A DNA stretch of 64,000 nt from Leptasterias polaris (Eukaryota > Echinodermata > Asteroidea > Forcipulatida > Asteriidae). The stretch is from the NCBI GenBank assembly GCA_037783415.1, contig JAZGTN010000007.1, forward strand, positions 751,501 to 815,500, given 5' to 3'. The position numbers and the translations under genes were made by a program. Under the pieces are notes generated by a model, which worked only from the letters and a program-made list of their open reading frames with translations, did no database searches and was not told the origin of the DNA. Positions 1 to 64,000 of this stretch are shown here, in pieces (position 1 is the first letter of the stretch; each line of letters opens with the position of its first letter).

Positions 1-1681
1 GCATTTGCTATACACTCTTTCAAGAAAACGGTAAGATCTGTAAGCAGAAGCCACTGTGTTCCGTCCCCCATGCTAAATGGCTTCTTATTGATTCTTCCTA
101 GTCTCCCATCCGATGCCCCGTCACGTTTTTTTGCCCGAAAACGGCACGTTTTGCCCCGATCAATACGAGGGGAAATTTTCACGTAGTGCTCTATGGGAGT
201 ATTAGGTCGCATTGGTTTTTTCTGGGTCATTTTTTTCAAGGGAATGGTCACGATTTGTGCAAAGTACCTATTAAGGAAGCGGGGAACATTTTGTTAAGCT
301 TGGATTGTGTAGGTATTCCTTGGTGGAATCACAGCTTGAGCTGCAATGGGGGATTCCTCCAGCGCCTACTGCCTGACCTGGTTGGGTTAATTAAAGGGAT
401 TGAGTCCTTCTATTAGGAGAATCTCATTAAGCAATACTGCAAAGCCGTTATCTCTTTTAGCAGGTAGTCTTTTTATACTCCTTAAATGGGAGTCTTGGCA
501 GAATGTAACACGAATGAAAAAAAATAAAAAAATAAATTGAAAGATTTTAATCTAGCTTAATACAATTTAAGAAAAAGGGTAATAAATCCAGAAAACTTAT
601 TGTAGTGTAAAATTGATTAGTGTGTTTAGGTATGTGCATGTATGGAAAGCAAAGTGTTTTTAAAAGGGAAAACAAATTTTTCAAGAAAAACATTTCTTAC
701 ATTTTTCTCATTAAAGAGACAAATTTCTTGCTTTTTTTTTTTTTTTTAACTATGAGTTTTGCTTATTAAGAAATCAGCAGGAAATGAGTCACAATAACAC
801 AGCATTCTAGCTTGAAATCTGTTTCTGCTAAGTAGATATTATATGCTTAGCATCTCTGAGCAATCAGCCTGAGGTATCACGGTCCATTCATGCCTCTGCA
901 TATCCCTAGATGGTTACCAAGAAAAGAAGAGCCAATTACACTCCAGAAGATGGGTGACTTGTCAACTGCAGGGTACCGGGTTGTCAACTCGCTCTCTCAA
1001 AATCACAGTCTCCTCTGGTACAATGCTGCAGTAATTTCAGCAGATCCTAGAATTTACTCTGAAGCATCAGTGCGCATGGATCGACTGAAATGCCGGGTTA
1101 ATTTATAAATGCGGCCAAGACTCACGTGCTGTTGTTGATGAGAATACGGCACTGTGCGTGTTAACTTATACGCAAATGGTTTGCAATAATATGTCAAACA
1201 CGCAGGCAGTTGGGTTTTTGAGAAAGCACACGTAGCGCGCGCGCAAATCTATGATAGGGTTATTTGTATCATGAAGTTTATATCAATTTGTATTTTACCC
1301 GATGGATTTGCCCGGGGGGGGGGGAGCTCTGCATTACCCTTTTTCGTAAATACCGTACATCTGTCTGGGCACTGATATTTGACTTTTTATGGCATCAGAT
1401 GCAGCTGACCGATTTTCTAAGGATGGCCCATTTTTTTAAGGGGAGGTCCAGTGGGTTGTTGGAATTTTAAACTAAAGTGGTGTTTTTTTGTCTGTTCTGC
1501 AAGAGTGATGAAGCAAGACGGTGCTGTATATTCTAATGTAATGGGTTCTGATGGGGATGAACTTGCGTGAACTGCACAGGTTTATTTTATTGATGGTTGT
1601 AAATTTTATGTTGATTCTATTATCAACATATTTTTTGAACAGTCAGCTACTTTATATTTGTAGATCTAATAAATATTTGGG
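1..1681. other. Unassigned non-coding stretch
   Basis: AT-rich sequence without a supported gene. It holds a T17-type run near 731-747, a G11 run at 1,314-1,324, and short open frames at 186-416 and 890-1,108 with no recognisable domains. Confidence 0.6.
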
Positions 1682-1885
1682 GTTGAATACAGATTGAATG
1701 GCTTCTGACTGGCAGGCACCCTTGAAAAAAAGACTTTGACAAAATGGGGAGACCGCCAAAATAGCGTTAGCAAGCTCAGTTGGTAGAGCGCCGACACATT
1801 AATTCAGAGTGCACAAGTTCAAGTCCTGCTCTACCCAATTTTTCTTTGTTCAATCCCAAATTATTTAACATTTACCCAGTCAAAA
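1682..1885 (+). mobile_element. tRNA-derived SINE, family A, degenerate copy
   Basis: The body starts with GATTGAATGGCTTCTGACTGG and continues through GAGACCGCCAAAATAGCG to a tRNA-like segment (about 1,764-1,837) with an A-box-like GCTCAGTTGGTAGAGCG and a B-box-like GTTCAAGTCCTG. It ends with TTCTTTGTTCAA and TTTACCCAGTCA, the 3' motifs shared by the other copies near 10.4, 30.1, 43.2 and 51.1 kb. The tRNA-like part is internal, with at least 70 bp of family sequence upstream. It is a fossil copy: the tRNA fold is broken and no target-site duplication is obvious. Confidence 0.75.
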
Positions 1886-1984
1886 ATATGATACATATTT
1901 TTTTGTATAGTAAGTAGGTCAAGGCTTCAAAAATGTATTCTGAAAATTCCTGTGCTGTGAAACAGTCTGAAACTGGCGCTTCCT

Positions 1985-2060
1985 ACCAGGGCCTGATTTC
2001 AAAAAGCTCAAAAAGTAGCTAAGCACAAAACAATATTGCTTACAAGAATAAGATTAATCG
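1985..2060 (+). mobile_element. Fragment of GGGCCCAAT foldback element
   Basis: CAGGGCCTGATTTCAAAAAG followed by GCTCAAAAAGTAGCTAAGCA matches, with decay, the left end and first inner segment of the foldback family seen complete at 13,512-13,687. The right end is missing. Confidence 0.5.
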
Positions 2061-2086
2061 CTAAAATATCATACATAGTACACACA

Positions 2087-2225
2087 CAGAATAGCACACA
2101 GTCAGAATAGCACACAGTCAGAATAGCACAGTCAGAATAGCACACAGTCAGTATAGCACAGTCAGAATAGCACACAGTCAGAATAGCACACAGTCAGAAT
2201 AGCACACAGTCAGGACAGTCAGAAT
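2087..2225. repeat. Minisatellite, 16-bp unit (14-bp variants)
   Basis: About nine head-to-tail copies of GAATAGCACACAGTCA, some lacking one CA (14-bp variant GAATAGCACAGTCA), with one GTATAG variant. It directly follows the foldback fragment. The mixture of 14- and 16-bp units shows recent slippage, so the copy number is likely polymorphic. Confidence 0.9.
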
Positions 2226-3504
2226 TCTCACCAAGTGGTCTGGCTGGCTGGAAAGCATCCCTCAATATAATGTGAAATTTTGACGAATGAAAAAGCTGGC
2301 GGTCATTACAGGCCTGGAAGTGGAATTACATGAAGGCCACAGATGCCATAGCCTCTATTGCCCTAGTCTTGTCCTTGGTGCCCCTTCAAAAGTTTCCCTT
2401 TAACTCTAAGATTTTCCAAAGGAAGAGTCCTTTTCAAAATGAAAATGGCCTTGCCCTCTCAAAGATGAAATTCTAGGCCTGCTGCACTGGCTAGTCCCTG
2501 GAGAAGTTCAGGTGAAACCCAGAAATGTGCACGCATGCTTAATTTGATAAATAGAGGTATATGTACCTGAAATCTATTCTCTTCTGGAAACACAAATTAT
2601 TTGTCTTCTGCAACTTACCACCTCGACACGATGATCTATAACATTTACTCAGCATAACATTCAGAGCAGAATACATTATCAGACTGATCAGTTTCACCAT
2701 ATGGTGAAAACCTACTTGTATTGAAGATGTAATTTAATAACAATATTGAATACATACTGTGTACACATGCAGCGGAAAAAAGGAAGAGAAAAATAACAAA
2801 AAACGCCTCCACACTCACGTATACAGACCAGCTGCAGGATTCTAAGTGTAGGATGTATTGTTTTGAGGTTGATTATTCTACTGGAAGGGGGTTGTTTGCT
2901 TTTAGATGTGGGGTCATACATGTAGATTGTTTTTTTCTGATGTGAAGGCAAATTTATCAAGACATATACAATAATTACAGGCATGATATTCTTCCTACTT
3001 TAGTCTGATTTCCGAAAATGAAGAAAAATGCTGATTAAATAGCAGTGAACGATTTCCCTTGTACAGCAGAGCAAATTTGCTGCACAAAATGCATGAGTTG
3101 CTACTCAAAAATCAGGAGTTGCTAATGTACTCAATATTAGCATTCAGTGTGCACAAAGCAAGTTCAGTCTAAATATTTTGCTATGCAAAATTGCTGGATG
3201 AAATCGTTCCCTGAATAGCCTGCAAATTTTATTTAACCCTACACCATATGAACAAGTAGGTCAGCCCTTGTGCTCAATCATTATTTTCCTACTTTTTTCC
3301 AAGCACATATCATGCCTGAATAAAAGTCACATGTGAAAGTTCCAGTTGATTACAGTGCAACTATTTGTTGACAAAACAGTGAAAAAACTGTCACAGTATT
3401 TTCACACGAATGTCGAATCTATCCATGTTTGGCGAATTGACAGCGGGTACCAACCCAATCGCTGGCCGCAGCATTCACAAATGGACACCAACCCTCAGAA
3501 ATCC
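2226..3504. other. Unassigned non-coding stretch
   Basis: No supported gene. A segment near 3,132-3,165 (TTAGCATTCAGTGTGC at its core) recurs near 10,237, so at least one low-copy dispersed repeat is present. Confidence 0.5.
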
Positions 3505-4001
3505 AAGAAACAATTCATGCTTGAATTGTTTCTCAGATTCAAATGTTTTGGGGTGAAAAATTATCCAAATCATATTACTTTGAAGGGAACCCTTGTTCAT
3601 AGTATGAACAGCTGCAGTGCATCTCACCAAGTAAGTTTTTATGGTCATTAATTTTTGGAGTACTTAAATGGAGCGTATAACTTTGGTAATTACTCCAAAA
3701 ACTAATGACCATAAACACTTTATTGGTAAGAAGCACTGCAGCTGTTGATAATGTTAAACATTTTGAGAAACGATTCCCTTCAAAGGAATGTAGTTTCAGA
3801 GAGAGGGATTCAAACACATTTCAATCTGAGAAACGTTTCAGGCATGAAACATTTCTCAGATTGTGTAGATTCCAATCACAGATTATTCTTCCTGTGTGGA
3901 CATAACTGCTACCATCTTTTAAAATGAAATTTTCACAGGTTAGGTTTAGTATATTTCTACATTTATATAAGATTAAAACATAAGGCATACTTTGCCTTTA
4001 A
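3505..4001. mobile_element. Inverted pair of TTAA-flanked non-autonomous elements
   Basis: The right-hand copy runs on the minus strand from a TTAA at 3,998-4,001 (GCCTTTAA) back to a TTAA near 3,664, and contains the family motif for 'cctgtgaaaattt' in reverse. The left copy (about 3,505-3,664) lies in the opposite orientation, so the two share the same inner end. Arms 3,578-3,660 and 3,690-3,795 form an imperfect hairpin; for example TTTTATGGTCATTAATTTTT pairs with the reverse of CCAAAAACTAATGACCATAA. TTAA ends suggest mobilisation by a TTAA-specific (piggyBac-like) transposase; that is inference from the ends only. The left end of the left copy is unclear. Confidence 0.7.
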
Positions 4002-4034
4002 CGTGACCCAACCTTAAAAGTTGAACATTTTACT

Positions 4035-4131
4035 TTAAAAAAATTCTCTTTTTTCCTTCTCTCTCTTTCCTTTCATGTTGCTCCTCCTCTACCAACTCCA
4101 ACTTGGCTTTCCTCCAAACCAGGTAAGTAAT
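4035..4131 (+). other. Recursive splice site (ratchet point 1)
   Basis: A long pyrimidine-rich tract (about 4,042-4,118, with TTTTTTCCTTCTCTCTCTTT near its start) leads to CCAAACCAG|GTAAGTAATT. The acceptor AG is 4,121-4,122 and the donor GT starts at 4,123. Acceptor and full-consensus donor touch with no exon between them, which defines a zero-length exon. In known ratchet points the upstream exon is spliced to the AG, regenerating a donor that is then used for the next step. The tract begins about 35 bp after the end of an inverted pair of transposons. I see no clear YTNAY branch point in the last 40 nt. Confidence 0.6.
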
Positions 4132-5734
4132 TGTAACAATTCATTCAAAACTTTTAAATATAGGCCTATAACTTTCAGAAGGAGACAGACTGAAGTGAAA
4201 ATATTTTGTAACAGCAATCGTAATTGGTCAATCTGCAACCTTGCAAGTATTTTCATCTTATTACAGGAAATGTTAAATATCTGAAAAACCCAGAAAAATC
4301 TTGTCCATGGCTTGTTGGGATTAGGAGCTTGAGAAAGTTGATTACCAAGAAAATGTATTCATTTTTTGAGTGCTTGTTTATATGTTTATGTATTCAAAAA
4401 AATTGCTGTAAAATTGATAAAAATCTGTTTAATAGTTTTCCTCTTTCACGTTTAAGAGGCAATTAAATATTTACAAATCAAACAGACTTTTCCCGCTGGG
4501 TTGTTTTTCAACCTTGGATATTTCTCGTAAAAAACAGCTTTTCACAAAAACCTAAGTACTTAACAGGACGGGTTTGCCAATTGCTATAACCATATGAAGG
4601 AACTGTTGTAGTACATGAGAGGGTCACACATGGCTGACAGTTATTGATGAAATAATTCAACCCGTTGTCATGGCGATGTGTGGATCAGACACCTCACATT
4701 GTCTGCAGATGCCAACACAATGTTGTCAGTTGAGAAAGGGAAAAGTTTGGGGCTCGCTGAAGCCTGGCAGTTGTAAACACTCTGTTTTTATGATCGGGAT
4801 GTGGTCAACAAAAGAAAATTATTAGTATTTCACGGATGATTACCTCTGCGATATTTTCACATTAGGCAGCTGAAAAAATACTTTGCGGAAATATTTATGA
4901 AAAATAACTGTTTATTGATTAGAAAAACATTTAATAAAGAAATTTAAATTTTGATTTGCCCTGGAGCTTTAGATTGAATAAGATCTTCTAGGAAGGTAAA
5001 CAAGAATTCAGATTCTTTCCCCTGGCTACTGTGGATTATTTACAGCATTTACAAGTTTGTTTGGGGGCAGCAGAATCAGTTTGAGTCATGGACAGTTTGA
5101 AGTAGTTGTTAGTTTCGCTCCCCCTCTCAAGTATTTCTCAATTTGAATTTTTAGCTCATTTGTTTTAGCTCATTTCCTTAAAACTGACGTTTCTAAACTC
5201 TGCTCCCATCTAAACTAGAAACTCTATTCTGTGAATGTGTAAATCAAGTTGACATTTATGGATGTCTCGATTAGTCTTCCCTCAAGATGGAAGTCTAGAC
5301 CTGGACTTGTTTTTTTTACATTTGGGTGATATCTAATAATAATAAAACTATTTTTTTAATACCCTTTTTACACTAATGTGTGATGGTCTTTACAATACAC
5401 ATAATACACCAAGCTTAGTGTAACTTAGTGTAACCATAAACCAAAACAGTATTCTTTTTGTTCCCGATGAAATTACTGCTTCAAGTAGAAATTCAAGTTA
5501 TACACCCCCAATCTTTAACATGTAGCTCAAAGTAACATATTAAACATGGTGAGCAAATTCAAAACATGATTTCCAAAAGAAACCCAGAAACCCTCTGTTT
5601 CAGTTGGGATTACTCATTGCAAAGTTATGAAGTGCTAAACAACACCCCCTCAAAAACCTTGTGCTTCTCCCCTTAATATTCCCCACTTTTGAATACTTGG
5701 CCCTATTACATAGAGCAGCAAATATTGCTTTTTC
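4132..5734. other. Unassigned non-coding stretch
   Basis: AT-rich sequence downstream of ratchet point 1. No supported gene, RNA or clear repeat; short open frames at 4,075-4,466 are unremarkable. Confidence 0.55.
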
Positions 5735-5852
5735 TACCTAACAAAAATTTGCAGGAAACCAGTCACAGATGGTACATAATGAATGGTCTTTGAGCTGGTA
5801 GCCTTATTCTGGTTAGCATAATTTGTTTGGGGCTTATGAAATTGGGTCCTTC
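5735..5852 (-). mobile_element. Right part of GGGCCCAAT foldback element
   Basis: The inner motif ACCAGTCACAGATGGTA and the terminal motif GGGGCTTATGAAATTGGGTCC match the right half of the family consensus seen at 13.5-13.8 kb. The left half is missing or too decayed to see. Confidence 0.55.
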
Positions 5853-6248
5853 GTCACATGCAGAAGCACATACCACCAAACTGTCTGACAAAAGAAAGTA
5901 CAAGACAGGTTGATTTTAACCTTGTAAAAATCATGTATTGTGAAGAGCCATAACATATGTTCAACATGCTCTGCTGCTGGTGCATGAAAATAACAACAGA
6001 CAGTTTTATCACTAGTGCTATTATTACTATTAGAGCTTTCTTTACTTGAATTACTGGTCGTACTGCCTTGTTCTCCGCTATTCAGTGAACATGCAAAAGA
6101 ATCATGAAGGACCTTTATTGTTAGGAGATTTAAGACCGAATGACGCAAAATCATTAAAAGAAATCCATACATAGACGGCTTCAGAGCTTCTGTATAAGTA
6201 TAAAATTTCAATGGAAAGCATTTAGTGAAGTTTATTTTTGCCAAAGAT

Positions 6249-6420
6249 TGTTAATGGCCTGACATTTTGACCCTAGCAGAGTCTTTCTAGAAGGCTAAAA
6301 AAAAAAAAAAAAAAGAATTAGCTGTTGCAAAATGCTCACCTACCAAAAGGACTTATTATATAAATGGGGGGAAAACAATAGTTGATGGCCTGACATTTTG
6401 AACCTAGTAGAGTCTTAAAC
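6249..6420. repeat. Direct repeats with a CCTGACATTTTGA core
   Basis: Two copies, GGCCTGACATTTTGACCCTA at about 6,256 and GGCCTGACATTTTGAACCTA at about 6,387, each continue into GCAGAGTCTT or GTAGAGTCTT. They flank an A17 run and a segment containing ACCAAAAGGACTTATTATA that recurs at 16,710. The core resembles a dispersed marine-invertebrate repeat (GGTCGAAACGTCAGGCC when undecayed); that match is from memory. Confidence 0.55.
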
Positions 6421-6894
6421 TAAAGGTTAAGTGTTTTTTTTAAGAAGTAAACTTTGGGATGAACTTGTTTAGAAATACACCCCTTAATGATTCTGAAAAA
6501 GCTTTTGGACCATGTTGACTTTTTCTATTCAAATTGGAAACAATCAATACTTATTTCGCAGTTTGAAAAAAGAAGAAAATTGTCAACACAACGTGTTTTC
6601 CTCAACCACGAATGTGATATTCTTCCCCAGTCTTCAAACCCTCCTAACTTATATCCCACTCCTGAGACTGGTACCTCGGAGGCTTGTCAGATCAAACTAA
6701 GGTTAGAGCACGGCCGTAAGAAAAACACCCCGCTCGAAAATCAAAAAAAAAATGGTTGAGATTTGGGCCTAGTGGTAATTGCACCAGTGTTATTATCTTG
6801 CCCGGACTATGCTGACCTAAATGCATACGATTTTAAAGGAGAGCCTTTCTCAGGGGCGCACCCGTGGCTTCTTCTTGTTCGCTGGGTTCTTAAC

Positions 6895-7072
6895 CCCCTT
6901 CTCTATTGTTCTATTGTGAGGGGAGAAGGACAGGGCAATTGTTAAGGAGGGTCCCATTTGGGGAGATGATGATGTCAGTGAATTGATTAATGGGGTAGTG
7001 ATTGGGGACAAGTGTGGCCTGAGGGGGGAGGTGGAGGGAGGGGTGTGAGGACAAGTTTGAGGGAGGGGAGTG
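6895..7072 (+). repeat. G-rich block with quadruplex potential
   Basis: The + strand carries many GGG/GGGG tracts. The densest part, 7,020-7,072, includes GAGGGGGGAGGTGGAGGGAG then GGGTGTGAGG and GGGAGGGG. Four or more G-tracts with short loops fit a G-quadruplex motif on the presumed sense RNA. No repeat unit is evident. Confidence 0.6.
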
Positions 7073-7283
7073 AGAGCATGACACCCTAAAGGTGGACTCA
7101 GAGTGTACAATTAGGGTGAATCCATCCGAATTAAACTGGGCTATATCAACATTGTTTGTTTACAATATTTTTTTTCTGTGGATACCTGAGACTCATCTTG
7201 GATTGTCTTTGTCATGGGTGATTTGCGTTGTCATATCACATTGTACTTGGCAGTTAAGATAAGATCCATTGGTGCAGATGAGT

Positions 7284-7500
7284 TTAAAGGCAAAGTATAC
7301 CCTTGGTTTTTGGAACCGGTCGATTGTTTTAATTCATATAAAATGTAGATGTACACAATAAAATTAACCTGTGAAAATTTTATTTCAAAAGGTGGTAGTG
7401 TTTTGAAGATATTGCCGAAAGTCTGGAGCAGTCATGTCCACGCAGGATGAATATTTTGTAATCGGAATACATAATCTGAGAAACGTTTTGTTTCCGCGGG
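7284..7500 (+). mobile_element. TTAA-flanked element, left half
   Basis: It starts TTAAAGGCAAAGTATACCCT, then shows the family's internal AACCTGTGAAAATTTTATTT and, near its visible end, ATCTGAGAAACGTTTTG. The same order occurs in reverse in the 3,664-4,001 copy. The right terminal repeat is not found, so this is a truncated copy. Confidence 0.65.
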
Positions 7501-8994
7501 TGTACATGTCCAAGTTTTGTGTTTACTCGCATCACGTACTGACTACTACTAGCATACTAGTGCAGTTTGGTGCATTGGTGATCGAGTGAGTGGTGGAATG
7601 TTGGTCTAAAAACCAGGTATATTTCGAGCAAAAGTAATGTCATTAGTGTGGAGTGTTATTGTAGGGATGCTATGAGGTTAGAGACTGGTAGAGGATGCAT
7701 AGCTTTTACTCTGTACTCAAAGCTTCTTTGCAAATTAAAAAGAATTTGAGAATTTATATCGGGGCAGATTCCACTTAAATTGGATGCATGAATGTTTTGT
7801 ATAACAACAGATACTATTTGTACTGAGGGTATTTATTAAGGTTTTGTTTTTAATTGCAGAATGGCTGTAAACACACCTTTCCATTGTTATTGTCACCATG
7901 AAAAAACAACTCTAAATCCCTCTCCAGTCTTATTTTTCCCATCATTTCCAATTTAGCTAATTACAGATGTGGTGACCCCACAAACCCATGGGAAATACGC
8001 AGACGTTGCCATACAAAAATACAATGTCAGCGCACGCAGCACAAGAGAGAGTGGGTTGTGGAGATCAGACTCAACTATAGAAGCCTTATTAGCTACGCTT
8101 CTTAACCAGCCACAGTAGCCTGGTGTTATCCCTGACCCAACCAAGCGGACTCTGATCCATCGCCCAAACCCCTTCTGTCCACCTCTCTCGTAACTCCTGT
8201 TCGCTCGAGCTGTTACACCCAAAGACAGGGGGTTGGCCGGGTTATTTCGGTTTGCCAGACCCTCTCCTTTGTTCCACAATTATTTTGCAAAGGGGCATTT
8301 TAGGGTTGTATAGGCAGCGGATCCTTGTTTGTCGGTGCTGAGGATTTTGAAGGGTTTCTCTTGTGTATTGAGACTATTTTTCTTCTGGTGGTATCTTCGG
8401 AAGACATTGTTGGTTTATAAACACTGCGATATGTTGATGTCATGTGGTTATAACATTGTGTGTTCAATGGGCCTATTCTTGACATCTCCTGCCGGTTTCT
8501 TTAAGTGTTTACTTTTAGAAATAGAGGATAGAGGATAGAAACTTTCCCAATTTTTGTTGCAGACCTCTGATATCTTTGGCTAAAATCGTTCAAAATCTCC
8601 TGTATATGTTAAATCAACACCCAAATGTTTAGACCTACCTGTACTTACGATTAGTACATAAAATTGTATACGCTTGCTTTCTACCATTTTTGTTCTTCTC
8701 TTATCTGTATGTAGTTTCTTTAATTTTTGATCATTTTTCAATATGGAAAATGCGTGGTATAAGTAACATTATTATTATTATAGGATTGGTACACTCTATG
8801 CCTTCCAATATTCCAGGAGCACATTGCCTTCAAATCTCTCACAATGTTGCTGTTTGGAATCGCTTCTTATCCCGTTAAAGAGTTGTTCATGCACAAAAAC
8901 ACCTACAGTGTGTTGTTATTAATGTGTAGTGATTTAAAAAATAAAAATGTGCCCCTTGAAATACATGTGCAACCAGGGGAGCATACAGTCTGCT
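7501..8994. other. Unassigned stretch with a GC-richer block
   Basis: No supported gene. About 7,960-8,275 is richer in GC and CpG than its surroundings and gives a 108-codon minus-strand frame with no recognisable motif; composition is the only unusual thing about it. Confidence 0.45.
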
Positions 8995-9196
8995 AATCTG
9001 TGGAGTCAAAAATTTGGCTCTACAAATTGGCACACCGTGTCGTGTTTATGAAATTACAGAAAAACTACACGATTTCAAGTGATTTATGTGAATCATTATA
9101 TTCCACGTATATCTTTCGAATTCCAACCAATATTCATTTCAAAACAAACGCTTGAATAGCCCCAGGCACCCAATCTAAAGGCAATGTGTCTTATTA
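8995..9196 (-). mobile_element. Half copy of the TTAAAGGGACACGTTGC foldback
   Basis: The loop motif TGGAGTCAAAAATTTGGCTC is followed by an arm with CCAACCAATATTCATTTCAA and an end AATCTAAAGGCAATGTGTCTT, a decayed reverse of the 61.2-61.5 kb element's terminal repeat. Only one arm remains, so it cannot fold on itself. Confidence 0.65.
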
Positions 9197-10370
9197 AGCA
9201 GTTGTTATTTGGGCCTGTACTACCATCCTCATCATCTTTTAGCAGTCGCAACCGAGATCCCATCCCAACCATCCTACCTACACAGTACTGTATAAAAATG
9301 ACCACAAATTGATCTGACTATTCTATAAAATAGGTCGGCCTTTGTAATCAACATAGGCCTAACTCTCCTTTTTCTTGGAACTGGGTAGAATATCATGCTT
9401 ATTGACCCAATTCACCCGACACCATTACACAAGAAATCTGACGAACGAGAGTCAGGTTCTCGGTATATTACTGTGCTGTGCGCATTTTAAGCGACGTGCG
9501 TAGAGTTAGACGCACACCATATATTAATGTGCGTTTTGACTCCCATAATGGCAGGCCATGGGTATACTGAAGCCAGGTGTGATGTCAGCGCTAGAGGTCA
9601 ATAGAGAGGAATCATTTGAACCCTTTAGAGACCATAGCGGCCAGAAACGGCTTGTAACAGAATGCCCGTAATGACCGCAAGATCTTACCAATTTCCACTC
9701 AACCAAAAAGGTCAAATTGAAGGTCATGACCGGAACCAACATTTTTGAATATTTCCATTGTTAGAACAGTATGTTTTTAAAACAAGATAAAATTTCTGAT
9801 AAACATTATTTTTCAGACACTTTTACAACAGAAAATCAGTTCAAAAAAATCAACAATAAAACCATGTCTGTATGTCAAGTAAAGAGTCTACAGAAATGAA
9901 GGGTTTATTAAAGATTCTTGTCCTAACTATAACCAACATACTAGATCCATCTCCTCTAACAATGTACAATACTCCTCTCCTTTATTCTCTCCTGCGTCCA
10001 TGCTTTTTCTATTCTCTCAGTGTCTCCCTCATCTCCCCTATTGTTTAATCCCTTTGTCTTTTCCTTGCTCTCGTTGCTTGCCATTCTGTCATTTGTTGTT
10101 ACCCATCTGTCTTCCTTTGTTGAGACTGGTCGTCCTTTCCATGTTATTAAACTGTGAATGATCTCTCATATACAGCATTGCAAAAATGCCCATAAAATGT
10201 ATTGGTACTAAAAAAAATCATAATATTCTGTACTCGATGTTAGCATTCAGTGTGCCCAAAACATATTTTTTGTTTAATTTATTTCTTGTTTATCCTGAGG
10301 AAACCTTTTAGTAAAACATTGTTTTTCAAAAGTGCCCAGGAATGACAAACAATCATGAAGTTCAGTATAA
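9197..10370. other. Unassigned non-coding stretch
   Basis: No supported gene. A locally CpG-containing part at 9,470-9,690 repeats the motif GTGCGT/GACGCAC and may be another decayed foldback, but paired ends are not clear. Confidence 0.4.
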
Positions 10371-10515
10371 ATAGGGAGACTGCCAACAAAGGGCTCAGTT
10401 GGTAGAGCGCTGGGACATTAATCCGGAGGTCGCAGGTTCAATTCCTGTTCTAGACAAGTTGTCTTTGTTTAACTCAAAACTATCACAAATTTATACAGTT
10501 TAGTTTCTCTTGTTG
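10371..10515 (+). mobile_element. tRNA-derived SINE, family A, copy 2
   Basis: AGGGAGACTGCCAACAAAGG leads into a tRNA-like part with GGCTCAGTTGGTAGAGCGC (A-box region) and GCAGGTTCAATTCCTG (B-box region), then GTCTTTGTTTAACTC and a decayed CAGTTTAGTTTCTCTTG tail. It is 5' truncated relative to the 30-kb copy. Confidence 0.75.
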
Positions 10516-11639
10516 ATAATGATTAAATTTCAAATACACTTTTCTTCTAATGTGCTCAGGGAATGAATGTCATTCTAAGTGCAGACGATCAAAGTTATCC
10601 AAGTAAATTTTAAAAAGTTTGACATTTTTCGGGGAGTAACCGTTGAACTTGGGACTTCAAAAGAGTTGATTCAGTGTCAACAGTACTCTTCCATTTAATC
10701 GGCATGACGAATTGGCGCAACCATTCTCTCCACATCCTCAATTGACATTTTTGAAGGATTTTTATTTAGGTTATTGTTTACCTTGTTGTTTATCACACTC
10801 TACTAAACTAATCAAAATGCAATAATGTAAAGTCATGTACAACCTGCTGTGATGACGACACTTAATAAAAAAAAGTTTTGCAAGAAACATGTGAAATTTA
10901 ACCAACCATGAATCCTGCATAGAGAGAGGTGTGTCCGTCAGCATATTGTGAAACGGAAACAGAAATCATTTTCTTTGACCTTATCAAAACCATCAGTGCT
11001 GAACTTTCCGCCAATAATAATTGACGTGTCCGTGAAAGTGGAAAGAAATGGCTTGTGAGTGAAGGAACTAATTGTGTTTCTGACACCTCTCAAAGTGAAC
11101 TTTAAAAAGTTTAGCGCTAATCTCTTTTGTTGGATAAACATCAAGTTGTCACGCCATCATTTAAAATAAAATATGATTGGCATTTCATTGATTGCCATAT
11201 TTTTCCTGATCAGAATGACTTGATGTTGATTGACATTTCCAAATCCTTTGAAGTTTAATTCTTAAATTTGACTGCAACTTTCAACCAATCATAGATTTTG
11301 ACTTTGCAAGTAATTACAAATGATTTATACAATTGCAAACTGTTATGGCAATGACACATAGGAGGCAATTTACAGGCAACCAGTTCAAAGTAATCTCATG
11401 AAGAAGGAAACAAAACATGAACAAAAACCCACATTTTCCTACAAAATTTCTTGATGAATTTTCTTGGAGATGACACTGTTTTATGCTATTAAACTGTTTT
11501 CTTTTGTATGCAACATAAATTGTTTACAACCTTTTGCCAGGCATGTATGGAACTAAAACATCTTTGAGACTTCTGTTGTTAAGCCAAGACAGGAATTCGC
11601 CTTCATGGCATTCACTTAAAAAAAAAAAATTATTATCAA
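10516..11639. other. Unassigned non-coding stretch
   Basis: No supported gene. It holds ordinary AT-rich sequence leading up to the satellite array. Confidence 0.5.
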
Positions 11640-12860
11640 CAATACCGTAGGATTAACAATAAAACTTACAGAAGTTGTCGCTTGAAAAAAGGAATTCATG
11701 GTCAAGCACAAAATTATCAAGGCAGTTTCTCTCCTTCGATTGACCAATTTTGAAGTGTTCTTTTTAATCATTAATACCACAAGTTAGATTAACCGCACAA
11801 TTGACAGAGGTATTCAAGTCAGTGGTGGACTCACTTGACAAAAATAATTCATGGCCAAATTGTAGGTTACAAACGGGTGGATTTAAAAAAATGATCGAGG
11901 CATTTCATAGATTGACCAGATTTGAGAGAACATTCTAGAGATTTGTGTGGTGTTACTACCACAAGGTGTTCAGGAACACTGAATAAAGGCTTAAATAATG
12001 ACAAGTGTCAGACCATAAAGCAAGGGTTAGACTACCAAGTCTAAAGATCATTTCATGGTCAAGAATGTAGCTGGATTAACAAATTGACCAAGGCAGTTGG
12101 GATTATTGTAAGCAATGAGCCAGATTGGAATACATAGATACTTTATCTGGTAGTTTAGCATTATGTTGATGCCCCAAGATTAACTGCAAAACTTAGAGAG
12201 GTGTTTAAAAAGGTCAGTGCCAGATTCAATTGAAAGACAATTTCATTCATGGTCAAGAATGTGGATGGATTAACAAATTGACCAAGGCAGGATTGAGTAC
12301 TACTCGTCAATGAACCAGATTTGAATGCATGTAGATACATTACTAGAAAGTTCTGAATTTTGTTAATGCCTTCAGATTAACAGAAACACTTACAGAGGTT
12401 GTTAAAAACATCAGTGCCAGATTCAATTGAAAGATCATTTCATGGTCAAGAATATGGATGGATTAACAAATTGACCTAGGCAGGATTTACAGCAGCACTA
12501 GTCATCAATGAGCAAGAATTAATACATTATCTGACAGGTTTGTGTGTTTTGTTAACACCAAAGATTAACAGCAAAACTGACAGAGGTGTTTAAGAAAGTC
12601 AGCGTCAAGCCCACATTGAAAAAAGACTCATCCATGGCCAAGAATTATTATTATTTTATTCGGCAATTAAAAACAAATACAAGAAGGTGGATTAACAAAT
12701 TGACCGAGACAGTTAGGGTACTTATTATCAATGGGTCCAAATTGAATAGAAGCATTCTGGAGTGACATCAACAGTGACTTCAAAAGACAGTTATGAGCTT
12801 CAGTGTCTTTCAGGGTCAGGGTTCAAGAGAGATTTCATAAATTAACCAAGGCAGCTTCAA
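11640..12860. repeat. Degenerate satellite array, unit about 190 bp
   Basis: The anchor GGATTAACAAATTGACC recurs at about 12,073, 12,267, 12,460 and 12,689 (spacing 194, 193 and 229, the last including a ~40-bp insertion). More diverged units can be followed upstream to about 11,640 and downstream to about 12,860. Each unit carries CATGGTCAAGAAT just before the anchor and a run like CAGAGGTGTTTAA before that. Roughly six to seven units are present, with divergence highest at the edges. Confidence 0.85.
12646..12686 (-). mobile_element. Short retroelement 3'-tail insertion in the satellite
   Basis: The satellite phrase between CCAAGAAT and GGTGGATTAAC is interrupted by about 40 bp beginning TTATTATTATTTTATTCGGC. 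Read on the minus strand it ends GCCGAATAAAATAATAATAA, like the 3' end of a LINE or SINE inserted with heavy 5' truncation. The satellite spacing returns to normal if this segment is removed. Confidence 0.55.
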
Positions 12861-12957
12861 AAGGCTGTTCAGCAAAACATACTACCAACCAAAATAATAG
12901 CAGGGCACCGGTGAAAACAATGTGAATGACAAATTTTCTGTGCTTAGCATGTTTTTA

Positions 12958-13259
12958 AAATAATAATAATAATATCAAGCATTTATAAAGCGCCATCTAT
13001 CTAGCTAGGCTATTCCGAGGCGCATATTATTACCCCTGGTCACTGGGCCATTTTTATTCCAATCCTGAAACCATCTCAGCTCCCTGGGGAGTATATACAG
13101 CCTGTGCTGCAATATATGCGCTACTAGGCTAAATCCATCACAAGAACCATCTCTGCCCTCACAGGTACCCATTTTACCCCTGGGTGGAGAGAAGCAATTA
13201 TAGTTAAGTGTCTTGCTCAGGGACACAAGTGTCACGACCGGGACTCGAACCCACACTCT
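12958..13259 (-). mobile_element. tRNA-Leu-type SINE, minus strand
   Basis: The segment begins with an ATT-repeat tail in reverse (AATAATAATAATAATATC), then TTTATAAAGCGCC, the typical tail of this family. It continues to CAGGGACACAAGTGTCACGA and CGGGACTCGAACCCACACTC, the reverse of the B-box region. The 5' tRNA head stops exactly where the foldback at 13,260 begins and is not found beyond the three foldbacks. Confidence 0.8.
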
Positions 13260-13510
13260 GGGCCCAATTTCATGGCTCTGCTTACCGTAAGCAAAGAATC
13301 GGCGCTTACGGCAGCAGGGAATTTTGCGCTTACGTCAAGCGTATTTCACGGGTTAGCAGGGAATTTTTGCTTCTGCGTGTGCGTAGTCCACGTTACTAGG
13401 CATTCTATGCTTACACAGCTAGTGCAGAAATTTGGCGCTTGCTCCGTAAGCGGAGAATGGTGACCGCAAGCGCAGAATTCAGCGGTAAGCAGAGCCATGA
13501 AATTGGGCCC
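13260..13510. mobile_element. Foldback element (variant 1), abutting the SINE
   Basis: Terminal inverted repeats GGGCCCAATTTCATGGCTCT...GCTTACCG at the left and CGGTAAGC...AGAGCCATGAAATTGGGCCC at the right are nearly perfect over about 28 bp. The 251-bp element has further internal self-complementarity (for example ACCGTAAGCAAAG and the AGCGGAGAATGG region) and no coding capacity. It belongs to the same family as the 41.5-kb copy. Confidence 0.88.
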
Positions 13511-13511
13511 A

Positions 13512-13687
13512 GGGCCCAATTTCATAGAGCTGCTTAAGCACAAAAAGTAGTTAAGCACCAGAATAAGGTTACCAGCCAAACTACCTTGTCACATGTACAA
13601 TTTTTGACTGGTATCCTGCTCATTTCTGCTTAGCAGACAATCGTTAAGCAATATCTTTTGCTTAAGCAGCTCTATGAAATTGGACCC
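13512..13687. mobile_element. Foldback element (variant 2)
   Basis: The left end GGGCCCAATTTCATAGAGCT...GCTTAAGCA and right end TGCTTAAGC...AGCTCTATGAAATTGGACCC form a terminal inverted repeat of about 29 bp. Internal motifs ACCAGCCAAACTACC and TTTTTGACTGGTATCCTG recur in the copies at 29.6 and 5.8 kb. It starts one base after the end of the previous element. Confidence 0.88.
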
Positions 13688-13691
13688 TGAT

Positions 13692-13838
13692 GGGCCTGAT
13701 AGAGCTGCTTAAGCACTTGCTTAACAATTTATTTCTAAGCAAAAATGAGCAGAACACCAGTCACAGATAGTAGGGCCTACATGTGAAGTTTCATTTAGCT
13801 TCTTTTTGTGATTAAGCATCTCTATGATATTTGGCCCA
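13692..13838. mobile_element. Foldback element (variant 2), decayed third copy
   Basis: It opens GGGCCTGATAGAGCTGCTTA and closes TAAGCATCTCTATGATATTT...GGCCC. The ends still pair, but with several mismatches. It is the third member of an end-to-end row and appears the most decayed. Confidence 0.75.
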
Positions 13839-15597
13839 GGTGGTAGTTGATTTTCTGGTCAATTTGTTTTTTCCCCAAATATTGTCACAATTACTTCAGC
13901 AGTGGAAAATAATTTGGTGAATGTATTATTGTCTGTTGCCACTGTGCATGCAAAGTATCCCATAAACTGATGGTAGAGGTCTTCAAATAAGTTGATGATA
14001 GATTTATGAAACTAACAGATTGTGATTTAAAAATTTCAATCTTATCAAGAACATGAACTTTTTAAATCAAAGATTTAAGGCCTTCAACAATCTACAAAGT
14101 TAATCTGATTTTGTTTGTCATTGATACCACAGTTCCCAACAATTTAACTAACAAAACTCATTTTACAGTCAACCTGTCTGACGTAGATGATTAAAACCAG
14201 GTCAAGACCAGACCAAGTTTGACCATAGAGAAAGGTTGGACAAACTTGACCACTGCTGTTTAAACCATTCTCCCTTCGGTCATTTATGGGAAACTAAGAC
14301 CGGGCTTAGGATAAGAGCACAGCAGAGCTAATGAACCTATGAACCTATGAACAAAACAAAATCTTGAAAAGTGATTAGATGGGTGGGTAATTAGGTGACT
14401 ATTTCTTCTCAAGGTTAAACTGAAATCCTTTCCTTTCTTCGCTGAAATCGCTCGTTGACAGTGACCGAGTTGGGTTGTGTGGGCACCACGGCGTCATTTC
14501 ACTCCATCATCTAAGAGAATGTGTTTTTAAGGAGACTGGATTTTCTCTGGAAAGCCTTGGCAGTGGCTTAAGACACTTTAAACGGATTAGAGTTGTGAAC
14601 GTGATATTGTGCAGAGTTGATCCCCTTCATAGCGGTAGTAGACTTAATAGTTGGGTCCTTAATCCCATGGCCTTCCGCCTGGGATTTTCTTGTCAAAGAG
14701 TGGTGGATTAGTAGCTAGACCAAGGTTAGAGGGTACAGATCCTTAACTATATATTGGTATGATTGAGGCAGAAGGTAGGTTAGGAACTAGACCAAGATTC
14801 TTTGTTATACTGACGTGCATATTATAATAACAAATCCCTCAGGAGTGTGTTTGTGGTTTGTCACCAGAACAGTTATAGCATTGGCAAGTTCAATTCTCAA
14901 TTTCTATTAATAAACAACTTATTAAGGTTTAAATAATCATAAAGTCAAAGTTTAGTGATTGAGTTTTTCTCAACTAAAAAGTTCATGGAAACAATAGTAA
15001 AAAGATGCAATTTGGGGTGTGTTGGGGGGGAGGTAGTTGGAAATAAGCAACATTCTATCTGTAATACCCATAGAAATAGAACCCGGAGAACGCTGAGTGC
15101 GTCATTGTGCGTGCGATTTCGTTGTGAGACCATTTTTATGGACGCGCGTGGAGATGATGCCTCAATACTTATTTAATTTTCTGCCTTGTAAATGATGCTT
15201 CTTTGGTTACTTCTTTAAATCAATGTTTTGGCTTTACATGTACTGTTTGGAAATTTCATGAAGTATGGAAACAAATGTGAGTTTGAAATGAAAAAAAAAT
15301 AAAATAAATTATTATGGTGTAAAACTGTTTCAGACTAGATGCCTTGTGGTTATTTTGCCATCAGTGGTTGCCATTACCAGCTAACAGGCATGCATTGTAC
15401 ACTCGGTGCCAATACAGCATTGGTAGCAATTATAGTCAACAGAATTCAATTTTCCCATCAATTCAAATAGTTGACAAATAGTTCCGGTCGATGTAACAAA
15501 GCGTATTGACCTCAGCGACCCATAAGTTTAAAAGAAACCAATTGCACAATCAAATATGATTGATTGCTGAGACTAACAATGTTAACTAAAAGTACTG
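13839..15597. other. Unassigned non-coding stretch
   Basis: No supported gene. A short direct repeat ATGAACCTATGAACCTATGA lies near 14,330; otherwise no structure stands out. Confidence 0.5.
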
Positions 15598-15702
15598 TGC
15601 CCAATTTCATGGCTCAGCTTACTGCAGAATTCTGCGCGTACAGCCCATAGAATCATGCTTTACAGAGCGCCGTAAGCACAGACCTCTGTGGTAAACAGGT
15701 GT
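15598..15702. mobile_element. Foldback fragment, GTGCCCAATTTCATGG type
   Basis: GTGCCCAATTTCATGGCTCA...GCTTACTGCAGAATTCTG matches the left arm of the 13,260-13,510 family. The inner arm follows (CAGAGCGCCGTAAGCACAGA), but the terminal right repeat is absent. A related fragment is at 24.2 kb. Confidence 0.6.
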
Positions 15703-16668
15703 ACTTATTTAATAGATGTTTAATATTTTAATAGATGTTTAATTTTTGCATCGGGGATAATGAATATAATTTTGTTTTTAGTTTACCCTACGCGATGTGT
15801 GTTAAGCACTGTATAATCAGTACTTTCCCGAGTTCTGTGAAAAAAATCCACAGGCAAATCACTCGGGTGGGTGAACTTATGTTTTGATCGTGATACCCAT
15901 TTTTGAAATATGGAACTGACACAAATGAAACTAAAAGATATTGTTGTGTCCCAGGCAGAGAGAGAAAGTACATGCGGCCAAAAGGTTGTAATTATTGTAT
16001 GAAAATGTGTTTTCAGAAAATTGAGTGTGACAGTTTCTGCCGTTCATAAGTCATTGAAGTCATTGAAGTCTAGCTACAAACATGTAACAGTTGCGCACAA
16101 TCTGTTTCGTTGGAAACAGTTTTATTGCGTATGACATTCCGCTGGGACAAAGTACTGTACTTTGGTGTTAAGGTTGTAGTGCCTTATTCAAGGAGACACC
16201 ACACAGTCCTGTGTGGTTGATATGAAATTACAAATCATATGGTACTGTGTGAATCATTCACAATGTGGCAGATTCACTGGTGAGAAATTGCACTGTTATA
16301 CTTTTGTGCAATAGACTGCCATCTGCAAAACTGATACAATCGAATCTGGGGTTTGAAGAGTCAGTTTTAACATGAGAAAAGAACACTTGTAAATGAAATC
16401 CGAATTTCAATGGGGATATTTTAGAGGGTGCCGAGGTCAAGACTAGGGGGAGACTAGCAATATTAATTGAAAATGCAAATGTAACAAGTGATTCTGTTGA
16501 TGGGACGTGCATGTTTGTTTCATTAAAAAAAAAAAAAATCTTTGTGCAAACTGCTTAAAAACTTGTGTGCGATCCAATTATTTTAAAAGGAACAAAATTA
16601 TGAAAAGTTTGTGGACACCAAAGTATCTAAAAAAATATATTTGAGAGAATAGAATTATAAGGAATCTG
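15703..16668. other. Unassigned non-coding stretch
   Basis: No supported gene. The 13-bp phrase TAATAGATGTTTA is duplicated near 15,708-15,741 and ATTGAAGTC near 16,052; these are minor slippage duplications. Confidence 0.45.
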
Positions 16669-16960
16669 CCTCTTCATCTGTTTCAGTCGTTTTGGTGAAC
16701 GCAAACTGCTTACCAACTAAAAGGACTTATGGTATAAATGCAAACATTTGTTAATTGCCGGATTTGTTTACCCTAGGAGGCTAAATGACAACACAACACA
16801 CATAAACAAGATTACTGGTGTATTAAACAGAAACAAAAATATATTCATAAAAAGGAAAGAGTATCATTTGATTCAAAACATCTTTTCCTGACAATTGTTT
16901 TTCCATTTTGTGGCACTGCCTCTTCAACTGTTTCAATAGCTTTGTTGGACGTAAACATGT
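16669..16960. repeat. Pair of diverged direct repeats
   Basis: CTGCCTCTTCATCTGTTTCA at 16,669 and CTGCCTCTTCAACTGTTTCA at 16,917 each continue into a GTTGGTGAACG/GTTGGACGTAAAC phrase. The sequence between includes ACTAAAAGGACTTATGGTAT, related to the segment at about 6,340, so this is probably a decayed dispersed element of the same family as the 6.2-6.4 kb repeats. Confidence 0.5.
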
Positions 16961-19490
16961 GATGTCACGAAATCATATGACATATAGTGCAAACACCTGT
17001 ACTAGCTGGCGGAGACGTCCGAGCTCGCTCACCCACCGACTGATATCTGGAAAGAGAGAGAGAAAAAAAGTCACAACCTCTTCCCCCAACCCGTTGTACT
17101 CCCCAGCAAGGAGTAAATAATTGAAATTGATTGGGTGCACTTGTTAAGTAGGAATAAAAATCAAGATACAATGGAAAAGTAGGTCATGCTGAGGGAACGA
17201 ATCCCCAGGCGGGAATTCGGTTTTATAGTTTAATACTATGTTATGCCTTGCTCTATTTCTGTTTGCCCATTAATAAAAAGGACATCATTTTTTTGGCGAG
17301 GATGCTTTTATTTCTACCAACCTTGTGTCTCTTTCTCGGGTTGGAAAAATAATAACCGTCCGATATGGCATTCCGATAAGTGAGAAATTTAATGAGGAAC
17401 GGCAGAAACGTGATTTGATTGTGGGTTTTGACGGACCTGAACTTTCTGCGGAACTTGATCGCGAATGTGGGTCAAATAGCTCAGGGCGAAGTCTTCATTT
17501 GCGACATAAATAGAGGGTTATAAAATCGAACATGGCACTCGCTGATTGTCTCTGATTGAGGCGTGCGTCTGTCCCGCTGATGAGGTGGTTTAGCTTACGG
17601 TGCACGCTTGTTTTTCTTTCCCCCTTTTAAAAATCCATGAAACTGGGCCGTGATTGTCAACAGATTTACTGATATTTTGCGCTGAAATGAATTGAATAAG
17701 GAACTGCTGAGCGACGATGGAGGAAAAATAAAATGATTCCATGACTTCAGTCATCAAAAAACAAATCTGATGTTCATGAATTCATTCATATTTTTAAAAC
17801 CCAGACATTCTTCCAATTTTACAAAGGTTACCAACTCTAAAATAGAAAATAAACGGGCATCCAATTCTACCTTTATTTTTAGGTTTACCAGCTTGTTTAT
17901 ACATATGTGAACACTTGTCCGTTAGCATCACTAAGTAAAATCGTTCGCTTACTTACAACGAAACCACCTTCTGCATGAAATTGACCTGGTAGAGGCACTA
18001 CATGAAACCGTTCGCTTATTTCATCGCAGAAAGTTTATAAATTGAGAAAAGCTAAAAGAGGAACAAGCCCTCAACTTGAAGCATCGATCGAATTGAATCC
18101 TAGAGGAGGTGTTTTCTCAACCACTTCAAGCCAAAAACGGTGTTATTATTATGAAATCTATACACATGGCGCCAAACATGATACCATGTCATGAATAACT
18201 GGAAGGAGACAAAGTATTTTACAAGTACCTCCTCGGAATTGAACAGAAAAAAGAACCTCAGGAACTTGTGGGAGGGACTTGGATATCAAGTTGTAAATAT
18301 GGTGTGCTGTGCCTTGGTCAGGAGGAATGGTGGAAGGGGGAACAAGGGTTATAGACCGACTAGGTGTTCTTCAAATTGGAATTGAAAGACAAATCTGTAA
18401 TGCTGTGAGATGGTGAAACAGTGTGTACATGTGCATGCAGGCTTTTAGTGGAACAAGAATTGTCATTTTGTTTCTGGGAACAGCGACAGTTTTTCTGCAG
18501 GTTCTTTCAAACCATTGCAAAGATCACTCTTGTTGATGTGTCATGGACACAGTTTAAATTTTATTATTTCTTTTAATTATTATTTTTTAATGGGGGCTGG
18601 GGGGGGGGGGGAAGGCTGTGTTTATAGAAATTGAAGTTTTCTTTACAGACCCATATAAAACTCAAAGCCAATTTTATACATTTTTCTTGTTTTAAATAGC
18701 GAATTATTTTGTGTAAACTGCTACCCAACAATTGCCACCATTGCTGGGCCTGTCCCTGGAAATTTTGAAAATTTTACTTATTTATTTCAATTTGGTTTTT
18801 TATTTTATTATTTTTGTTTGTTTTGTAGGGGGTGTGTTTATAGAAAATGAAGTTTTCTTTACAGACCCATACAAACCCTAAATCAAATTCTATGTACCTA
18901 TTGTTTAAATAAATTGTTTTTTAAAACACATTATTTTTAGCGGACTGCTTCAATTGCTTGGAATGTTCCCTCCTAGCCAGATTTCCTTGCCTCTCACTTA
19001 TACACGTTCATTATCAGTCTAATTACACTCAATGCTCACCACCGAATACTGCCCTCGATACGCAAACCTTGTAAGCCAATCCGCACGCCACTCTAGGGTC
19101 ACATGAGCACACGTGCGCTTTGACGTAAATAATCTTGAGATTCGTTTCAGTCCACGGCCGGTTCCTTCCAAAGCCAAGACCTATATGAAGGGAGGGAAGG
19201 GAGATTCAAATTTTAAGTAGAATGCAAGATGCGGTTGAGCCTTAGGGTGTGAGGAAAGAAAAAAGGGTGTTTGGACCGAGTAAGAGATCTAGTATAGTAA
19301 GGCCACTGTGTTTGGAATTTGTGTATACTTTGTTTTTTGCAATCGGAGAAATGCAGAAATTCCTCTCTTCAGCTGATAGGCTAAGAGGAATTTGATATGT
19401 ACTTTTTCTGCAGGTTTTGGGGAAGCGCTGAATATAGTGCTTATTGCACACCGGTGTAGTGATGAAACCTAATTAACATTCAAGTTGTAT
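16961..19490. other. Unassigned non-coding stretch
   Basis: No supported gene. A segment near 18,612-18,655 (TGTGTTTATAGAAATTGAAG core, then TTTTCTTTACAGACCCATA) is repeated near 18,832-18,872, a duplication at 220-bp spacing. A G13 run is at 18,599-18,611. Confidence 0.5.
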
Positions 19491-19575
19491 TGAATATTTA
19501 TTTATTTATTTATTGGTCTTATTTATTCAGGGGGTCCCATCAGCAATAACTCTATTTTCCCGTGAGTCCAGGAGA
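19491..19575 (-). mobile_element. Retroelement 3'-tail fragment
   Basis: TATTTATTTATTTATTTATTGG followed by TCTTATTTATTCAGGGGGTC reads on the minus strand as GACCCCCTGAATAAATAAGA and a TAAA-type tail, typical of the 3' end of a 5'-truncated LINE or its SINE partner. No reverse-transcriptase coding sequence is attached. Confidence 0.5.
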
Positions 19576-19582
19576 CAGATAA

Positions 19583-19725
19583 AATAATAATAATAATGGA
19601 AATTTATAAAGCGGCTGTAGCCGCTGCAAGCGGCGCTCATAGCACAAATTACATCATAAAAACAGTACAAGAGAAACTAAACATGTACATCGTGCAAAAA
19701 AGGGATAAGTAAATAAATAGTTTTT
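19583..19725 (-). mobile_element. Second retroelement tail fragment
   Basis: AATAATAATAATAATGGAAA leads to TTTATAAAGCGGC and a small hairpin GCTGTAGCCGCTGCAAGCGGC. The (AAT)n plus 'TATAAAGCG' motif matches the reverse of the SINE tails at 42.7 and 45.8 kb, but the body differs, so it may be a different element sharing the tail. Confidence 0.5.
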
Positions 19726-21079
19726 AACAAAGTATAATTTATATGTACACATGTAAGTTTACCAATAGAAGGCTTTGTCATTCTTTAAAGTAAACAGAGT
19801 TGTGAAGAGAGTTGTGGAACGGTAGTTCTAGTGGCGAGAATTTAGATAAAAGACAAACAGATAAAATTCATTAAAAGGCTGTTCTTGCAGCACAAAGGCT
19901 GAATTACAACAATTTTACATTTAAAAACATTACAATTGTACATTAAATAAGGGGAGGAATAAGACATTGAAAAAAAAAAATAGATTAAAATCAAGAAAAT
20001 CTAACGAAAGGTTAGATTACGTTCAGGAGAATTCACAGATTAATGATACAAATTTTTGAGGGAAATTGATAGTCTTAATCAGAGTGTGTCCAATATCTAC
20101 ATTTTGCATAAGTCTCTCAAATCACATGATCTCAAAAACAACTTGGACTACAACTTTGAAGATGGTCAATTTGGCTTTGCATTTCTTCAGAATTTATAAG
20201 CATTGATATGCTCAGCGACCTTGCTCTATTGTCTTTCCAAATGAAGTTGGACACATCAACATTCAAGTCAAGCATCTGAAACTTCTTGTCTACATTTACA
20301 CGCCTCAAAAACACAAACCGGCGGATCGGACAAATTTGATAAACAAGACTTAATTCCTCCCTATTCTCTTTATCCATGGCTTTGCAGCAGGCAGAGGAGC
20401 TTGTTTTTCGATGTATTGACTTTTGGTCAAATTATCTGCTCATCTGCCTTAGGGTTTGTTAATTGAAGTGGACACAGAAGCCGGGTACGCTGCGCCCCGT
20501 TCACTGTAATAAGAAGTTCTTGGAGTACTCCCCGTTTCTTGTGTTTTATTTGCGCAGACAGTTTTACACTCTCCCAAGGAGTCAACTTTTTGGTTTTCCT
20601 TCATCTCAGAGGAAGTTTTTTTTTGGTTTCGTTGGTGGTAATGCCCTGTGGTATGCTAAATATGATATGACATCAAATCTTACTGTATGGTAGCTAAGTG
20701 TGCAGTGCATCCCAGGATCACATTGTACATACATTGATGGACAAGATTGGATTCTTAAGAACACAAGAATGCGACTCAACGACCCAGCCGTCTGCGATTA
20801 CGGAAAATAAACAGATGGAGAGATGGTTTCTAGCCTTCATCCAAACTCTGTCTTGTTGATGTTCCAGACCATTGTTCATCCAGTTATTAAAATGTTACAT
20901 TTCAAGCTATTTAACGGATCTTTGTTTTTTTTAAAATATTCTCATCTGTGGAAATTTAACTGAAACTTCACCAGATCTGTTCAACTTTATTCAGAATGCA
21001 ATTGAAACCTGCTGTAATTAAAATCTTATAATAAATGACAGTATGCAATTTGAATGATTAGTTCCCTTTGTATTAAGGG
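19726..21079. other. Unassigned non-coding stretch
   Basis: No supported gene. Minor short repeats only (ACAATTTTACATTTAAAAAC region). Confidence 0.5.
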
Positions 21080-21262
21080 ATTAATTATTCATTTATTTCT
21101 TTGTCCAGAAGTGGGTTGAACCTTTGGTCAGCTGGACACTATTGATTGGCTCCCTGAGTCATTATGGCATCATTGATTGAGGATGAATATTCATTAGGTC
21201 ACTTGAGAGTCTGACAAATCACACTAGCTGATAAGCAACATAAATATTCATGACTTAATGAT
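21080..21262. promoter_or_regulatory. Candidate cis-regulatory block rich in ATTCAT/TTAAT
   Basis: Within 180 bp there are ATTATTCATTTA, the perfect 12-bp palindrome ATGAATATTCAT (about 21,184-21,195), AATATTCATGACTTAATGA and TTAATG/ATTAAT homeodomain-type cores. A further AATATTCATGACT lies at about 21,608. POU and homeodomain factors bind such sequences, so this might be an intronic enhancer some 500 bp before ratchet point 2. No conservation data are available; the call rests on motif density alone. Confidence 0.3.
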
Positions 21263-21353
21263 TAATGTTTAAATTATAAGCACAGCAGGGGCAAACTGTA
21301 CTTTACAATATCATTAAGTACTACACATCTTGCAATATTACAGCGGTTTTAAA

Positions 21354-21526
21354 TAGACCCCTTGCATATGACATCACACGCTAAAAAAGCGCCCTCACTG
21401 AGGCCAAAAAGCACCCTCACTGAGGTCAAAGGAGGCAGATGATTGGACGATAGGTGTTCTTTGTGCGTAAAATAGTGTGCGTGACCTCAGGTCCATTTAG
21501 CGTTCCGCGTTATGCAAGGGGTCTAT
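21354..21526. mobile_element. Short terminal-inverted-repeat element
   Basis: Ends TATAGACC-type: left TAGACCCCTTGCATATGACA and right TATGCAAGGGGTCTA pair perfectly over 15 bp, with an additional inner ACGCTAAA/TTTAGCGT match. The 172-bp interior contains a direct repeat of GCACCCTCACTGAGG (21,392 and 21,409). No coding capacity, and a MITE-like structure. Confidence 0.8.
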
Positions 21527-21629
21527 ACAGAACAAGCAGTACACAAATGACATTATTTGCTACCCATGTCTTCATAATCCCCTTCATTATTATTCATATT
21601 ACAGTGTGAATATTCATGACTCTGTCATC

Positions 21630-21735
21630 ATTCTAACCAATGTCTTTTATCCTTTCCTTCGCATGATTGTCTCGTCCTCCTTCGTTGTCTGCGATCAATT
21701 CTCAACCATGTTAACATAATTCTAGGTAAGTAATT
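21630..21735 (+). other. Recursive splice site (ratchet point 2)
   Basis: Pyrimidine-rich sequence at about 21,642-21,692 (segments such as TTTTATCCTTTCCTTC and CTCGTCCTCCTTCGTTGTC) precedes ATAATTCTAG|GTAAGTAATTTG. AG is 21,724-21,725 and GT starts at 21,726. A YTNAY-type branch candidate TTAAC lies at 21,711-21,715. The nine donor bases GTAAGTAAT are the same as at ratchet point 1. The tract is broken by several purines near the AG, so this acceptor is weaker than those at ratchet points 3 and 4. It follows an ATTCAT-rich block some 500 bp upstream that may be regulatory. Confidence 0.58.
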
Positions 21736-21739
21736 TGAT

Positions 21740-22769
21740 TTTATTTTTGGGTTATGAAAATGAGAGAAATGGGTCATTTTGCAGGTATTTGTGTAGTAAT
21801 GGCCTAATTCTTTAAACCACTTTAATCTGTGACCTACATCTTGGTCATGCGTAATGTAAGTTGAGAAACATGGGCTTGCTTCAGTTTTGAGCTGCAAAGA
21901 GGAAGTTTTTGCCCTGCCAAGGATTGAGTTCTTAAACGATTAGTGCAGAAACACGACATTAAGCCTGAAAGTAGAGAACTTCTAGCAAGAATCCATCCTA
22001 AGTAAAAATGAAAATAGTCCCAATTTCTAATTTGAAGCATGTCTGTGTTTATTCTCAGGGGGTAGACATTTGTCTTTATACAGAATTGTGGACCAAAAAC
22101 ATTGTTTAATTTAAGGTTGAAAGCTTACTGATTAATATCGTATTCTGAAAGATGAAGGCGTTTTAAAAATACATTTCTACAGCTTTGACATCATCGTCGT
22201 CCCCCCCCCCTCCCTTCCCGAGAATTGCAATTTTTGTTGTTGCATGTTTCTCTTCTTAACATTAGGAACCGGGTGACCTACAATTTGAAATTGCTTATTG
22301 ATTATACAATGAAAAACATTCCAAGGTTTTTACCCACCCAGAGCTTCTTTCCATTTCAAACCATGCCGGCCAACTTCGGAGACTTAACACATCGACAAAT
22401 AATAAAATAAATAAAAAAATCTGGGTGAAATTTCCACTCTTGAAAATCATCTTCTCAATTCTACCTGTCAATTTGGAACTTTAATCCCTGCGCAAATTTC
22501 TTCCACATCTCTGGGTCCTGTGAGAGAGAGAGAGAGAGGTAAAGGGAAAGGGGATTATTGAGGAAAAGCAGCGGCAAGGTTGGCCGAGATTTTCCACCAA
22601 ATTGGAGAGAAATTGGTACCAGCTGCGTGGGCTTAGCGACAGTAAGCTGAAGGAATTTGGCAAGAAGAGGGATTGTGGCAGTGCCATGTTGAATTGTGCA
22701 AGTATTCACGCTGGTTAATGACTGTATTGAGGAAGGTAATATGAGGTCAGACAGTAGAAACCTCTCTTA
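21740..22769. other. Unassigned non-coding stretch
   Basis: Sequence after ratchet point 2 with no supported gene. It contains the only C run of 10 (22,201-22,210) and a (GA)n tract at 22,521-22,538. Confidence 0.5.
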
Positions 22770-23185
22770 TATGTCTAGTTCTCTGTATACCAAACCACAA
22801 TAATTATCGTAATGTTCATGTAAAAAAGAGGGACCAGACTAATGTTTCTCCAGCTTCACTTTGATTTCATTGATGGTTCCCTATGTTATCCTAATGACAG
22901 TATTAGTCCTAATTATCATTTTATAAAAACTACCAGACTAAATCTTCCAGAGTCTAATTTTGGTATCATTGATGGTTCCCTGTGTACCAAATTACAATAG
23001 TAGTCCTAATTATCAGTTTATAAAAAGTTACCAGACTAAATCTTCCAGAGTCTAATTTTGGTATCATTGATAGTTCCCTGTCTACCAAATTACAATAATA
23101 GTCCTAATTATCATTCCATTAAAAGGCACCAGACAGTTTTTCCTTCCAGCCTCAGTTTGGTTACATTGAGTTAAATGGAAGAAAT
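22770..23185. repeat. Tandem array, unit about 98 bp, of a dispersed element
   Basis: The phrase CCAGACT/CCAGACA recurs at 22,833, 22,933, 23,031 and 23,129. Each is preceded by TAATTATCATTTTATAAAAA-like sequence and followed by CTTCCAG...TTTGGT...CATTGA. Units 2 and 3 are nearly identical, while units 1 and 4 match the solitary copies at 29.2 and 30.9 kb better. A dispersed element therefore seems to have expanded in place. Confidence 0.8.
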
Positions 23186-24204
23186 GGAGATGGCTGGACT
23201 ATGTAAAGGTTTATTCTGAGAAGTTCTCCTGCTCTAACGATTGTCATAAATGTATGTCTTGTGATCACCGAGGAATGACTAATGTCTTTCAAACCACTAC
23301 TTACATGTACATGTATCTACACCCCTAGTGTTCCCTAATCTGTGAAATTTTACCCAATGCATTTCAAAAGCATGTTGAAAGAACAGATCAACAAAGGCTG
23401 TATACAACAGAGAGCCATTCCAGCAGGGTGTACAATTGTGGTTGGGCTTCATTGTATCCCAATAATTGGTCTTGCAAAACTCTGATATCACTGAAAGAAT
23501 ACCCCAATGGTCCTTCTCTAGCGTAATTAAGTAAAACCCCCATCTGGTTTGTGGGTGACAGATTTAAGATTCAATTATTTTCCAAAGTAGGGATATTTGA
23601 GCCTTTGATGGGAGCTGAGAATTTGGATGTTGTGACAGATTTACTGAAAGGACAGAGATGTCTAGTTCAACTCAGAGAAGGGACTGGTAAATCTTCAATC
23701 TCAGCTTGTTAGGGAATGCTTTTTGGAAGGAAGGAAGTCCACTGGGTATTGGGTTTGTGGGATTGTCTTTGTGTATTTGCATGTGTCATGAAAATTGAGA
23801 TGAAAAGTTAAATTCTTCTTCTTCTGTTGCTTGGGTTTAAGTCTGGACAAACCCACTATATTTGAGACTTTCATTGAGACCTCCAAGCTTCAAACCGATC
23901 TAGAATTTGTCTCTGTTTTTGTCGCTGTAAAAAAAGAAAGAAAGAAAAAGATAAGAAGAGACAGAGAGTGAAATGTAATATGCCTGAACATCTTGCAGTA
24001 GGTACTGGTCAATAGTAACAGAGTGTAGGGCTTAATTGTGGCACAATGGACATAAATTGGTGATTAAGTATCACCCTGTACCTGTTAATCAACAGACTCA
24101 CTGGCTGCTATCGACACTAAAAATAAACCACCAACTTGGTATAATTTCCTTTTTTTCCGATGGTTTGCCCTTCACTTTTTCAATGACTAGCCGGCAGGGC
24201 CAGG
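23186..24204. other. Unassigned non-coding stretch
   Basis: No supported gene and no clear repeat. Confidence 0.5.
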
Positions 24205-24300
24205 GCCTGGTGTCATGGCACAGCTTACTGCAGAATTCCTTGCTTTACAACGCCCTGTAAAGTCCATAATTCCACAGAAAACAGTGGTGAAACTAGTCCT
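24205..24300. mobile_element. Foldback fragment, related to 15.6 kb
   Basis: GTGTCATGGCACAGCTTACT...GCAGAATTCCTTGCTTTACA repeats the arm order of the 15,598 fragment. Terminal repeats are lost. Confidence 0.5.
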
Positions 24301-24589
24301 AATTGACTTGTTGTTTCACTAGTCCATCAGATTTTATACTTGTCCATATTTAATAGGTAGGACTGTTTTTCAGCACTAGCCTGCCAAACCACTTGGAGAG
24401 AATTTTGCAACAATTCCACAGACTTGCGACAGATCACAATCCCCACCTTAACCCTACACATTTTTTAACATTGTCTTTTTGGAATGTTGAGATCTTTTTG
24501 CCTTTTGTCAAGAATTTACCTTCAACAAGGGTCAAGTTGCAAGGCTGGTTTTTGTTGGATTAAAACCAGCATTTCCAACAAAAAATACT

Positions 24590-24743
24590 GACCTTATGCA
24601 CATGACATCATTTGAATATGAAATCAAAAGGAGGTTTCTCATTGGCCCATTCTGCGTGCGTGTACATAGATGTGCGTTTTCATTGTTTCATCATCGTTTT
24701 ACCTCCAAGATGGCGGCATGATGACATCAGCGCATAAGGTCCA
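24590..24743. mobile_element. Short terminal-inverted-repeat element, CATGACATCA type
   Basis: The left end GACCTTATGCACATGACATC and right end TGACATCAGCGCATAAGGTC pair over the outer 10 bp, with an offset inner match. The interior has GATGTGCGTTTTCATTG and CCAAGATGGCGGC. It is similar in layout, but not in ends, to the 21,354 element. A related motif GGACCTTATCCAGTTCGTAT is at 55,540. Confidence 0.65.
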
Positions 24744-25290
24744 TTGTTAAAAACCTAGAAATATGAAGTACTAGACATAAATTGTAATGAATAAATTTGA
24801 TGAGAGTAGTGACCAGGTGGTTGTTTTCATCAAAAGCCCTTCAAAGTTCCAAGGTCTTCATTTATAAATTAAAACCAAGTGAAGAAAAAAAAACAATCTT
24901 TTGTTAAAAAGATGGATTGGTTCCCACATTGTGGTTCCCACATTGTGGTTTCTCAACAGCCCTTCCTATGGAAGTCACAAGGACAAACTGTTTTTCAACC
25001 AAACCCAAACCCAAACCTAATATAAAGACAGAGAAATTTCCTGCGTTTGTGAAGTACCATGTAAGCTTCCTGGGAGATAAAAATTGTTCTGTTGTAATTA
25101 AGCTGGACTCTTTATCCAAGGCACCCCATGCTGGTGTGGGGTGGCTTCTCCTAGTATTATGTGTTCAGAAGACCAGGTGGGGGATGGGATTGGGAGTGTA
25201 GTCTGGGCTTTGGTCTGGCTGACACCTCTACTTTGAGATCTTTCATTGAGTTACAAAATAAAAGAAACACAGAGAAAGTTAAACAATTAC

Positions 25291-25655
25291 TTAAAGGTAT
25301 TATACAGGATTGGTAGAGCTGACAAAATAATCACAGACTGTGTTCATGTTTTGTGTAATCAACCACATACATGAAATAACAAACCTGTGAAAATTTGAGC
25401 TCAATTGGTCATCGAGGTCACGAGAAAATAGTGAAAAGAGACCTTATGTGTTTTCTGTTTTTCAAACATCGAGTTTATTATCGCGTGCGATAAAAACTAT
25501 TGTTTGACTCATTTCTCAGAAACGATAGCATTTTAGGCAGAAATATTTTAAGGAACCATTACTTACTTACTACCATTACTTACTCATGTAAATTATGTGT
25601 GAATCTGTGAACATTTGTGTTTTTCGATCTTACCAATAGTGTACAGGGCCTTTAA
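25291..25655 (+). mobile_element. Full-length TTAA-flanked non-autonomous element
   Basis: Outer ends are TTAAAGGTATTATACAGGAT at the left and AGTGTACAGGGCCTTTAA at the right, giving TTAA on both sides and complementary termini TTAAAGG...CCTTTAA. The interior has ACAAACCTGTGAAAATTTGA and GCTCAATTGGTCATCGAGGT, the best-conserved stretch of this family. At 365 bp it is the most intact copy here. It has no coding capacity, so movement would depend on a transposase supplied elsewhere. Confidence 0.85.
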
Positions 25656-28654
25656 GAGGCTTGTTTGTGGAAACAAAATCCAAACGTAAATTTCATTCTG
25701 AATTGGCCACAATTGGCTTTGTTGAGAAATCAACATTGAATTAAAATAGACTTTAAGACAATTTTCATTAGAGGCAAAGATAATACTAATACTAATAGAA
25801 GACATTTATACAGGACATAATGCAGTAGCCTCAACAGTGACAGTAGTCTCATTCTTAGTCTCTTTCCTGCAAGACAAGAAAAGTTATGATTGTTAAATTT
25901 ATAAAACGACACAAACAAAACTGTCAAATGAGTTTAAAGCTCTTCAATTAGTAGCAGTGAACCACTTCACCTCCTAGGGCCAGGCTGGAGAAATCTGTCC
26001 CCCCTGCTGGTCAAGGGGTCAGCACTGGTCAAGAGGGTACACCTTTGGTCCAATTTTAGGGACATTTATCCAGGGCCAGGTGTTTAGAAGTGGGGTTTCT
26101 GTTGGTGGTTGAGGGGGGAGATGGCTGGTCTGGATAGTCTCAGGGTCTTTAGTGAGTTAATTAAAGCAAGGACTTCTTAACTGGCTTCTCACATGTTATT
26201 TTTTTACACAGAGTTGGGACACAGCAGACCAGGGTGTGTTACCTTATCAAAGGACACCTTGGAAATGGGCCAATTGTATGTTTTACCAGATGTATTTTTT
26301 CCCAGAGACTCTATAAATTTTCATTTACTGGCACTATTGAATGTGTGTGTAGGAGGTGTTCTGGTGTCTGGTATGTGGTTTTCAAGTTGGTCCCGGTGTG
26401 AAACCGATTTGTTGTCAAATGGTGAAATTCAACTTGAGTAAGATGTGAAAATTGTAACGATGATTTGAAACTTTGCATGGAGGGTTAGCAATCTAGAAAA
26501 AACAGTTTGTAGTAACTAATTAATTACTCCATTGTCAACTTTTGATTAGTTATTCTCCCAGTCTAAAATGATTATGATTGAAGACAGGTGTAATGGTCCT
26601 AATTGGTAGAAGTCCCATGGTGTTATGACCACTGGGTGGCTGTTTCTCCACATCCAATGGGAACCCATTTCTGTTACAGTCAAAGGATTGATCACCAGGT
26701 GTAACTCCTCACCAACGTTACAAATCAAGCCTCCCAGATATCCAAAATGGTTTCCATCCACTTGAAGCAAGCCTCCAGCTCCATTCTTTCATTCACATGG
26801 GTGTTTCATCTCAAATTGTCCTAACTCGCTCAATTTACAATTACATGAGGGTCCCGACATCATAAATTTCGTGCCAATTTATCGCAAGTTTCTTTTGATA
26901 TTTTTTTTAGGGCCACAAATCACTCGCTGGTTCTCGGGATGGAGAGTGGGTATGCCAATTGTAATGAACTGATATGACCCGTGGGCTATGGTGCACTTGT
27001 TAGTGGATAATGGAGATGTTTCGGGTTTTGGTTCTTAGTAAATCCAGGGATGTGATAGGCTGTTGAAAACAAAAACCCTGAACTGTTAGTGGGAAGCGCG
27101 AAGCGCAAAAGCTTGCGGCTCGAAAGCTTGTGAGCGTGAAGCCCACTAATATACATTTATCTTTGGTTTTAAAAGCCCTACTCTGCAATCTGGGGCATTC
27201 TTTATGGTTTTATCTTTATGGTTTTATCTTCATGTTTTCATTAATTTGATCTTAAGTTAAAAAAACAGAATTCCGGTAAAAAACAGAGAAATCACATCCC
27301 TGAATTAGAGACTCAGAGTTGATGTGAGTGAGTTTTTTTTGAAATTGATGAAGGAGAATGGAACATTCCTCCCATGGATTTGAAGGAATGTGGTGAGATT
27401 CTTTTTCAAAGAACACAAACATTGATATTAACTGCTAGACAAAATGATAATTATCATAATATTTACCAGGTGCAAAAAAACAAAAAAACTAAAAAAGTAC
27501 TTGTACAAACATTTAAACTTGCATTGAAAATAGTGGGATGCCCAGGAGATAATACAAGTTAAAACATTCAAAGTCGCATGTCCCCCAAATCCCAGAAAAA
27601 GCAAGGAAATACTAAACAACAATAAAACAGAAACAAAAAAGAAAGAAAGGTACAGCTTGAAAGGGCGTAGTCATACAAAAATACAAAGCCACTAAATATC
27701 ATCAAAAAACACTATCATAATGACAATATAGAACTAAGAATTTTTGGAAATAACAGATGAATAATGTTTAAAATGCGGTTCTTTCTAAAGTTGGGAGGTG
27801 GGAGGTTTTCCCAATCTTTGATTGTTTTTGGAAAGAAACTTCTTTAGAACTTAGAAGATCTTAGTTTTAGTGAGCATCTGCACAAGTTTTTGCTTAATAT
27901 GTCTCCTTGATGTTGATTGGTTGGGAGAAGATAGCATTTCAATTCTGTTGACTTACTCCGAAGTGACCTAGTCAGGTAGTCAAACTACCAGGGTAGCTTT
28001 ATTGGAGCCAATTCCATGAGGTCGTCTGAGGTCATTTATTGACCCCAACAGAGCAGACTGAATTTCCAATCTGTCTGAATAAAGAATGATAAACACTCCT
28101 CAATGGAGGGAGGGGTTACTGTATCTGGAGCCAGAGTGAGATTTATGACCCATTTGGGAATCTATAAATCATCCTAGTCTAGCCAGAGAACTTCTCCTTG
28201 GGCTGTGCGTAGGGCTGTGGGTGCAGTGTCTCTCATGCAACTGATTGTCTCAATTCTTCTGAATCTTCAATTGGGCGTAGCTGACATGGCTACTTGTCTT
28301 GTAAGTAACCTGTCACAATTGGGATGAATCTTCAATTGGGCCTAGCTAATGAATCTACTTTTCTTGTGAATAAGTTTCTCAACTGGACCGAATCTTCAAT
28401 AAGGCACAGCTCAAGAGATGCCTGAGTTGCATTGCTTTTAACTTCTCTTGGTTTTAATTCATTTTTGCATTCACTCTGTTATATTTTTATGTATTGAACT
28501 TATTGTACTGTCTTTGTTTTTATCTGTTTTGATCTATTTCTATAAAGCGGGCCTCAAATGGTTAGCCATGCTGAACAAATAAAATGTTGTTGGGGGGGGG
28601 GGTGTGTTGGAGGTATGTAAAATGTAAGACTAAAAAAAAAAACGTTTTAATTTC
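25656..28654. other. Unassigned non-coding stretch, 3 kb
   Basis: No supported gene. Points noted: a 14-bp duplication TTTATGGTTTTATC near 27,203-27,230; AGGTCG-tctg-AGGTCA at 28,019-28,034, an imperfect direct repeat spaced by 4; the phrase GAATCTTCAATTGGGC at about 28,260 and 28,326 with a third decayed copy near 28,389 (spacing about 65 bp); and a G11 run at 28,592-28,602. Confidence 0.5.
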
Positions 28655-28995
28655 AATGGCTTGAATCACCCTTCTGGTAATGTAATGTCCCTTGACAGAC
28701 CCATTGGCAATGATGGTTCAGTGTACGTATCATCCCAATGGCAATATATTGATTCGGTTACCCCATGGCAATGGAATGGCCCCGCTCACCTTGATGACAA
28801 AGTTGTATGTTACATCGATTCTCCCTGTAGCAAAGTAATATCTTGCATTGATATCCCCTCTGGCAAAGTAATGTCATGCGTTTAATCTCTCAGTGGAAAA
28901 GCATCGACATGTCCTGCGGGAAAGTAATGTTTTTCATTGATACTCCCTTTGGCGAAGGAATGGCTTTCATTCGTACCCCCTCCGGCAAAGTAATG
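28655..28995. repeat. Degenerate minisatellite, unit about 36 bp
   Basis: Variants of 'CCCCTCTGGCAAAGTAATGTC' followed by 'TTGCATTGATA' recur about nine times, for example near 28,857, 28,917, 28,952 and 28,986. The left half is more diverged (GGCAATGTAATGTCC, GGCAATGATGG). Because the unit is a multiple of three, an unremarkable open frame spans part of it. Confidence 0.75.
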
Positions 28996-29204
28996 TCTCT
29001 CTCGAAGACCTCTGCAGTACTTACTGCCTTGTCTTAATAACATCTTGGCCTGTGCTTCGGAGTCTCATCTGAGAGATGAGATTCTCCTGTTCCTAGACAT
29101 CATGCCCTTTTCTGAGACACTAGACGCGTTCTTTCAACCATGTCTCCACTATCATGCTGCAACCATCTTGGTCTTGTTCCTTGTATCCAGTAACAGTCAT
29201 GAAT

Positions 29205-29300
29205 TATAATATTCAATGCACAAAAAAAGCACCAGACTACTTCTCCTTCCAGCCTCGGTTTGGTTACATTGAAAAGGAATAGGAGAAAATCAAGATGGCT
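29205..29300 (+). repeat. Solitary copy of the CCAGACT...CATTGA element
   Basis: ACCAGACTACTTCTCCTTCC...AGCCTCGGTTTGGTTACATT matches units of the 22.8-23.2 kb array and the copy at 30,868-30,935. It lies directly before the 30-bp minisatellite. Confidence 0.65.
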
Positions 29301-29359
29301 GTCTGTCCCTTTACAAGGCCACTGGCCAAATGCCTCGTAAAACTACTGAGGACCACTGA

Positions 29360-29573
29360 AAAGGGGCTCAGCTGGCCAGCTCATTGTTGAAAGGGGCTCA
29401 GCTGGCCAGCTCATTGTTGAAAGGGGCTCAGCTGGCCAGCTCATTGTTGAAAGGGGCTCAGCTGGCCAGCTCATTGTTGAAAGGGGCTCAGCTGGCCAGC
29501 TCATTGTTGAAAGGGGCTCAGCTGGCCAGCTCATTGTTGAAAGGGGCTCAGCTGGTTAGCTCATTGTTGAAAG
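29360..29573. repeat. Minisatellite, 30-bp unit, 7 copies
   Basis: Seven head-to-tail 30-bp units start at 29,360, 29,390 and so on to 29,540. Units 1 to 6 are identical; unit 7 has GCTGGTTAGC instead of GCTGGCCAGC. Each unit contains CAGCTGGCCAGCT, a partial palindrome with an E-box CAGCTG. Perfect identity points to recent expansion. The unit is a multiple of three, which creates repeat-encoded open frames on both strands that are not evidence of protein. Confidence 0.97.
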
Positions 29574-29640
29574 GCATCCCTTTTAAATATGAAATATGGA
29601 CCGATTACAAAAATTGTGTAAAATGAAATGACAAGCTAAC

Positions 29641-29805
29641 TGGGCCCAATGTCATAGAGCTGCTTAAGCACAAAAACTAGCTAAGCACAACAAAATTATG
29701 CTTACTAGGAAAAGGTCACCAGCTAAAATACCACTTCACATGTGAACATTGTGACTGGTATCCTGCTTATTGTTGCTTAGCAGACATTTGAAAAAGTTAA
29801 GGGTA
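29641..29805 (+). mobile_element. GGGCCCAAT foldback element, right end missing
   Basis: TGGGCCCAATGTCATAGAGC...TGCTTAAGCACAAAAACTAG opens the element, and ACTGGTATCCTGCTTATTGT and TGCTTAGCAGACAT follow in the same order as at 13,512-13,687. The closing terminal repeat is absent. Confidence 0.75.
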
Positions 29806-29847
29806 AACTCTGTAAATATTCTTCCTAAACACTGTGTATAGTGAAGG

Positions 29848-29965
29848 TAGATCTGAATTAGTGGCTACGGCTACGGCTACAGCTGGTTTACAGAATCACA
29901 ATGTCTTACAGCATAGCTTGCCCTTAGCAACAGCCACAGTCGTAGCCGGTTTCCGCGGCCTTACA
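29848..29965. mobile_element. GGCTACGGC foldback element
   Basis: GAATTAGTGGCTACGGCTAC at the left and the reverse-type CCACAGTCGTAGCCGGTTTC at the right can pair. The centre contains GCTTGCCCTTAGCAACAG. Related copies are at 48,425-48,540 and 56,812-56,900 (GGCTACGGCTATGACTGTTG and GCTTCAGCTACAGCTATGTC). Confidence 0.6.
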
Positions 29966-30002
29966 AAACTTTTTCTGTGTGGATTTGTTAGACATTTAAA
30001 AG

Positions 30003-30262
30003 GTGATCCCTGCTGCAGCTTCCCAGGTTGTATCATAAACTTTGGTGTGATCCCTGGCTACACGGCAGTTACAGGTTGAATGGCTTCTGACTGGCACCCG
30101 AACAAACATATTGACAGTATAGAGAGACTGCCAACATAGGGCTAGATAGCTCAGTTGGTAGAGCATCGGCATGTCAATCCGGAGGTTACAGGTTCAAGTC
30201 CTGTTCTGGTAAATTTGCTTTGTTCAACCCTAAATTGTTACAATTTATTCACACTTGGGGAA
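30003..30262 (+). mobile_element. tRNA-derived SINE, family A, most complete copy
   Basis: A 5' body (GTGATCCCTGCTGCAGCTTC, then GATCCCTGGCTACACGGCAG, then TTGAATGGCTTCTGACTGGC) precedes a tRNA-like segment at about 30,139-30,211. That segment has TAGCTCAGTTGGTAGAGCA (A-box region) and GGTTCAAGTCCTGTTCTGG (B-box region), followed by TTTGCTTTGTTCAACCCTAA. The pol III promoter-like boxes lie in the middle, with about 135 bp of family sequence upstream, which is unusual for a tRNA SINE. The 3' tail (ACCCAGTC...GTGGTTT) is decayed here. Confidence 0.8.
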
Positions 30263-30867
30263 ATTAAAGTGTTTCATTGCTTTTGATGTTTATGCTAAAT
30301 ATAAATCACTCCCCTCAATTTCACTTCCTAAAAAAAACCCCCATCATAACAAATGAAGTACATGTACATGGAGCCTTTTATTTACAATGACAGTTGTTTA
30401 GGGAATCATCGTTTTGAATTGAAATTAATCTTATCCTCACAATTCCTCCGTTTCTTCTGGCTAATTTCTGACACCAAACCCTCTGGATTATAAGTATGAA
30501 TGAGGTAATTTCTTGATAAATTGAATCTCCGTTTGAGATGTCCCTAGTCCTTAGAATCTTTTGACTTGGGTTTATTTTGTTCACTTAGGATAATCAAGTC
30601 CACCTCTCTATGGGTCTTAATACAATGAGTCAGGTGGTTTTAATAGCGGACAAATTGCCGTTAGCCACGGGCATTTTTATTTCAGCATCGTGCAGCGAGG
30701 ATTAATCTGGCCGGAGGCTTGATCACATCTCTACTCCGAGTCACTATTTTATGGGAGAGGGAATTAATAATCAAGGCACTGGACTATAATTGAAGATTTT
30801 TAAAGAGGCTTTGTCTGGCATCCTGAGTAAACAGTGGCAATGAAAGTTTGAATTGTCAATTTTGAAA

Positions 30868-30940
30868 AAAGATACCAGACTGATTTTCCCTGCCAGCCTC
30901 ACTTCGGTTATAATGAGAAGGATGAGGAAATTGGCTGATG
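30868..30940 (+). repeat. Solitary copy of the CCAGACT...CATTGA element
   Basis: GATACCAGACTGATTTTCCC...TGCCAGCCTCACTTCGGTTA matches the 29,205 copy and the array at 22.8-23.2 kb. It is the most diverged of the three loci. Confidence 0.55.
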
Positions 30941-33900
30941 ATCAATGAAGGTATAGCTTCATCTTGTATGTGCAAATTGGTTATCATGTTCTTTTGAAAT
31001 AGTTGTTTTAATGCTCAGAATCGGCAACCATCTTTTGAATATCTTAATGATTTTTGTTGTGTATGTTTTGTTATTGAACCATAAGATAAAGTCTTTATTA
31101 TGCTCAGTTTGGGGCCATTGCGGTTCTGTCCATATGCATAGTTCTAAACATTTGTTTGGTCGTTTCAAGGATTTGAATCTGCATCAATGCTTGTCTTTGG
31201 TTGTGAATATCTCATTGTGAATAGTAAGTTGCAAATAATGATTTGTTTTGTCATTGAATCTTTTTGAAGAAGCCTTGTTGTGCTCAGTTTGGCAAGGACT
31301 GACGCAAGTTTTTTTTTGCGAGTAAATCGGTCAAATATGCAGTTTTATTTATGCAGTAGCACTTAGAGGTTGACTCTGAAACTATCAAGTATTCTCAACT
31401 CAAGATTGAAATATTAACCAGGCCATTATACCATGGAGGAAGGGTTTATTCTTGACCTCTTCGATTAAAACATGGATCTATGGTTAGGGATCTCGTTGCC
31501 ATGGTGATCATTCAATCTTTATGGTAGGTGCAGATCCTTTTCCAGTAGAGGTAATATTTTTCATTGCTTTATTCGCTTATTGCACAGATTTGCCTGTAGA
31601 GACTCGACTTAATGCTTCATCTGTATTGTATTTATGTAACAAAATAGATGTACCTTGACTCTGCAAAGACTTCTACTCTACTTTTTGGTCCAAAAAGTTA
31701 GTTTTCTAGAAGGACATCGTACAGAGTAAAGCCAAATCTGCAATGTGTATTGATAGTCAATTCCTTGCCTGCCATTTTACTTTTGCACTATGAGTCCCGA
31801 GATGTGAGCATGCATGAAGTCCGTGTGATATGGGAAAGAATTCTGAGATGGAATCGGTTGACGACCAGGGTGAAGGGATTACCACTAGGTCTATTCAAGC
31901 TGCCAGTAAGAAACTTTGATGCTAGTGGGTGGATTAGTAACCCCCTAACAATAGCGTCGGCGTTCTACACAAGACTAGCTTACGCTCCCGCCAAACATGC
32001 CTGGCCGGCTGCCCGCTGAACCCCAAAATTGCTTATTTACGTCTATTCAACACTGGCTTGGTACTTCTCTTCAGTTGATGGTGGTTGCTGGAACCCACAA
32101 GAAGGGGGAACAAAAATCGTGATTCGGTCATTCGGGGGGTGCCTTCGGGTAGTCTTTTGTGGTTGACAGTCGGCTGTGTTTGTCCTGCCCTATGACGTAG
32201 CTAGCACCTGCATGGTCTGAATGGTAAAGACATTTTTCCGAGATCGATTTTTTTCCCCTCCTATTCTTTGAAAAAGCAAAGTTTTGCCTCTTAAATAAAA
32301 AAGGGTAGAAATAGAGCAATATTCATGTGAGTTGTGGTTTATAATCTTTTCAAGGAGTTAAGCTGTGATACTTTTGTCAAGATTATTACATTTTAAAAAG
32401 AGACAAATATTGTTGATGTTTTCGTGTTTTTTTTAAAGCAGTATTTTGAGCATTCATACCGATGTGGTTTTTTTTTTGGGGGGGGGGGGGTACAGGAATT
32501 CCAAAGTATGAATGGTGTGCAGTCTGACAGGAGGGTGTTAGAAAAATTCTATGGTTGTTTTATCCCAGGGTGGGGAAAATAATTTCTGCGTTTGCCTCGC
32601 AGGTGTCAAATGTGGAAAAGTCATGTAGAAAGAGCATGCCGCCCGAAATCAAAAGGAAAGGGGAGAGAGAGAGAGGTAGAAAAAAATCAGCACTGGGTCT
32701 GTGTTTGTTATGTGTTTAGTCTGGCGACCACTCCAGGCTGTAATCCTATAACCAGTAAATCTATTTGACTGATAATAGCCGGGTAATTATGACTGTAGTT
32801 ATGTGTAATATTATACTTTGCTGAAATCCCGATGAAACTAGAAAGTACTTGACACAATGTGTTTTCCAGAGAATTTGTTTCTACATTGGTTGGGAGCCAG
32901 TTGGTTTGTATGGTACACTCATCATGAATGAACTTCACATCTGTTATGTAAACTTATCTAATGGAAGAAAAAGCAACCTTTAACGCCAATTTGGGGGCAT
33001 AATCTTCAGTAACTTTTCAAAACCATTGGGAAAACTAACTTGTTTTATCCATGTAAGAATAAGTTTATTTTTCCCAGAAAATTATTTACTATAATCATTT
33101 AAAAAACAAGTTTCTTTTGGGACCGCATGTTATTGTGGTTCCTCTTTTTATATGTTAGACAAAACTTTTTTTTAAGTTCAGCTTTTCAGAAAATATTCTC
33201 AGTGCATAAAATCTTTGAAGCTTCAATACAAGTCTGATGACATTTACTCTTTTAAAGTTCTAGACCGAAATTCACTTAATCTGCAGTTGTCCCTTTAGAG
33301 TGAATTTCAATCTAAAACTTTAAGAGAGTACCTGTAGAGTTTTACAGTGAAGTTAATAACGAGAAGTCCCCTCAATCCACTAAGCAAAAGTAGCAGTCAC
33401 AGCCAATTTCCTACCTCCCCCTAGGTAGTAGTCCATAAGCAGGACAGCTATATTCAGAACTAGGTAGTCTCCCGAATTCTGAAATCTGCTATGTAGGAGT
33501 AGAATAAATAGCAAGATAACCACTTAAAGAACAAAATCTACTCAGCAAGTATTGAAGTAGATATACATATAATGTTACAGCTAACCGAATTTACTTTGAT
33601 ACCTCACCATGCAATGCCTCAAAGCCCACATACAAAGATACATTGTAACCAACATCATATATCCACTCATGCAAGTCAAATAAAGTTACCTCAAAATTAT
33701 TCATTAATTACAGAATTTTACTGCATGAAACTCTGTATTGAGTTCACTTTGAGGTCAACCTAGGCCTCAATAAAGCCCACCACAATTAATCCACTCTGGG
33801 TTCAACTCAAAGATTCTATCCCTCCCAGGCTCAATATGTCTTCTATTATTACACGCACCACGATTACAGTGTTTTACAAACATGATGATGGGTACCAATG

Positions 33901-36900
33901 ACCCTTTTATTCCGGCCAACAATATAATGGCCGGACACCAGTGTTGCCTCCGGGACACATGTGCTCCACTTAATACATCCCATAATAATCAATACTAAAC
34001 GATGAAAACCTTTCTCTAAAGAGAAGAAGAGGAAAAAGAAAAAAATTATATTGAAATAGAAAATGGTGTGTTTTTCTTGGCTGGTTGAATCACTTCAATA
34101 GTTAATAATGTCTATTTACTGCGGGGCAGTGGCGTGTCCGTTGATCGATTAAGTGCTTTTCGGAATTACGTGAATGATGGAAATATGGCCAGGGTGGGTT
34201 CTTGTCATCTGGGCGTTCTGATCTGTTATCTCTTTGTAGATGCAATGGCAGTTGGACATTTTGTTAATCCCCCACATCTGCAAGAAAAGAGAACAATCAA
34301 ATTGCACTAAAACACTAAAACAATCATCAACAAATTCAAAAAAGAAGTTGTTTTATCAAGTAAACAAAGGCAAGTCTAAAGCAGTTAAACAAAATCATAA
34401 CCAATCAATAACAGTAAAAAATCTTGTAAAGTGCCTTCATGAAATAAATTGGTCTCAAATCGAATTACAGATCACTTAAATAACAGTGTTAAGATGTCAG
34501 CTTGATTATCTTTCTAGCCGTATCTCACAAACAGTCTCAGCTGTCATTTTGACTGGGCTCTAAGAGCCGTATGTGATATGTTAATTCATAAGGTGGTATC
34601 GCACATTCAGTATGTATTCCACGACATTTTGAAGGCTTAAATTCTCTCTAATTAATTGAAACCGAGGGGGCACGAGTGTCCCTTGTTTCAGTCACTTAAA
34701 CAAAATCTCAATCTCAAAAATGTTAAGCGAGTAGGCCCTTTCTGCCGACAATTGTGCATGTTCCAAACACAATCGGCCACGCAAAACATAGTCCCCACGG
34801 CACACCGTCTAAAACACCGGTAATCATCAATTGAAAGCAGGCTTTGTGCAGGACGCCGGTTGACGATAAGTAAAGATGATAAGTGAAGCAGTTGCCGTGG
34901 TAACAGTTCACCTCGCGAGGCCTATTTTTTCAGGGTTAGATTACAGGAAAAATAATGTATTTTAGGCAACATTGATGTTGAAGTGCCAGGATGGGAAAAA
35001 GCCCTTTTGCTAAGATGTTTAGATGAACAGCTGGGGTCAGAGTGGGGAGATAAAATTAAGATAAGAAATAAAGGATTGAGTATGTTGAGCTCAATTGTCG
35101 TCTGTGTCTGCTGTGCACACCTTCTCAGGGCTTGAATTTTACACTGGATCACTGGCCCGAGGCCAGTGAATTTAGCATCGGGCCAGTAAACTCTTGTCCA
35201 GACAAGTCCGGTGGTCTTGTGTTTGTGTTCAAATGTTGACTTTCAATCTGATAAATATAATTCTGTTAATTATCGAAGACTACTTGGTACCCATAATATA
35301 CAAATGAGATAAATCTTCTCTTAGTGCTTTTTCAAATTCAAACAGTTCAATTATTAACCTGTGTAGGCATTTTTTCTTCTCACTTCAATTCTGGTCTTGT
35401 GCACAAAATTCCGGTCCAGTAAATATTATGAGCTACTACAGTCTTGTGGGTTTCCCCCAAATTCTAGCCCGCCTTCTATGTCAGCTGTGGACATAGATTA
35501 TCTGTACCATGTGAACATGCCTTTATGACAAGACTTACCAGATCAACCAATGAGAAAGCCGAAACAAAGCAAAACACCCTCAGGCTGTTCTTTTGAAATC
35601 TAACAATCAATACACATCAAATTCATAGTGTCTTTTTTATACTTGGTGAAAGTGTTGACAACAATTGTCATTTCCTGATAGTTTCTTATTCATATTTAAG
35701 GTTCTTCAACTTTAAATTGCCCTCGGAGATTTGAGTTTGAGTTCTGTCAGATCCTTTCAAATATTTAATCCGCTTATAAAAAAAGAACATTCAATGAAAC
35801 TACACCCTCAATTTCAAAAGAAATCACTCCAAAGCCTCTTTACCAAATTTCCAAAAATTTGAGATTTACCTTGAATTGAGGTATTTGTTGTGATATTCCG
35901 ATGGTACCCCCCCTCGTTTTTTTTCTCTTCTCATCCACAGTTGTCATAATATTTTGGATTCTGTCACGTATGATCATCATTCACAGTCACGAAGAGACAC
36001 TTGGGTTTTACGTCTTTGTATCAGACGTGGCCTGTCCCTCGTATGATCACCTGTGTCCCTGAGGGCGCTATAACTCCCCTCGTCCCCTCTCTGTTATCAT
36101 GGCGGGGGCACATCAAGGATTCCTCTTGTTTGTATTTCACATTTCTCTGATGCAAGTATCTATCTGTGTCTTGGTGATGATACAATCCAGTGTTTCTTAA
36201 GATTCTGTTTTATCCGTTTGGTAACAGACAATCTCATGGTTTCTCACGTTACACGCCTGGAATCTCAAGTCTGAGTTTCTCAATGATTTTTCTAGACTTG
36301 ATATTTTCTTCAAAGATCATCGGAAAAAATACATTTCAGTTGATGTTGTTATTTTTGTAACCATGGAATTGCTATATTGGTTTCCCTGACTCCTGCCTTT
36401 CTGTTTCCAAGCTCTAGTTTTGCCGGTCCATACTTTCTTCTTCTGTTTTCTTCATGTAACCGACCCGTCTCTAAATATCTTCTCTAGTTTTAATTTTAAA
36501 AAAATCTTATTTTCTTTTAAATTTATGAACTTCAAAACCTCAAAAAACTCTCAGTTTTTATAAAAAAGTATATAAAAAAAGGAAGAAAAAAGTCAATTAC
36601 TGTAAAAAAAAAAAACCAACCGCCCTTTGCCGAAATAATTTGTGGGCGGTTTGTGTTTGTGCAATTTCTGGTAATCTTTATGAAAAATCTACTTACGCCC
36701 AAGGTAACAAAATACAAATTTCTTCTCCTCAAGAAAGGAAAGTGGGAAAATCTCATAACTGGTTCATACCCTAGGGTGTGTCTGTGTCTTTACAGTCAAG
36801 AAGTTCTTTTGTAATTACCCGGGCTTTGCCCCAAAAATATAATTCCTGCTTTGCTCTTAGAAAAACATGTCGTACATTAACTGCGCCTGAGAAATCTCTT

Positions 36901-38331
36901 TGTGGCCTTACAGTCAAGGCAATTTGTCAACACATTCCTTTGCTCCAAGCATTTTTTTGACCGGAAAAAGAGCTTCACGTTCCTTTTTTTTATTCCGACC
37001 ATTGATCTAGCGATCTCATTCCAGTCCACTGATTACATAGGGAAGCTTAATTAATATTACCCAGTCAAAGCTGGGATATTTTTTCTTGGGATTAGCGGCC
37101 CCTGTTGTTAAGTAACGTGGTAGGTTGTTTACCTGCAACCCGCAGTTGCTTACTAAGATAATAATGAAAAACTATGACTGCGATTGCTGGGACCACGTTT
37201 GAGTAACTTGGTGAAATCAGGCAAAAGGTACAGTACATTCCTGTAGACTAAGAGCTTTGTGTGGTGAAGAGTACAGTGCCTCTCTTTTGTGGGATTTGAC
37301 AGGGGACTATGAACCAATAAAACCGGGTGTTTTTTTTTTTTCAAGGAAAAGATTTCTGAATGTTTCTTTTAAGTTGTTGTAGTGAACTGTGAATTATGTT
37401 TTAGTAACTATATTATGAAATAAAAATATTGGTACTGTCGTTGCCTTTAACGACAAAGTTTTCTTGGCAGTTCATTGTACAGACACATGTACTTTTCTGA
37501 TGCACTTTTAGGGGTTGACAGAGTGCAACACACTCTCATCCAATTTGCGATTATGAAATAAAAAGGAATGAAATTTTGAGAATTATTGCCTACACGCGAC
37601 TTTTGTTCTGAAAGTTCACACCACTTTTATGTTATGATTTTGGGAATCTTTTATCAGTTAAGCGCTTCTTTGGATGTTTACACTCGAAAAAATGATATCG
37701 CTGTTGACAAATAATTTGGGAAGGTTTATGAAGTGAAATGTGTGAGAAAGTGTTGAGGCATCAAGTGACATTTTGGACTGAAAACGTGCTTTTATTTGTG
37801 ATGAAAGTAATCCCCCCAAAAAATCAACTCAATAAAAGTGGTGTTTGGGATTTGCAATGATAACTACTTTGTGGATTACTTTTTGAAGACCAATCAGAGA
37901 TACTCACACTGTCACATGACACCCACTTCATGAATATTCAGCTTCTTTTCAGCCCCAGGTCAAGGTTCACATTGTTAACATTCTTGTATATATATATATT
38001 TTTAATAAAACAAATTCTAGGTTTTAACTATTTTTTGCTTTTATACAAATTTTAAACAAACTTCCTCATTTCCCTGCTGCCATAGTTTCTTCTCATGCCA
38101 CATTGACAAACCCATCCCAGTGTATTGCTAGACTCCTCTCAAGCCTCAAGCAACCTTAAAGCAAACCCAGACAGAGAAGTTCAAGTCTGGGGTCAAGACA
38201 CCCACATACTCCTGGGCCAGATGGCCAGGTGTTAGGTCTCAGACTATACCCAGCAAACAGGTGTGAACGCATGGTGGAATGAGTCATGACATCTGATCTT
38301 AATTCCTGACCAAAATTCCAAACTCCAAGTA
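30941..38331. other. Longest repeat-poor stretch, 7.4 kb
   Basis: No supported gene. A 3'-splice-like tract (TTTTTTTTCTCTTCTCATCC then ACAG at 35,937-35,940) is not followed by a plausible exon. About 33.1-34.0 kb and 36.5-37.0 kb contain no obvious repeat; a G13 run is at 32,478-32,490 and a TA run at 37,987-38,000. Being repeat-poor, it is the best place to look for conserved non-coding elements by alignment. Confidence 0.5.
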
Positions 38332-38391
38332 TTCCTTTTTTTGCCTGTAAATAAAAAAGTCTTCCTTTTTTTGCCTGTAAATAAAAAAGTC
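38332..38391. repeat. 30-bp tandem duplication
   Basis: Two identical head-to-tail copies of a 30-bp unit beginning TTCCTTTTTTTGCCTGTAAA and ending AAAAAAGTC. Confidence 0.9.
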
Positions 38392-38436
38392 TTCATCAAT
38401 AGTTTGAATTATTCAAAAAGTAGACATTGGTAGAAT

Positions 38437-38791
38437 TTCCATAAATCTGTTCTCCTTCCTCCAGGAAGAAAGCACTTTGCATTCCTTTATTTCTCTTCCT
38501 CAAATTATACCTTCATGAAGTCAATTCACAGACCTTCTCCATTAAAACCCTCTACTTAAGAATATTTGTTCTAATCCTTTCATTTCTATTCTTGAAACCT
38601 CTACAATTTTATCGTTTTTCCATAAATCTGTTCTCTTTACTCCAGGAAGAAAGCACTTTGCATTATTTTATTTCTCTTCCTAAATGTATACCTTCATGAA
38701 GTCAATTCACAGATTCTCCATTAAAACCCTCTACTTCAGAATCTTTATTAAAGTTCTTTCTGTTCTTAAAACCTCTACAATGTTATCGCTT
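38437..38791. repeat. 181-bp tandem duplication
   Basis: TTCCATAAATCTGTTCTC begins at 38,437 and again at 38,618. Both units contain CCAGGAAGAAAGCACTTTGC, CCTTCATGAAGTCAATTCAC and AAACCTCTACAAT in order. A few substitutions and small indels separate the copies, so the duplication is older than the adjacent 30-bp one. Confidence 0.9.
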
Positions 38792-39364
38792 TGTACCAGG
38801 CAGACATGCTTCCAATTACATTATTCCAAAATACTCTCACTTCGTACATTTTCCCGGAAAGACCACAAAACGTCTTTCAAAAAGTAAAATTTTCTCTTGC
38901 GTGTCTAACTTGCAATGCCCATAGAAGGAACAACAATATATTTAATATTCTGTTGAATGAAGTTCCATCAGATGGGAGCATTATTTTCTACTCTTTATAG
39001 TCACATAGTACGTTCACCTAAGTCATTACTGAGAGCTCTTTGTTGTCCGAAATTATAAAGAACAAAACTTAATTCCGGGATCTTGAAATTATAAATAAGT
39101 GCTCCCCAATTAGATTTTCTATAGAAATTTTGTGAAATTTAATTTTTGTATGACGTGCGTGCAGGGTCGAAGGAAAATGCTGTGTTGGACAGTAAAAAAT
39201 GAAATATAAGAAATCGGAAAGGAAAAATTATAATTTTTAATAATTCATTGGAAGAATAGAAATCACCGAGCAGTGTTTGAGATTTGAGATTTTTTTTTTT
39301 TTTTCTTTTCAAAAATTGCTCTTTCTCAACAAATCTGTCACAAGTCTTCTGATCTGCTTTCTCT

Positions 39365-39890
39365 GGACTCAGGGTGGCCCAGGCACACTATCAATTTTCC
39401 TGGAATGAAACCCCTGGAAGTTTAGGGGGCTTCCGCCTCAAGACCTAGGGAGATCCAGACACACTATCAATTTTTCTGTAATGTTACTCCGTAGAGGTTC
39501 AGTGGGCTTCATACTCTAGACCAAGGGGAGACCCAGACCCTCTACCAATATTTGATACATGTTTCACCCAGGAGGTTATTAAGGGAGCTTCATTCTCTGG
39601 ACTATCCAGGCCCACTACCCATTTATGTTACATGTAACACCCAGTAGGTCAGGTGTTCCCTACTGACACACCTATGCTCTCCACCCATTTTAAAAATAAT
39701 GTTACACCCAGGAGGTTTAGGGGTTCCTCTTCTAGACCAATGGGAGACCTAGGCCCTCTACCCATTTTTCTGGCATTTTCCACCCAGGAGGCTCATGGGG
39801 CTTCATCTGCTAGACCATCCAGACTCTCTGCCCATTTTTCATTAATATTACACTCGGGAGGTTCAGGGGTCTCCTACTGTCACACTATGT
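39365..39890. repeat. Degenerate minisatellite, unit about 70-80 bp
   Basis: The phrase CACCCAGGAGGTT or a variant recurs at about 39,408, 39,486, 39,567, 39,640, 39,705, 39,781 and 39,850, each followed by a TTC...TCTAGACC...CAGGCCCTCTACCCATTTTT-type segment. About seven units with 65-80 bp spacing, strongly diverged. Confidence 0.75.
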
Positions 39891-41415
39891 ATTCTTGCAA
39901 ACCATTATTTTTCGGACACATTGCAACAGTCATCAAACGGCACCCGTGGTTTCCTTATAGACTGTGCTAGCAGTAAACCTGGCCAAATCTGTCAGTTCTT
40001 CTTATAACCAAGGACATGTGAACTTCTCCAACAGACGCTGGTCATCCCGGCGATGTTTAAAACCAACATCCCAATCATAAAGTTAATCACATTTATTAGA
40101 AATCTAATCTTACAAGCTCATTCAAGACATACCTCAAGACAGAACGGTCAGAGACGCTGAATTTCCACTCCCATCAAATTCACAACAGGGTAGTTCTGTT
40201 GGGTAGACTCACCTGCACGTAGCTCACCGGTTGTTTCTTGTGTCACTGTTACTTGTCAAACAGTTAGATAAATTTACGAGAAAATCGAATTTGTTCTGAC
40301 GCAGCGGTGGCCAGTTTAACATTTTCGTCCATTCCGTAGCGCGATGTTTACTTAAAGGAAGTGATATTTTTTATTGGTTGTAATTTGAATAATTTGAAAT
40401 GACAGAGATATTACCTTTAAGCATAATTATTTGCTTTAAATGACTATAGCAACCAACTTCAAAAGTCTAAGTACCTTGTCACCAACCAATGGCAGTTTCT
40501 GACAGCTTGGTTGCATCCAATTCCACTGCATAACAAATCCTTTAGTTCCACAGAAGACATTTTTGTTAACAGTAGGCCTAGCTTATTATCCCCGAGAAAA
40601 CTGGAAAAATAAAAAATGTGAATGTTCCTTCTTTGTTGAGATTGCCTGGAACTAGTTGTTTTTACATTGCCCAGGCTTAAATTTGGGGGGGGGGGGGGGG
40701 AGGGGCCACAAGATGGTAGGGCTTGTAACTGAGACCAGAATTGAAATGAGAAGAAAAACAAGTTTAACATTTGAGATGAATTTGAACAAGCACTAAGAGT
40801 TATCTCATTTGTATTCTTGAACCCACAAGAGTTTATTTCATTTGACCCAGAATAAATGCTAGAAAACCAAACCCCCTGTGCAATAAAACAACAAATTGTA
40901 ACAATATGTATATTTGAAGAAGAGGGGTGGAAAAAGAGAGAGAAAAAAAGGGAAATAACAAGTTTTCATAATTTTTTACTTTTAATTTTGAGAATTTGAA
41001 ATGTGGAAATGACTAATTACTAACCCCCCTCTCAAAATCTGAATACACACAATTCTTGAATCTTACTGAACACCTTTAAGTCTACATGTTATTGTTTCTA
41101 AATATAAAAAGGAGCCGGATGCTAAATAAACCAATATAAAGGAAATTGTTGACTGTGTAGGTATCGCCAGCAATTAGCCACGGTCAATTAGCCTATACAG
41201 TAAGAGATGGCACTTGCCTCAGCTGATTTCATTTGCCTTATTAGTTATGCATTATCTTCGTTAGAGAGGTTCTTGAGTAGCCACTCCTACCGGTCCCCAT
41301 CAACAATATCAAGTAAGTGGAGTTTACTTGACTGATTTCAGCAGTATCCTATGCGTGTAATTGTGTCGTTAAGGTTTTTGAGAATTTACTGATGTAGAAA
41401 CTAGAAGCTTTTAAA
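39891..41415. other. Unassigned non-coding stretch
   Basis: No supported gene. It holds a G16 run followed by AGGGG at 40,685-40,705 and otherwise ordinary sequence. Confidence 0.5.
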
Positions 41416-41830
41416 TGTGGCTGGTTATGATCACAGAATGTGGGTTCGAGTCCTGTGCCCATCGTCATGGCTCTGCTTACCGTAATAAGCAAAGAATCAG
41501 CGCTTACAAAAGCAGGGAATTCCGTGCTTACATTGAGCATATTTCACAGGTTAGATGGGAAATTTTGCTTGTGGGCGTGTACTCCACGCTACTGCTAGGT
41601 GTTTTTTGCTTTACACAGCTAGTGCAGAAAACTTGCGCTTGCCCTGTAAGTGAAGAATGGTGATCGCAAGTGCAGAATTTGGCGGTAAGCAGAGCCATGA
41701 AATTGTGCCATGGTCTTGATACTTGTGTTCTGAAGCAAGACAATCAACTGTTATTACTTTGTCCTGTAGTTTGGATGGTAAAAAGAACCCAGTTACACTT
41801 ATTATTATTGACAAACACTTTGAATTTTAT
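41416..41830 (+). mobile_element. tRNA-Leu-type SINE split by a foldback
   Basis: The left part (GTGGCTGGTTATGATCACAG then GTGGGTTCGAGTCC) matches the tRNA B-box region of the 42.3-kb SINE. The right part resumes at about 41,709 with ATGGTCTTGATACTTGTGTT and later TTGGATGGTAAAAAGAACCC, the body of the same family. The middle is a foldback element (separate entry). The SINE is old and its tail is decayed (TTATTATTATTG). Confidence 0.7.
41460..41703. mobile_element. Foldback element (variant 1) nested in a SINE
   Basis: TCATGGCTCTGCTTACCGTA at the left and GGCGGTAAGCAGAGCCATGA at the right are the same inverted ends as at 13,260-13,510. Internal motifs AAAGAATCAGCGCTTAC and CATATTTCACAGGTTAG also match. 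TGTGCC flanks it on both sides (41,454-41,459 and 41,704-41,709). This may be a target duplication, or a mutated version of the element's own GGGCCC ends. Confidence 0.82.
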
Positions 41831-42323
41831 ACACTTTGGTGTAGTTCTTTCTCATGAGGTTTCTTAGTAATTGATTAATTTCTTATCATCGGCCATTTTT
41901 TTGTAAGTCACAGTTGCATAATCATGTTTTTCAGTTCAGTTATATTTAGTTTCTGTTCAATCATTCAAATGAAAGATTTTTAAGGTTGGGGGAAAAAATG
42001 CAATTGGGGAGGAGTGTGAAAATTGTAGGGCTGGATAGTTTCCTAATGGATCATTTCATTCCTAAGATATTTTTCTGTGAAAGTGTTGAAATAATTTCCT
42101 GTTTTTGGCAGACTTTGTCAGGTTAAAAATCAGGATATGTAGATATATCTTTTTTTAGGAGCTGTCATTCTGCTTGTTTGTCAGTCTCCCAGTCAGACAT
42201 AAGCTTAGTCAGACATCGTCTTTTTATCTATTTTTCAACGAAGTGTCATCTTCAGAATGAAGATGAGCAGAATATACTGTTCACAGCAGCTCTTCTCCAA
42301 GCCATTACTCCTCTCAAAACGTG

Positions 42324-42737
42324 GCGTGTCGTGGCCGAGCGGATAAGAGCACCGAACTCAAGCTCTGGTGTTTCTGATCAGCAGAGTGTGGGTTCGAATC
42401 CCAGCCATGACACTTGTGTCCTTAAGCAGGAAACTTAACCACATGCTTCGTCCTTCGGATGGGACGTTAAGCCGTAGGTCCCGTGTGTTGTGTAATGCAC
42501 GTAAAAGAACCCAGTGCACTTATCGTAAAGAGAAGGGGTTCGCCCCGGTGTTCCTGGTTTGATTGGCTGCATATTGCGCCACAGCACCTTGTAAACCATT
42601 ACATAGTGCTATGTAAAGGAATAGGTCTCATACCTCAACACGTAACTCCACATACCTTGTAGGAAAAATACTGAGCGCTTTGAGACACCCATCTGGAGTA
42701 TAAAGCGCTATATAAGAACTGCGTATTATTATTATTA
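42324..42737 (+). mobile_element. tRNA-Leu-derived SINE, near complete
   Basis: The head GTCGTGGCCGAGCGGATAAG...CCATGAC forms a 7-bp acceptor-type pairing, has a CTCAAGC anticodon loop (CAA, leucine), a long variable arm and the B box GGGTTCGAATCCC. The body contains CGTCCTTCGGATGGGACGTT and TGGCTGCATATTGCGCCACA, a central domain resembling the widespread animal SINE domain called Meta (from memory). The tail GAGCGCTTTGAGACAC...TAAAGCGCTATATAAGAACT ends in (ATT)n. About 413 bp. Confidence 0.9.
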
Positions 42738-42750
42738 CAAGTGTAAGGCT

Positions 42751-42852
42751 GTTAGCCACTAAGCAAAGTTAGCCACTAAGCAAAGTTAGCCACTAAGCAA
42801 AGTTAGCCACTAAGCAAAGTTAGCCACTAAGCAAAGTTAGCCACTAAGCAAA
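42751..42852. repeat. Minisatellite, 17-bp unit, 6 perfect copies
   Basis: GTTAGCCACTAAGCAAA is repeated six times without change, starting at 42,751, 42,768, 42,785, 42,802, 42,819 and 42,836. It lies between the SINE tail and a foldback arm, and the unit looks like an expansion of the foldback's outer sequence. The lack of mutations implies recent expansion. Confidence 0.97.
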
Positions 42853-43066
42853 GTTTTGTGCTTGCTATACAGCAGAAAAATTGTATCTCATTAACAACAG
42901 AGAAGATTTGACAGTGTGTGTGCATGCCCACAATGAATTTGCATCGTTGTGTCACTCATCTTCTTACAAAAACATTTTGCTTTGCTTACAGTTAACAGTT
43001 TTTATTAAATAGAAATTCTGCTATTGGCTACTCTGTAAGCAGACAGGCTTTATGAAATTGGGCAAT
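42853..43066. mobile_element. Decayed foldback element
   Basis: GTTTTGTGCTTGCTATACAG at the left and TACTCTGTAAGCAGACAGGC...TTTATGAAATTGGGCA at the right fit the foldback family's ends. The right end is followed by a 19-bp duplication AATTGGGCAATAGTTGTAC (about 43,056 and 43,079). Confidence 0.55.
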
Positions 43067-43183
43067 AGTTGTACAATAATTGGGCAATAGTTGTACCCGC
43101 AAGTTTACATGTTCTAGTTTTTCAGTTATAGTTTACCAGTTATAGTTTTTCCTATCATCAACAACATTAACCGCAGATTTGTC

Positions 43184-43322
43184 ATCATTAAAAATTTAAT
43201 GACGGAGGTCGTTGGTTCAAATCCCGCCCTAGTCAATTTTTCTTTGTTCAACCCAAAATCATTTAAACATTTACCCAGTCAGTTTCCCTTGTGGTTTATT
43301 ATTTGATATCATTAAAAATTTA
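43184..43322 (+). mobile_element. 5'-truncated family A SINE with 15-bp target duplication
   Basis: The element (43,199-43,307) starts inside the tRNA-like part (GACGGAGGTCGTTGGTTCAA), continues with TTTTCTTTGTTCAACCCAAA and ends with the full family tail ACCCAGTCAGTTTCCCTTGT...GGTTTATTATTTGAT. It is bounded by a perfect 15-bp direct repeat ATCATTAAAAATTTA at 43,184-43,198 and 43,308-43,322. This proves insertion by target-primed reverse transcription and fixes the 3' end of the family. Confidence 0.92.
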
Positions 43323-43729
43323 GGTAATACGAAGTCTACTTCAGTACCAGTACATTGTTGCTTTCCCAATTTCCTGATTCCACAATTCCTCAATTCTTAA
43401 ACACCCCTCCTTTATTCTCCCAAATCCCCCATTCTGAGCCCAAATCCTGGGTTTACTGCCCTTCTTGTTAAGGAGCAAGAAGGGCTGCATCAAAGGTCTG
43501 TATGCTTTTGTCTGATTAACATTCCTAGGAGGACAATGGGATGAGATGGGACAATAGAGGAAGGCCCTAATCTCTGGCCATTTATTTTGTTAATCCAGGA
43601 AGGGGACAATTGATGTTGGGGCTTCCTTGGACAGTGTTTTGGGTTCAGGGGGCAACAAAGACTTGCAGGTTTTTGCTTATCTTATTGTTGAGGTCTTCGG
43701 CTGTAAACACTTGAGGAGGAGGATGAGCA

Positions 43730-44285
43730 GCTGTCTGTTTTGTTTCTTGGCTAATACTGGGGTGATTCTTGGGAGGGATTGGTGTGGGGGTTGGAGGTGG
43801 GGTTGGGATGGGGGTGGGGGAAACTTCAGGGGGCTGAAACTAGCAGTTGTTTCGCGGACTTGTTTAGTTTTGGGGCTTTTGGGTAATCCTTTGGAGGGAT
43901 CAGGTGGGGTTTGGGTCGGGGGGGTTGAGGATGGAGACTTCTAGGTGTTCAGATCTACCAGGTGTCTTCTTCTGGGGAACTTTACTGTCTGTTTAGTTTA
44001 TTGGCTTGTTATGGGTAATCCTTGGGAGGTATCAGGTGGGGTTTGGGGCGGGGGGGGGGGGGGGGGGGTTGAGGATGGAGACTTCTAGGTGTTCAGATAT
44101 ATCTACCAGGTGTCTTCTTCTGGGGAACTTTACTGTCTGTTTAGCTTCTTGGCTTGTTATGGGTAATCCTTGGGAGGTATCAGATGGGGGTTGGAGCGGG
44201 GGATGAGGATGGGGACTTCTAGGTGTTCAGATCTACCAGGTGTCTTTTTGGGGAATTCACTTTCTGTTTAGTTTCTTGGTTTGTC
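43730..44285 (+). repeat. G-rich tandem array, unit about 140 bp
   Basis: GGGTAATCCT recurs at 43,881, 44,023 and 44,161, each followed by TTGGGAGGTATCAG-type sequence, a G-rich block, GAGGATGGAGACTTCTAGGT, GTTCAGATCTACCAGGTGTC and CTGTCTGTTTAG. A more diverged unit precedes it (about 43,735-43,830). The G-blocks include a G19 run at 44,050-44,068 and, at 43,785-43,820, five G-tracts with short loops that fit a quadruplex motif. All G-blocks are on the presumed sense strand. Confidence 0.88.
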
Positions 44286-45557
44286 TTCAATGCATAGATA
44301 GGTTGTCAAACAAAAGATGGCTACAACAGACTGCAGTTTGAAAGTGAAAGTTACTCATAATATAAGAGTTTTAATCTCAACATTTCCAATGTAGATGATT
44401 TGATTTATGAATCCATAAAGTAATATTGGGGTTCACATCATGAAATCAAACCCAGATGTGACTGTGACAGCGGCGATCAATCTCAAAATAGTACAGGAAC
44501 CGGAATTTCTTGCCCCAAAGACTTGCCATGAGCAAAAAAGCAAAATTGTCCATCTCTCTGGTACACTAGTGGAAACCTCTAGTGCATTCAAGCAGTCATT
44601 GTGCAACATTTACATCCGATTTTACTCAGAAGGTGGGGAAGGAATTGCCACAAGGGCGGACCAATTGGTCTCCTTCTCCAGCCGTGTTTGTCAGGTTTGG
44701 GAAAACAAAACCCCCGGGGTCCCACAAGGGAGGGGGCCCACTGTTTGACCTCGCAAATATTAGTCTGGGGTTTGTGTGTGGAAGCTAGAGGCTGGATTCA
44801 GAGGCTGACAAATGCTCAGTGTATTTTTTTCAGATTTTTATTTTTCTTCATTGTACATGCCATGGACATGTGGGGAAAATATGTTTTGTTGTGGTATTGG
44901 AGATGGTTGGTTATGTTACACAAATACCCCAAGACATTGGCCCGATGGTGAAATGTTAGCACGAGTGGAAGGTAAAACATTGACACCTAGGAATGTTGAG
45001 TTGAACTTTTGTTTAAACCAAGAGTTGTGTAGGTTTAATATTTCCGTGAGAAAATTGTACCAAAATAAAGTAGTGTTGCGCAAAGGTTTACGCGTATTAT
45101 TTACTTGGATCCTTCCTCACTCAAAATTCAAAATAATACATTGTTCGATTCTGATTGTGGTGGTATGCTGATCCCATGTAAAGCATGATCAGTTTATGAT
45201 TGCATTCCTCAGTCCAATACCATACAGTAACTCGGCACCTAAACTGTTAGACTAGGATTATGGTGGTATGCCTGATCTTATGTAAAGCATATAATCAATT
45301 TACTTGTGCAGTCCTCAGTCCAACTGAATCTTGAACAAAACATGAAGTTTGATTTTGAAGGATTGGAGATGTTTTGGGTTCATAAAATAAAATCAAAATG
45401 TAAAATAAATTGTTGTGTTATCTTTTTCTAATAGACTATGATTTCCCCCAAAATGATTCCATTCCTGAAATTTTGTTAGTTATGGCAAGAAAAATCCTAA
45501 GATTTTACAAATCATTGGTGGCTTGTAAAAGTATCTCCACAAAACTAATCTGTTGAC
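44286..45557. other. Unassigned non-coding stretch
   Basis: No supported gene. Open frames at 44,440-45,171 on the + strand overlap in several frames and have no recognisable domains. A phrase TGGTGGTATGC...TGTAAAGCAT is repeated near 45,160 and 45,262. Confidence 0.5.
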
Positions 45558-45632
45558 ATTATTTCTTGTTCTTTTCCATGTGTGTCTTCACTCTCTTCAC
45601 TGATGTCTTCCTCATTTAGGTAAGTGAAAATA
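45558..45632 (+). other. Recursive splice site (ratchet point 3)
   Basis: An almost continuous pyrimidine tract at 45,560-45,617 ends in CCTCATTTAG|GTAAGTGAAAA. AG is 45,618-45,619 and GT starts at 45,620. A branch-point candidate CTGAT sits at 45,600-45,604, about 16 nt from the AG. The tract and donor resemble those of ratchet point 4: both contain TTCATG or TTCCATG, then TGTCT, then TTCTTCACTG or CTCTTCACTG, and both donors read GTAAGTGAA. This could be shared functional vocabulary or distant duplication. A tRNA-derived SINE begins about 190 bp downstream. Confidence 0.68.
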
Positions 45633-45807
45633 AGCAACTTCTGATATTATTTCTCCCTAATGGTTCAAATTCTTCGAGGCAATCTCCATGGTATATTTAA
45701 TTGTATAACAATGCATCCACACCTTACAATGTACTTGTTCATGTGATGTTTTACCAATACTCACTGTGTTTTGTTACATTGTCATTTTTATTTTGTGTTT
45801 TTAGTGT

Positions 45808-46245
45808 TAATAATAATAATAATAATAGTGGCTTCTTATATAGCGCTCATATCCGTCACTCAGTGACGCTCAAGGCGCTTCAACAGTCAGTATTTTCCTG
45901 CAAGGTATATATGTGGAGCTACTTTTTGAATTTTGAGAGCTATTTCTTTACATAGCACCATGTAATGGTGTACAAGGTGCTGTGGCGCAATATGCAGCCA
46001 ATCAAACCAGGAACACCGGGGCAAACCCCTTCTCTTTTCGATAAGTGCACTGGATTCTTTTACGTGCATTACACAACACACAGGACCAACGGCTTTACGT
46101 CCCATCCGAAGGACGAAGCAATAATGGTTAAGTGTCTAGCTTAATAAGGACACAAGTGTCACGACCGGGACTCGAACCCACACTCTGCTGAACAGAAACA
46201 CCAGAGCTTGAGTCCGGTGCTCTTATCCGCTCGGCCACGTGTTTT
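45808..46245 (-). mobile_element. tRNA-Leu-derived SINE, minus strand
   Basis: It starts with AATAATAATAATAATAATAG and TATATAGCGCTCATATCC-type tail sequence. It continues with GTGCTGTGGCGCAATATGCA, TCCCATCCGAAGGACGAAGC and CACGACCGGGACTCGAACCC, and ends in the head CTTATCCGCTCGGCCACG. This is the full reverse of the 42.3-kb element, about 438 bp. It lies 190 bp after ratchet point 3, in antisense to the presumed intron, so with the 42.3-kb sense copy it could pair in the pre-mRNA. Confidence 0.9.
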
Positions 46246-46929
46246 GAAAAATTGTTTGGGACCGGAATCTAAATCATTCCTGTAATCTATCAGGGTTTCT
46301 TCTGATTTCAAGATTTTTCATTGAACTTCCTTTGCCATCAGATTTTCTTGAAAGAGGCAAATTTGAAAAAATAGGAAAAAAAAGACTCTGCCATTGTTAT
46401 GGTCAACTTTCAACTTGAAAAGATGTAGAGAGTCTGTGACCCTCTGTAATGTAACAGTCAATAAATTCAAGGTGCTTCATCTTCACACCAGAGGCAACTG
46501 TTATCAAATTATTTCTTTCTCATGCAATCTCGCCCTCTGCCAAATATTAATATCCTCATTCGAAATAAAACTTCTGTTTGCATTCAAGAGGACATTGTCT
46601 CCCGGAATTAGGACAATATTTTTGTTCTCTTTCTGTAATTGTGACAAAGTTGCCACTATAGATTCAGAAAGTATATCCTCATGAAACTTAATATTTTCCC
46701 TTGGAAAGACATTTGGTGCTTGTTATGAGTGGAGCTGCTGTGAAGCAGACCCTTGTTTACGCAGCCGCCTAAGTGTTGGTTTAGACAGAGTCAATCCTTG
46801 AGCCTAGTTCTGCTGACCCCTGCTAGGACCTCTTAGGGTTACCCCAGAGCTCCCCTACTGTCTCTGACTGCAAGCCTACAGCTATGAGATGTCAATGTTT
46901 GCCTCTATGTACACCTGTTCTTCAAGGCC

Positions 46930-48125
46930 CTGATTGGTGGGTTAGTTTTAGAAGTGAGCTCTGATTGGTGGGATGGTTTTATTAGTGAGATGTGATTGGT
47001 GGGTAGGTTTTAGAAATGAGCTCTGATTGGTGGGAATGTTTAGTAGTAATTTCTGATTTATTAAATTGTTTGAACTAATAACTGTACTTTCTTTTAAGAA
47101 TGTATGTAAAAACATTTTCAACATATAGGAAGAAAATTTTATGTTTTACACTGGAAAGGATGGTAGATGATTGGAAATTTGACAGAAAAATATAATTCAG
47201 AAGTCAGTGAAAAACTTTCCTGTAGTTGGATTTCTGATATACAAAGAACAAAGTTATTCAACCTCAGTTTATTTTATTCAGTAACAAGTTCACACAGTGG
47301 CATTCACCCTGAAGAGGACCGACCTACTCAAATTGGTCGTTGAGAAATGTGTTTGAAATATAAGCCATCTGAAAGGAATGTGGCTTGTGAGTTGCGATAG
47401 CAGAATCACCGGGACACTCTGGTGTAATTTATCCCATTACACCTGTTCTATCATTTCCTGTTTCCTGATTGGTTGAAGCTTTCTTTCCAGCACAGTCATT
47501 GGTCGGTTAACAGCTGGTGTTTTTGATTGGGTTATAAGTGCCTTTTAACTGTTGGAGGTGGGAGTGATTCGTAGAAGTTGAGAAGAAAAGCATGGACGTT
47601 GAGTCAAACAATGCAGCTGTGTCAGAGAACCGCACATTGTGATTGGGTGAAATGAGTGACGCACCTGTCTCATGCCCTTTGATTGGTCAACGCATATTGG
47701 GTTTGCTGTCATTCTCAGTAGACATAAAGAATTTAGTCGGCGAGCTTGTCCGCTGAGTCAAGGTTTGTTTTAGATTAATGTTCGTTCTCCCACGGCTATC
47801 GTGAAAACACCCGCTGTGAATTCCTCTACTCTGATTGGTCGATGATGTGTTTGTTACGCAGCACGTATGAACGCAGCGGTTGACCACATGATTTGTCAGT
47901 TCTTTTATAACTCTTTATTATCAAATCAGATACTCTTGCCAAGTAGAAGCCCTTTTCTCTGAATGTGTTACGTATTCTAAACCTAAAGTTGTGCCTTTGT
48001 CTGTTCGCATTATCGCTAATTGGTGGGAGGTGACGTCGGCTTCTAAGAGAATGGGGTTAGCAAATGTGCAATGCACGTCTGTTTATCCACGTTGTGCCCT
48101 TTTATATCCCTTAATTGGTGGAAAC
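46930..48125 (+). promoter_or_regulatory. Cluster of 12 ATTGG motifs in one orientation
   Basis: ATTGG occurs at about 46,932, 46,971, 46,994, 47,026, 47,468, 47,500, 47,525, 47,641, 47,680, 47,832, 48,019 and 48,112, all on the + strand and usually as TGATTGGT. The first four are within a short degenerate repeat (TGATTGGTGGG every 20-40 bp); the others are spread. ATTGG is the inverse of the CCAAT box bound by NF-Y. It may be a decayed minisatellite or a regulatory cluster; the sequence cannot decide between them. Confidence 0.4.
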
Positions 48126-48424
48126 ATTTGGTTTACATGTGTTTCAGCTTCTGTGGCATGCTCCACAAACATCTATATCCAGAGGAATTTTATAGGTTTG
48201 GTTTTGTTGCAATGCAGACAGAATATTTTTGTGTTTACTGACTTAACTCTCCTTGTTAAAGTGCTGTTAAACAGGAATTCTTGCCGAGAGAGAAAAATGA
48301 TATAAGTTGCAAAAATGTAATTGTGAGGCAGACAGAACGCTATACCTTCTGCTTAGCGTATTTTGGGGGCTTAGCAGCTGAGTGAGATTGGGTTCTGGTG
48401 GGAAGTTGAGTCCAGGGGTGTATC

Positions 48425-48540
48425 TGAATTGGCTACGGCTATGACTGTTGCTAAGCATGTTGCTAAAGACGTACTGTACTTCAATTCATGATCACACGGA
48501 AATCTAGCCGTACCCATAGCCACCAATTTGAACAGGGTCT
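48425..48540. mobile_element. GGCTACGGC foldback element, paired ends
   Basis: GAATTGGCTACGGCTATGAC at the left pairs with GCCGTACCCATAGCCACCAA at the right. The centre has TGTTGCTAAGCATGTTGCTA. Same family as the 29.85-kb element. Confidence 0.65.
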
Positions 48541-49789
48541 TCCCTAGCTCTTCATGCATTCCCTCATATTCATGGTACTTGGGGGTTAAATTATAAAGTC
48601 AAAAAGGGAATATCATTTTGAGCAAAATGCATTTTGTTTACATGTTGACATTTTTCCGAAACAGGAAGAAGATTTATTACACCTGTTGTTGTTGACAACT
48701 TATTATTACTAACCTATGTTTCTTGAAGTGGTTGTTCATTCATTGAATGAGAGATCAAGGGGGGAGTCTGCTTAACATTTCTGAGCAAGAGTCTTTGAAG
48801 TTGTCATCAGCTTGATTGTCCGATGACGCATGGGATGAAAGACAAAGCAATCAAAGAATCATTCTCTAAGAATGTGTCCATCACATCTTAAAGACATCTT
48901 GAACGCCTCATCAAGGGCAAGAGCCTACAAATCAAAAAAATCTTTAGAATCCATCTCTCATCGCGAAACGTCTTAAAGTATCAAATACGAAGTTGAAACC
49001 ACAATAAGCTGGATTCTTAATAACGGCTTCACTTTATACAGCGGATGTTTCACACATGTTAAGAGAAGGAGTCAGTCATGGGTGGACATATCGGGCATGT
49101 TCTGGCTCTCCTAATACCACACAGTTTGTGCCATACCAACCTTCATGTGTCATCGTACCTAGGAATATGGCTAAAAGTGCTTCATGGATCTGTGAGCTGC
49201 AAGATGGTTAAGACAATAGAACGATACTGGGTAGAAACAGTCACTTGTTCACTGACAAATATTTGAGGGAGGGACCTACAAGTTTATGGTTTGTGTGAAA
49301 TGTGTAGTGGCAATAAAAATGTGATTTATGAAAAAAATATAATGCCACCAACATTTTAAACTTTCTGGTTGGAAAAAAAAAGAGTTATGGTTTTAGATGA
49401 TACAATTTATCCCACCATTCCTTCTGCTTCATCCTGTTCAGTTACTTCTTTTGTTTTATTTTTACCCAATCTTTCCTGGTCCAATAAAGTTAACAAATGT
49501 TTGATTATTTGTCAGTGTTGGGGTGACTTTCAGACTCAAATCAGATTCAACTCCCGATTGTTTGTGTGACTTCCAAACTTGGCTTCAACAAAAGTGACTT
49601 GTGACTTGTGGTATAATTTGACTTTTGACAATAGTATTTTTCCCTAGCATTATTCTGCTGTTACTCTTGTTGGAATTGCCCTTGGTGTCCAAAACATGCC
49701 TTGAAGTTTAGAGTAACTATTGCGAAGTGGGAAGTACTCATTTATTAAAATATAAAGAACTGACATGACAAATCATCATCTACATGTAC
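48541..49789. other. Unassigned non-coding stretch
   Basis: No supported gene. About 48,780-49,030 is free of visible repeats and has several ATCAAAG-type motifs; nothing more can be said without alignment. Confidence 0.45.
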
Positions 49790-49868
49790 TTATTTTCACA
49801 CCATTTAGGCCTGAAGCACCTTATTTTCACACCCATTAGGCCTGAAGCACCTTATTTTCACACCCTTT
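49790..49868. repeat. 30-bp tandem repeat, about 2.6 copies
   Basis: CTTATTTTCACACC begins at about 49,790, 49,820 and 49,850, with ATTAGGCCTGAAGCACC (or ATTTAGG) completing the first two units. The third copy is cut short. Confidence 0.9.
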
Positions 49869-49937
49869 AAAGAGATCTAAAGCAACTCTTGGCAGGTTTA
49901 ATGATCACTGTACCTGTCACATGCCCCCATTAATTAA

Positions 49938-50036
49938 TGACCCTCCAGAGGGGGTCACCTATTGGTCCACTATCTGACCTTAGGTCACTTAGGTCAGACA
50001 GAGGTCATCATTAACCCACTAGGCCATAGCTGACCT
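49938..50036 (+). promoter_or_regulatory. Cluster of seven nuclear-receptor half-sites (DR3 + DR5)
   Basis: In 99 bp there are TGACCC (49,938), GGGTCA (49,952), TGACCT (49,975), AGGTCA (49,982), AGGTCA (49,991), AGGTCA (50,002) and TGACCT (50,031). The three perfect AGGTCA copies are direct repeats spaced by 3 and by 5 bases. DR5 is the classical retinoic-acid-receptor/RXR arrangement, and DR3 is typical of vitamin-D-receptor-type or related dimers. The TGACCT-T-AGGTCA pair adds an everted site. A hormone- or retinoid-responsive intronic enhancer is a reasonable inference, without evidence of function. Confidence 0.5.
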
Positions 50037-50927
50037 GTTAACCGTGATTTTTCTTGAACCCATGTGGGGAATTACTGACAAGACGTCATGGCTATCAATT
50101 ATTAAAACGAAATATTTTGTGACAGCGGTTAGCAAACAGTTAATAAGAAAATTTAAGGTGAGCCAATTCTATTTCTCTTCATGAAACGGTTTCGAGTTGG
50201 TGATAATTCTTTTCAAGGAAAATAGATTTATTATTGACATTTTGTGTGTGGTCTCAGAAAAGTACTGGTAATCACCAGGGACTTCAAACAGTATCTAAAA
50301 TATATATTATTTTTTTTGGCTGGAAAAAAGGAAAAACCTTATAAATTTAAAAATTTTGCCTTTTTGTTGTCTTTGGAAACTCTTAACAATACGAGCTGGG
50401 GAAATTACAGTTGTCAGATTAAACAATAATGTTTTCTTTAACTTCTTAAAAATGGAAAGCAAAAAATATGAGGAGAAAGCGAAAAGTGTCAGAGAGAGAC
50501 TTGAAATTCTGTGCAAAATAAGAATTTTATTTTTGCGCTCCTTTTTGTTTCTTGGTGATTTGTTTTGGCTCAGATTAATGCAAGCAATGAAACCTCAAAC
50601 CAGTTGTCACATTTTATGCACTCTTTTTGTCTTGCTTGGGCTCCCAACAGTGCATGCAATCAAGCGGCAGAACAGTTCCAGGGTGTACTATGGGAACAAA
50701 ACACCAACATCCACAATCATTGATTTGTTTTCACAAAGCCCTACTCACTCTTGACTGCATCATCTTCCCAACTGTATCTCTATCAATTGTCACCACCCCA
50801 AGAAACCCAAGACTTGATTGTTCTCTGCCAGCCGCTTGTATTGATTTGATTTCATTCCACAAACATCTTTTCTTTTGGCTTCTTTATTTTGGAGATTCTC
50901 AGACCATAGTGTGATAGATATCAAGTT
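50037..50927. other. Unassigned non-coding stretch
   Basis: No supported gene. The 132-codon frame at 50,356-50,754 is among the longest in the window, but it has no recognisable domain and an ordinary composition. Confidence 0.5.
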
Positions 50928-51275
50928 AAGTAATAATAAACCACAAGGGAAACTGACTAGCTAAATAAAAAAAAAGACTGGACAAAGAAAACTTGACTAG
51001 AGCAGGACTTGGACCTGAGACATCCAGATTTACGTGCCGGTGCTCCACCAACTGACTGTCTAGCCCTATGTTAGTGGTCTCTCTATTTTGTCAATATCTT
51101 TGTTCATTTATGCGACTCTGAAGCCATTCAACCTGTAACTGCCGTGTAGCCAGGGATCACACCCAAGTTTTGGATACAACCTGGGAAGCCTCAGCAGAGG
51201 GATGGGGATGCAACGTTTTAATTCAAATATCAAGTAACAAACCACAAGGGAAACTGACTGGGTAAATCTTTTACT
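50928..51275 (-). mobile_element. Family A SINE, minus strand, with the tail at both ends
   Basis: Read on the minus strand, a tail (ACCCAGTCAGTTTCCCTTGT...GGTTTGTTACTTGATATTTG) at about 51,275-51,225 comes first. It is followed by a complete family A body (GATCCCTGGCTACACGGCAG, the tRNA-like part with CAGTTGGTGGAGCACC and AGGTCCAAGTCCTG) and then a second tail (GTCAGTTTCCCTTGTGGTTT...ATTATTACTTAACTTGATATC) ending near 50,920. The same roughly 45-bp motif thus flanks the body as direct repeats. This suggests a tandem (dimeric) copy or insertion next to an older one. Confidence 0.8.
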
Positions 51276-54256
51276 TGTTAGAAAAAGTCACCACAAACTG
51301 TAAGATACCAGCACTTTCCAATCATGGGATAAAGAAGTATCCAATAAATATGTTTTGTTGTCACAAAGGACAGCAAAACAAAGAAACTCAAAGCAGAAAT
51401 GAAATTAGGGACTTCAGAATGTGCTCTGTATAAGCAGAGCCTCTTTATAACCAGGGTTGACTGTATATGTATTTTTGGTTAAACAATGAAATGAAAATTA
51501 TAATTTATAGATCTGATGAATTGTTTTATGGTGGAAGTTTTAAATTAAGGATTTTTTTTCAACATCAAGTGGAAGAGCTTGAATGATTTTTGAATCATTT
51601 GTAATACTGATGATGATAAGGCATACATTTAGATTTGTATTTATGGGTCCTACCTTTGTACCATTTTATTTTTATTGCGGAAATCTCCGCTTGCACACGC
51701 AATAAATGACTCACGCAAGCACTCAGGGTGCATGGTAGTGGAAGTTATTTGCACTCCGTTATTTAAACACTATTATTCAATTGATTGCAACTTAATACTT
51801 ACAATCGTCAGGCATTTTGATGGCTTAATGACCGTGGTTGTCCGACTTCTTGCTCTACTTGTAGGTGGTCAGACTATTCTAAGCATAAAGGTCACCTCCA
51901 AATCTCATCAAGGAAGTGCCCCAGTCAACTTATCCAAAAGTGTTTTTTGTTGACGCATGGTAAACAAGGCTCTCTTGGCGGGGTAAACAAGGACAACAAC
52001 TGACAGGTTTCTTTCTGTATTTGTTTTGTTGCTGGGCGAAGTATCACCTAGAAGGGGCATGCGGAGTGAGTTATTACTGACGTGTTAAAAACCATTGTGT
52101 TGTCGAAGGACCAGCTGGTAGTGTATCATTGGTAAAAAGATCAGCCTTAATACCAGAAAGTAATCAGAAGGTTCAGACAGGTTTTCTTTTGAGTCAAAAT
52201 AGATACTAACTGTAGGCTATGATAGTTGGAATCAACCAAACTCGGGCAAATGCTGTGGATAGATTTTGAGGTTCTAGATTTAGGATTGTTGGGGTAAATA
52301 ATCAAGTTGTTTATTTTAATCATATGTTTTAATAAACTCTGAGGTTTTTTTCTTAGAAAGTCGTCATCAAACAGGATTGTGAGCAGCAAAAATGAGTTCT
52401 AGTTAAATTTGTTCTGATTTAAGTTCAACTTTGGGTGGCCATGTTTTCTTCTAATTCCCATATTAGCAGATTAAGGGGCCAGACATCAAAAAGGAAGCAG
52501 AGAGAAACCTGATGTTTAAACCTGCTCATTTAGGCCTAACTAGTGGTTAGAAAACACATAGCAGATGATGTCATCAAAACAACTTGATGTGGCAGGTAGA
52601 TTCTCTGAGCAGAAATTGTTTTCTGCTGGAGCAGCTCTTTGAAATTGGGCCCTGTTCATTAACTAGCCGTAAGAAAAGTTAGAAAACACAACAGATGATG
52701 TCATCAAAAGCAATTATCTGAAGAGGAAGGTGGATTCTGAGACAGCAGTGTGAGCAGGTGACTTGTTAGTACAGAAATGTTGCACCCATGTGTGAAATAC
52801 AACAACCAATAAAATCAGCGATTCCAATTTCATTTTATTGCTCTTTCAATAGTAGGCTGCTGGTGGGGGGGGGGGCCTGGGGGGTGTCTTTGTTCTCAAT
52901 TTGCTACAGTCTGAACCCAAGCATTCATTTTACGACCTCTAATCCTGTTGTGCAACTATAAAGAGGGTTTCTGCTGTTGTCCCTGGTTTTCTTGAAGTGT
53001 CTGACTTGGTTTTCTTGAAGGGTCTGACTTGGTTAATTTGTTATAAGTTTGAACAGAAATCTTTTTTACGACCACCAACTCTGTCCTCCAACTCTACTTG
53101 TCTTCTTCTGTTGTCCCTGATTTGCTTGGAGTGTCTGACTCGGTTTTACAAATCCGCTTTTATGCTCCTCGCTTCCCTTCTTATATGGAGTTAATCTCAT
53201 CTTTTCAGAATTGAATACCAAAACGCATTTCTTTGAGACTATTGTTCCTTATCTTCTAACAGCAATTATGCATTGTCCAAAAGAACTCTTGAACAATCTG
53301 TCTTCTTCCCCTCATCCCTCTCTCGACACCCCTTGGGAGAAGTTTCACTCAGGGTAACAGTTCCAAGAAGAGTGAGAAACATCTTGGATATCCTGGGTTC
53401 ATTCTCTTTTAAGAGCTTCACAAGAAGGCAAGATGGAGAGAAACAGTTTCTGTAAATCCCAGCACTCTAGTCAGGGCATGGACCTCTCCATTACTCTTTG
53501 AACAATTTGTTTCTCCTCTGTTGGAGAGATACTCTGTCCAGCGGGGAACAATAAGAGAGAATCTTATAATCTGATTGGTCGGAGGGATTCATCGGGGACT
53601 GAATGGGAACAAAGAAAGTAGAGGTGGGATGTTTTAGGTCTTAAGAGCCTCAGACCATTAGATGGTTAGCCAGACTTGAATGCAATCCAAAAAGATCAGA
53701 GGAGATTAGAGGAAGGGATTAGAATACAGTAGGGTAAACACTCAGGATTAGAAGCAAAAGGATACTTTTGTTGCTAGAATAATACTCGGCCATCTTGTTT
53801 TCTTATTTAGAGCATGGAGCTCCATGTTTAGAGCAACATAACCAAAGCGAGGCAGGAAGAGAGAACACTTGAGCCTTGTGGATTTTCTCCCAAGTTCGAG
53901 CTCTGAAGGGTGAAGATGTGATTTGTCATTACAGGAAGATGAAGTGTTAAAGAATAATTGGAAGGTTAATTGTTTCTCTGATTAATGTCAAAAATAAAAG
54001 TTTGATGCTGGGCCTCTTGAAATCTCGGGTGGGGGGGGAGGTAAAGTGCATTCAATTTCAATTCCCAATGATGCACTTTAATTTAAAACCGTCCATATGT
54101 ACCCTTTCCCCTTCAATTAAAACCCACTACTTGAGCATGGCACTTTTCATCTTAATATAAAGACAAATCGCTGATTTCCGATATTAAAACTCAATAACCA
54201 TGCAATCACATTCCTTAATTACTTTCTCAATTACCGCAGGTGATTATTAACTCATA
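51276..54256. other. Unassigned stretch, 3 kb
   Basis: No supported gene. It holds a foldback right end at 52,618-52,653 (GGAGCAGCTCTTTGAAATTG, then GGCCC), a diverged direct repeat (AGAAAACACA...CAGATGATGTCATCAAAA at about 52,551 and 52,682), a duplicated GTTTTCTTGAAGTGTCTGAC/GTTTTCTTGAAGGGTCTGAC pair at about 52,987-53,030, and a G11 run at 52,865-52,875. Confidence 0.5.
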
Positions 54257-54316
54257 GGGTCAATGAAGGTCATTAACACGACCTCTCATCCCCCACACAG
54301 CCATGTCACACAAGGG
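54257..54316 (+). promoter_or_regulatory. DR4-type nuclear-receptor half-site pair
   Basis: GGGTCA (54,257-54,262), spacer ATGA and AGGTCA (54,267-54,272) form a direct repeat spaced by 4, with a further GGGTCA in CAAGGGTCACTT near 54,313. The surrounding 54.1-54.35 kb contains several ATTAATT/TTAATTA homeodomain-type cores. DR4 is the arrangement used by thyroid-receptor, LXR and other RXR partners in vertebrates. Confidence 0.35.
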
Positions 54317-56811
54317 TCACTTGCATCATTAATATACAAAAGGTCTTCATGGATTCTAGCCTACTCATTCTTCATCAATGTTTTTTGCGGGGGTGGGGGG
54401 GGGGGGGGTTTCTTTTGATTTTATTTTTATTCTATAAACACAGAGGTTCGCCACACTGGAGACATCTCGGCTAATAATAGTAAAACTATTTTGCGGGAAA
54501 CCATAAAAGGAAATAAACAATGCGGTGGTATAAATATCAAGTGTGGATGTATAAATGTTCAACATTTTCATCAAATTTGGGAGTGGTGTTCCGAAGGGGT
54601 ATGTTGAGGTTTCAGAAAGCCTTTTTTTTTTTGCTTTTTAGGGGAAGGTTATGATATGTCAGAGTCATTAACCGATATAATTTTATTCAGAAAAAGGTTG
54701 ATGAGTTTACATGAAAAATGAGTATAATTCTGGAATAATGTTCAAATGTTTATGCAGACAGTGATTGTATCTGCAAATAAGACAAGTTGAACGAGACTTT
54801 AAAAAAATCTGACTTGACTCTCAATATTTGTTTAATCTATAAAAAAGTACATTCCTGTGATGTTGGTGGATTAAGTATTCCCATGGCACCTCATGAGACT
54901 TACTGTCATCATTAATTTCTTACCAAGTCAGTGGTTACATGCACTCTGGTTAGGCTCTGCCTTTGTATGTTTAACCCCACTGGGAAATGAATGGCTAATT
55001 CCCACAGCCACATAGTTTATACACAGCCGACTGGAGTCCTAGACTGAGCGTCCACCGCCGTTTGATGCCAAGTGTTTTTGTGGTTTCTAGTGGGTGACGA
55101 TGTAAATATGAATTTGTTTTGCCTTAATGAGTCCGGGGCCAGACTAGAGGGCCAATGGAACTCATCAGATTCTGTTTATTGAATGTGTGTCTTTTATAAG
55201 AAAATTTATCACCGTTTGTTTTATTTATTTTACGAAGGAAAAATATGGATTTTCACTGTCAGATTTAATGGTTTGTAATTCTTGGTTTTGGGGAGTTTTC
55301 CAAATTCTGGAAGTAAATGTCATAATGTTTATCAGCCAATGATTCATCCGTATATACCCCAAAAGAATTGAATCTTGTTGGTTGATTGGAATCGGAATAA
55401 AATAATGAATTGTTGAGTTTTAGAACAGGGTAGGGTTTGGAGTAATTAGTGGCTTTGTGTATGGTTTGGATCTCCGTTTATGGCCTCGATGACAAAGAAT
55501 TTATACAACAGCAGTAATGACATCATGTCTTGAGCCATGGACCTTATCCAGTTCGTATAAAAGTGACGTAATCCCACTGTAAGCCACGCCCACTTCACAC
55601 AAACTGGCTCTACTGATTACCAGAAGCCCATAGGAGTTGTATTCAGCTAATTTTTATTGAGTGTTTTATGTAATTTTACAAAACATCACTAATTTCATCA
55701 CCAGTTCCAATTGCACTCTACCTGAACACCTAAGAGTGCAACATAGACAAGAATGAAGAGTGAACATTTGTGGGGGCCAAGATTTAATTGATTGATTTAA
55801 TTTATGCAAGAATAAATAATTGGACTTGGTTTTTACATTCTTCAAAGGCTTGAAGTCTTCTCAGAGTTGTCAATATTTCTGTCATTTGAGCAATGAAATT
55901 GGTAATTTTTGGTAACATTACACACAAAGGTATGTCAGATTTTGGAGCAGGAAGTGTTGAATGTAATTCTAAATATTTCCCTGATTGTTGTGCAAAACCT
56001 CCCTGATTGCAAGATGCAAATGTTGGCAGCTCTGCACAGGTTACATGGCGACATTGAACAAATAAGAAGCCCTTTCAGACGAGTTGAGCTGGTTCTCTAT
56101 TGTCAAGTATAATGATAACCGATTGGCTATTAAAGAAAGAAAGAGTTGACTATCGCCTGTCGGTGATAACATCAAGGAACATAAAGAAAAGACGATTCTA
56201 CACTTCCGCTGTCGGACAACGACTTTCCTGCGAGAAACTCTGAGTACTGTCTGAGTCATCAGATGTGAACCTGGACTCAGGGTTCACTAGAAGACCTCAA
56301 ACCAGATCCACAGTCAGGGTGAGGCAAGGCGCTGAGGGTCTGCGGGTGTAAACACAGAGAGAAACCACCCATTTGATAATTGATTTGTTGGGGGTTGGTG
56401 ACTGTCTGTGGATATAGCCTTTTATCAGAGTGTCAACTCCTACCTCCCTTAGGATTACAAGAAATGTCTTGCAAAGTGTCAAACCTAATTCTGTCTTTGG
56501 ATTTCTTTTATTTTTAAACCAATCGATGAAATGTCAAATTTAGGACGGTTTAGAAACTGATTCAGGTTTAGAAGTCTCCTAAGCGTACACAGGAAGAAAT
56601 GCGGTATCGAGATTGATGGATCAAAGCTAGGACCGAGAAAATTGATGTCACACCTGTGAGGAGTAAGAAGCGTGATTCAAGACAACCTTCCATAAGACTT
56701 TATATTTAGTACCTGCATATTAAGGCCATCTGTAAGACTCCCTTGAGAGTGGCCACTTCAAACAAGTTGTTCCTTCCAGTACAAAGGTTACAACATTGCT
56801 AAGAACATGTG
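54317..56811. other. Unassigned non-coding stretch
   Basis: No supported gene. G14 run at 54,395-54,408; a fragment GGACCTTATCCAGTTCGTAT (55,540) related to the 24.6-kb element. Confidence 0.5.
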
Positions 56812-56900
56812 TGAATTAGCGGCTTCAGCTACAGCTATGTCTGTTGCTAAGGATTTTGCTAAGGCATCCTATACCTTGGGTGGTCCACTGTTGTCCTTTC
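56812..56900. mobile_element. GGCTACGGC foldback, one arm
   Basis: GAATTAGCGGCTTCAGCTAC...AGCTATGTCTGTTGCTAAGG matches the left arm of the 29.85- and 48.4-kb elements. The right arm is not visible. Confidence 0.5.
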
Positions 56901-59474
56901 ACACAGTGTAATTTGTAAAATTTTACAACCATGCTAAAATAAAGCAAGGGACCCCTGATAAATTGCTCTGGTGTGAATAGGGCGTCTGGGTTACTACAAT
57001 GTTAAGGTCAGTGCCCTGCGAGCTGGTAACTAACCTTGTCAGACTGTGAGATTCTTGTTCTTGCTCTCTTGGTTTCAAGACAAAGCAATCTTCTATGTCT
57101 AAGATTAATACTAAGATGACTTGTTAACATTGCAGGAAATTTGATTTAGTTTCAGACAATTGAATTACGAGCAGTGAAAATTGTGGTCAGTTTTTGGCTT
57201 TATCCCACATTGATCTAAATCAGGACTCATTAGATGTTGATACATGTACCTGGGAACAAGGGTGTCTCTTGTGTGTGCTTAGTGGTCAAGCCTGGCACTG
57301 TGGTCAAATCGGTTATGTTGGAATTAGGTAGAACCAGTTGGAAGAAAAAAGTGTTGATTGATGCTTCCCATGTCAGTTTTAAACAAGGATTCAATTTGTT
57401 AACCATGATTGTGGCAGTTTGAGCCACAATAATCATCAACATTTTTGCTGTTTGCCATACAGTGCCCTAACACTACAGACATTTTCATTTAGGAAGGGAG
57501 GGGAAGAGACATCATTTAGGGGGACTATATATCAAACCATTCATTTGTGCATTTTTTATATCACATTAGGGGGGTTAGAGGGGGAAACTTTCTCTGGAGG
57601 GTTAGTACTGGTACGAACTTTTTAGTAAAGTGATTTTTTTAAAATCAAATTGAAACTGATCAATTTCTTTTTAAGATAGTTCTTTTTACTTCCTCTTTAA
57701 TTTGACAGAAATCTGATAAAAACAGTCTGATTTCCATCATCCCTCAGAGCTTAAAATGATTTACAAAAAGATAATTTATTACCTTTTGGATCAGTGAGAG
57801 TGTATTGGCAATACAACAATGCATTGTTTTGGCTCCGCTGACCTTAAGTGACTTCTGAACTCTCCTAACCTTTGAAATTGAAAAGAATGCTGGTGTGGTG
57901 GTAATGGTGTTGGGTGTTAAACCTGACAGTGGTTCGCAGTTAGTGGCAAGATGTAACCAAAAAGCATTAATTCAACTGATGAGTGATTTATTTCTGTGCA
58001 GTGGTGGCAACTCTCTTCACGGCCGCCGATGCCAAAAAAATGCCTTAAATTTGTCATTTCCGCTTGGAAATACTTCTTGGCACTTGTAATGAATTAGGAA
58101 TTTCTGACTTCTTTATGAGGGAGAGGAAAGAAACGGTGTTCTTAATTGTGTGACCTGGGTCTGAAATCTTATCCGTTGTAAGGAATCGTTGGCTTTTATT
58201 TAGCATTCTTGACATGTTGGTTCTGGAATGCCCCTGTCATTAAGGCATAAATAAATAGCTAGAATGTGATGTAAAGGTTCTAGCATTTCTTTTGTAGAAT
58301 TTTGTTTTATTAGTTTCCAATAAACAATCTTTGTCTCATCAGTTTGGTTCCTGCGTTTTTGTAGGATCATAAAGTAAGTCGCTTTGAGCAGTTTGTGGTC
58401 ATTTTTATGTTAAAAAGTCTACACAATGTTTGGTTTTGTATTAAGCATGTCATTTTTAGTATTACCTTGTGATACTACCTACCATGTTTTGTGTTTTTAA
58501 ACCGAAATAAATAACAAGAAAAGATTGATCCTGCCTGAGGGTGACAAAATAAATAAAACACTCTTAATTTTGATGTCAAATTACATTTGATATCATTCTC
58601 TTCATTATAGAATATTTTAGCCAAATGTCACCCACCATTTAATAGACCACAATCTAGAGAAACATTTTTATCAATATTAAAAAATATTTTGAAAAGCATC
58701 GGTAACTTTATTGCAATGTAGATGTTTCACAGAGAATAAAATCTCCCATATATTTCAGAATTTAGGATGAGAGGAAAGCAGTAGCAACGACAGTTTGTGA
58801 TTTGGACTCAAACTCCGTAGATCTTTCATTCACCCGTTTCATCCCTAAGTAAAGCCGTAGAAACACTTAAAGAATAAAAAGCTTTGAGAAAATTCCTCAT
58901 CGAGGATTTGATATGCAAACGGTCGACTTCTTAGGGGCTTGTGTCGGTATCATGAGTCACTGAGAATTTTTTTTTATAAGGAGTGGTAAAAACCTGTTAA
59001 AAATTCATAAGTCTGTTCTTCGTGGGTTTACTCCTGCGATCAAATTAGAAAGGAGCTCCCATGTTGATGTGTTATGGGGCGGAATTGTTACATCTGCAAA
59101 GCATTTTACGATCGCAGCTTCGTCGTCGATGAGAGTTTATTATTTTTGTAGGGGTTTTTTTTGTGGATTTTTTTTTGCCGCCCTTGTCTCTGAGGGTTGT
59201 TGCAGCGAGGAAACTGTTGTTGTCTGGGAAAGTGGACGAGGGGGTCATGAAATAATAAATTTCCCATGCAATCTTGAGTGGATATTGCTGCAGGACATTA
59301 CGGCATCATTAGATGCATCATTGGTAATCAGTCCAGGCCGTAACTTCACTTTCTGGCCAAAATAAAATATCTATGTTTGGTGTAGTAGTCCAAAATTGTT
59401 TCTCTTTACTTCAGGGTAGGTAGGTCAGATTGTTTAAATTGTTAATAATGTTGGTCTTTTATTAGTTAAAGTCC
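56901..59474. other. Unassigned non-coding stretch
   Basis: No supported gene. Overlapping frames on both strands at 57,230-57,442 have no recognisable content. No clear repeat found. Confidence 0.5.
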
Positions 59475-59972
59475 TCACTGCCGAAGGGTAATGGCTCTCA
59501 CTACAACACAACAAGGCAAATATTTAGACAAAATATAGGATTCGAACTGCCTCTAGCTACAGGGCAATCTCTGTGGTCTAGTGTTAAGACATCTGCTCTG
59601 GAATGGCAAAGGTCGTGGGTTCGAATCCCACCTGAGTAAATGCCTGTATATATTTCTTCACGTACTGAGTGTACTGTTGAATGGTCAATAGAGCCAAAAT
59701 GTTCACAGGTCTGTTATTGTAGGTAGGCATACCCAGAGCTGTGGGGACTTTTACACAATGGAACAAAGGTCCCCCACAAAGTTTTTCTTTGTTAAACTGG
59801 GTCCCCACAACAAGATTCTTTAGAAAAGGGAGTAATAGAACAACAATAGGAAGTCCCCACAACGGGATTGGTATACATGTAGGAATACACAAAGTGAGGA
59901 TACTGGTCTTTGACAATTACCAGTATTGATGAAAAAGTATTGATGAAAAAAAAAAAAAAAAAAAAAAAACAC
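59475..59972 (+). mobile_element. tRNA-derived SINE, family C, with poly(A) tail
   Basis: A tRNA-like segment at about 59,568-59,637 has GTGGTCTAGTGTTAAGACAT (A-box region) and GTCGTGGGTTCGAATCCCAC (B-box region), preceded by GGATTCGAACTGCCTCTAGC. The body contains AGCCAAAATGTTCACAGGTC and three CCCCACAA phrases. A segment ACTGGTCTTTGACAATTACC near 59,904 is shared with the TTAA element family, and the copy ends in an A24 run (about 59,948-59,971). The exact 5' boundary is uncertain. Confidence 0.7.
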
Positions 59973-60049
59973 ACACAAAAAAACCTTGACTGTTTTTACT
60001 TTTTTTTCAAACATCAGGTTTACGTATACCAGAACAAATAACCAATACA

Positions 60050-60155
60050 TGTAGAGCCTAAACTTTCACAGGTTTGTTGTTTCATGCATATGTTGGAATA
60101 CACCAAGTGAGGATACTGGTCTTTGACAATTACCACAGGTATACCCTGCCTTTAA
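60050..60155 (-). mobile_element. TTAA-flanked element, one end
   Basis: The minus strand starts TTAAAGGCAGGGTATACCTG, then GTAATTGTCAAAGACCAGTA and TGTATTCCAACATATGCATG, and ends near AACAAACCTGTGAAAG. These are the first 100 bp of the family in good condition; the rest is missing or replaced. Confidence 0.75.
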
Positions 60156-60493
60156 ATCGAAGTGCAGTCAATTTACAAGATGGGGAAAAAACAGTTTGAG
60201 GATCTGAGGTATAATCAAAATGTTATCAGAGCAGTACAAGATTTATTATAAACAATCTGGAAAATGTTCAGTGGTAGTTTAATATCGAGTCAATGCTACA
60301 ACGGAATGGTGATGATGAATTACATTCAAGACGTGTGTTGTAAGCGAGAAGTGCTGGACGCTCTTAGTTTTTCGAATTAGATCAGTAAGAGGGACTCGGT
60401 ACTCTAGGGCCTTCCCTGGTTCCCCGCCTGGGAATTCATGGTCTGCAGTGGCATTAACTAAACCAGACATGACATTTTCATTTGGTGGTGGTA

Positions 60494-60511
60494 GGGGGGG
60501 GGGGGGGGGGG
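60494..60511 (+). repeat. G18 homopolymer
   Basis: An uninterrupted run of 18 G on the + strand, preceded by GGTGGTGGTA. It is one of nine G runs of 10 or more on this strand. Confidence 0.9.
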
Positions 60512-60639
60512 AGGTCTCAAGCGAGGGCAACGACATAATTTGAGGGGCTATTTAATGTATCAAATTATTCATGTGTGCATTTTTCCCCGATTTCATTTGA
60601 GTGGAGGTAAGAGGGTGCAGGGATTCTGTGCAGAGCTGT

Positions 60640-60805
60640 GTAATGAGAGAGTTGCGACATGGAGGGAACGGTTTTCTTTAGCCACGTGGTTGCTGGACGC
60701 CGTTTTCTGTCCAAATGCAGCACAACCCAATGTGCAGTCTAGTCTGGTATCCTGGGACAGAAAATGGCTTCCAATCAGAAGTTGTCGCAACTCTCTTATA
60801 AACAT
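60640..60805. repeat. Imperfect inverted repeat, GAGAGTTGCGACA arms
   Basis: Left GAGAGAGTTGCGACA (about 60,646-60,660) pairs with right TGTCGCAACTCTCTT (about 60,781-60,796). Inside it, CGCCGTTTTCTGTCC (about 60,698) pairs with GGGACAGAAAATGGC (about 60,753). The region gives 110- and 91-codon open frames on opposite strands, a common by-product of such structure. It may be a foldback element of another family. Confidence 0.55.
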
Positions 60806-60937
60806 AGCTCTGGTTCTGCCCCCGTGGTCACGCCATCGACAGTCGTTAGCAGTAAGCCTTTTAGACATATAAATGGAATCTGACCTTTGAAATGAACAGT
60901 CTGGTTTCGTTGTTTATAGTTCTCTGAAAAACCCCAC

Positions 60938-61016
60938 AACAAACAAACAGACAGATAAACACACACACAGCCCAACAAACAAACAGACAGACAGACAAAC
61001 AAACAAACAAACAAAT
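60938..61016. repeat. Compound tetranucleotide microsatellite
   Basis: Mixed CAAA, CAGA and CACA repeats, for example AACAAACAAACAGACAGAT and ACAGACAGACAGACAAACAA. Likely polymorphic in length. Confidence 0.92.
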
Positions 61017-61171
61017 GTAATTGTCAACCCTGCTCTGAATTTGTTCGATATTCATTCATAAAAAAAATAGACGTTAATGAGTATTTATTAATCTAATGTA
61101 TGACCGTACCTTTAAGGTAAGAGTGCATCGCTGCGTAGTACCTTTAAGGAGTACGGCGCTGCGTAATCCCT

Positions 61172-61545
61172 TTAAAGGGACACGTTGCTTTGGATTGGGC
61201 GCTTTGGGCTATAAAACGCATTTTTTATGAAATGAATATGGTTGGAAAGATGTTTTAAAAGTAGCATATTATGATCTACACAAACAAACTTCGAAACTGC
61301 GTGGTTTTCCTTTAACTTCGTAAACTAACACAGTTCGCCATTTTGTGGAGTCAAAAATTTTGCACTGCAACTTGGGGGGCAGTGTTAGTTCACGAAGTAA
61401 AAGGAAAACCACACAAATTCGAGGCATATCTGTGTGGATTATTAATCTACTTTTAAAACATCATTCTAACCATATTCATTTTATAACGGTTACAAACGCT
61501 TTTCATAGACCAACTCGCCCGATCCAAGGCAACGTGTCCCTTTAA
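61172..61545. mobile_element. Near-complete 374-bp foldback element with TTAA ends
   Basis: The left end TTAAAGGGACACGTTGC and right end GCAACGTGTCCCTTTAA are perfect over 17 bp. Complementarity then extends with mismatches through both arms, about 165 bp each: GGATTGGGCG with CGCCCGATCC, ATGAATATGGTTGGAA with CTAACCATATTCAT, GTGGTTTTCCTTT with AAAGGAAAACCAC, and TTCGTAAACTAACAC with GTGTTAGTTCACGAA. The loop is about 61,340-61,375. As RNA it would form one long hairpin. The half copy at 9.0-9.2 kb belongs to the same family. Confidence 0.9.
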
Positions 61546-63172
61546 GGTTGTGACTCATTGATGTGAATATTGCTAGCCCAGTTGGAATCACATTGGCTCA
61601 TCTCACTGATACCAGAGCCAGGTTGCTCTCCACTCCTTATCACTGAATGCTAATCGCTCTACTTTGATGCGAGAGATACGATCCAGATAACTGTAGAGTC
61701 CCCGTTTTCTTTAAGTGCTGTCTAAACCCTGAAGGAATCCCCACAAGAACAAGAGGTCATCGCCCTCAAACAACGACGGACAAAGCAACGGTACAGTCCG
61801 CTGGAAATTAAAAATGAGCATTTTATTTTTTATTTTTTTTATTTTCCACATTGGGGTTGGGTTGATTTGAGTTCATTTGTTAGTTGAGCGCCAGGGGGTA
61901 GATTGTGTATGGAGGTTTATCATGGAATTCACCTGTCTGTGTCTTTGAATGCAGACGTGTACCTAGTTAGTGGTCTAAGGTAGAAGGAAATGATAAGTGT
62001 ATGCTGTAGGTGGTACACGTTAGTTCATTAAAGACGTAGTTTGTCTTGCATTACGATGTCCAGGAAGTGTAGTTTAGTGGGAATTTTTTCTCCTTTGGAT
62101 AGTTCCGTTCAGACACCAGTCTGTCGCTGAACATTGAACAGGGTCCAACTTTGATATAGAATGATCTTAACTCCCACCTCTTCCTATGCTGTGAAGTATT
62201 TTCTCAATTTAAAAAAAAAATGTTGGACTGACGGAAATTGAGTGGCTTTTATCCACGCTCCAGCAAAGGTGCAGTAGATTCAATTAACGCGATGGTGATT
62301 CATACTTCCATTTCGTTTTCTTTTACGAGTAAAAAGTAAAAAAAAAAAAAAAAAGTAATACTTTAAGCTATTTTGATGCGCCTTTTTTTACTTACCTTGA
62401 GAAATGCAAATATTACTGACTTTTAAAGTTGCAAAAAAACCACATTTGTAATCCATTCCTTTATTTTTTCTTTTGCAAATGAAACTTGTCAGAAGTTGCT
62501 GTTTTTGCTAACATGATTTTTATGAGGGTTGTGTTACACCCCTTAAGAGCAAACATGAAAATGTTACTGACAATTATTAACGAAGTTGCAAGTGATACTT
62601 ACGTTCCGTTTACTCGAGAAATGAAATACAAGAAACCTATAAACAATTCCGTCTTTTCCTTCCTTGATGTTGATGAAGCATTGTCTTACAACCCTTGAGA
62701 CAACATGAAAATATTATCGTCTTTTATGAACATATTTGCATAAAATCCAGCCGCAAAAACTCTCGTTGAGTAAGTCAGAGGTATTCACATCTCAATGTGA
62801 CTGACAAATTCAGGAGATATATAAATTTCTGGGTGGTATACCTTACCTATTAAGTATTCGTAACCCTGTATTTTAAATGCATCTGAGCCATCGCCAGGGA
62901 GCATTTATCCGTCACATATCCCTCTGTCTTAGATTTCATTTTCAAATCGTTTTATCTTTTTTGATTTCTCAACCTGACATAGTGTCAAGAATGCTGTGAT
63001 GTTATTAACGACAACTCCAAAAAAAAAAAAGAAGTTGACTTGAAAAAGAGAAATGGTTTGACGGAGTGACAAGCGAAAACGTGGTTGGGCCTGCGGGGAT
63101 TTGTGATTCCATGTCTCCATCAGAATTATAGATGACATGTATACATACTTGAAATATGACGGCATTGTCTTA
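61546..63172. other. Unassigned non-coding stretch
   Basis: No supported gene. A15-type run near 62,339-62,354 and a duplicated phrase (GAAAATGTTACTGACAATTA region against AAATATTACTGACTTTTAAA) are the only structure noted. Confidence 0.5.
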
Positions 63173-63206
63173 GGGTCAGTGACCTAACTTGATTGGTCTG
63201 AGGTCA
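63173..63206 (+). promoter_or_regulatory. IR1-type nuclear-receptor site plus a half-site
   Basis: GGGTCA-G-TGACCT (63,173-63,185) is an inverted repeat spaced by one base, the arrangement bound by FXR/ecdysone-receptor-type dimers with RXR. AGGTCA follows at 63,201-63,206. The next 70 bp hold GCTAATTAGTC and TGAATATG cores. The whole lies just before the pyrimidine tract of ratchet point 4. Confidence 0.4.
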
Positions 63207-63294
63207 ACAGAAAGACATTAGCTTATGAATATGTGCATAGATAATGCTAATTAGTCAGGTGTGTCCTGATATTACCTAAATAACCTTTGTCCTA

Positions 63295-63372
63295 TTTTTT
63301 CATTTCTCTTTCTTTTTCATGTTTGTCTACATTTTCTTCACTGTGCTTCTTCTAATATCAGGTAAGTGAATT
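63295..63372 (+). other. Recursive splice site (ratchet point 4)
   Basis: This is the clearest of the four. A pyrimidine tract of about 60 nt starts at 63,295 (TTTTTTCATTTCTCTTTCTT) and ends in CTAATATCAG|GTAAGTGAATTT. AG is 63,360-63,361 and GT starts at 63,362. There is no space for an exon between the acceptor and the donor. A group of nuclear-receptor half-sites lies about 120 bp upstream. No open frame crosses the junction in a way that suggests a normal exon. Confidence 0.7.
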
Positions 63373-64000
63373 TTATTTGCTTTAATTATTTGTGTACGTG
63401 TTCTATTTTCGCACTATACAAAACAAAATTTGAACTGAAAATTTGATCAATATGCACATATCTCCTACAGTCTAAAAAGCTTGGAATAAAACTGACCTCG
63501 ATAAAAGCTGAAGAAATTATGTCACATACATTTTTCTAAACTAATGTAATTACTAAGCGTAACATAACCATAATCCCTAAGAAAAGCTTTTTGTGAAAAT
63601 CTTATTCAAAATCATCAAAATAAAACAAATAGAGAACATTTTACTTATTGTTTTCTTAAGAAAAGAGGTTGTCAAATTGATACATTTTCCGAAGTTACGA
63701 AGGTGAACATCAGTCTCTCATTGGGATCAAACGAGACCGCATAAAAGGAGTTTGTTATTTTTATCCGCCAGAACCTTGCGTTTTACAAATGAAAACCTCT
63801 TTGCAGAATTGCAGAGTCAGGAGACGCTCTTCATGTCATAAAGCTTTCTTCTCTCCCATTTTCATCTTCCCTGTGAATTCCCCTCGCATCTAATTCCTAC
63901 CAACGATGAATTACAATTCCTCCATTGTTCGAATCCCGACCCATTTCATCCTCACTCTGAATGTCTAATGTGAGAGGTTTGGATGGTGGAAGCTGCTGCC
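63373..64000. other. Unassigned stretch after ratchet point 4
   Basis: No supported gene or repeat; ordinary AT-rich sequence to the end of the window. Confidence 0.5.

Follow-up and report, generated by a model that had tools for sequence, protein, structure and literature searches.

Six candidate ratchet points in series in the 168-kb first intron of an ephrin gene of Leptasterias polaris

The window, a stretch of 64,000 nucleotides from Leptasterias polaris, is the interior of intron 1 of an ephrin gene on the + strand. Based on Pfam matches and the exon frame, this intron spans C7:712299-879897 (window -39201 to +128397, + strand) and measures 167,599 bases; both flanking exons, 1 and 2, fall outside the window. 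Exon 2 matched the Pfam domain Ephrin (PF00812) at 1.4e-14. When exon 1 was joined to it, the Ephrin score increased from 56.6 to 63.8 bits and the profile match was extended from 20-111 to 3-111; the PDB match of the exons was Ephrin-B2 (1e-7). The donor of exon 1 was in phase 2, and the two exons joined in frame (AA|C, Asn). The GC and TA skews of the intron were 0.032 and 0.028; the 160.8 kb on its left had values of -0.016 and 0.002. In vertebrates, positive GC and TA skew is a sign of + strand transcription. The sequence-only reading of this DNA had proposed a single + strand intron of at least 60 kb around the window; such an intron exists, with six ratchet-like sites rather than the four proposed.

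In six frames of the window, no Pfam domain was detected at E ≤ 1 besides Pentapeptide (0.16). The PDB search with + frame 1 of positions 1-59999 (E ≤ 0.1) gave a single match, a decarboxylase at 0.088, and the best PDB match of the open reading frame at 50299-50754 was 0.37. One protein search of window reading frames returned no matches, and a second returned 40 short unnamed proteins, which matched a repeat. With a position matrix and strict thresholds, two candidates for ordinary internal exons were predicted in the window, both on the minus strand. Looser thresholds gave 10 rows in 7 places touching the window, three of them on the + strand (window -45 to 30; 43599-43903, a tandem repeat; 54301-54392), and none of the looser-threshold candidates touching the window had a Pfam match. 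These candidates may still be exons.

Four copies of AGGTAAGT are located on the + strand of the window, at 4121, 21724, 45618, and 63360, and each fuses an acceptor directly to a donor. Their architecture was described by Y60, the fraction of pyrimidines among the 60 nt that precede the AG, and by the AG-free zone, the AG-less stretch before it. Site 1 is CAG|GTAAGT at 4121..4128 (AG at 4121-4122, donor from 4123), preceded by a pyrimidine-rich AG-free zone at 4021..4120 (100 nt, Y60 0.78). Site 2, TAG|GTAAGT at 21724..21731, follows a zone at 21605..21723 (119 nt, Y60 0.67) and is the weakest acceptor by position matrix. Site 3, TAG|GTAAGT at 45618..45625, follows a zone at 45532..45617 (86 nt, Y60 0.78), and site 4, CAG|GTAAGT at 63360..63367, a zone at 63259..63359 (101 nt, Y60 0.80). 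All four lie on the + strand, spaced by 17,603, 23,894, and 17,742 bases. The sequence-only reading had reported these sites with the same spacing (17.6, 23.9, and 17.7 kb) and with coordinates that denote the G of the AG, one base further on (+1). Its statement that the minus strand holds no AGGTAAGT was in error: one copy is present at 62390-62397, preceded by A, with Y60 0.53, an 18-nt AG-free stretch and no pyrimidine tract. A tandem gene array was rejected: none of the best 90 of 114 protein-level self matches lay between the sites, and the only same-strand DNA matches linking the 4-kb flanks of two sites were an element common to sites 3 and 4 and a repeat of 67 bases close to sites 1 and 3.

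The raw number of AGGTAAGT copies is weak evidence, and the architecture is the strong part. On both strands of the 64-kb window, five copies were observed against 2.29 expected, and at least five occurred in 11 of 100 shuffles. Across the genome (629.7 Mb), the two counts with a pyrimidine before the AG were 4,218 and 3,866, which gives an expectation of 0.41 per strand per 64 kb and a Poisson P of 0.0009 for at least four. Among sampled background positions, Y60 reached at least 0.65 at 4.9% and at least 0.75 at 0.57%, and the AG-free stretch averaged 15 nt over 7,477 AG sites. When 560 letter permutations were compared on two strands, more than two copies behind an AG-free, pyrimidine-rich tract occurred solely for AGGTAAGT on the + strand. 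GTAAGT came next at four of the 28 AG sites with Y60 ≥ 0.65 and an AG-free zone of at least 80 nt, against 0.019 expected. The hypergeometric P for the joint architecture ranged from 2.7e-5 to 8e-10 over 15 threshold pairs, the thresholds having been set after the sites were seen. In all of the first eight genomic YAGGTAAGT loci listed, the architecture was absent (AG-free 1-54, Y60 0.35-0.55). Two of these eight loci were near-copies of each other. The bare count would fit an origin of the sites by chance, but the joint architecture and the independent confirmation by further sites in the flanking DNA leave that explanation with practically no probability.

Those further sites were found with the rule YAG|GTRAGT, AG-free zone ≥ 80, and Y60 ≥ 0.65. 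In the 70 kb to the right of the window it gave two more sites, at window +78404 and +107238, both on the + strand; no site came from the 200 kb on the window's left or from the opposite strand. The core was YAG|GTAAGT at five of the six sites and TAG|GTGAGT at the fifth, and all six had the tract and the AG-free zone (Y60 0.67-0.82, 84-119 nt). The acceptor of exon 2 is built in the same way (AG-free 88, Y60 0.77). The 334 kb contained 1,029 YAGGT sites, 24 of which had an AG-free zone of at least 50 and Y60 of at least 0.6; a 4.9-bit donor was present at six of these 24, all on the + strand, and the next best donor was 2.0. The sense strand of the ephrin intron holds all six sites, for which the chance is about 2.5e-4. 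With exon 1 ending at C7:712298, the predicted junctions are at C7:755623, 773226, 797120, 814862, 829906, and 858740. They split the intron into segments of 43.3, 17.6, 23.9, 17.7, 15.0, 28.8, and 21.2 kb, which are more even than random by the CV (P 0.011) and the smallest segment (P 0.003), with P 0.10 for the largest. Two points speak against a ratchet series: the first segment, at 43.3 kb, is roughly double the average length of the rest, and the branch motif YNYTRAY was not found in the AG-free zones of sites 1 and 5.

Matrix scores, calculated with human position matrices, separated the sites less clearly. The normalized log-odds of sites 1-4 were 0.80, 0.68, 0.85, and 0.79, and each window strand had four sites that reached 0.75, so the set is unexceptional by this measure. 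Over the whole ephrin intron, there were six sense and six antisense matches at 0.75, and two and two at 0.80. With a Shepard-style combined matrix, two of the six sites scored at least 0.80 by the frequency score and two of six by log-odds. The equal sense and antisense counts and the two of six sites at 0.80 indicated that a standard matrix scan alone does not single out the six sites. The best donors at +20..+200, where an RS-exon would end, scored -1.8, 4.0, -0.8, -1.1, 4.1, and -3.1 bits at sites 1-6 (human donor matrix), which is below the background median of 0.69 at four of the six. The two donors of about 4 bits were AAT|GTAAGT at +130 of site 2 and GGG|GTGGGG at +56 of site 5.

We consider it very probable that these sites are ratchet points, that is, zero-nucleotide recursive splice sites, six in series in the 167,599-base intron. 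Stepwise intron removal is a known mechanism, and the six signals probably let the cell remove the ephrin intron in this way. Exon 1 (...TTCAAA, followed by GTAAGT) would be joined to the first site at its AG; since this AG is directly followed by GTAAGT, the product would read AAA|GTAAGT, the same 5′ splice site again. The cycle would repeat at each later site, with AAA|GTGAGT at the fifth, and in the last step the acceptor before exon 2 would be used, so that the net product would be exon 1 joined straight to exon 2 in frame. The sites, the acceptor architecture, the confinement to the sense strand, the exon frame and the regenerated donor are seen in the DNA; the use of six sites by the spliceosome, and in that order, is what we infer. 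Splice-competent elements might also serve without stepwise use, as decoys, as U1/U2AF binding platforms or as rarely used pseudoexon acceptors. Use cannot be read from sequence, and several sites have moderate matrix scores, which would suit such elements. However, strict sense-strand confinement, a strong fused donor at all six sites and rather even spacing are traits of recursive sites, and a decoy acceptor needs no GTAAGT right after its AG; we therefore regard this alternative as unlikely.

Another explanation takes the sites for donors of small exons, either first or alternative, e.g., signal-peptide exons, in which the pyrimidine tract would be hydrophobic codons. At sites 1, 4, and 5, the junction is reached by open frames that start with an ATG 43-48 bases upstream of it (MLLLLYQLQLGFPPNQ, MFVYIFFTVLLLIS, and MFICHPFTCIFSKL), and a longer frame at site 6, MVSFFLSLSFPFVQICRFSFSSNSTWTFAIV, has the end phase required by exon 2. 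However, exon 2 needs phase 2, whereas the phases at the ends of the site 1, 4, and 5 frames are 0, 1, and 1. The frames of sites 2 and 3 meet stops, with the exception at site 3 of a phase-2 frame five residues long. Indels of one and two bases distinguish sites 3 and 4, which are the most similar pair. At site 6, the sole place where phase permits this reading, the frame plus exon 2 reached 57.6 bits for Ephrin, against 56.6 for exon 2 alone and 63.8 with the proposed exon 1. All six sites also have AG-free zones of 84-119 nt, for which coding exons have no need. Mainly on account of phase and stops, signal-peptide exons were rejected, and small exons of this kind are very unlikely.

The candidate ratchet-point elements also resemble one another. 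Sites 3 and 4 have in common an element (45561..45628 and 63302..63370, both +) that is 77% identical over 69 columns and ends just past the donor. The six 75-nt elements were mutually more alike than control tracts, beyond the splice consensus. When a profile was built from the upstream portions of sites 3 and 4, it did not find site 1 or site 2, and the likeness of the other sites to this pair was visible only in whole-set comparisons. Copies of a dispersed repeat that carries the motif by accident could produce such likeness; in addition, 26 bases from around site 4 are found again at 41305-41330 (E 0.009), and a different repeat with GAG|GTAAGT occurs at C7:674249 and C7:837015. Against this, the similarity of sites 3 and 4 ends at the element edges, and nothing else matched between the 4-kb flanks of these two sites. 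The site 3/4 profile had no further match in the window better than E 0.67, and plain repeat copies would be expected on both strands. An accidental repeat is thus highly improbable. More tentatively, and less likely than not, the six ratchet points may be one family of elements of about 75 nt multiplied inside one ephrin intron, or kept alike by a shared factor binding a CATGT box near -42, most of them working by intron definition without RS-exons.

Ratchet points in Drosophila are treated in PMC6110457 and PMC8605326, which cite Hatton 1998, Burnette 2005 and Duff 2015. As far as these accounts go, the fly and ephrin sites are alike in the pyrimidine tract, the AG|GTAAGT core and the sense-strand position within a very long intron, with several sites per intron, fairly even spacing and a regenerated donor that equals the original in strength. 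A cryptic RS-exon donor is held necessary in flies (PMC8605326). Unlike the Drosophila sites, the ephrin sites have a poor downstream RS-exon donor at four of six and mutually similar elements, and they are predicted from sequence. Their AG-free zones of 84-119 nt may be a further difference.

Recursive sites with RS-exons were reportedly described in vertebrates by Sibley in 2015. Like the ephrin sites, they have a fused acceptor-donor in a long intron; by the account in PMC6224609, however, they require an RS-exon that brings a donor of its own, and such a donor is poor at four of the six ephrin sites. AG-free zones of about 100 nt are also known from distant-branch-point acceptors, and AG exclusion zones of at least 100 nt were given for 838 of 67,334 human exons (PMC1431707). 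As presented there, those acceptors belong to ordinary or alternative exons, whereas the ephrin sites are of zero length and their branch sites putative.

The sequence-only reading knew of no description of this system in echinoderms. Predicted RP-site enrichment in large introns of sea urchin had in fact been published, at 0.540 per 100 kb against 0.066 on the complementary strand (PMC2773006 Table 2, Shepard 2009), as a prediction from sequence only; the literature found on recursive splicing, to the extent consulted, reported no ratchet point at the RNA level in sea urchin or other echinoderms. Those RP-sites are of the same motif class and have the same strand bias as the ephrin sites. The sea urchin report, as far as it was available, gives counts per 100 kb and no named loci, whereas here one intron holds six sites. 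The density in the ephrin intron is 3.6 per 100 kb by our own rule, or 1.2 for two sites at an 80% matrix score, which is closer to the method of PMC2773006, compared with a sea urchin mean of 0.54. The mutual likeness of the six elements and the poor RS-exon donor at four of them may be new.

This locus offers a concrete, testable candidate for recursive splicing, for which the exons, the frame and six junction positions are available. The ephrin gene would, if its sites are used, depend on the removal of 168 kb in seven pieces. The likeness of the elements would open the question of how ratchet points arise, and if they do form one family, local duplication would be a way for ratchet points to spread while an intron grows.

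The window held four plus-strand copies of AGGTAAGT, at 4121, 21724, 45618 and 63360 (sites 1–4), as the sequence-only reading had reported; its statement that the minus strand carried none was incorrect, as one copy exists there at 62390–62397. The number of copies alone was unremarkable: 2.29 were expected on both strands together, and five were reached in 11 of 100 shuffles. Copies preceded by a pyrimidine numbered 8,084 in the 629.7-Mb genome, a density of 0.41 on each strand of a 64-kb stretch, at which four or more on one strand had a probability of 0.0009. What distinguishes sites 1–4 is the upstream sequence. The 60 bases before the AG were 67–80% pyrimidine, and 86–119 bases before it were free of any AG, compared with a mean of 15 at 7,477 AG sites. 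A pyrimidine share of at least 0.65 over the preceding 60 bases (Y60), combined with an AG-free stretch of at least 80, occurred at 28 AG sites when both strands were counted; four of these were directly followed by GTAAGT, against 0.019 expected, and the joint probability of AG-free stretch, Y60 and GTAAGT ranged from 2.7e-5 to 8e-10 across 15 threshold pairs. As a control, each of the 560 permutations of the motif's letters was counted on both strands; of these 1,120 cases, one had more than two copies behind a pyrimidine tract (Y60 at least 0.63), namely AGGTAAGT on the plus strand (four of four). The window thresholds were fixed after the sites were known, and thus the flank test weighs more than these statistics.

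For that test, the window, which covers 751501–815500 of contig C7, was extended leftward by 200 kb and rightward by 70 kb, giving 334 kb. These contained 1,029 YAGGT sites, 24 of which combined an AG-free stretch of at least 50 with a Y60 of at least 0.6. A 4.9-bit donor was present in six of the 24, and the next best reached 2.0 bits. The six were sites 1–4 and two new sites downstream of the window on the same contig (C7), TAG/GTGAGT at C7:829904 (window +78404; site 5) and TAG/GTAAGT at C7:858738 (window +107238; site 6), and all six were on the plus strand. In the left 200 kb, AGGTAAGT was found four times on the plus and twice on the minus strand, with AG-free stretches of at most 52. 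Within the enclosing intron, six copies were on the plus strand (five of the sites and C7:837015) and two on the minus strand (C7:745247 and 813897; AG-free 8 and 18). The copy at C7:837015 (window +85515) is GAG/GTAAGT with an AG-free stretch of 43, in a repeat also present at C7:674249; the two repeat copies are near-identical, both on the plus strand and both with GAG/GTAAGT, a donor-like motif spread by the repeat, one copy being inside the intron. The first eight genomic YAGGTAAGT loci had AG-free stretches of 1–54 and Y60 of 0.35–0.55.

With splice matrices built from human frequencies (normalised log-odds), sites 1–4 scored 0.80, 0.68, 0.85 and 0.79, and four window sites on each strand reached at least 0.75, which counts against the distinctness of the sites. 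A standard ratchet-point scan would recover two or three of sites 1–4, plus some false ones; the discriminating feature is the AG-free zone combined with a consensus donor.

A six-frame Pfam scan of the window (stops as X) gave nothing at E of 1 or below except Pentapeptide (0.16); as positive control, a 43-residue ubiquitin piece in a 499-residue mock was matched at 7e-17. The left flank matched Nckap1 (2.6e-57) and the RPN1 N-terminal domain (9e-32); NCKAP1 is on the plus strand, its last match ending at C7:704911. C7:696855–697695 (window −54645 to −53805) contains five tandem copies of one NCKAP1 exon with a period of 181 bases, identical in the 39 residues matched; this is either an exon captured by a tandem repeat or an artefact of assembly. 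An Ephrin domain was found on the plus strand in C7:875501–885500 (Pfam, E 1.4e-14), with ephrin exon 2 at C7:879898–880193 (+) after CTCCAG. Screening the interval from NCKAP1 to exon 2 for signal-peptide exons that end in a phase-2 donor returned six rows with five donors, one ephrin-like and one site 6 itself. The ephrin-like candidate exon 1 ends ...TIHWDKNS with AA/GTAAGT at C7:712298; joined to exon 2 it reads ...TIHWDKNSNFGTDGLSVEAEINDKVKIECP..., and the Ephrin score rose from 56.6 to 63.8 bits as the profile match grew from 20–111 to 3–111. The PDB match was Ephrin-B2 (1e-7). This predicted exon 1 end and the start of exon 2 would define intron 1 as C7:712299–879897, 167,599 bases. The earlier proposal that the window lies inside one intron of at least 60 kb agrees with this, as the whole window falls within the predicted intron.

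The sites might instead be donors of signal-peptide exons, which we consider very improbable. Open ATG frames do end at sites 1, 4 and 5, but in phases 0, 1 and 1, whereas exon 2 needs phase 2, and there are stops at sites 2 and 3; the explanation thus fails at sites 1–5. Phase permits it at site 6, but that frame joined to exon 2 scored 57.6 bits for Ephrin, which gives no support. The intron was scanned with Pfam, which is blind to very short or fast-evolving exons, on the plus strand throughout (10 to 13 kb pieces) and on the minus strand except C7:711501–741500; the sole solid match was PF00078, a reverse transcriptase domain that two translated pieces hit at 1.3e-22, the other matches being 0.013 or weaker. 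The reverse transcriptase similarity, at C7:744006–744179 (+), marks a retroelement in the intron's sense direction within the first intron segment. A loose matrix exon scan placed three plus-strand exon-like stretches touching the window, none Pfam-matched.

Sites 3 and 4 share an element (69 columns, 77% identity, E 7e-10) that stops just past the donor, and their flanks showed no match beyond it; it is unlikely that the sites are copies of a dispersed repeat. Over the last 75 bases before the AG, the fifteen pairs of the six sites gave a score sum of 469; the highest sum among 300 local shuffles was 379. When sets of six were drawn 20,000 times from the region's 230 AG-free pyrimidine tracts, 6 sets equalled or exceeded 469, and 0 of 20,000 pyrimidine-matched sets did so; just 6 of the 15 single pairs were at P 0.05. 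CATGT occurs at −47, −41, −42 and −42 in sites 1, 3, 4 and 5, respectively, and within −50 to −38 in 9 of the 230 control tracts, the box being chosen after the sites were inspected. Four of the six sites had the branch motif YNYTRAY within their AG-free zone, and none was found in the zones of sites 1 and 5.

Other repeats were present in the window. Three plus-strand tRNA-like matches (Rfam tRNA; 30140–30212, 59567–59639 and 10390–10452) are probably tRNA-derived short interspersed elements; ARAGORN assigned the first to Asp and the second to Ser, and the first and third belong to a repeat with further copies near 1.7, 43 and 51 kb. An inverted repeat pair (42330–42737 and 45814–46239; 85% identity, 428 columns), whose second copy adjoins site 3 just downstream, has a frame matching 40 short unnamed predicted proteins in public data.

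In flies, a cryptic exon with its own donor just downstream of the recursive site (RS-exon) is considered necessary by Joseph et al. (PMC8605326), whereas the best such donors here, at +20 to +200 of sites 1–6, scored −1.8, 4.0, −0.8, −1.1, 4.1 and −3.1 bits (background median 0.69). An intron-definition alternative is mentioned by Pai et al. (PMC6110457). Judged from their sequence, the sites have a small chance of being decoys that are never used.

We favor the reading that all six are ratchet points, i.e., zero-nucleotide recursive splice sites predicted from DNA. The chance of all six falling in the intron's sense strand was 2.5e-4. They split the intron into 43.3, 17.6, 23.9, 17.7, 15.0, 28.8 and 21.2 kb, a more regular division than expected at random (P 0.011 for the CV, 0.003 for the smallest segment and 0.10 for the largest, calculated from intron ends displaced by one base), and fly ratchet points tend toward even division (PMC6110457). 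The exon 2 acceptor is built like the sites (AG-free 88, Y60 0.77), and among eight NCKAP1-region acceptors the AG-free stretch was 26–36 in six and 75 and 88 in two; long AG-free zones are therefore not exclusive to the sites. On the plus strand of the window (1–64000), G exceeded C and T exceeded A (means 0.041 and 0.029, 64 one-kb bins), an excess that spans the whole intron and is absent from the 160.8 kb to its left.

In the accessible portions of the open-licence literature on recursive splicing in sea urchin, we found no RNA-level ratchet point reported in an echinoderm; Shepard et al. (2009; PMC2773006) give 0.540 RP-sites per 100 kb in large sea urchin introns vs. 0.066 on the other strand. 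In the stepwise removal proposed for the ephrin intron, the joining of exon 1 to any of the sites would immediately create a fresh donor, which would be AAA/GTAAGT, identical to the original, at five sites and AAA/GTGAGT at site 5.
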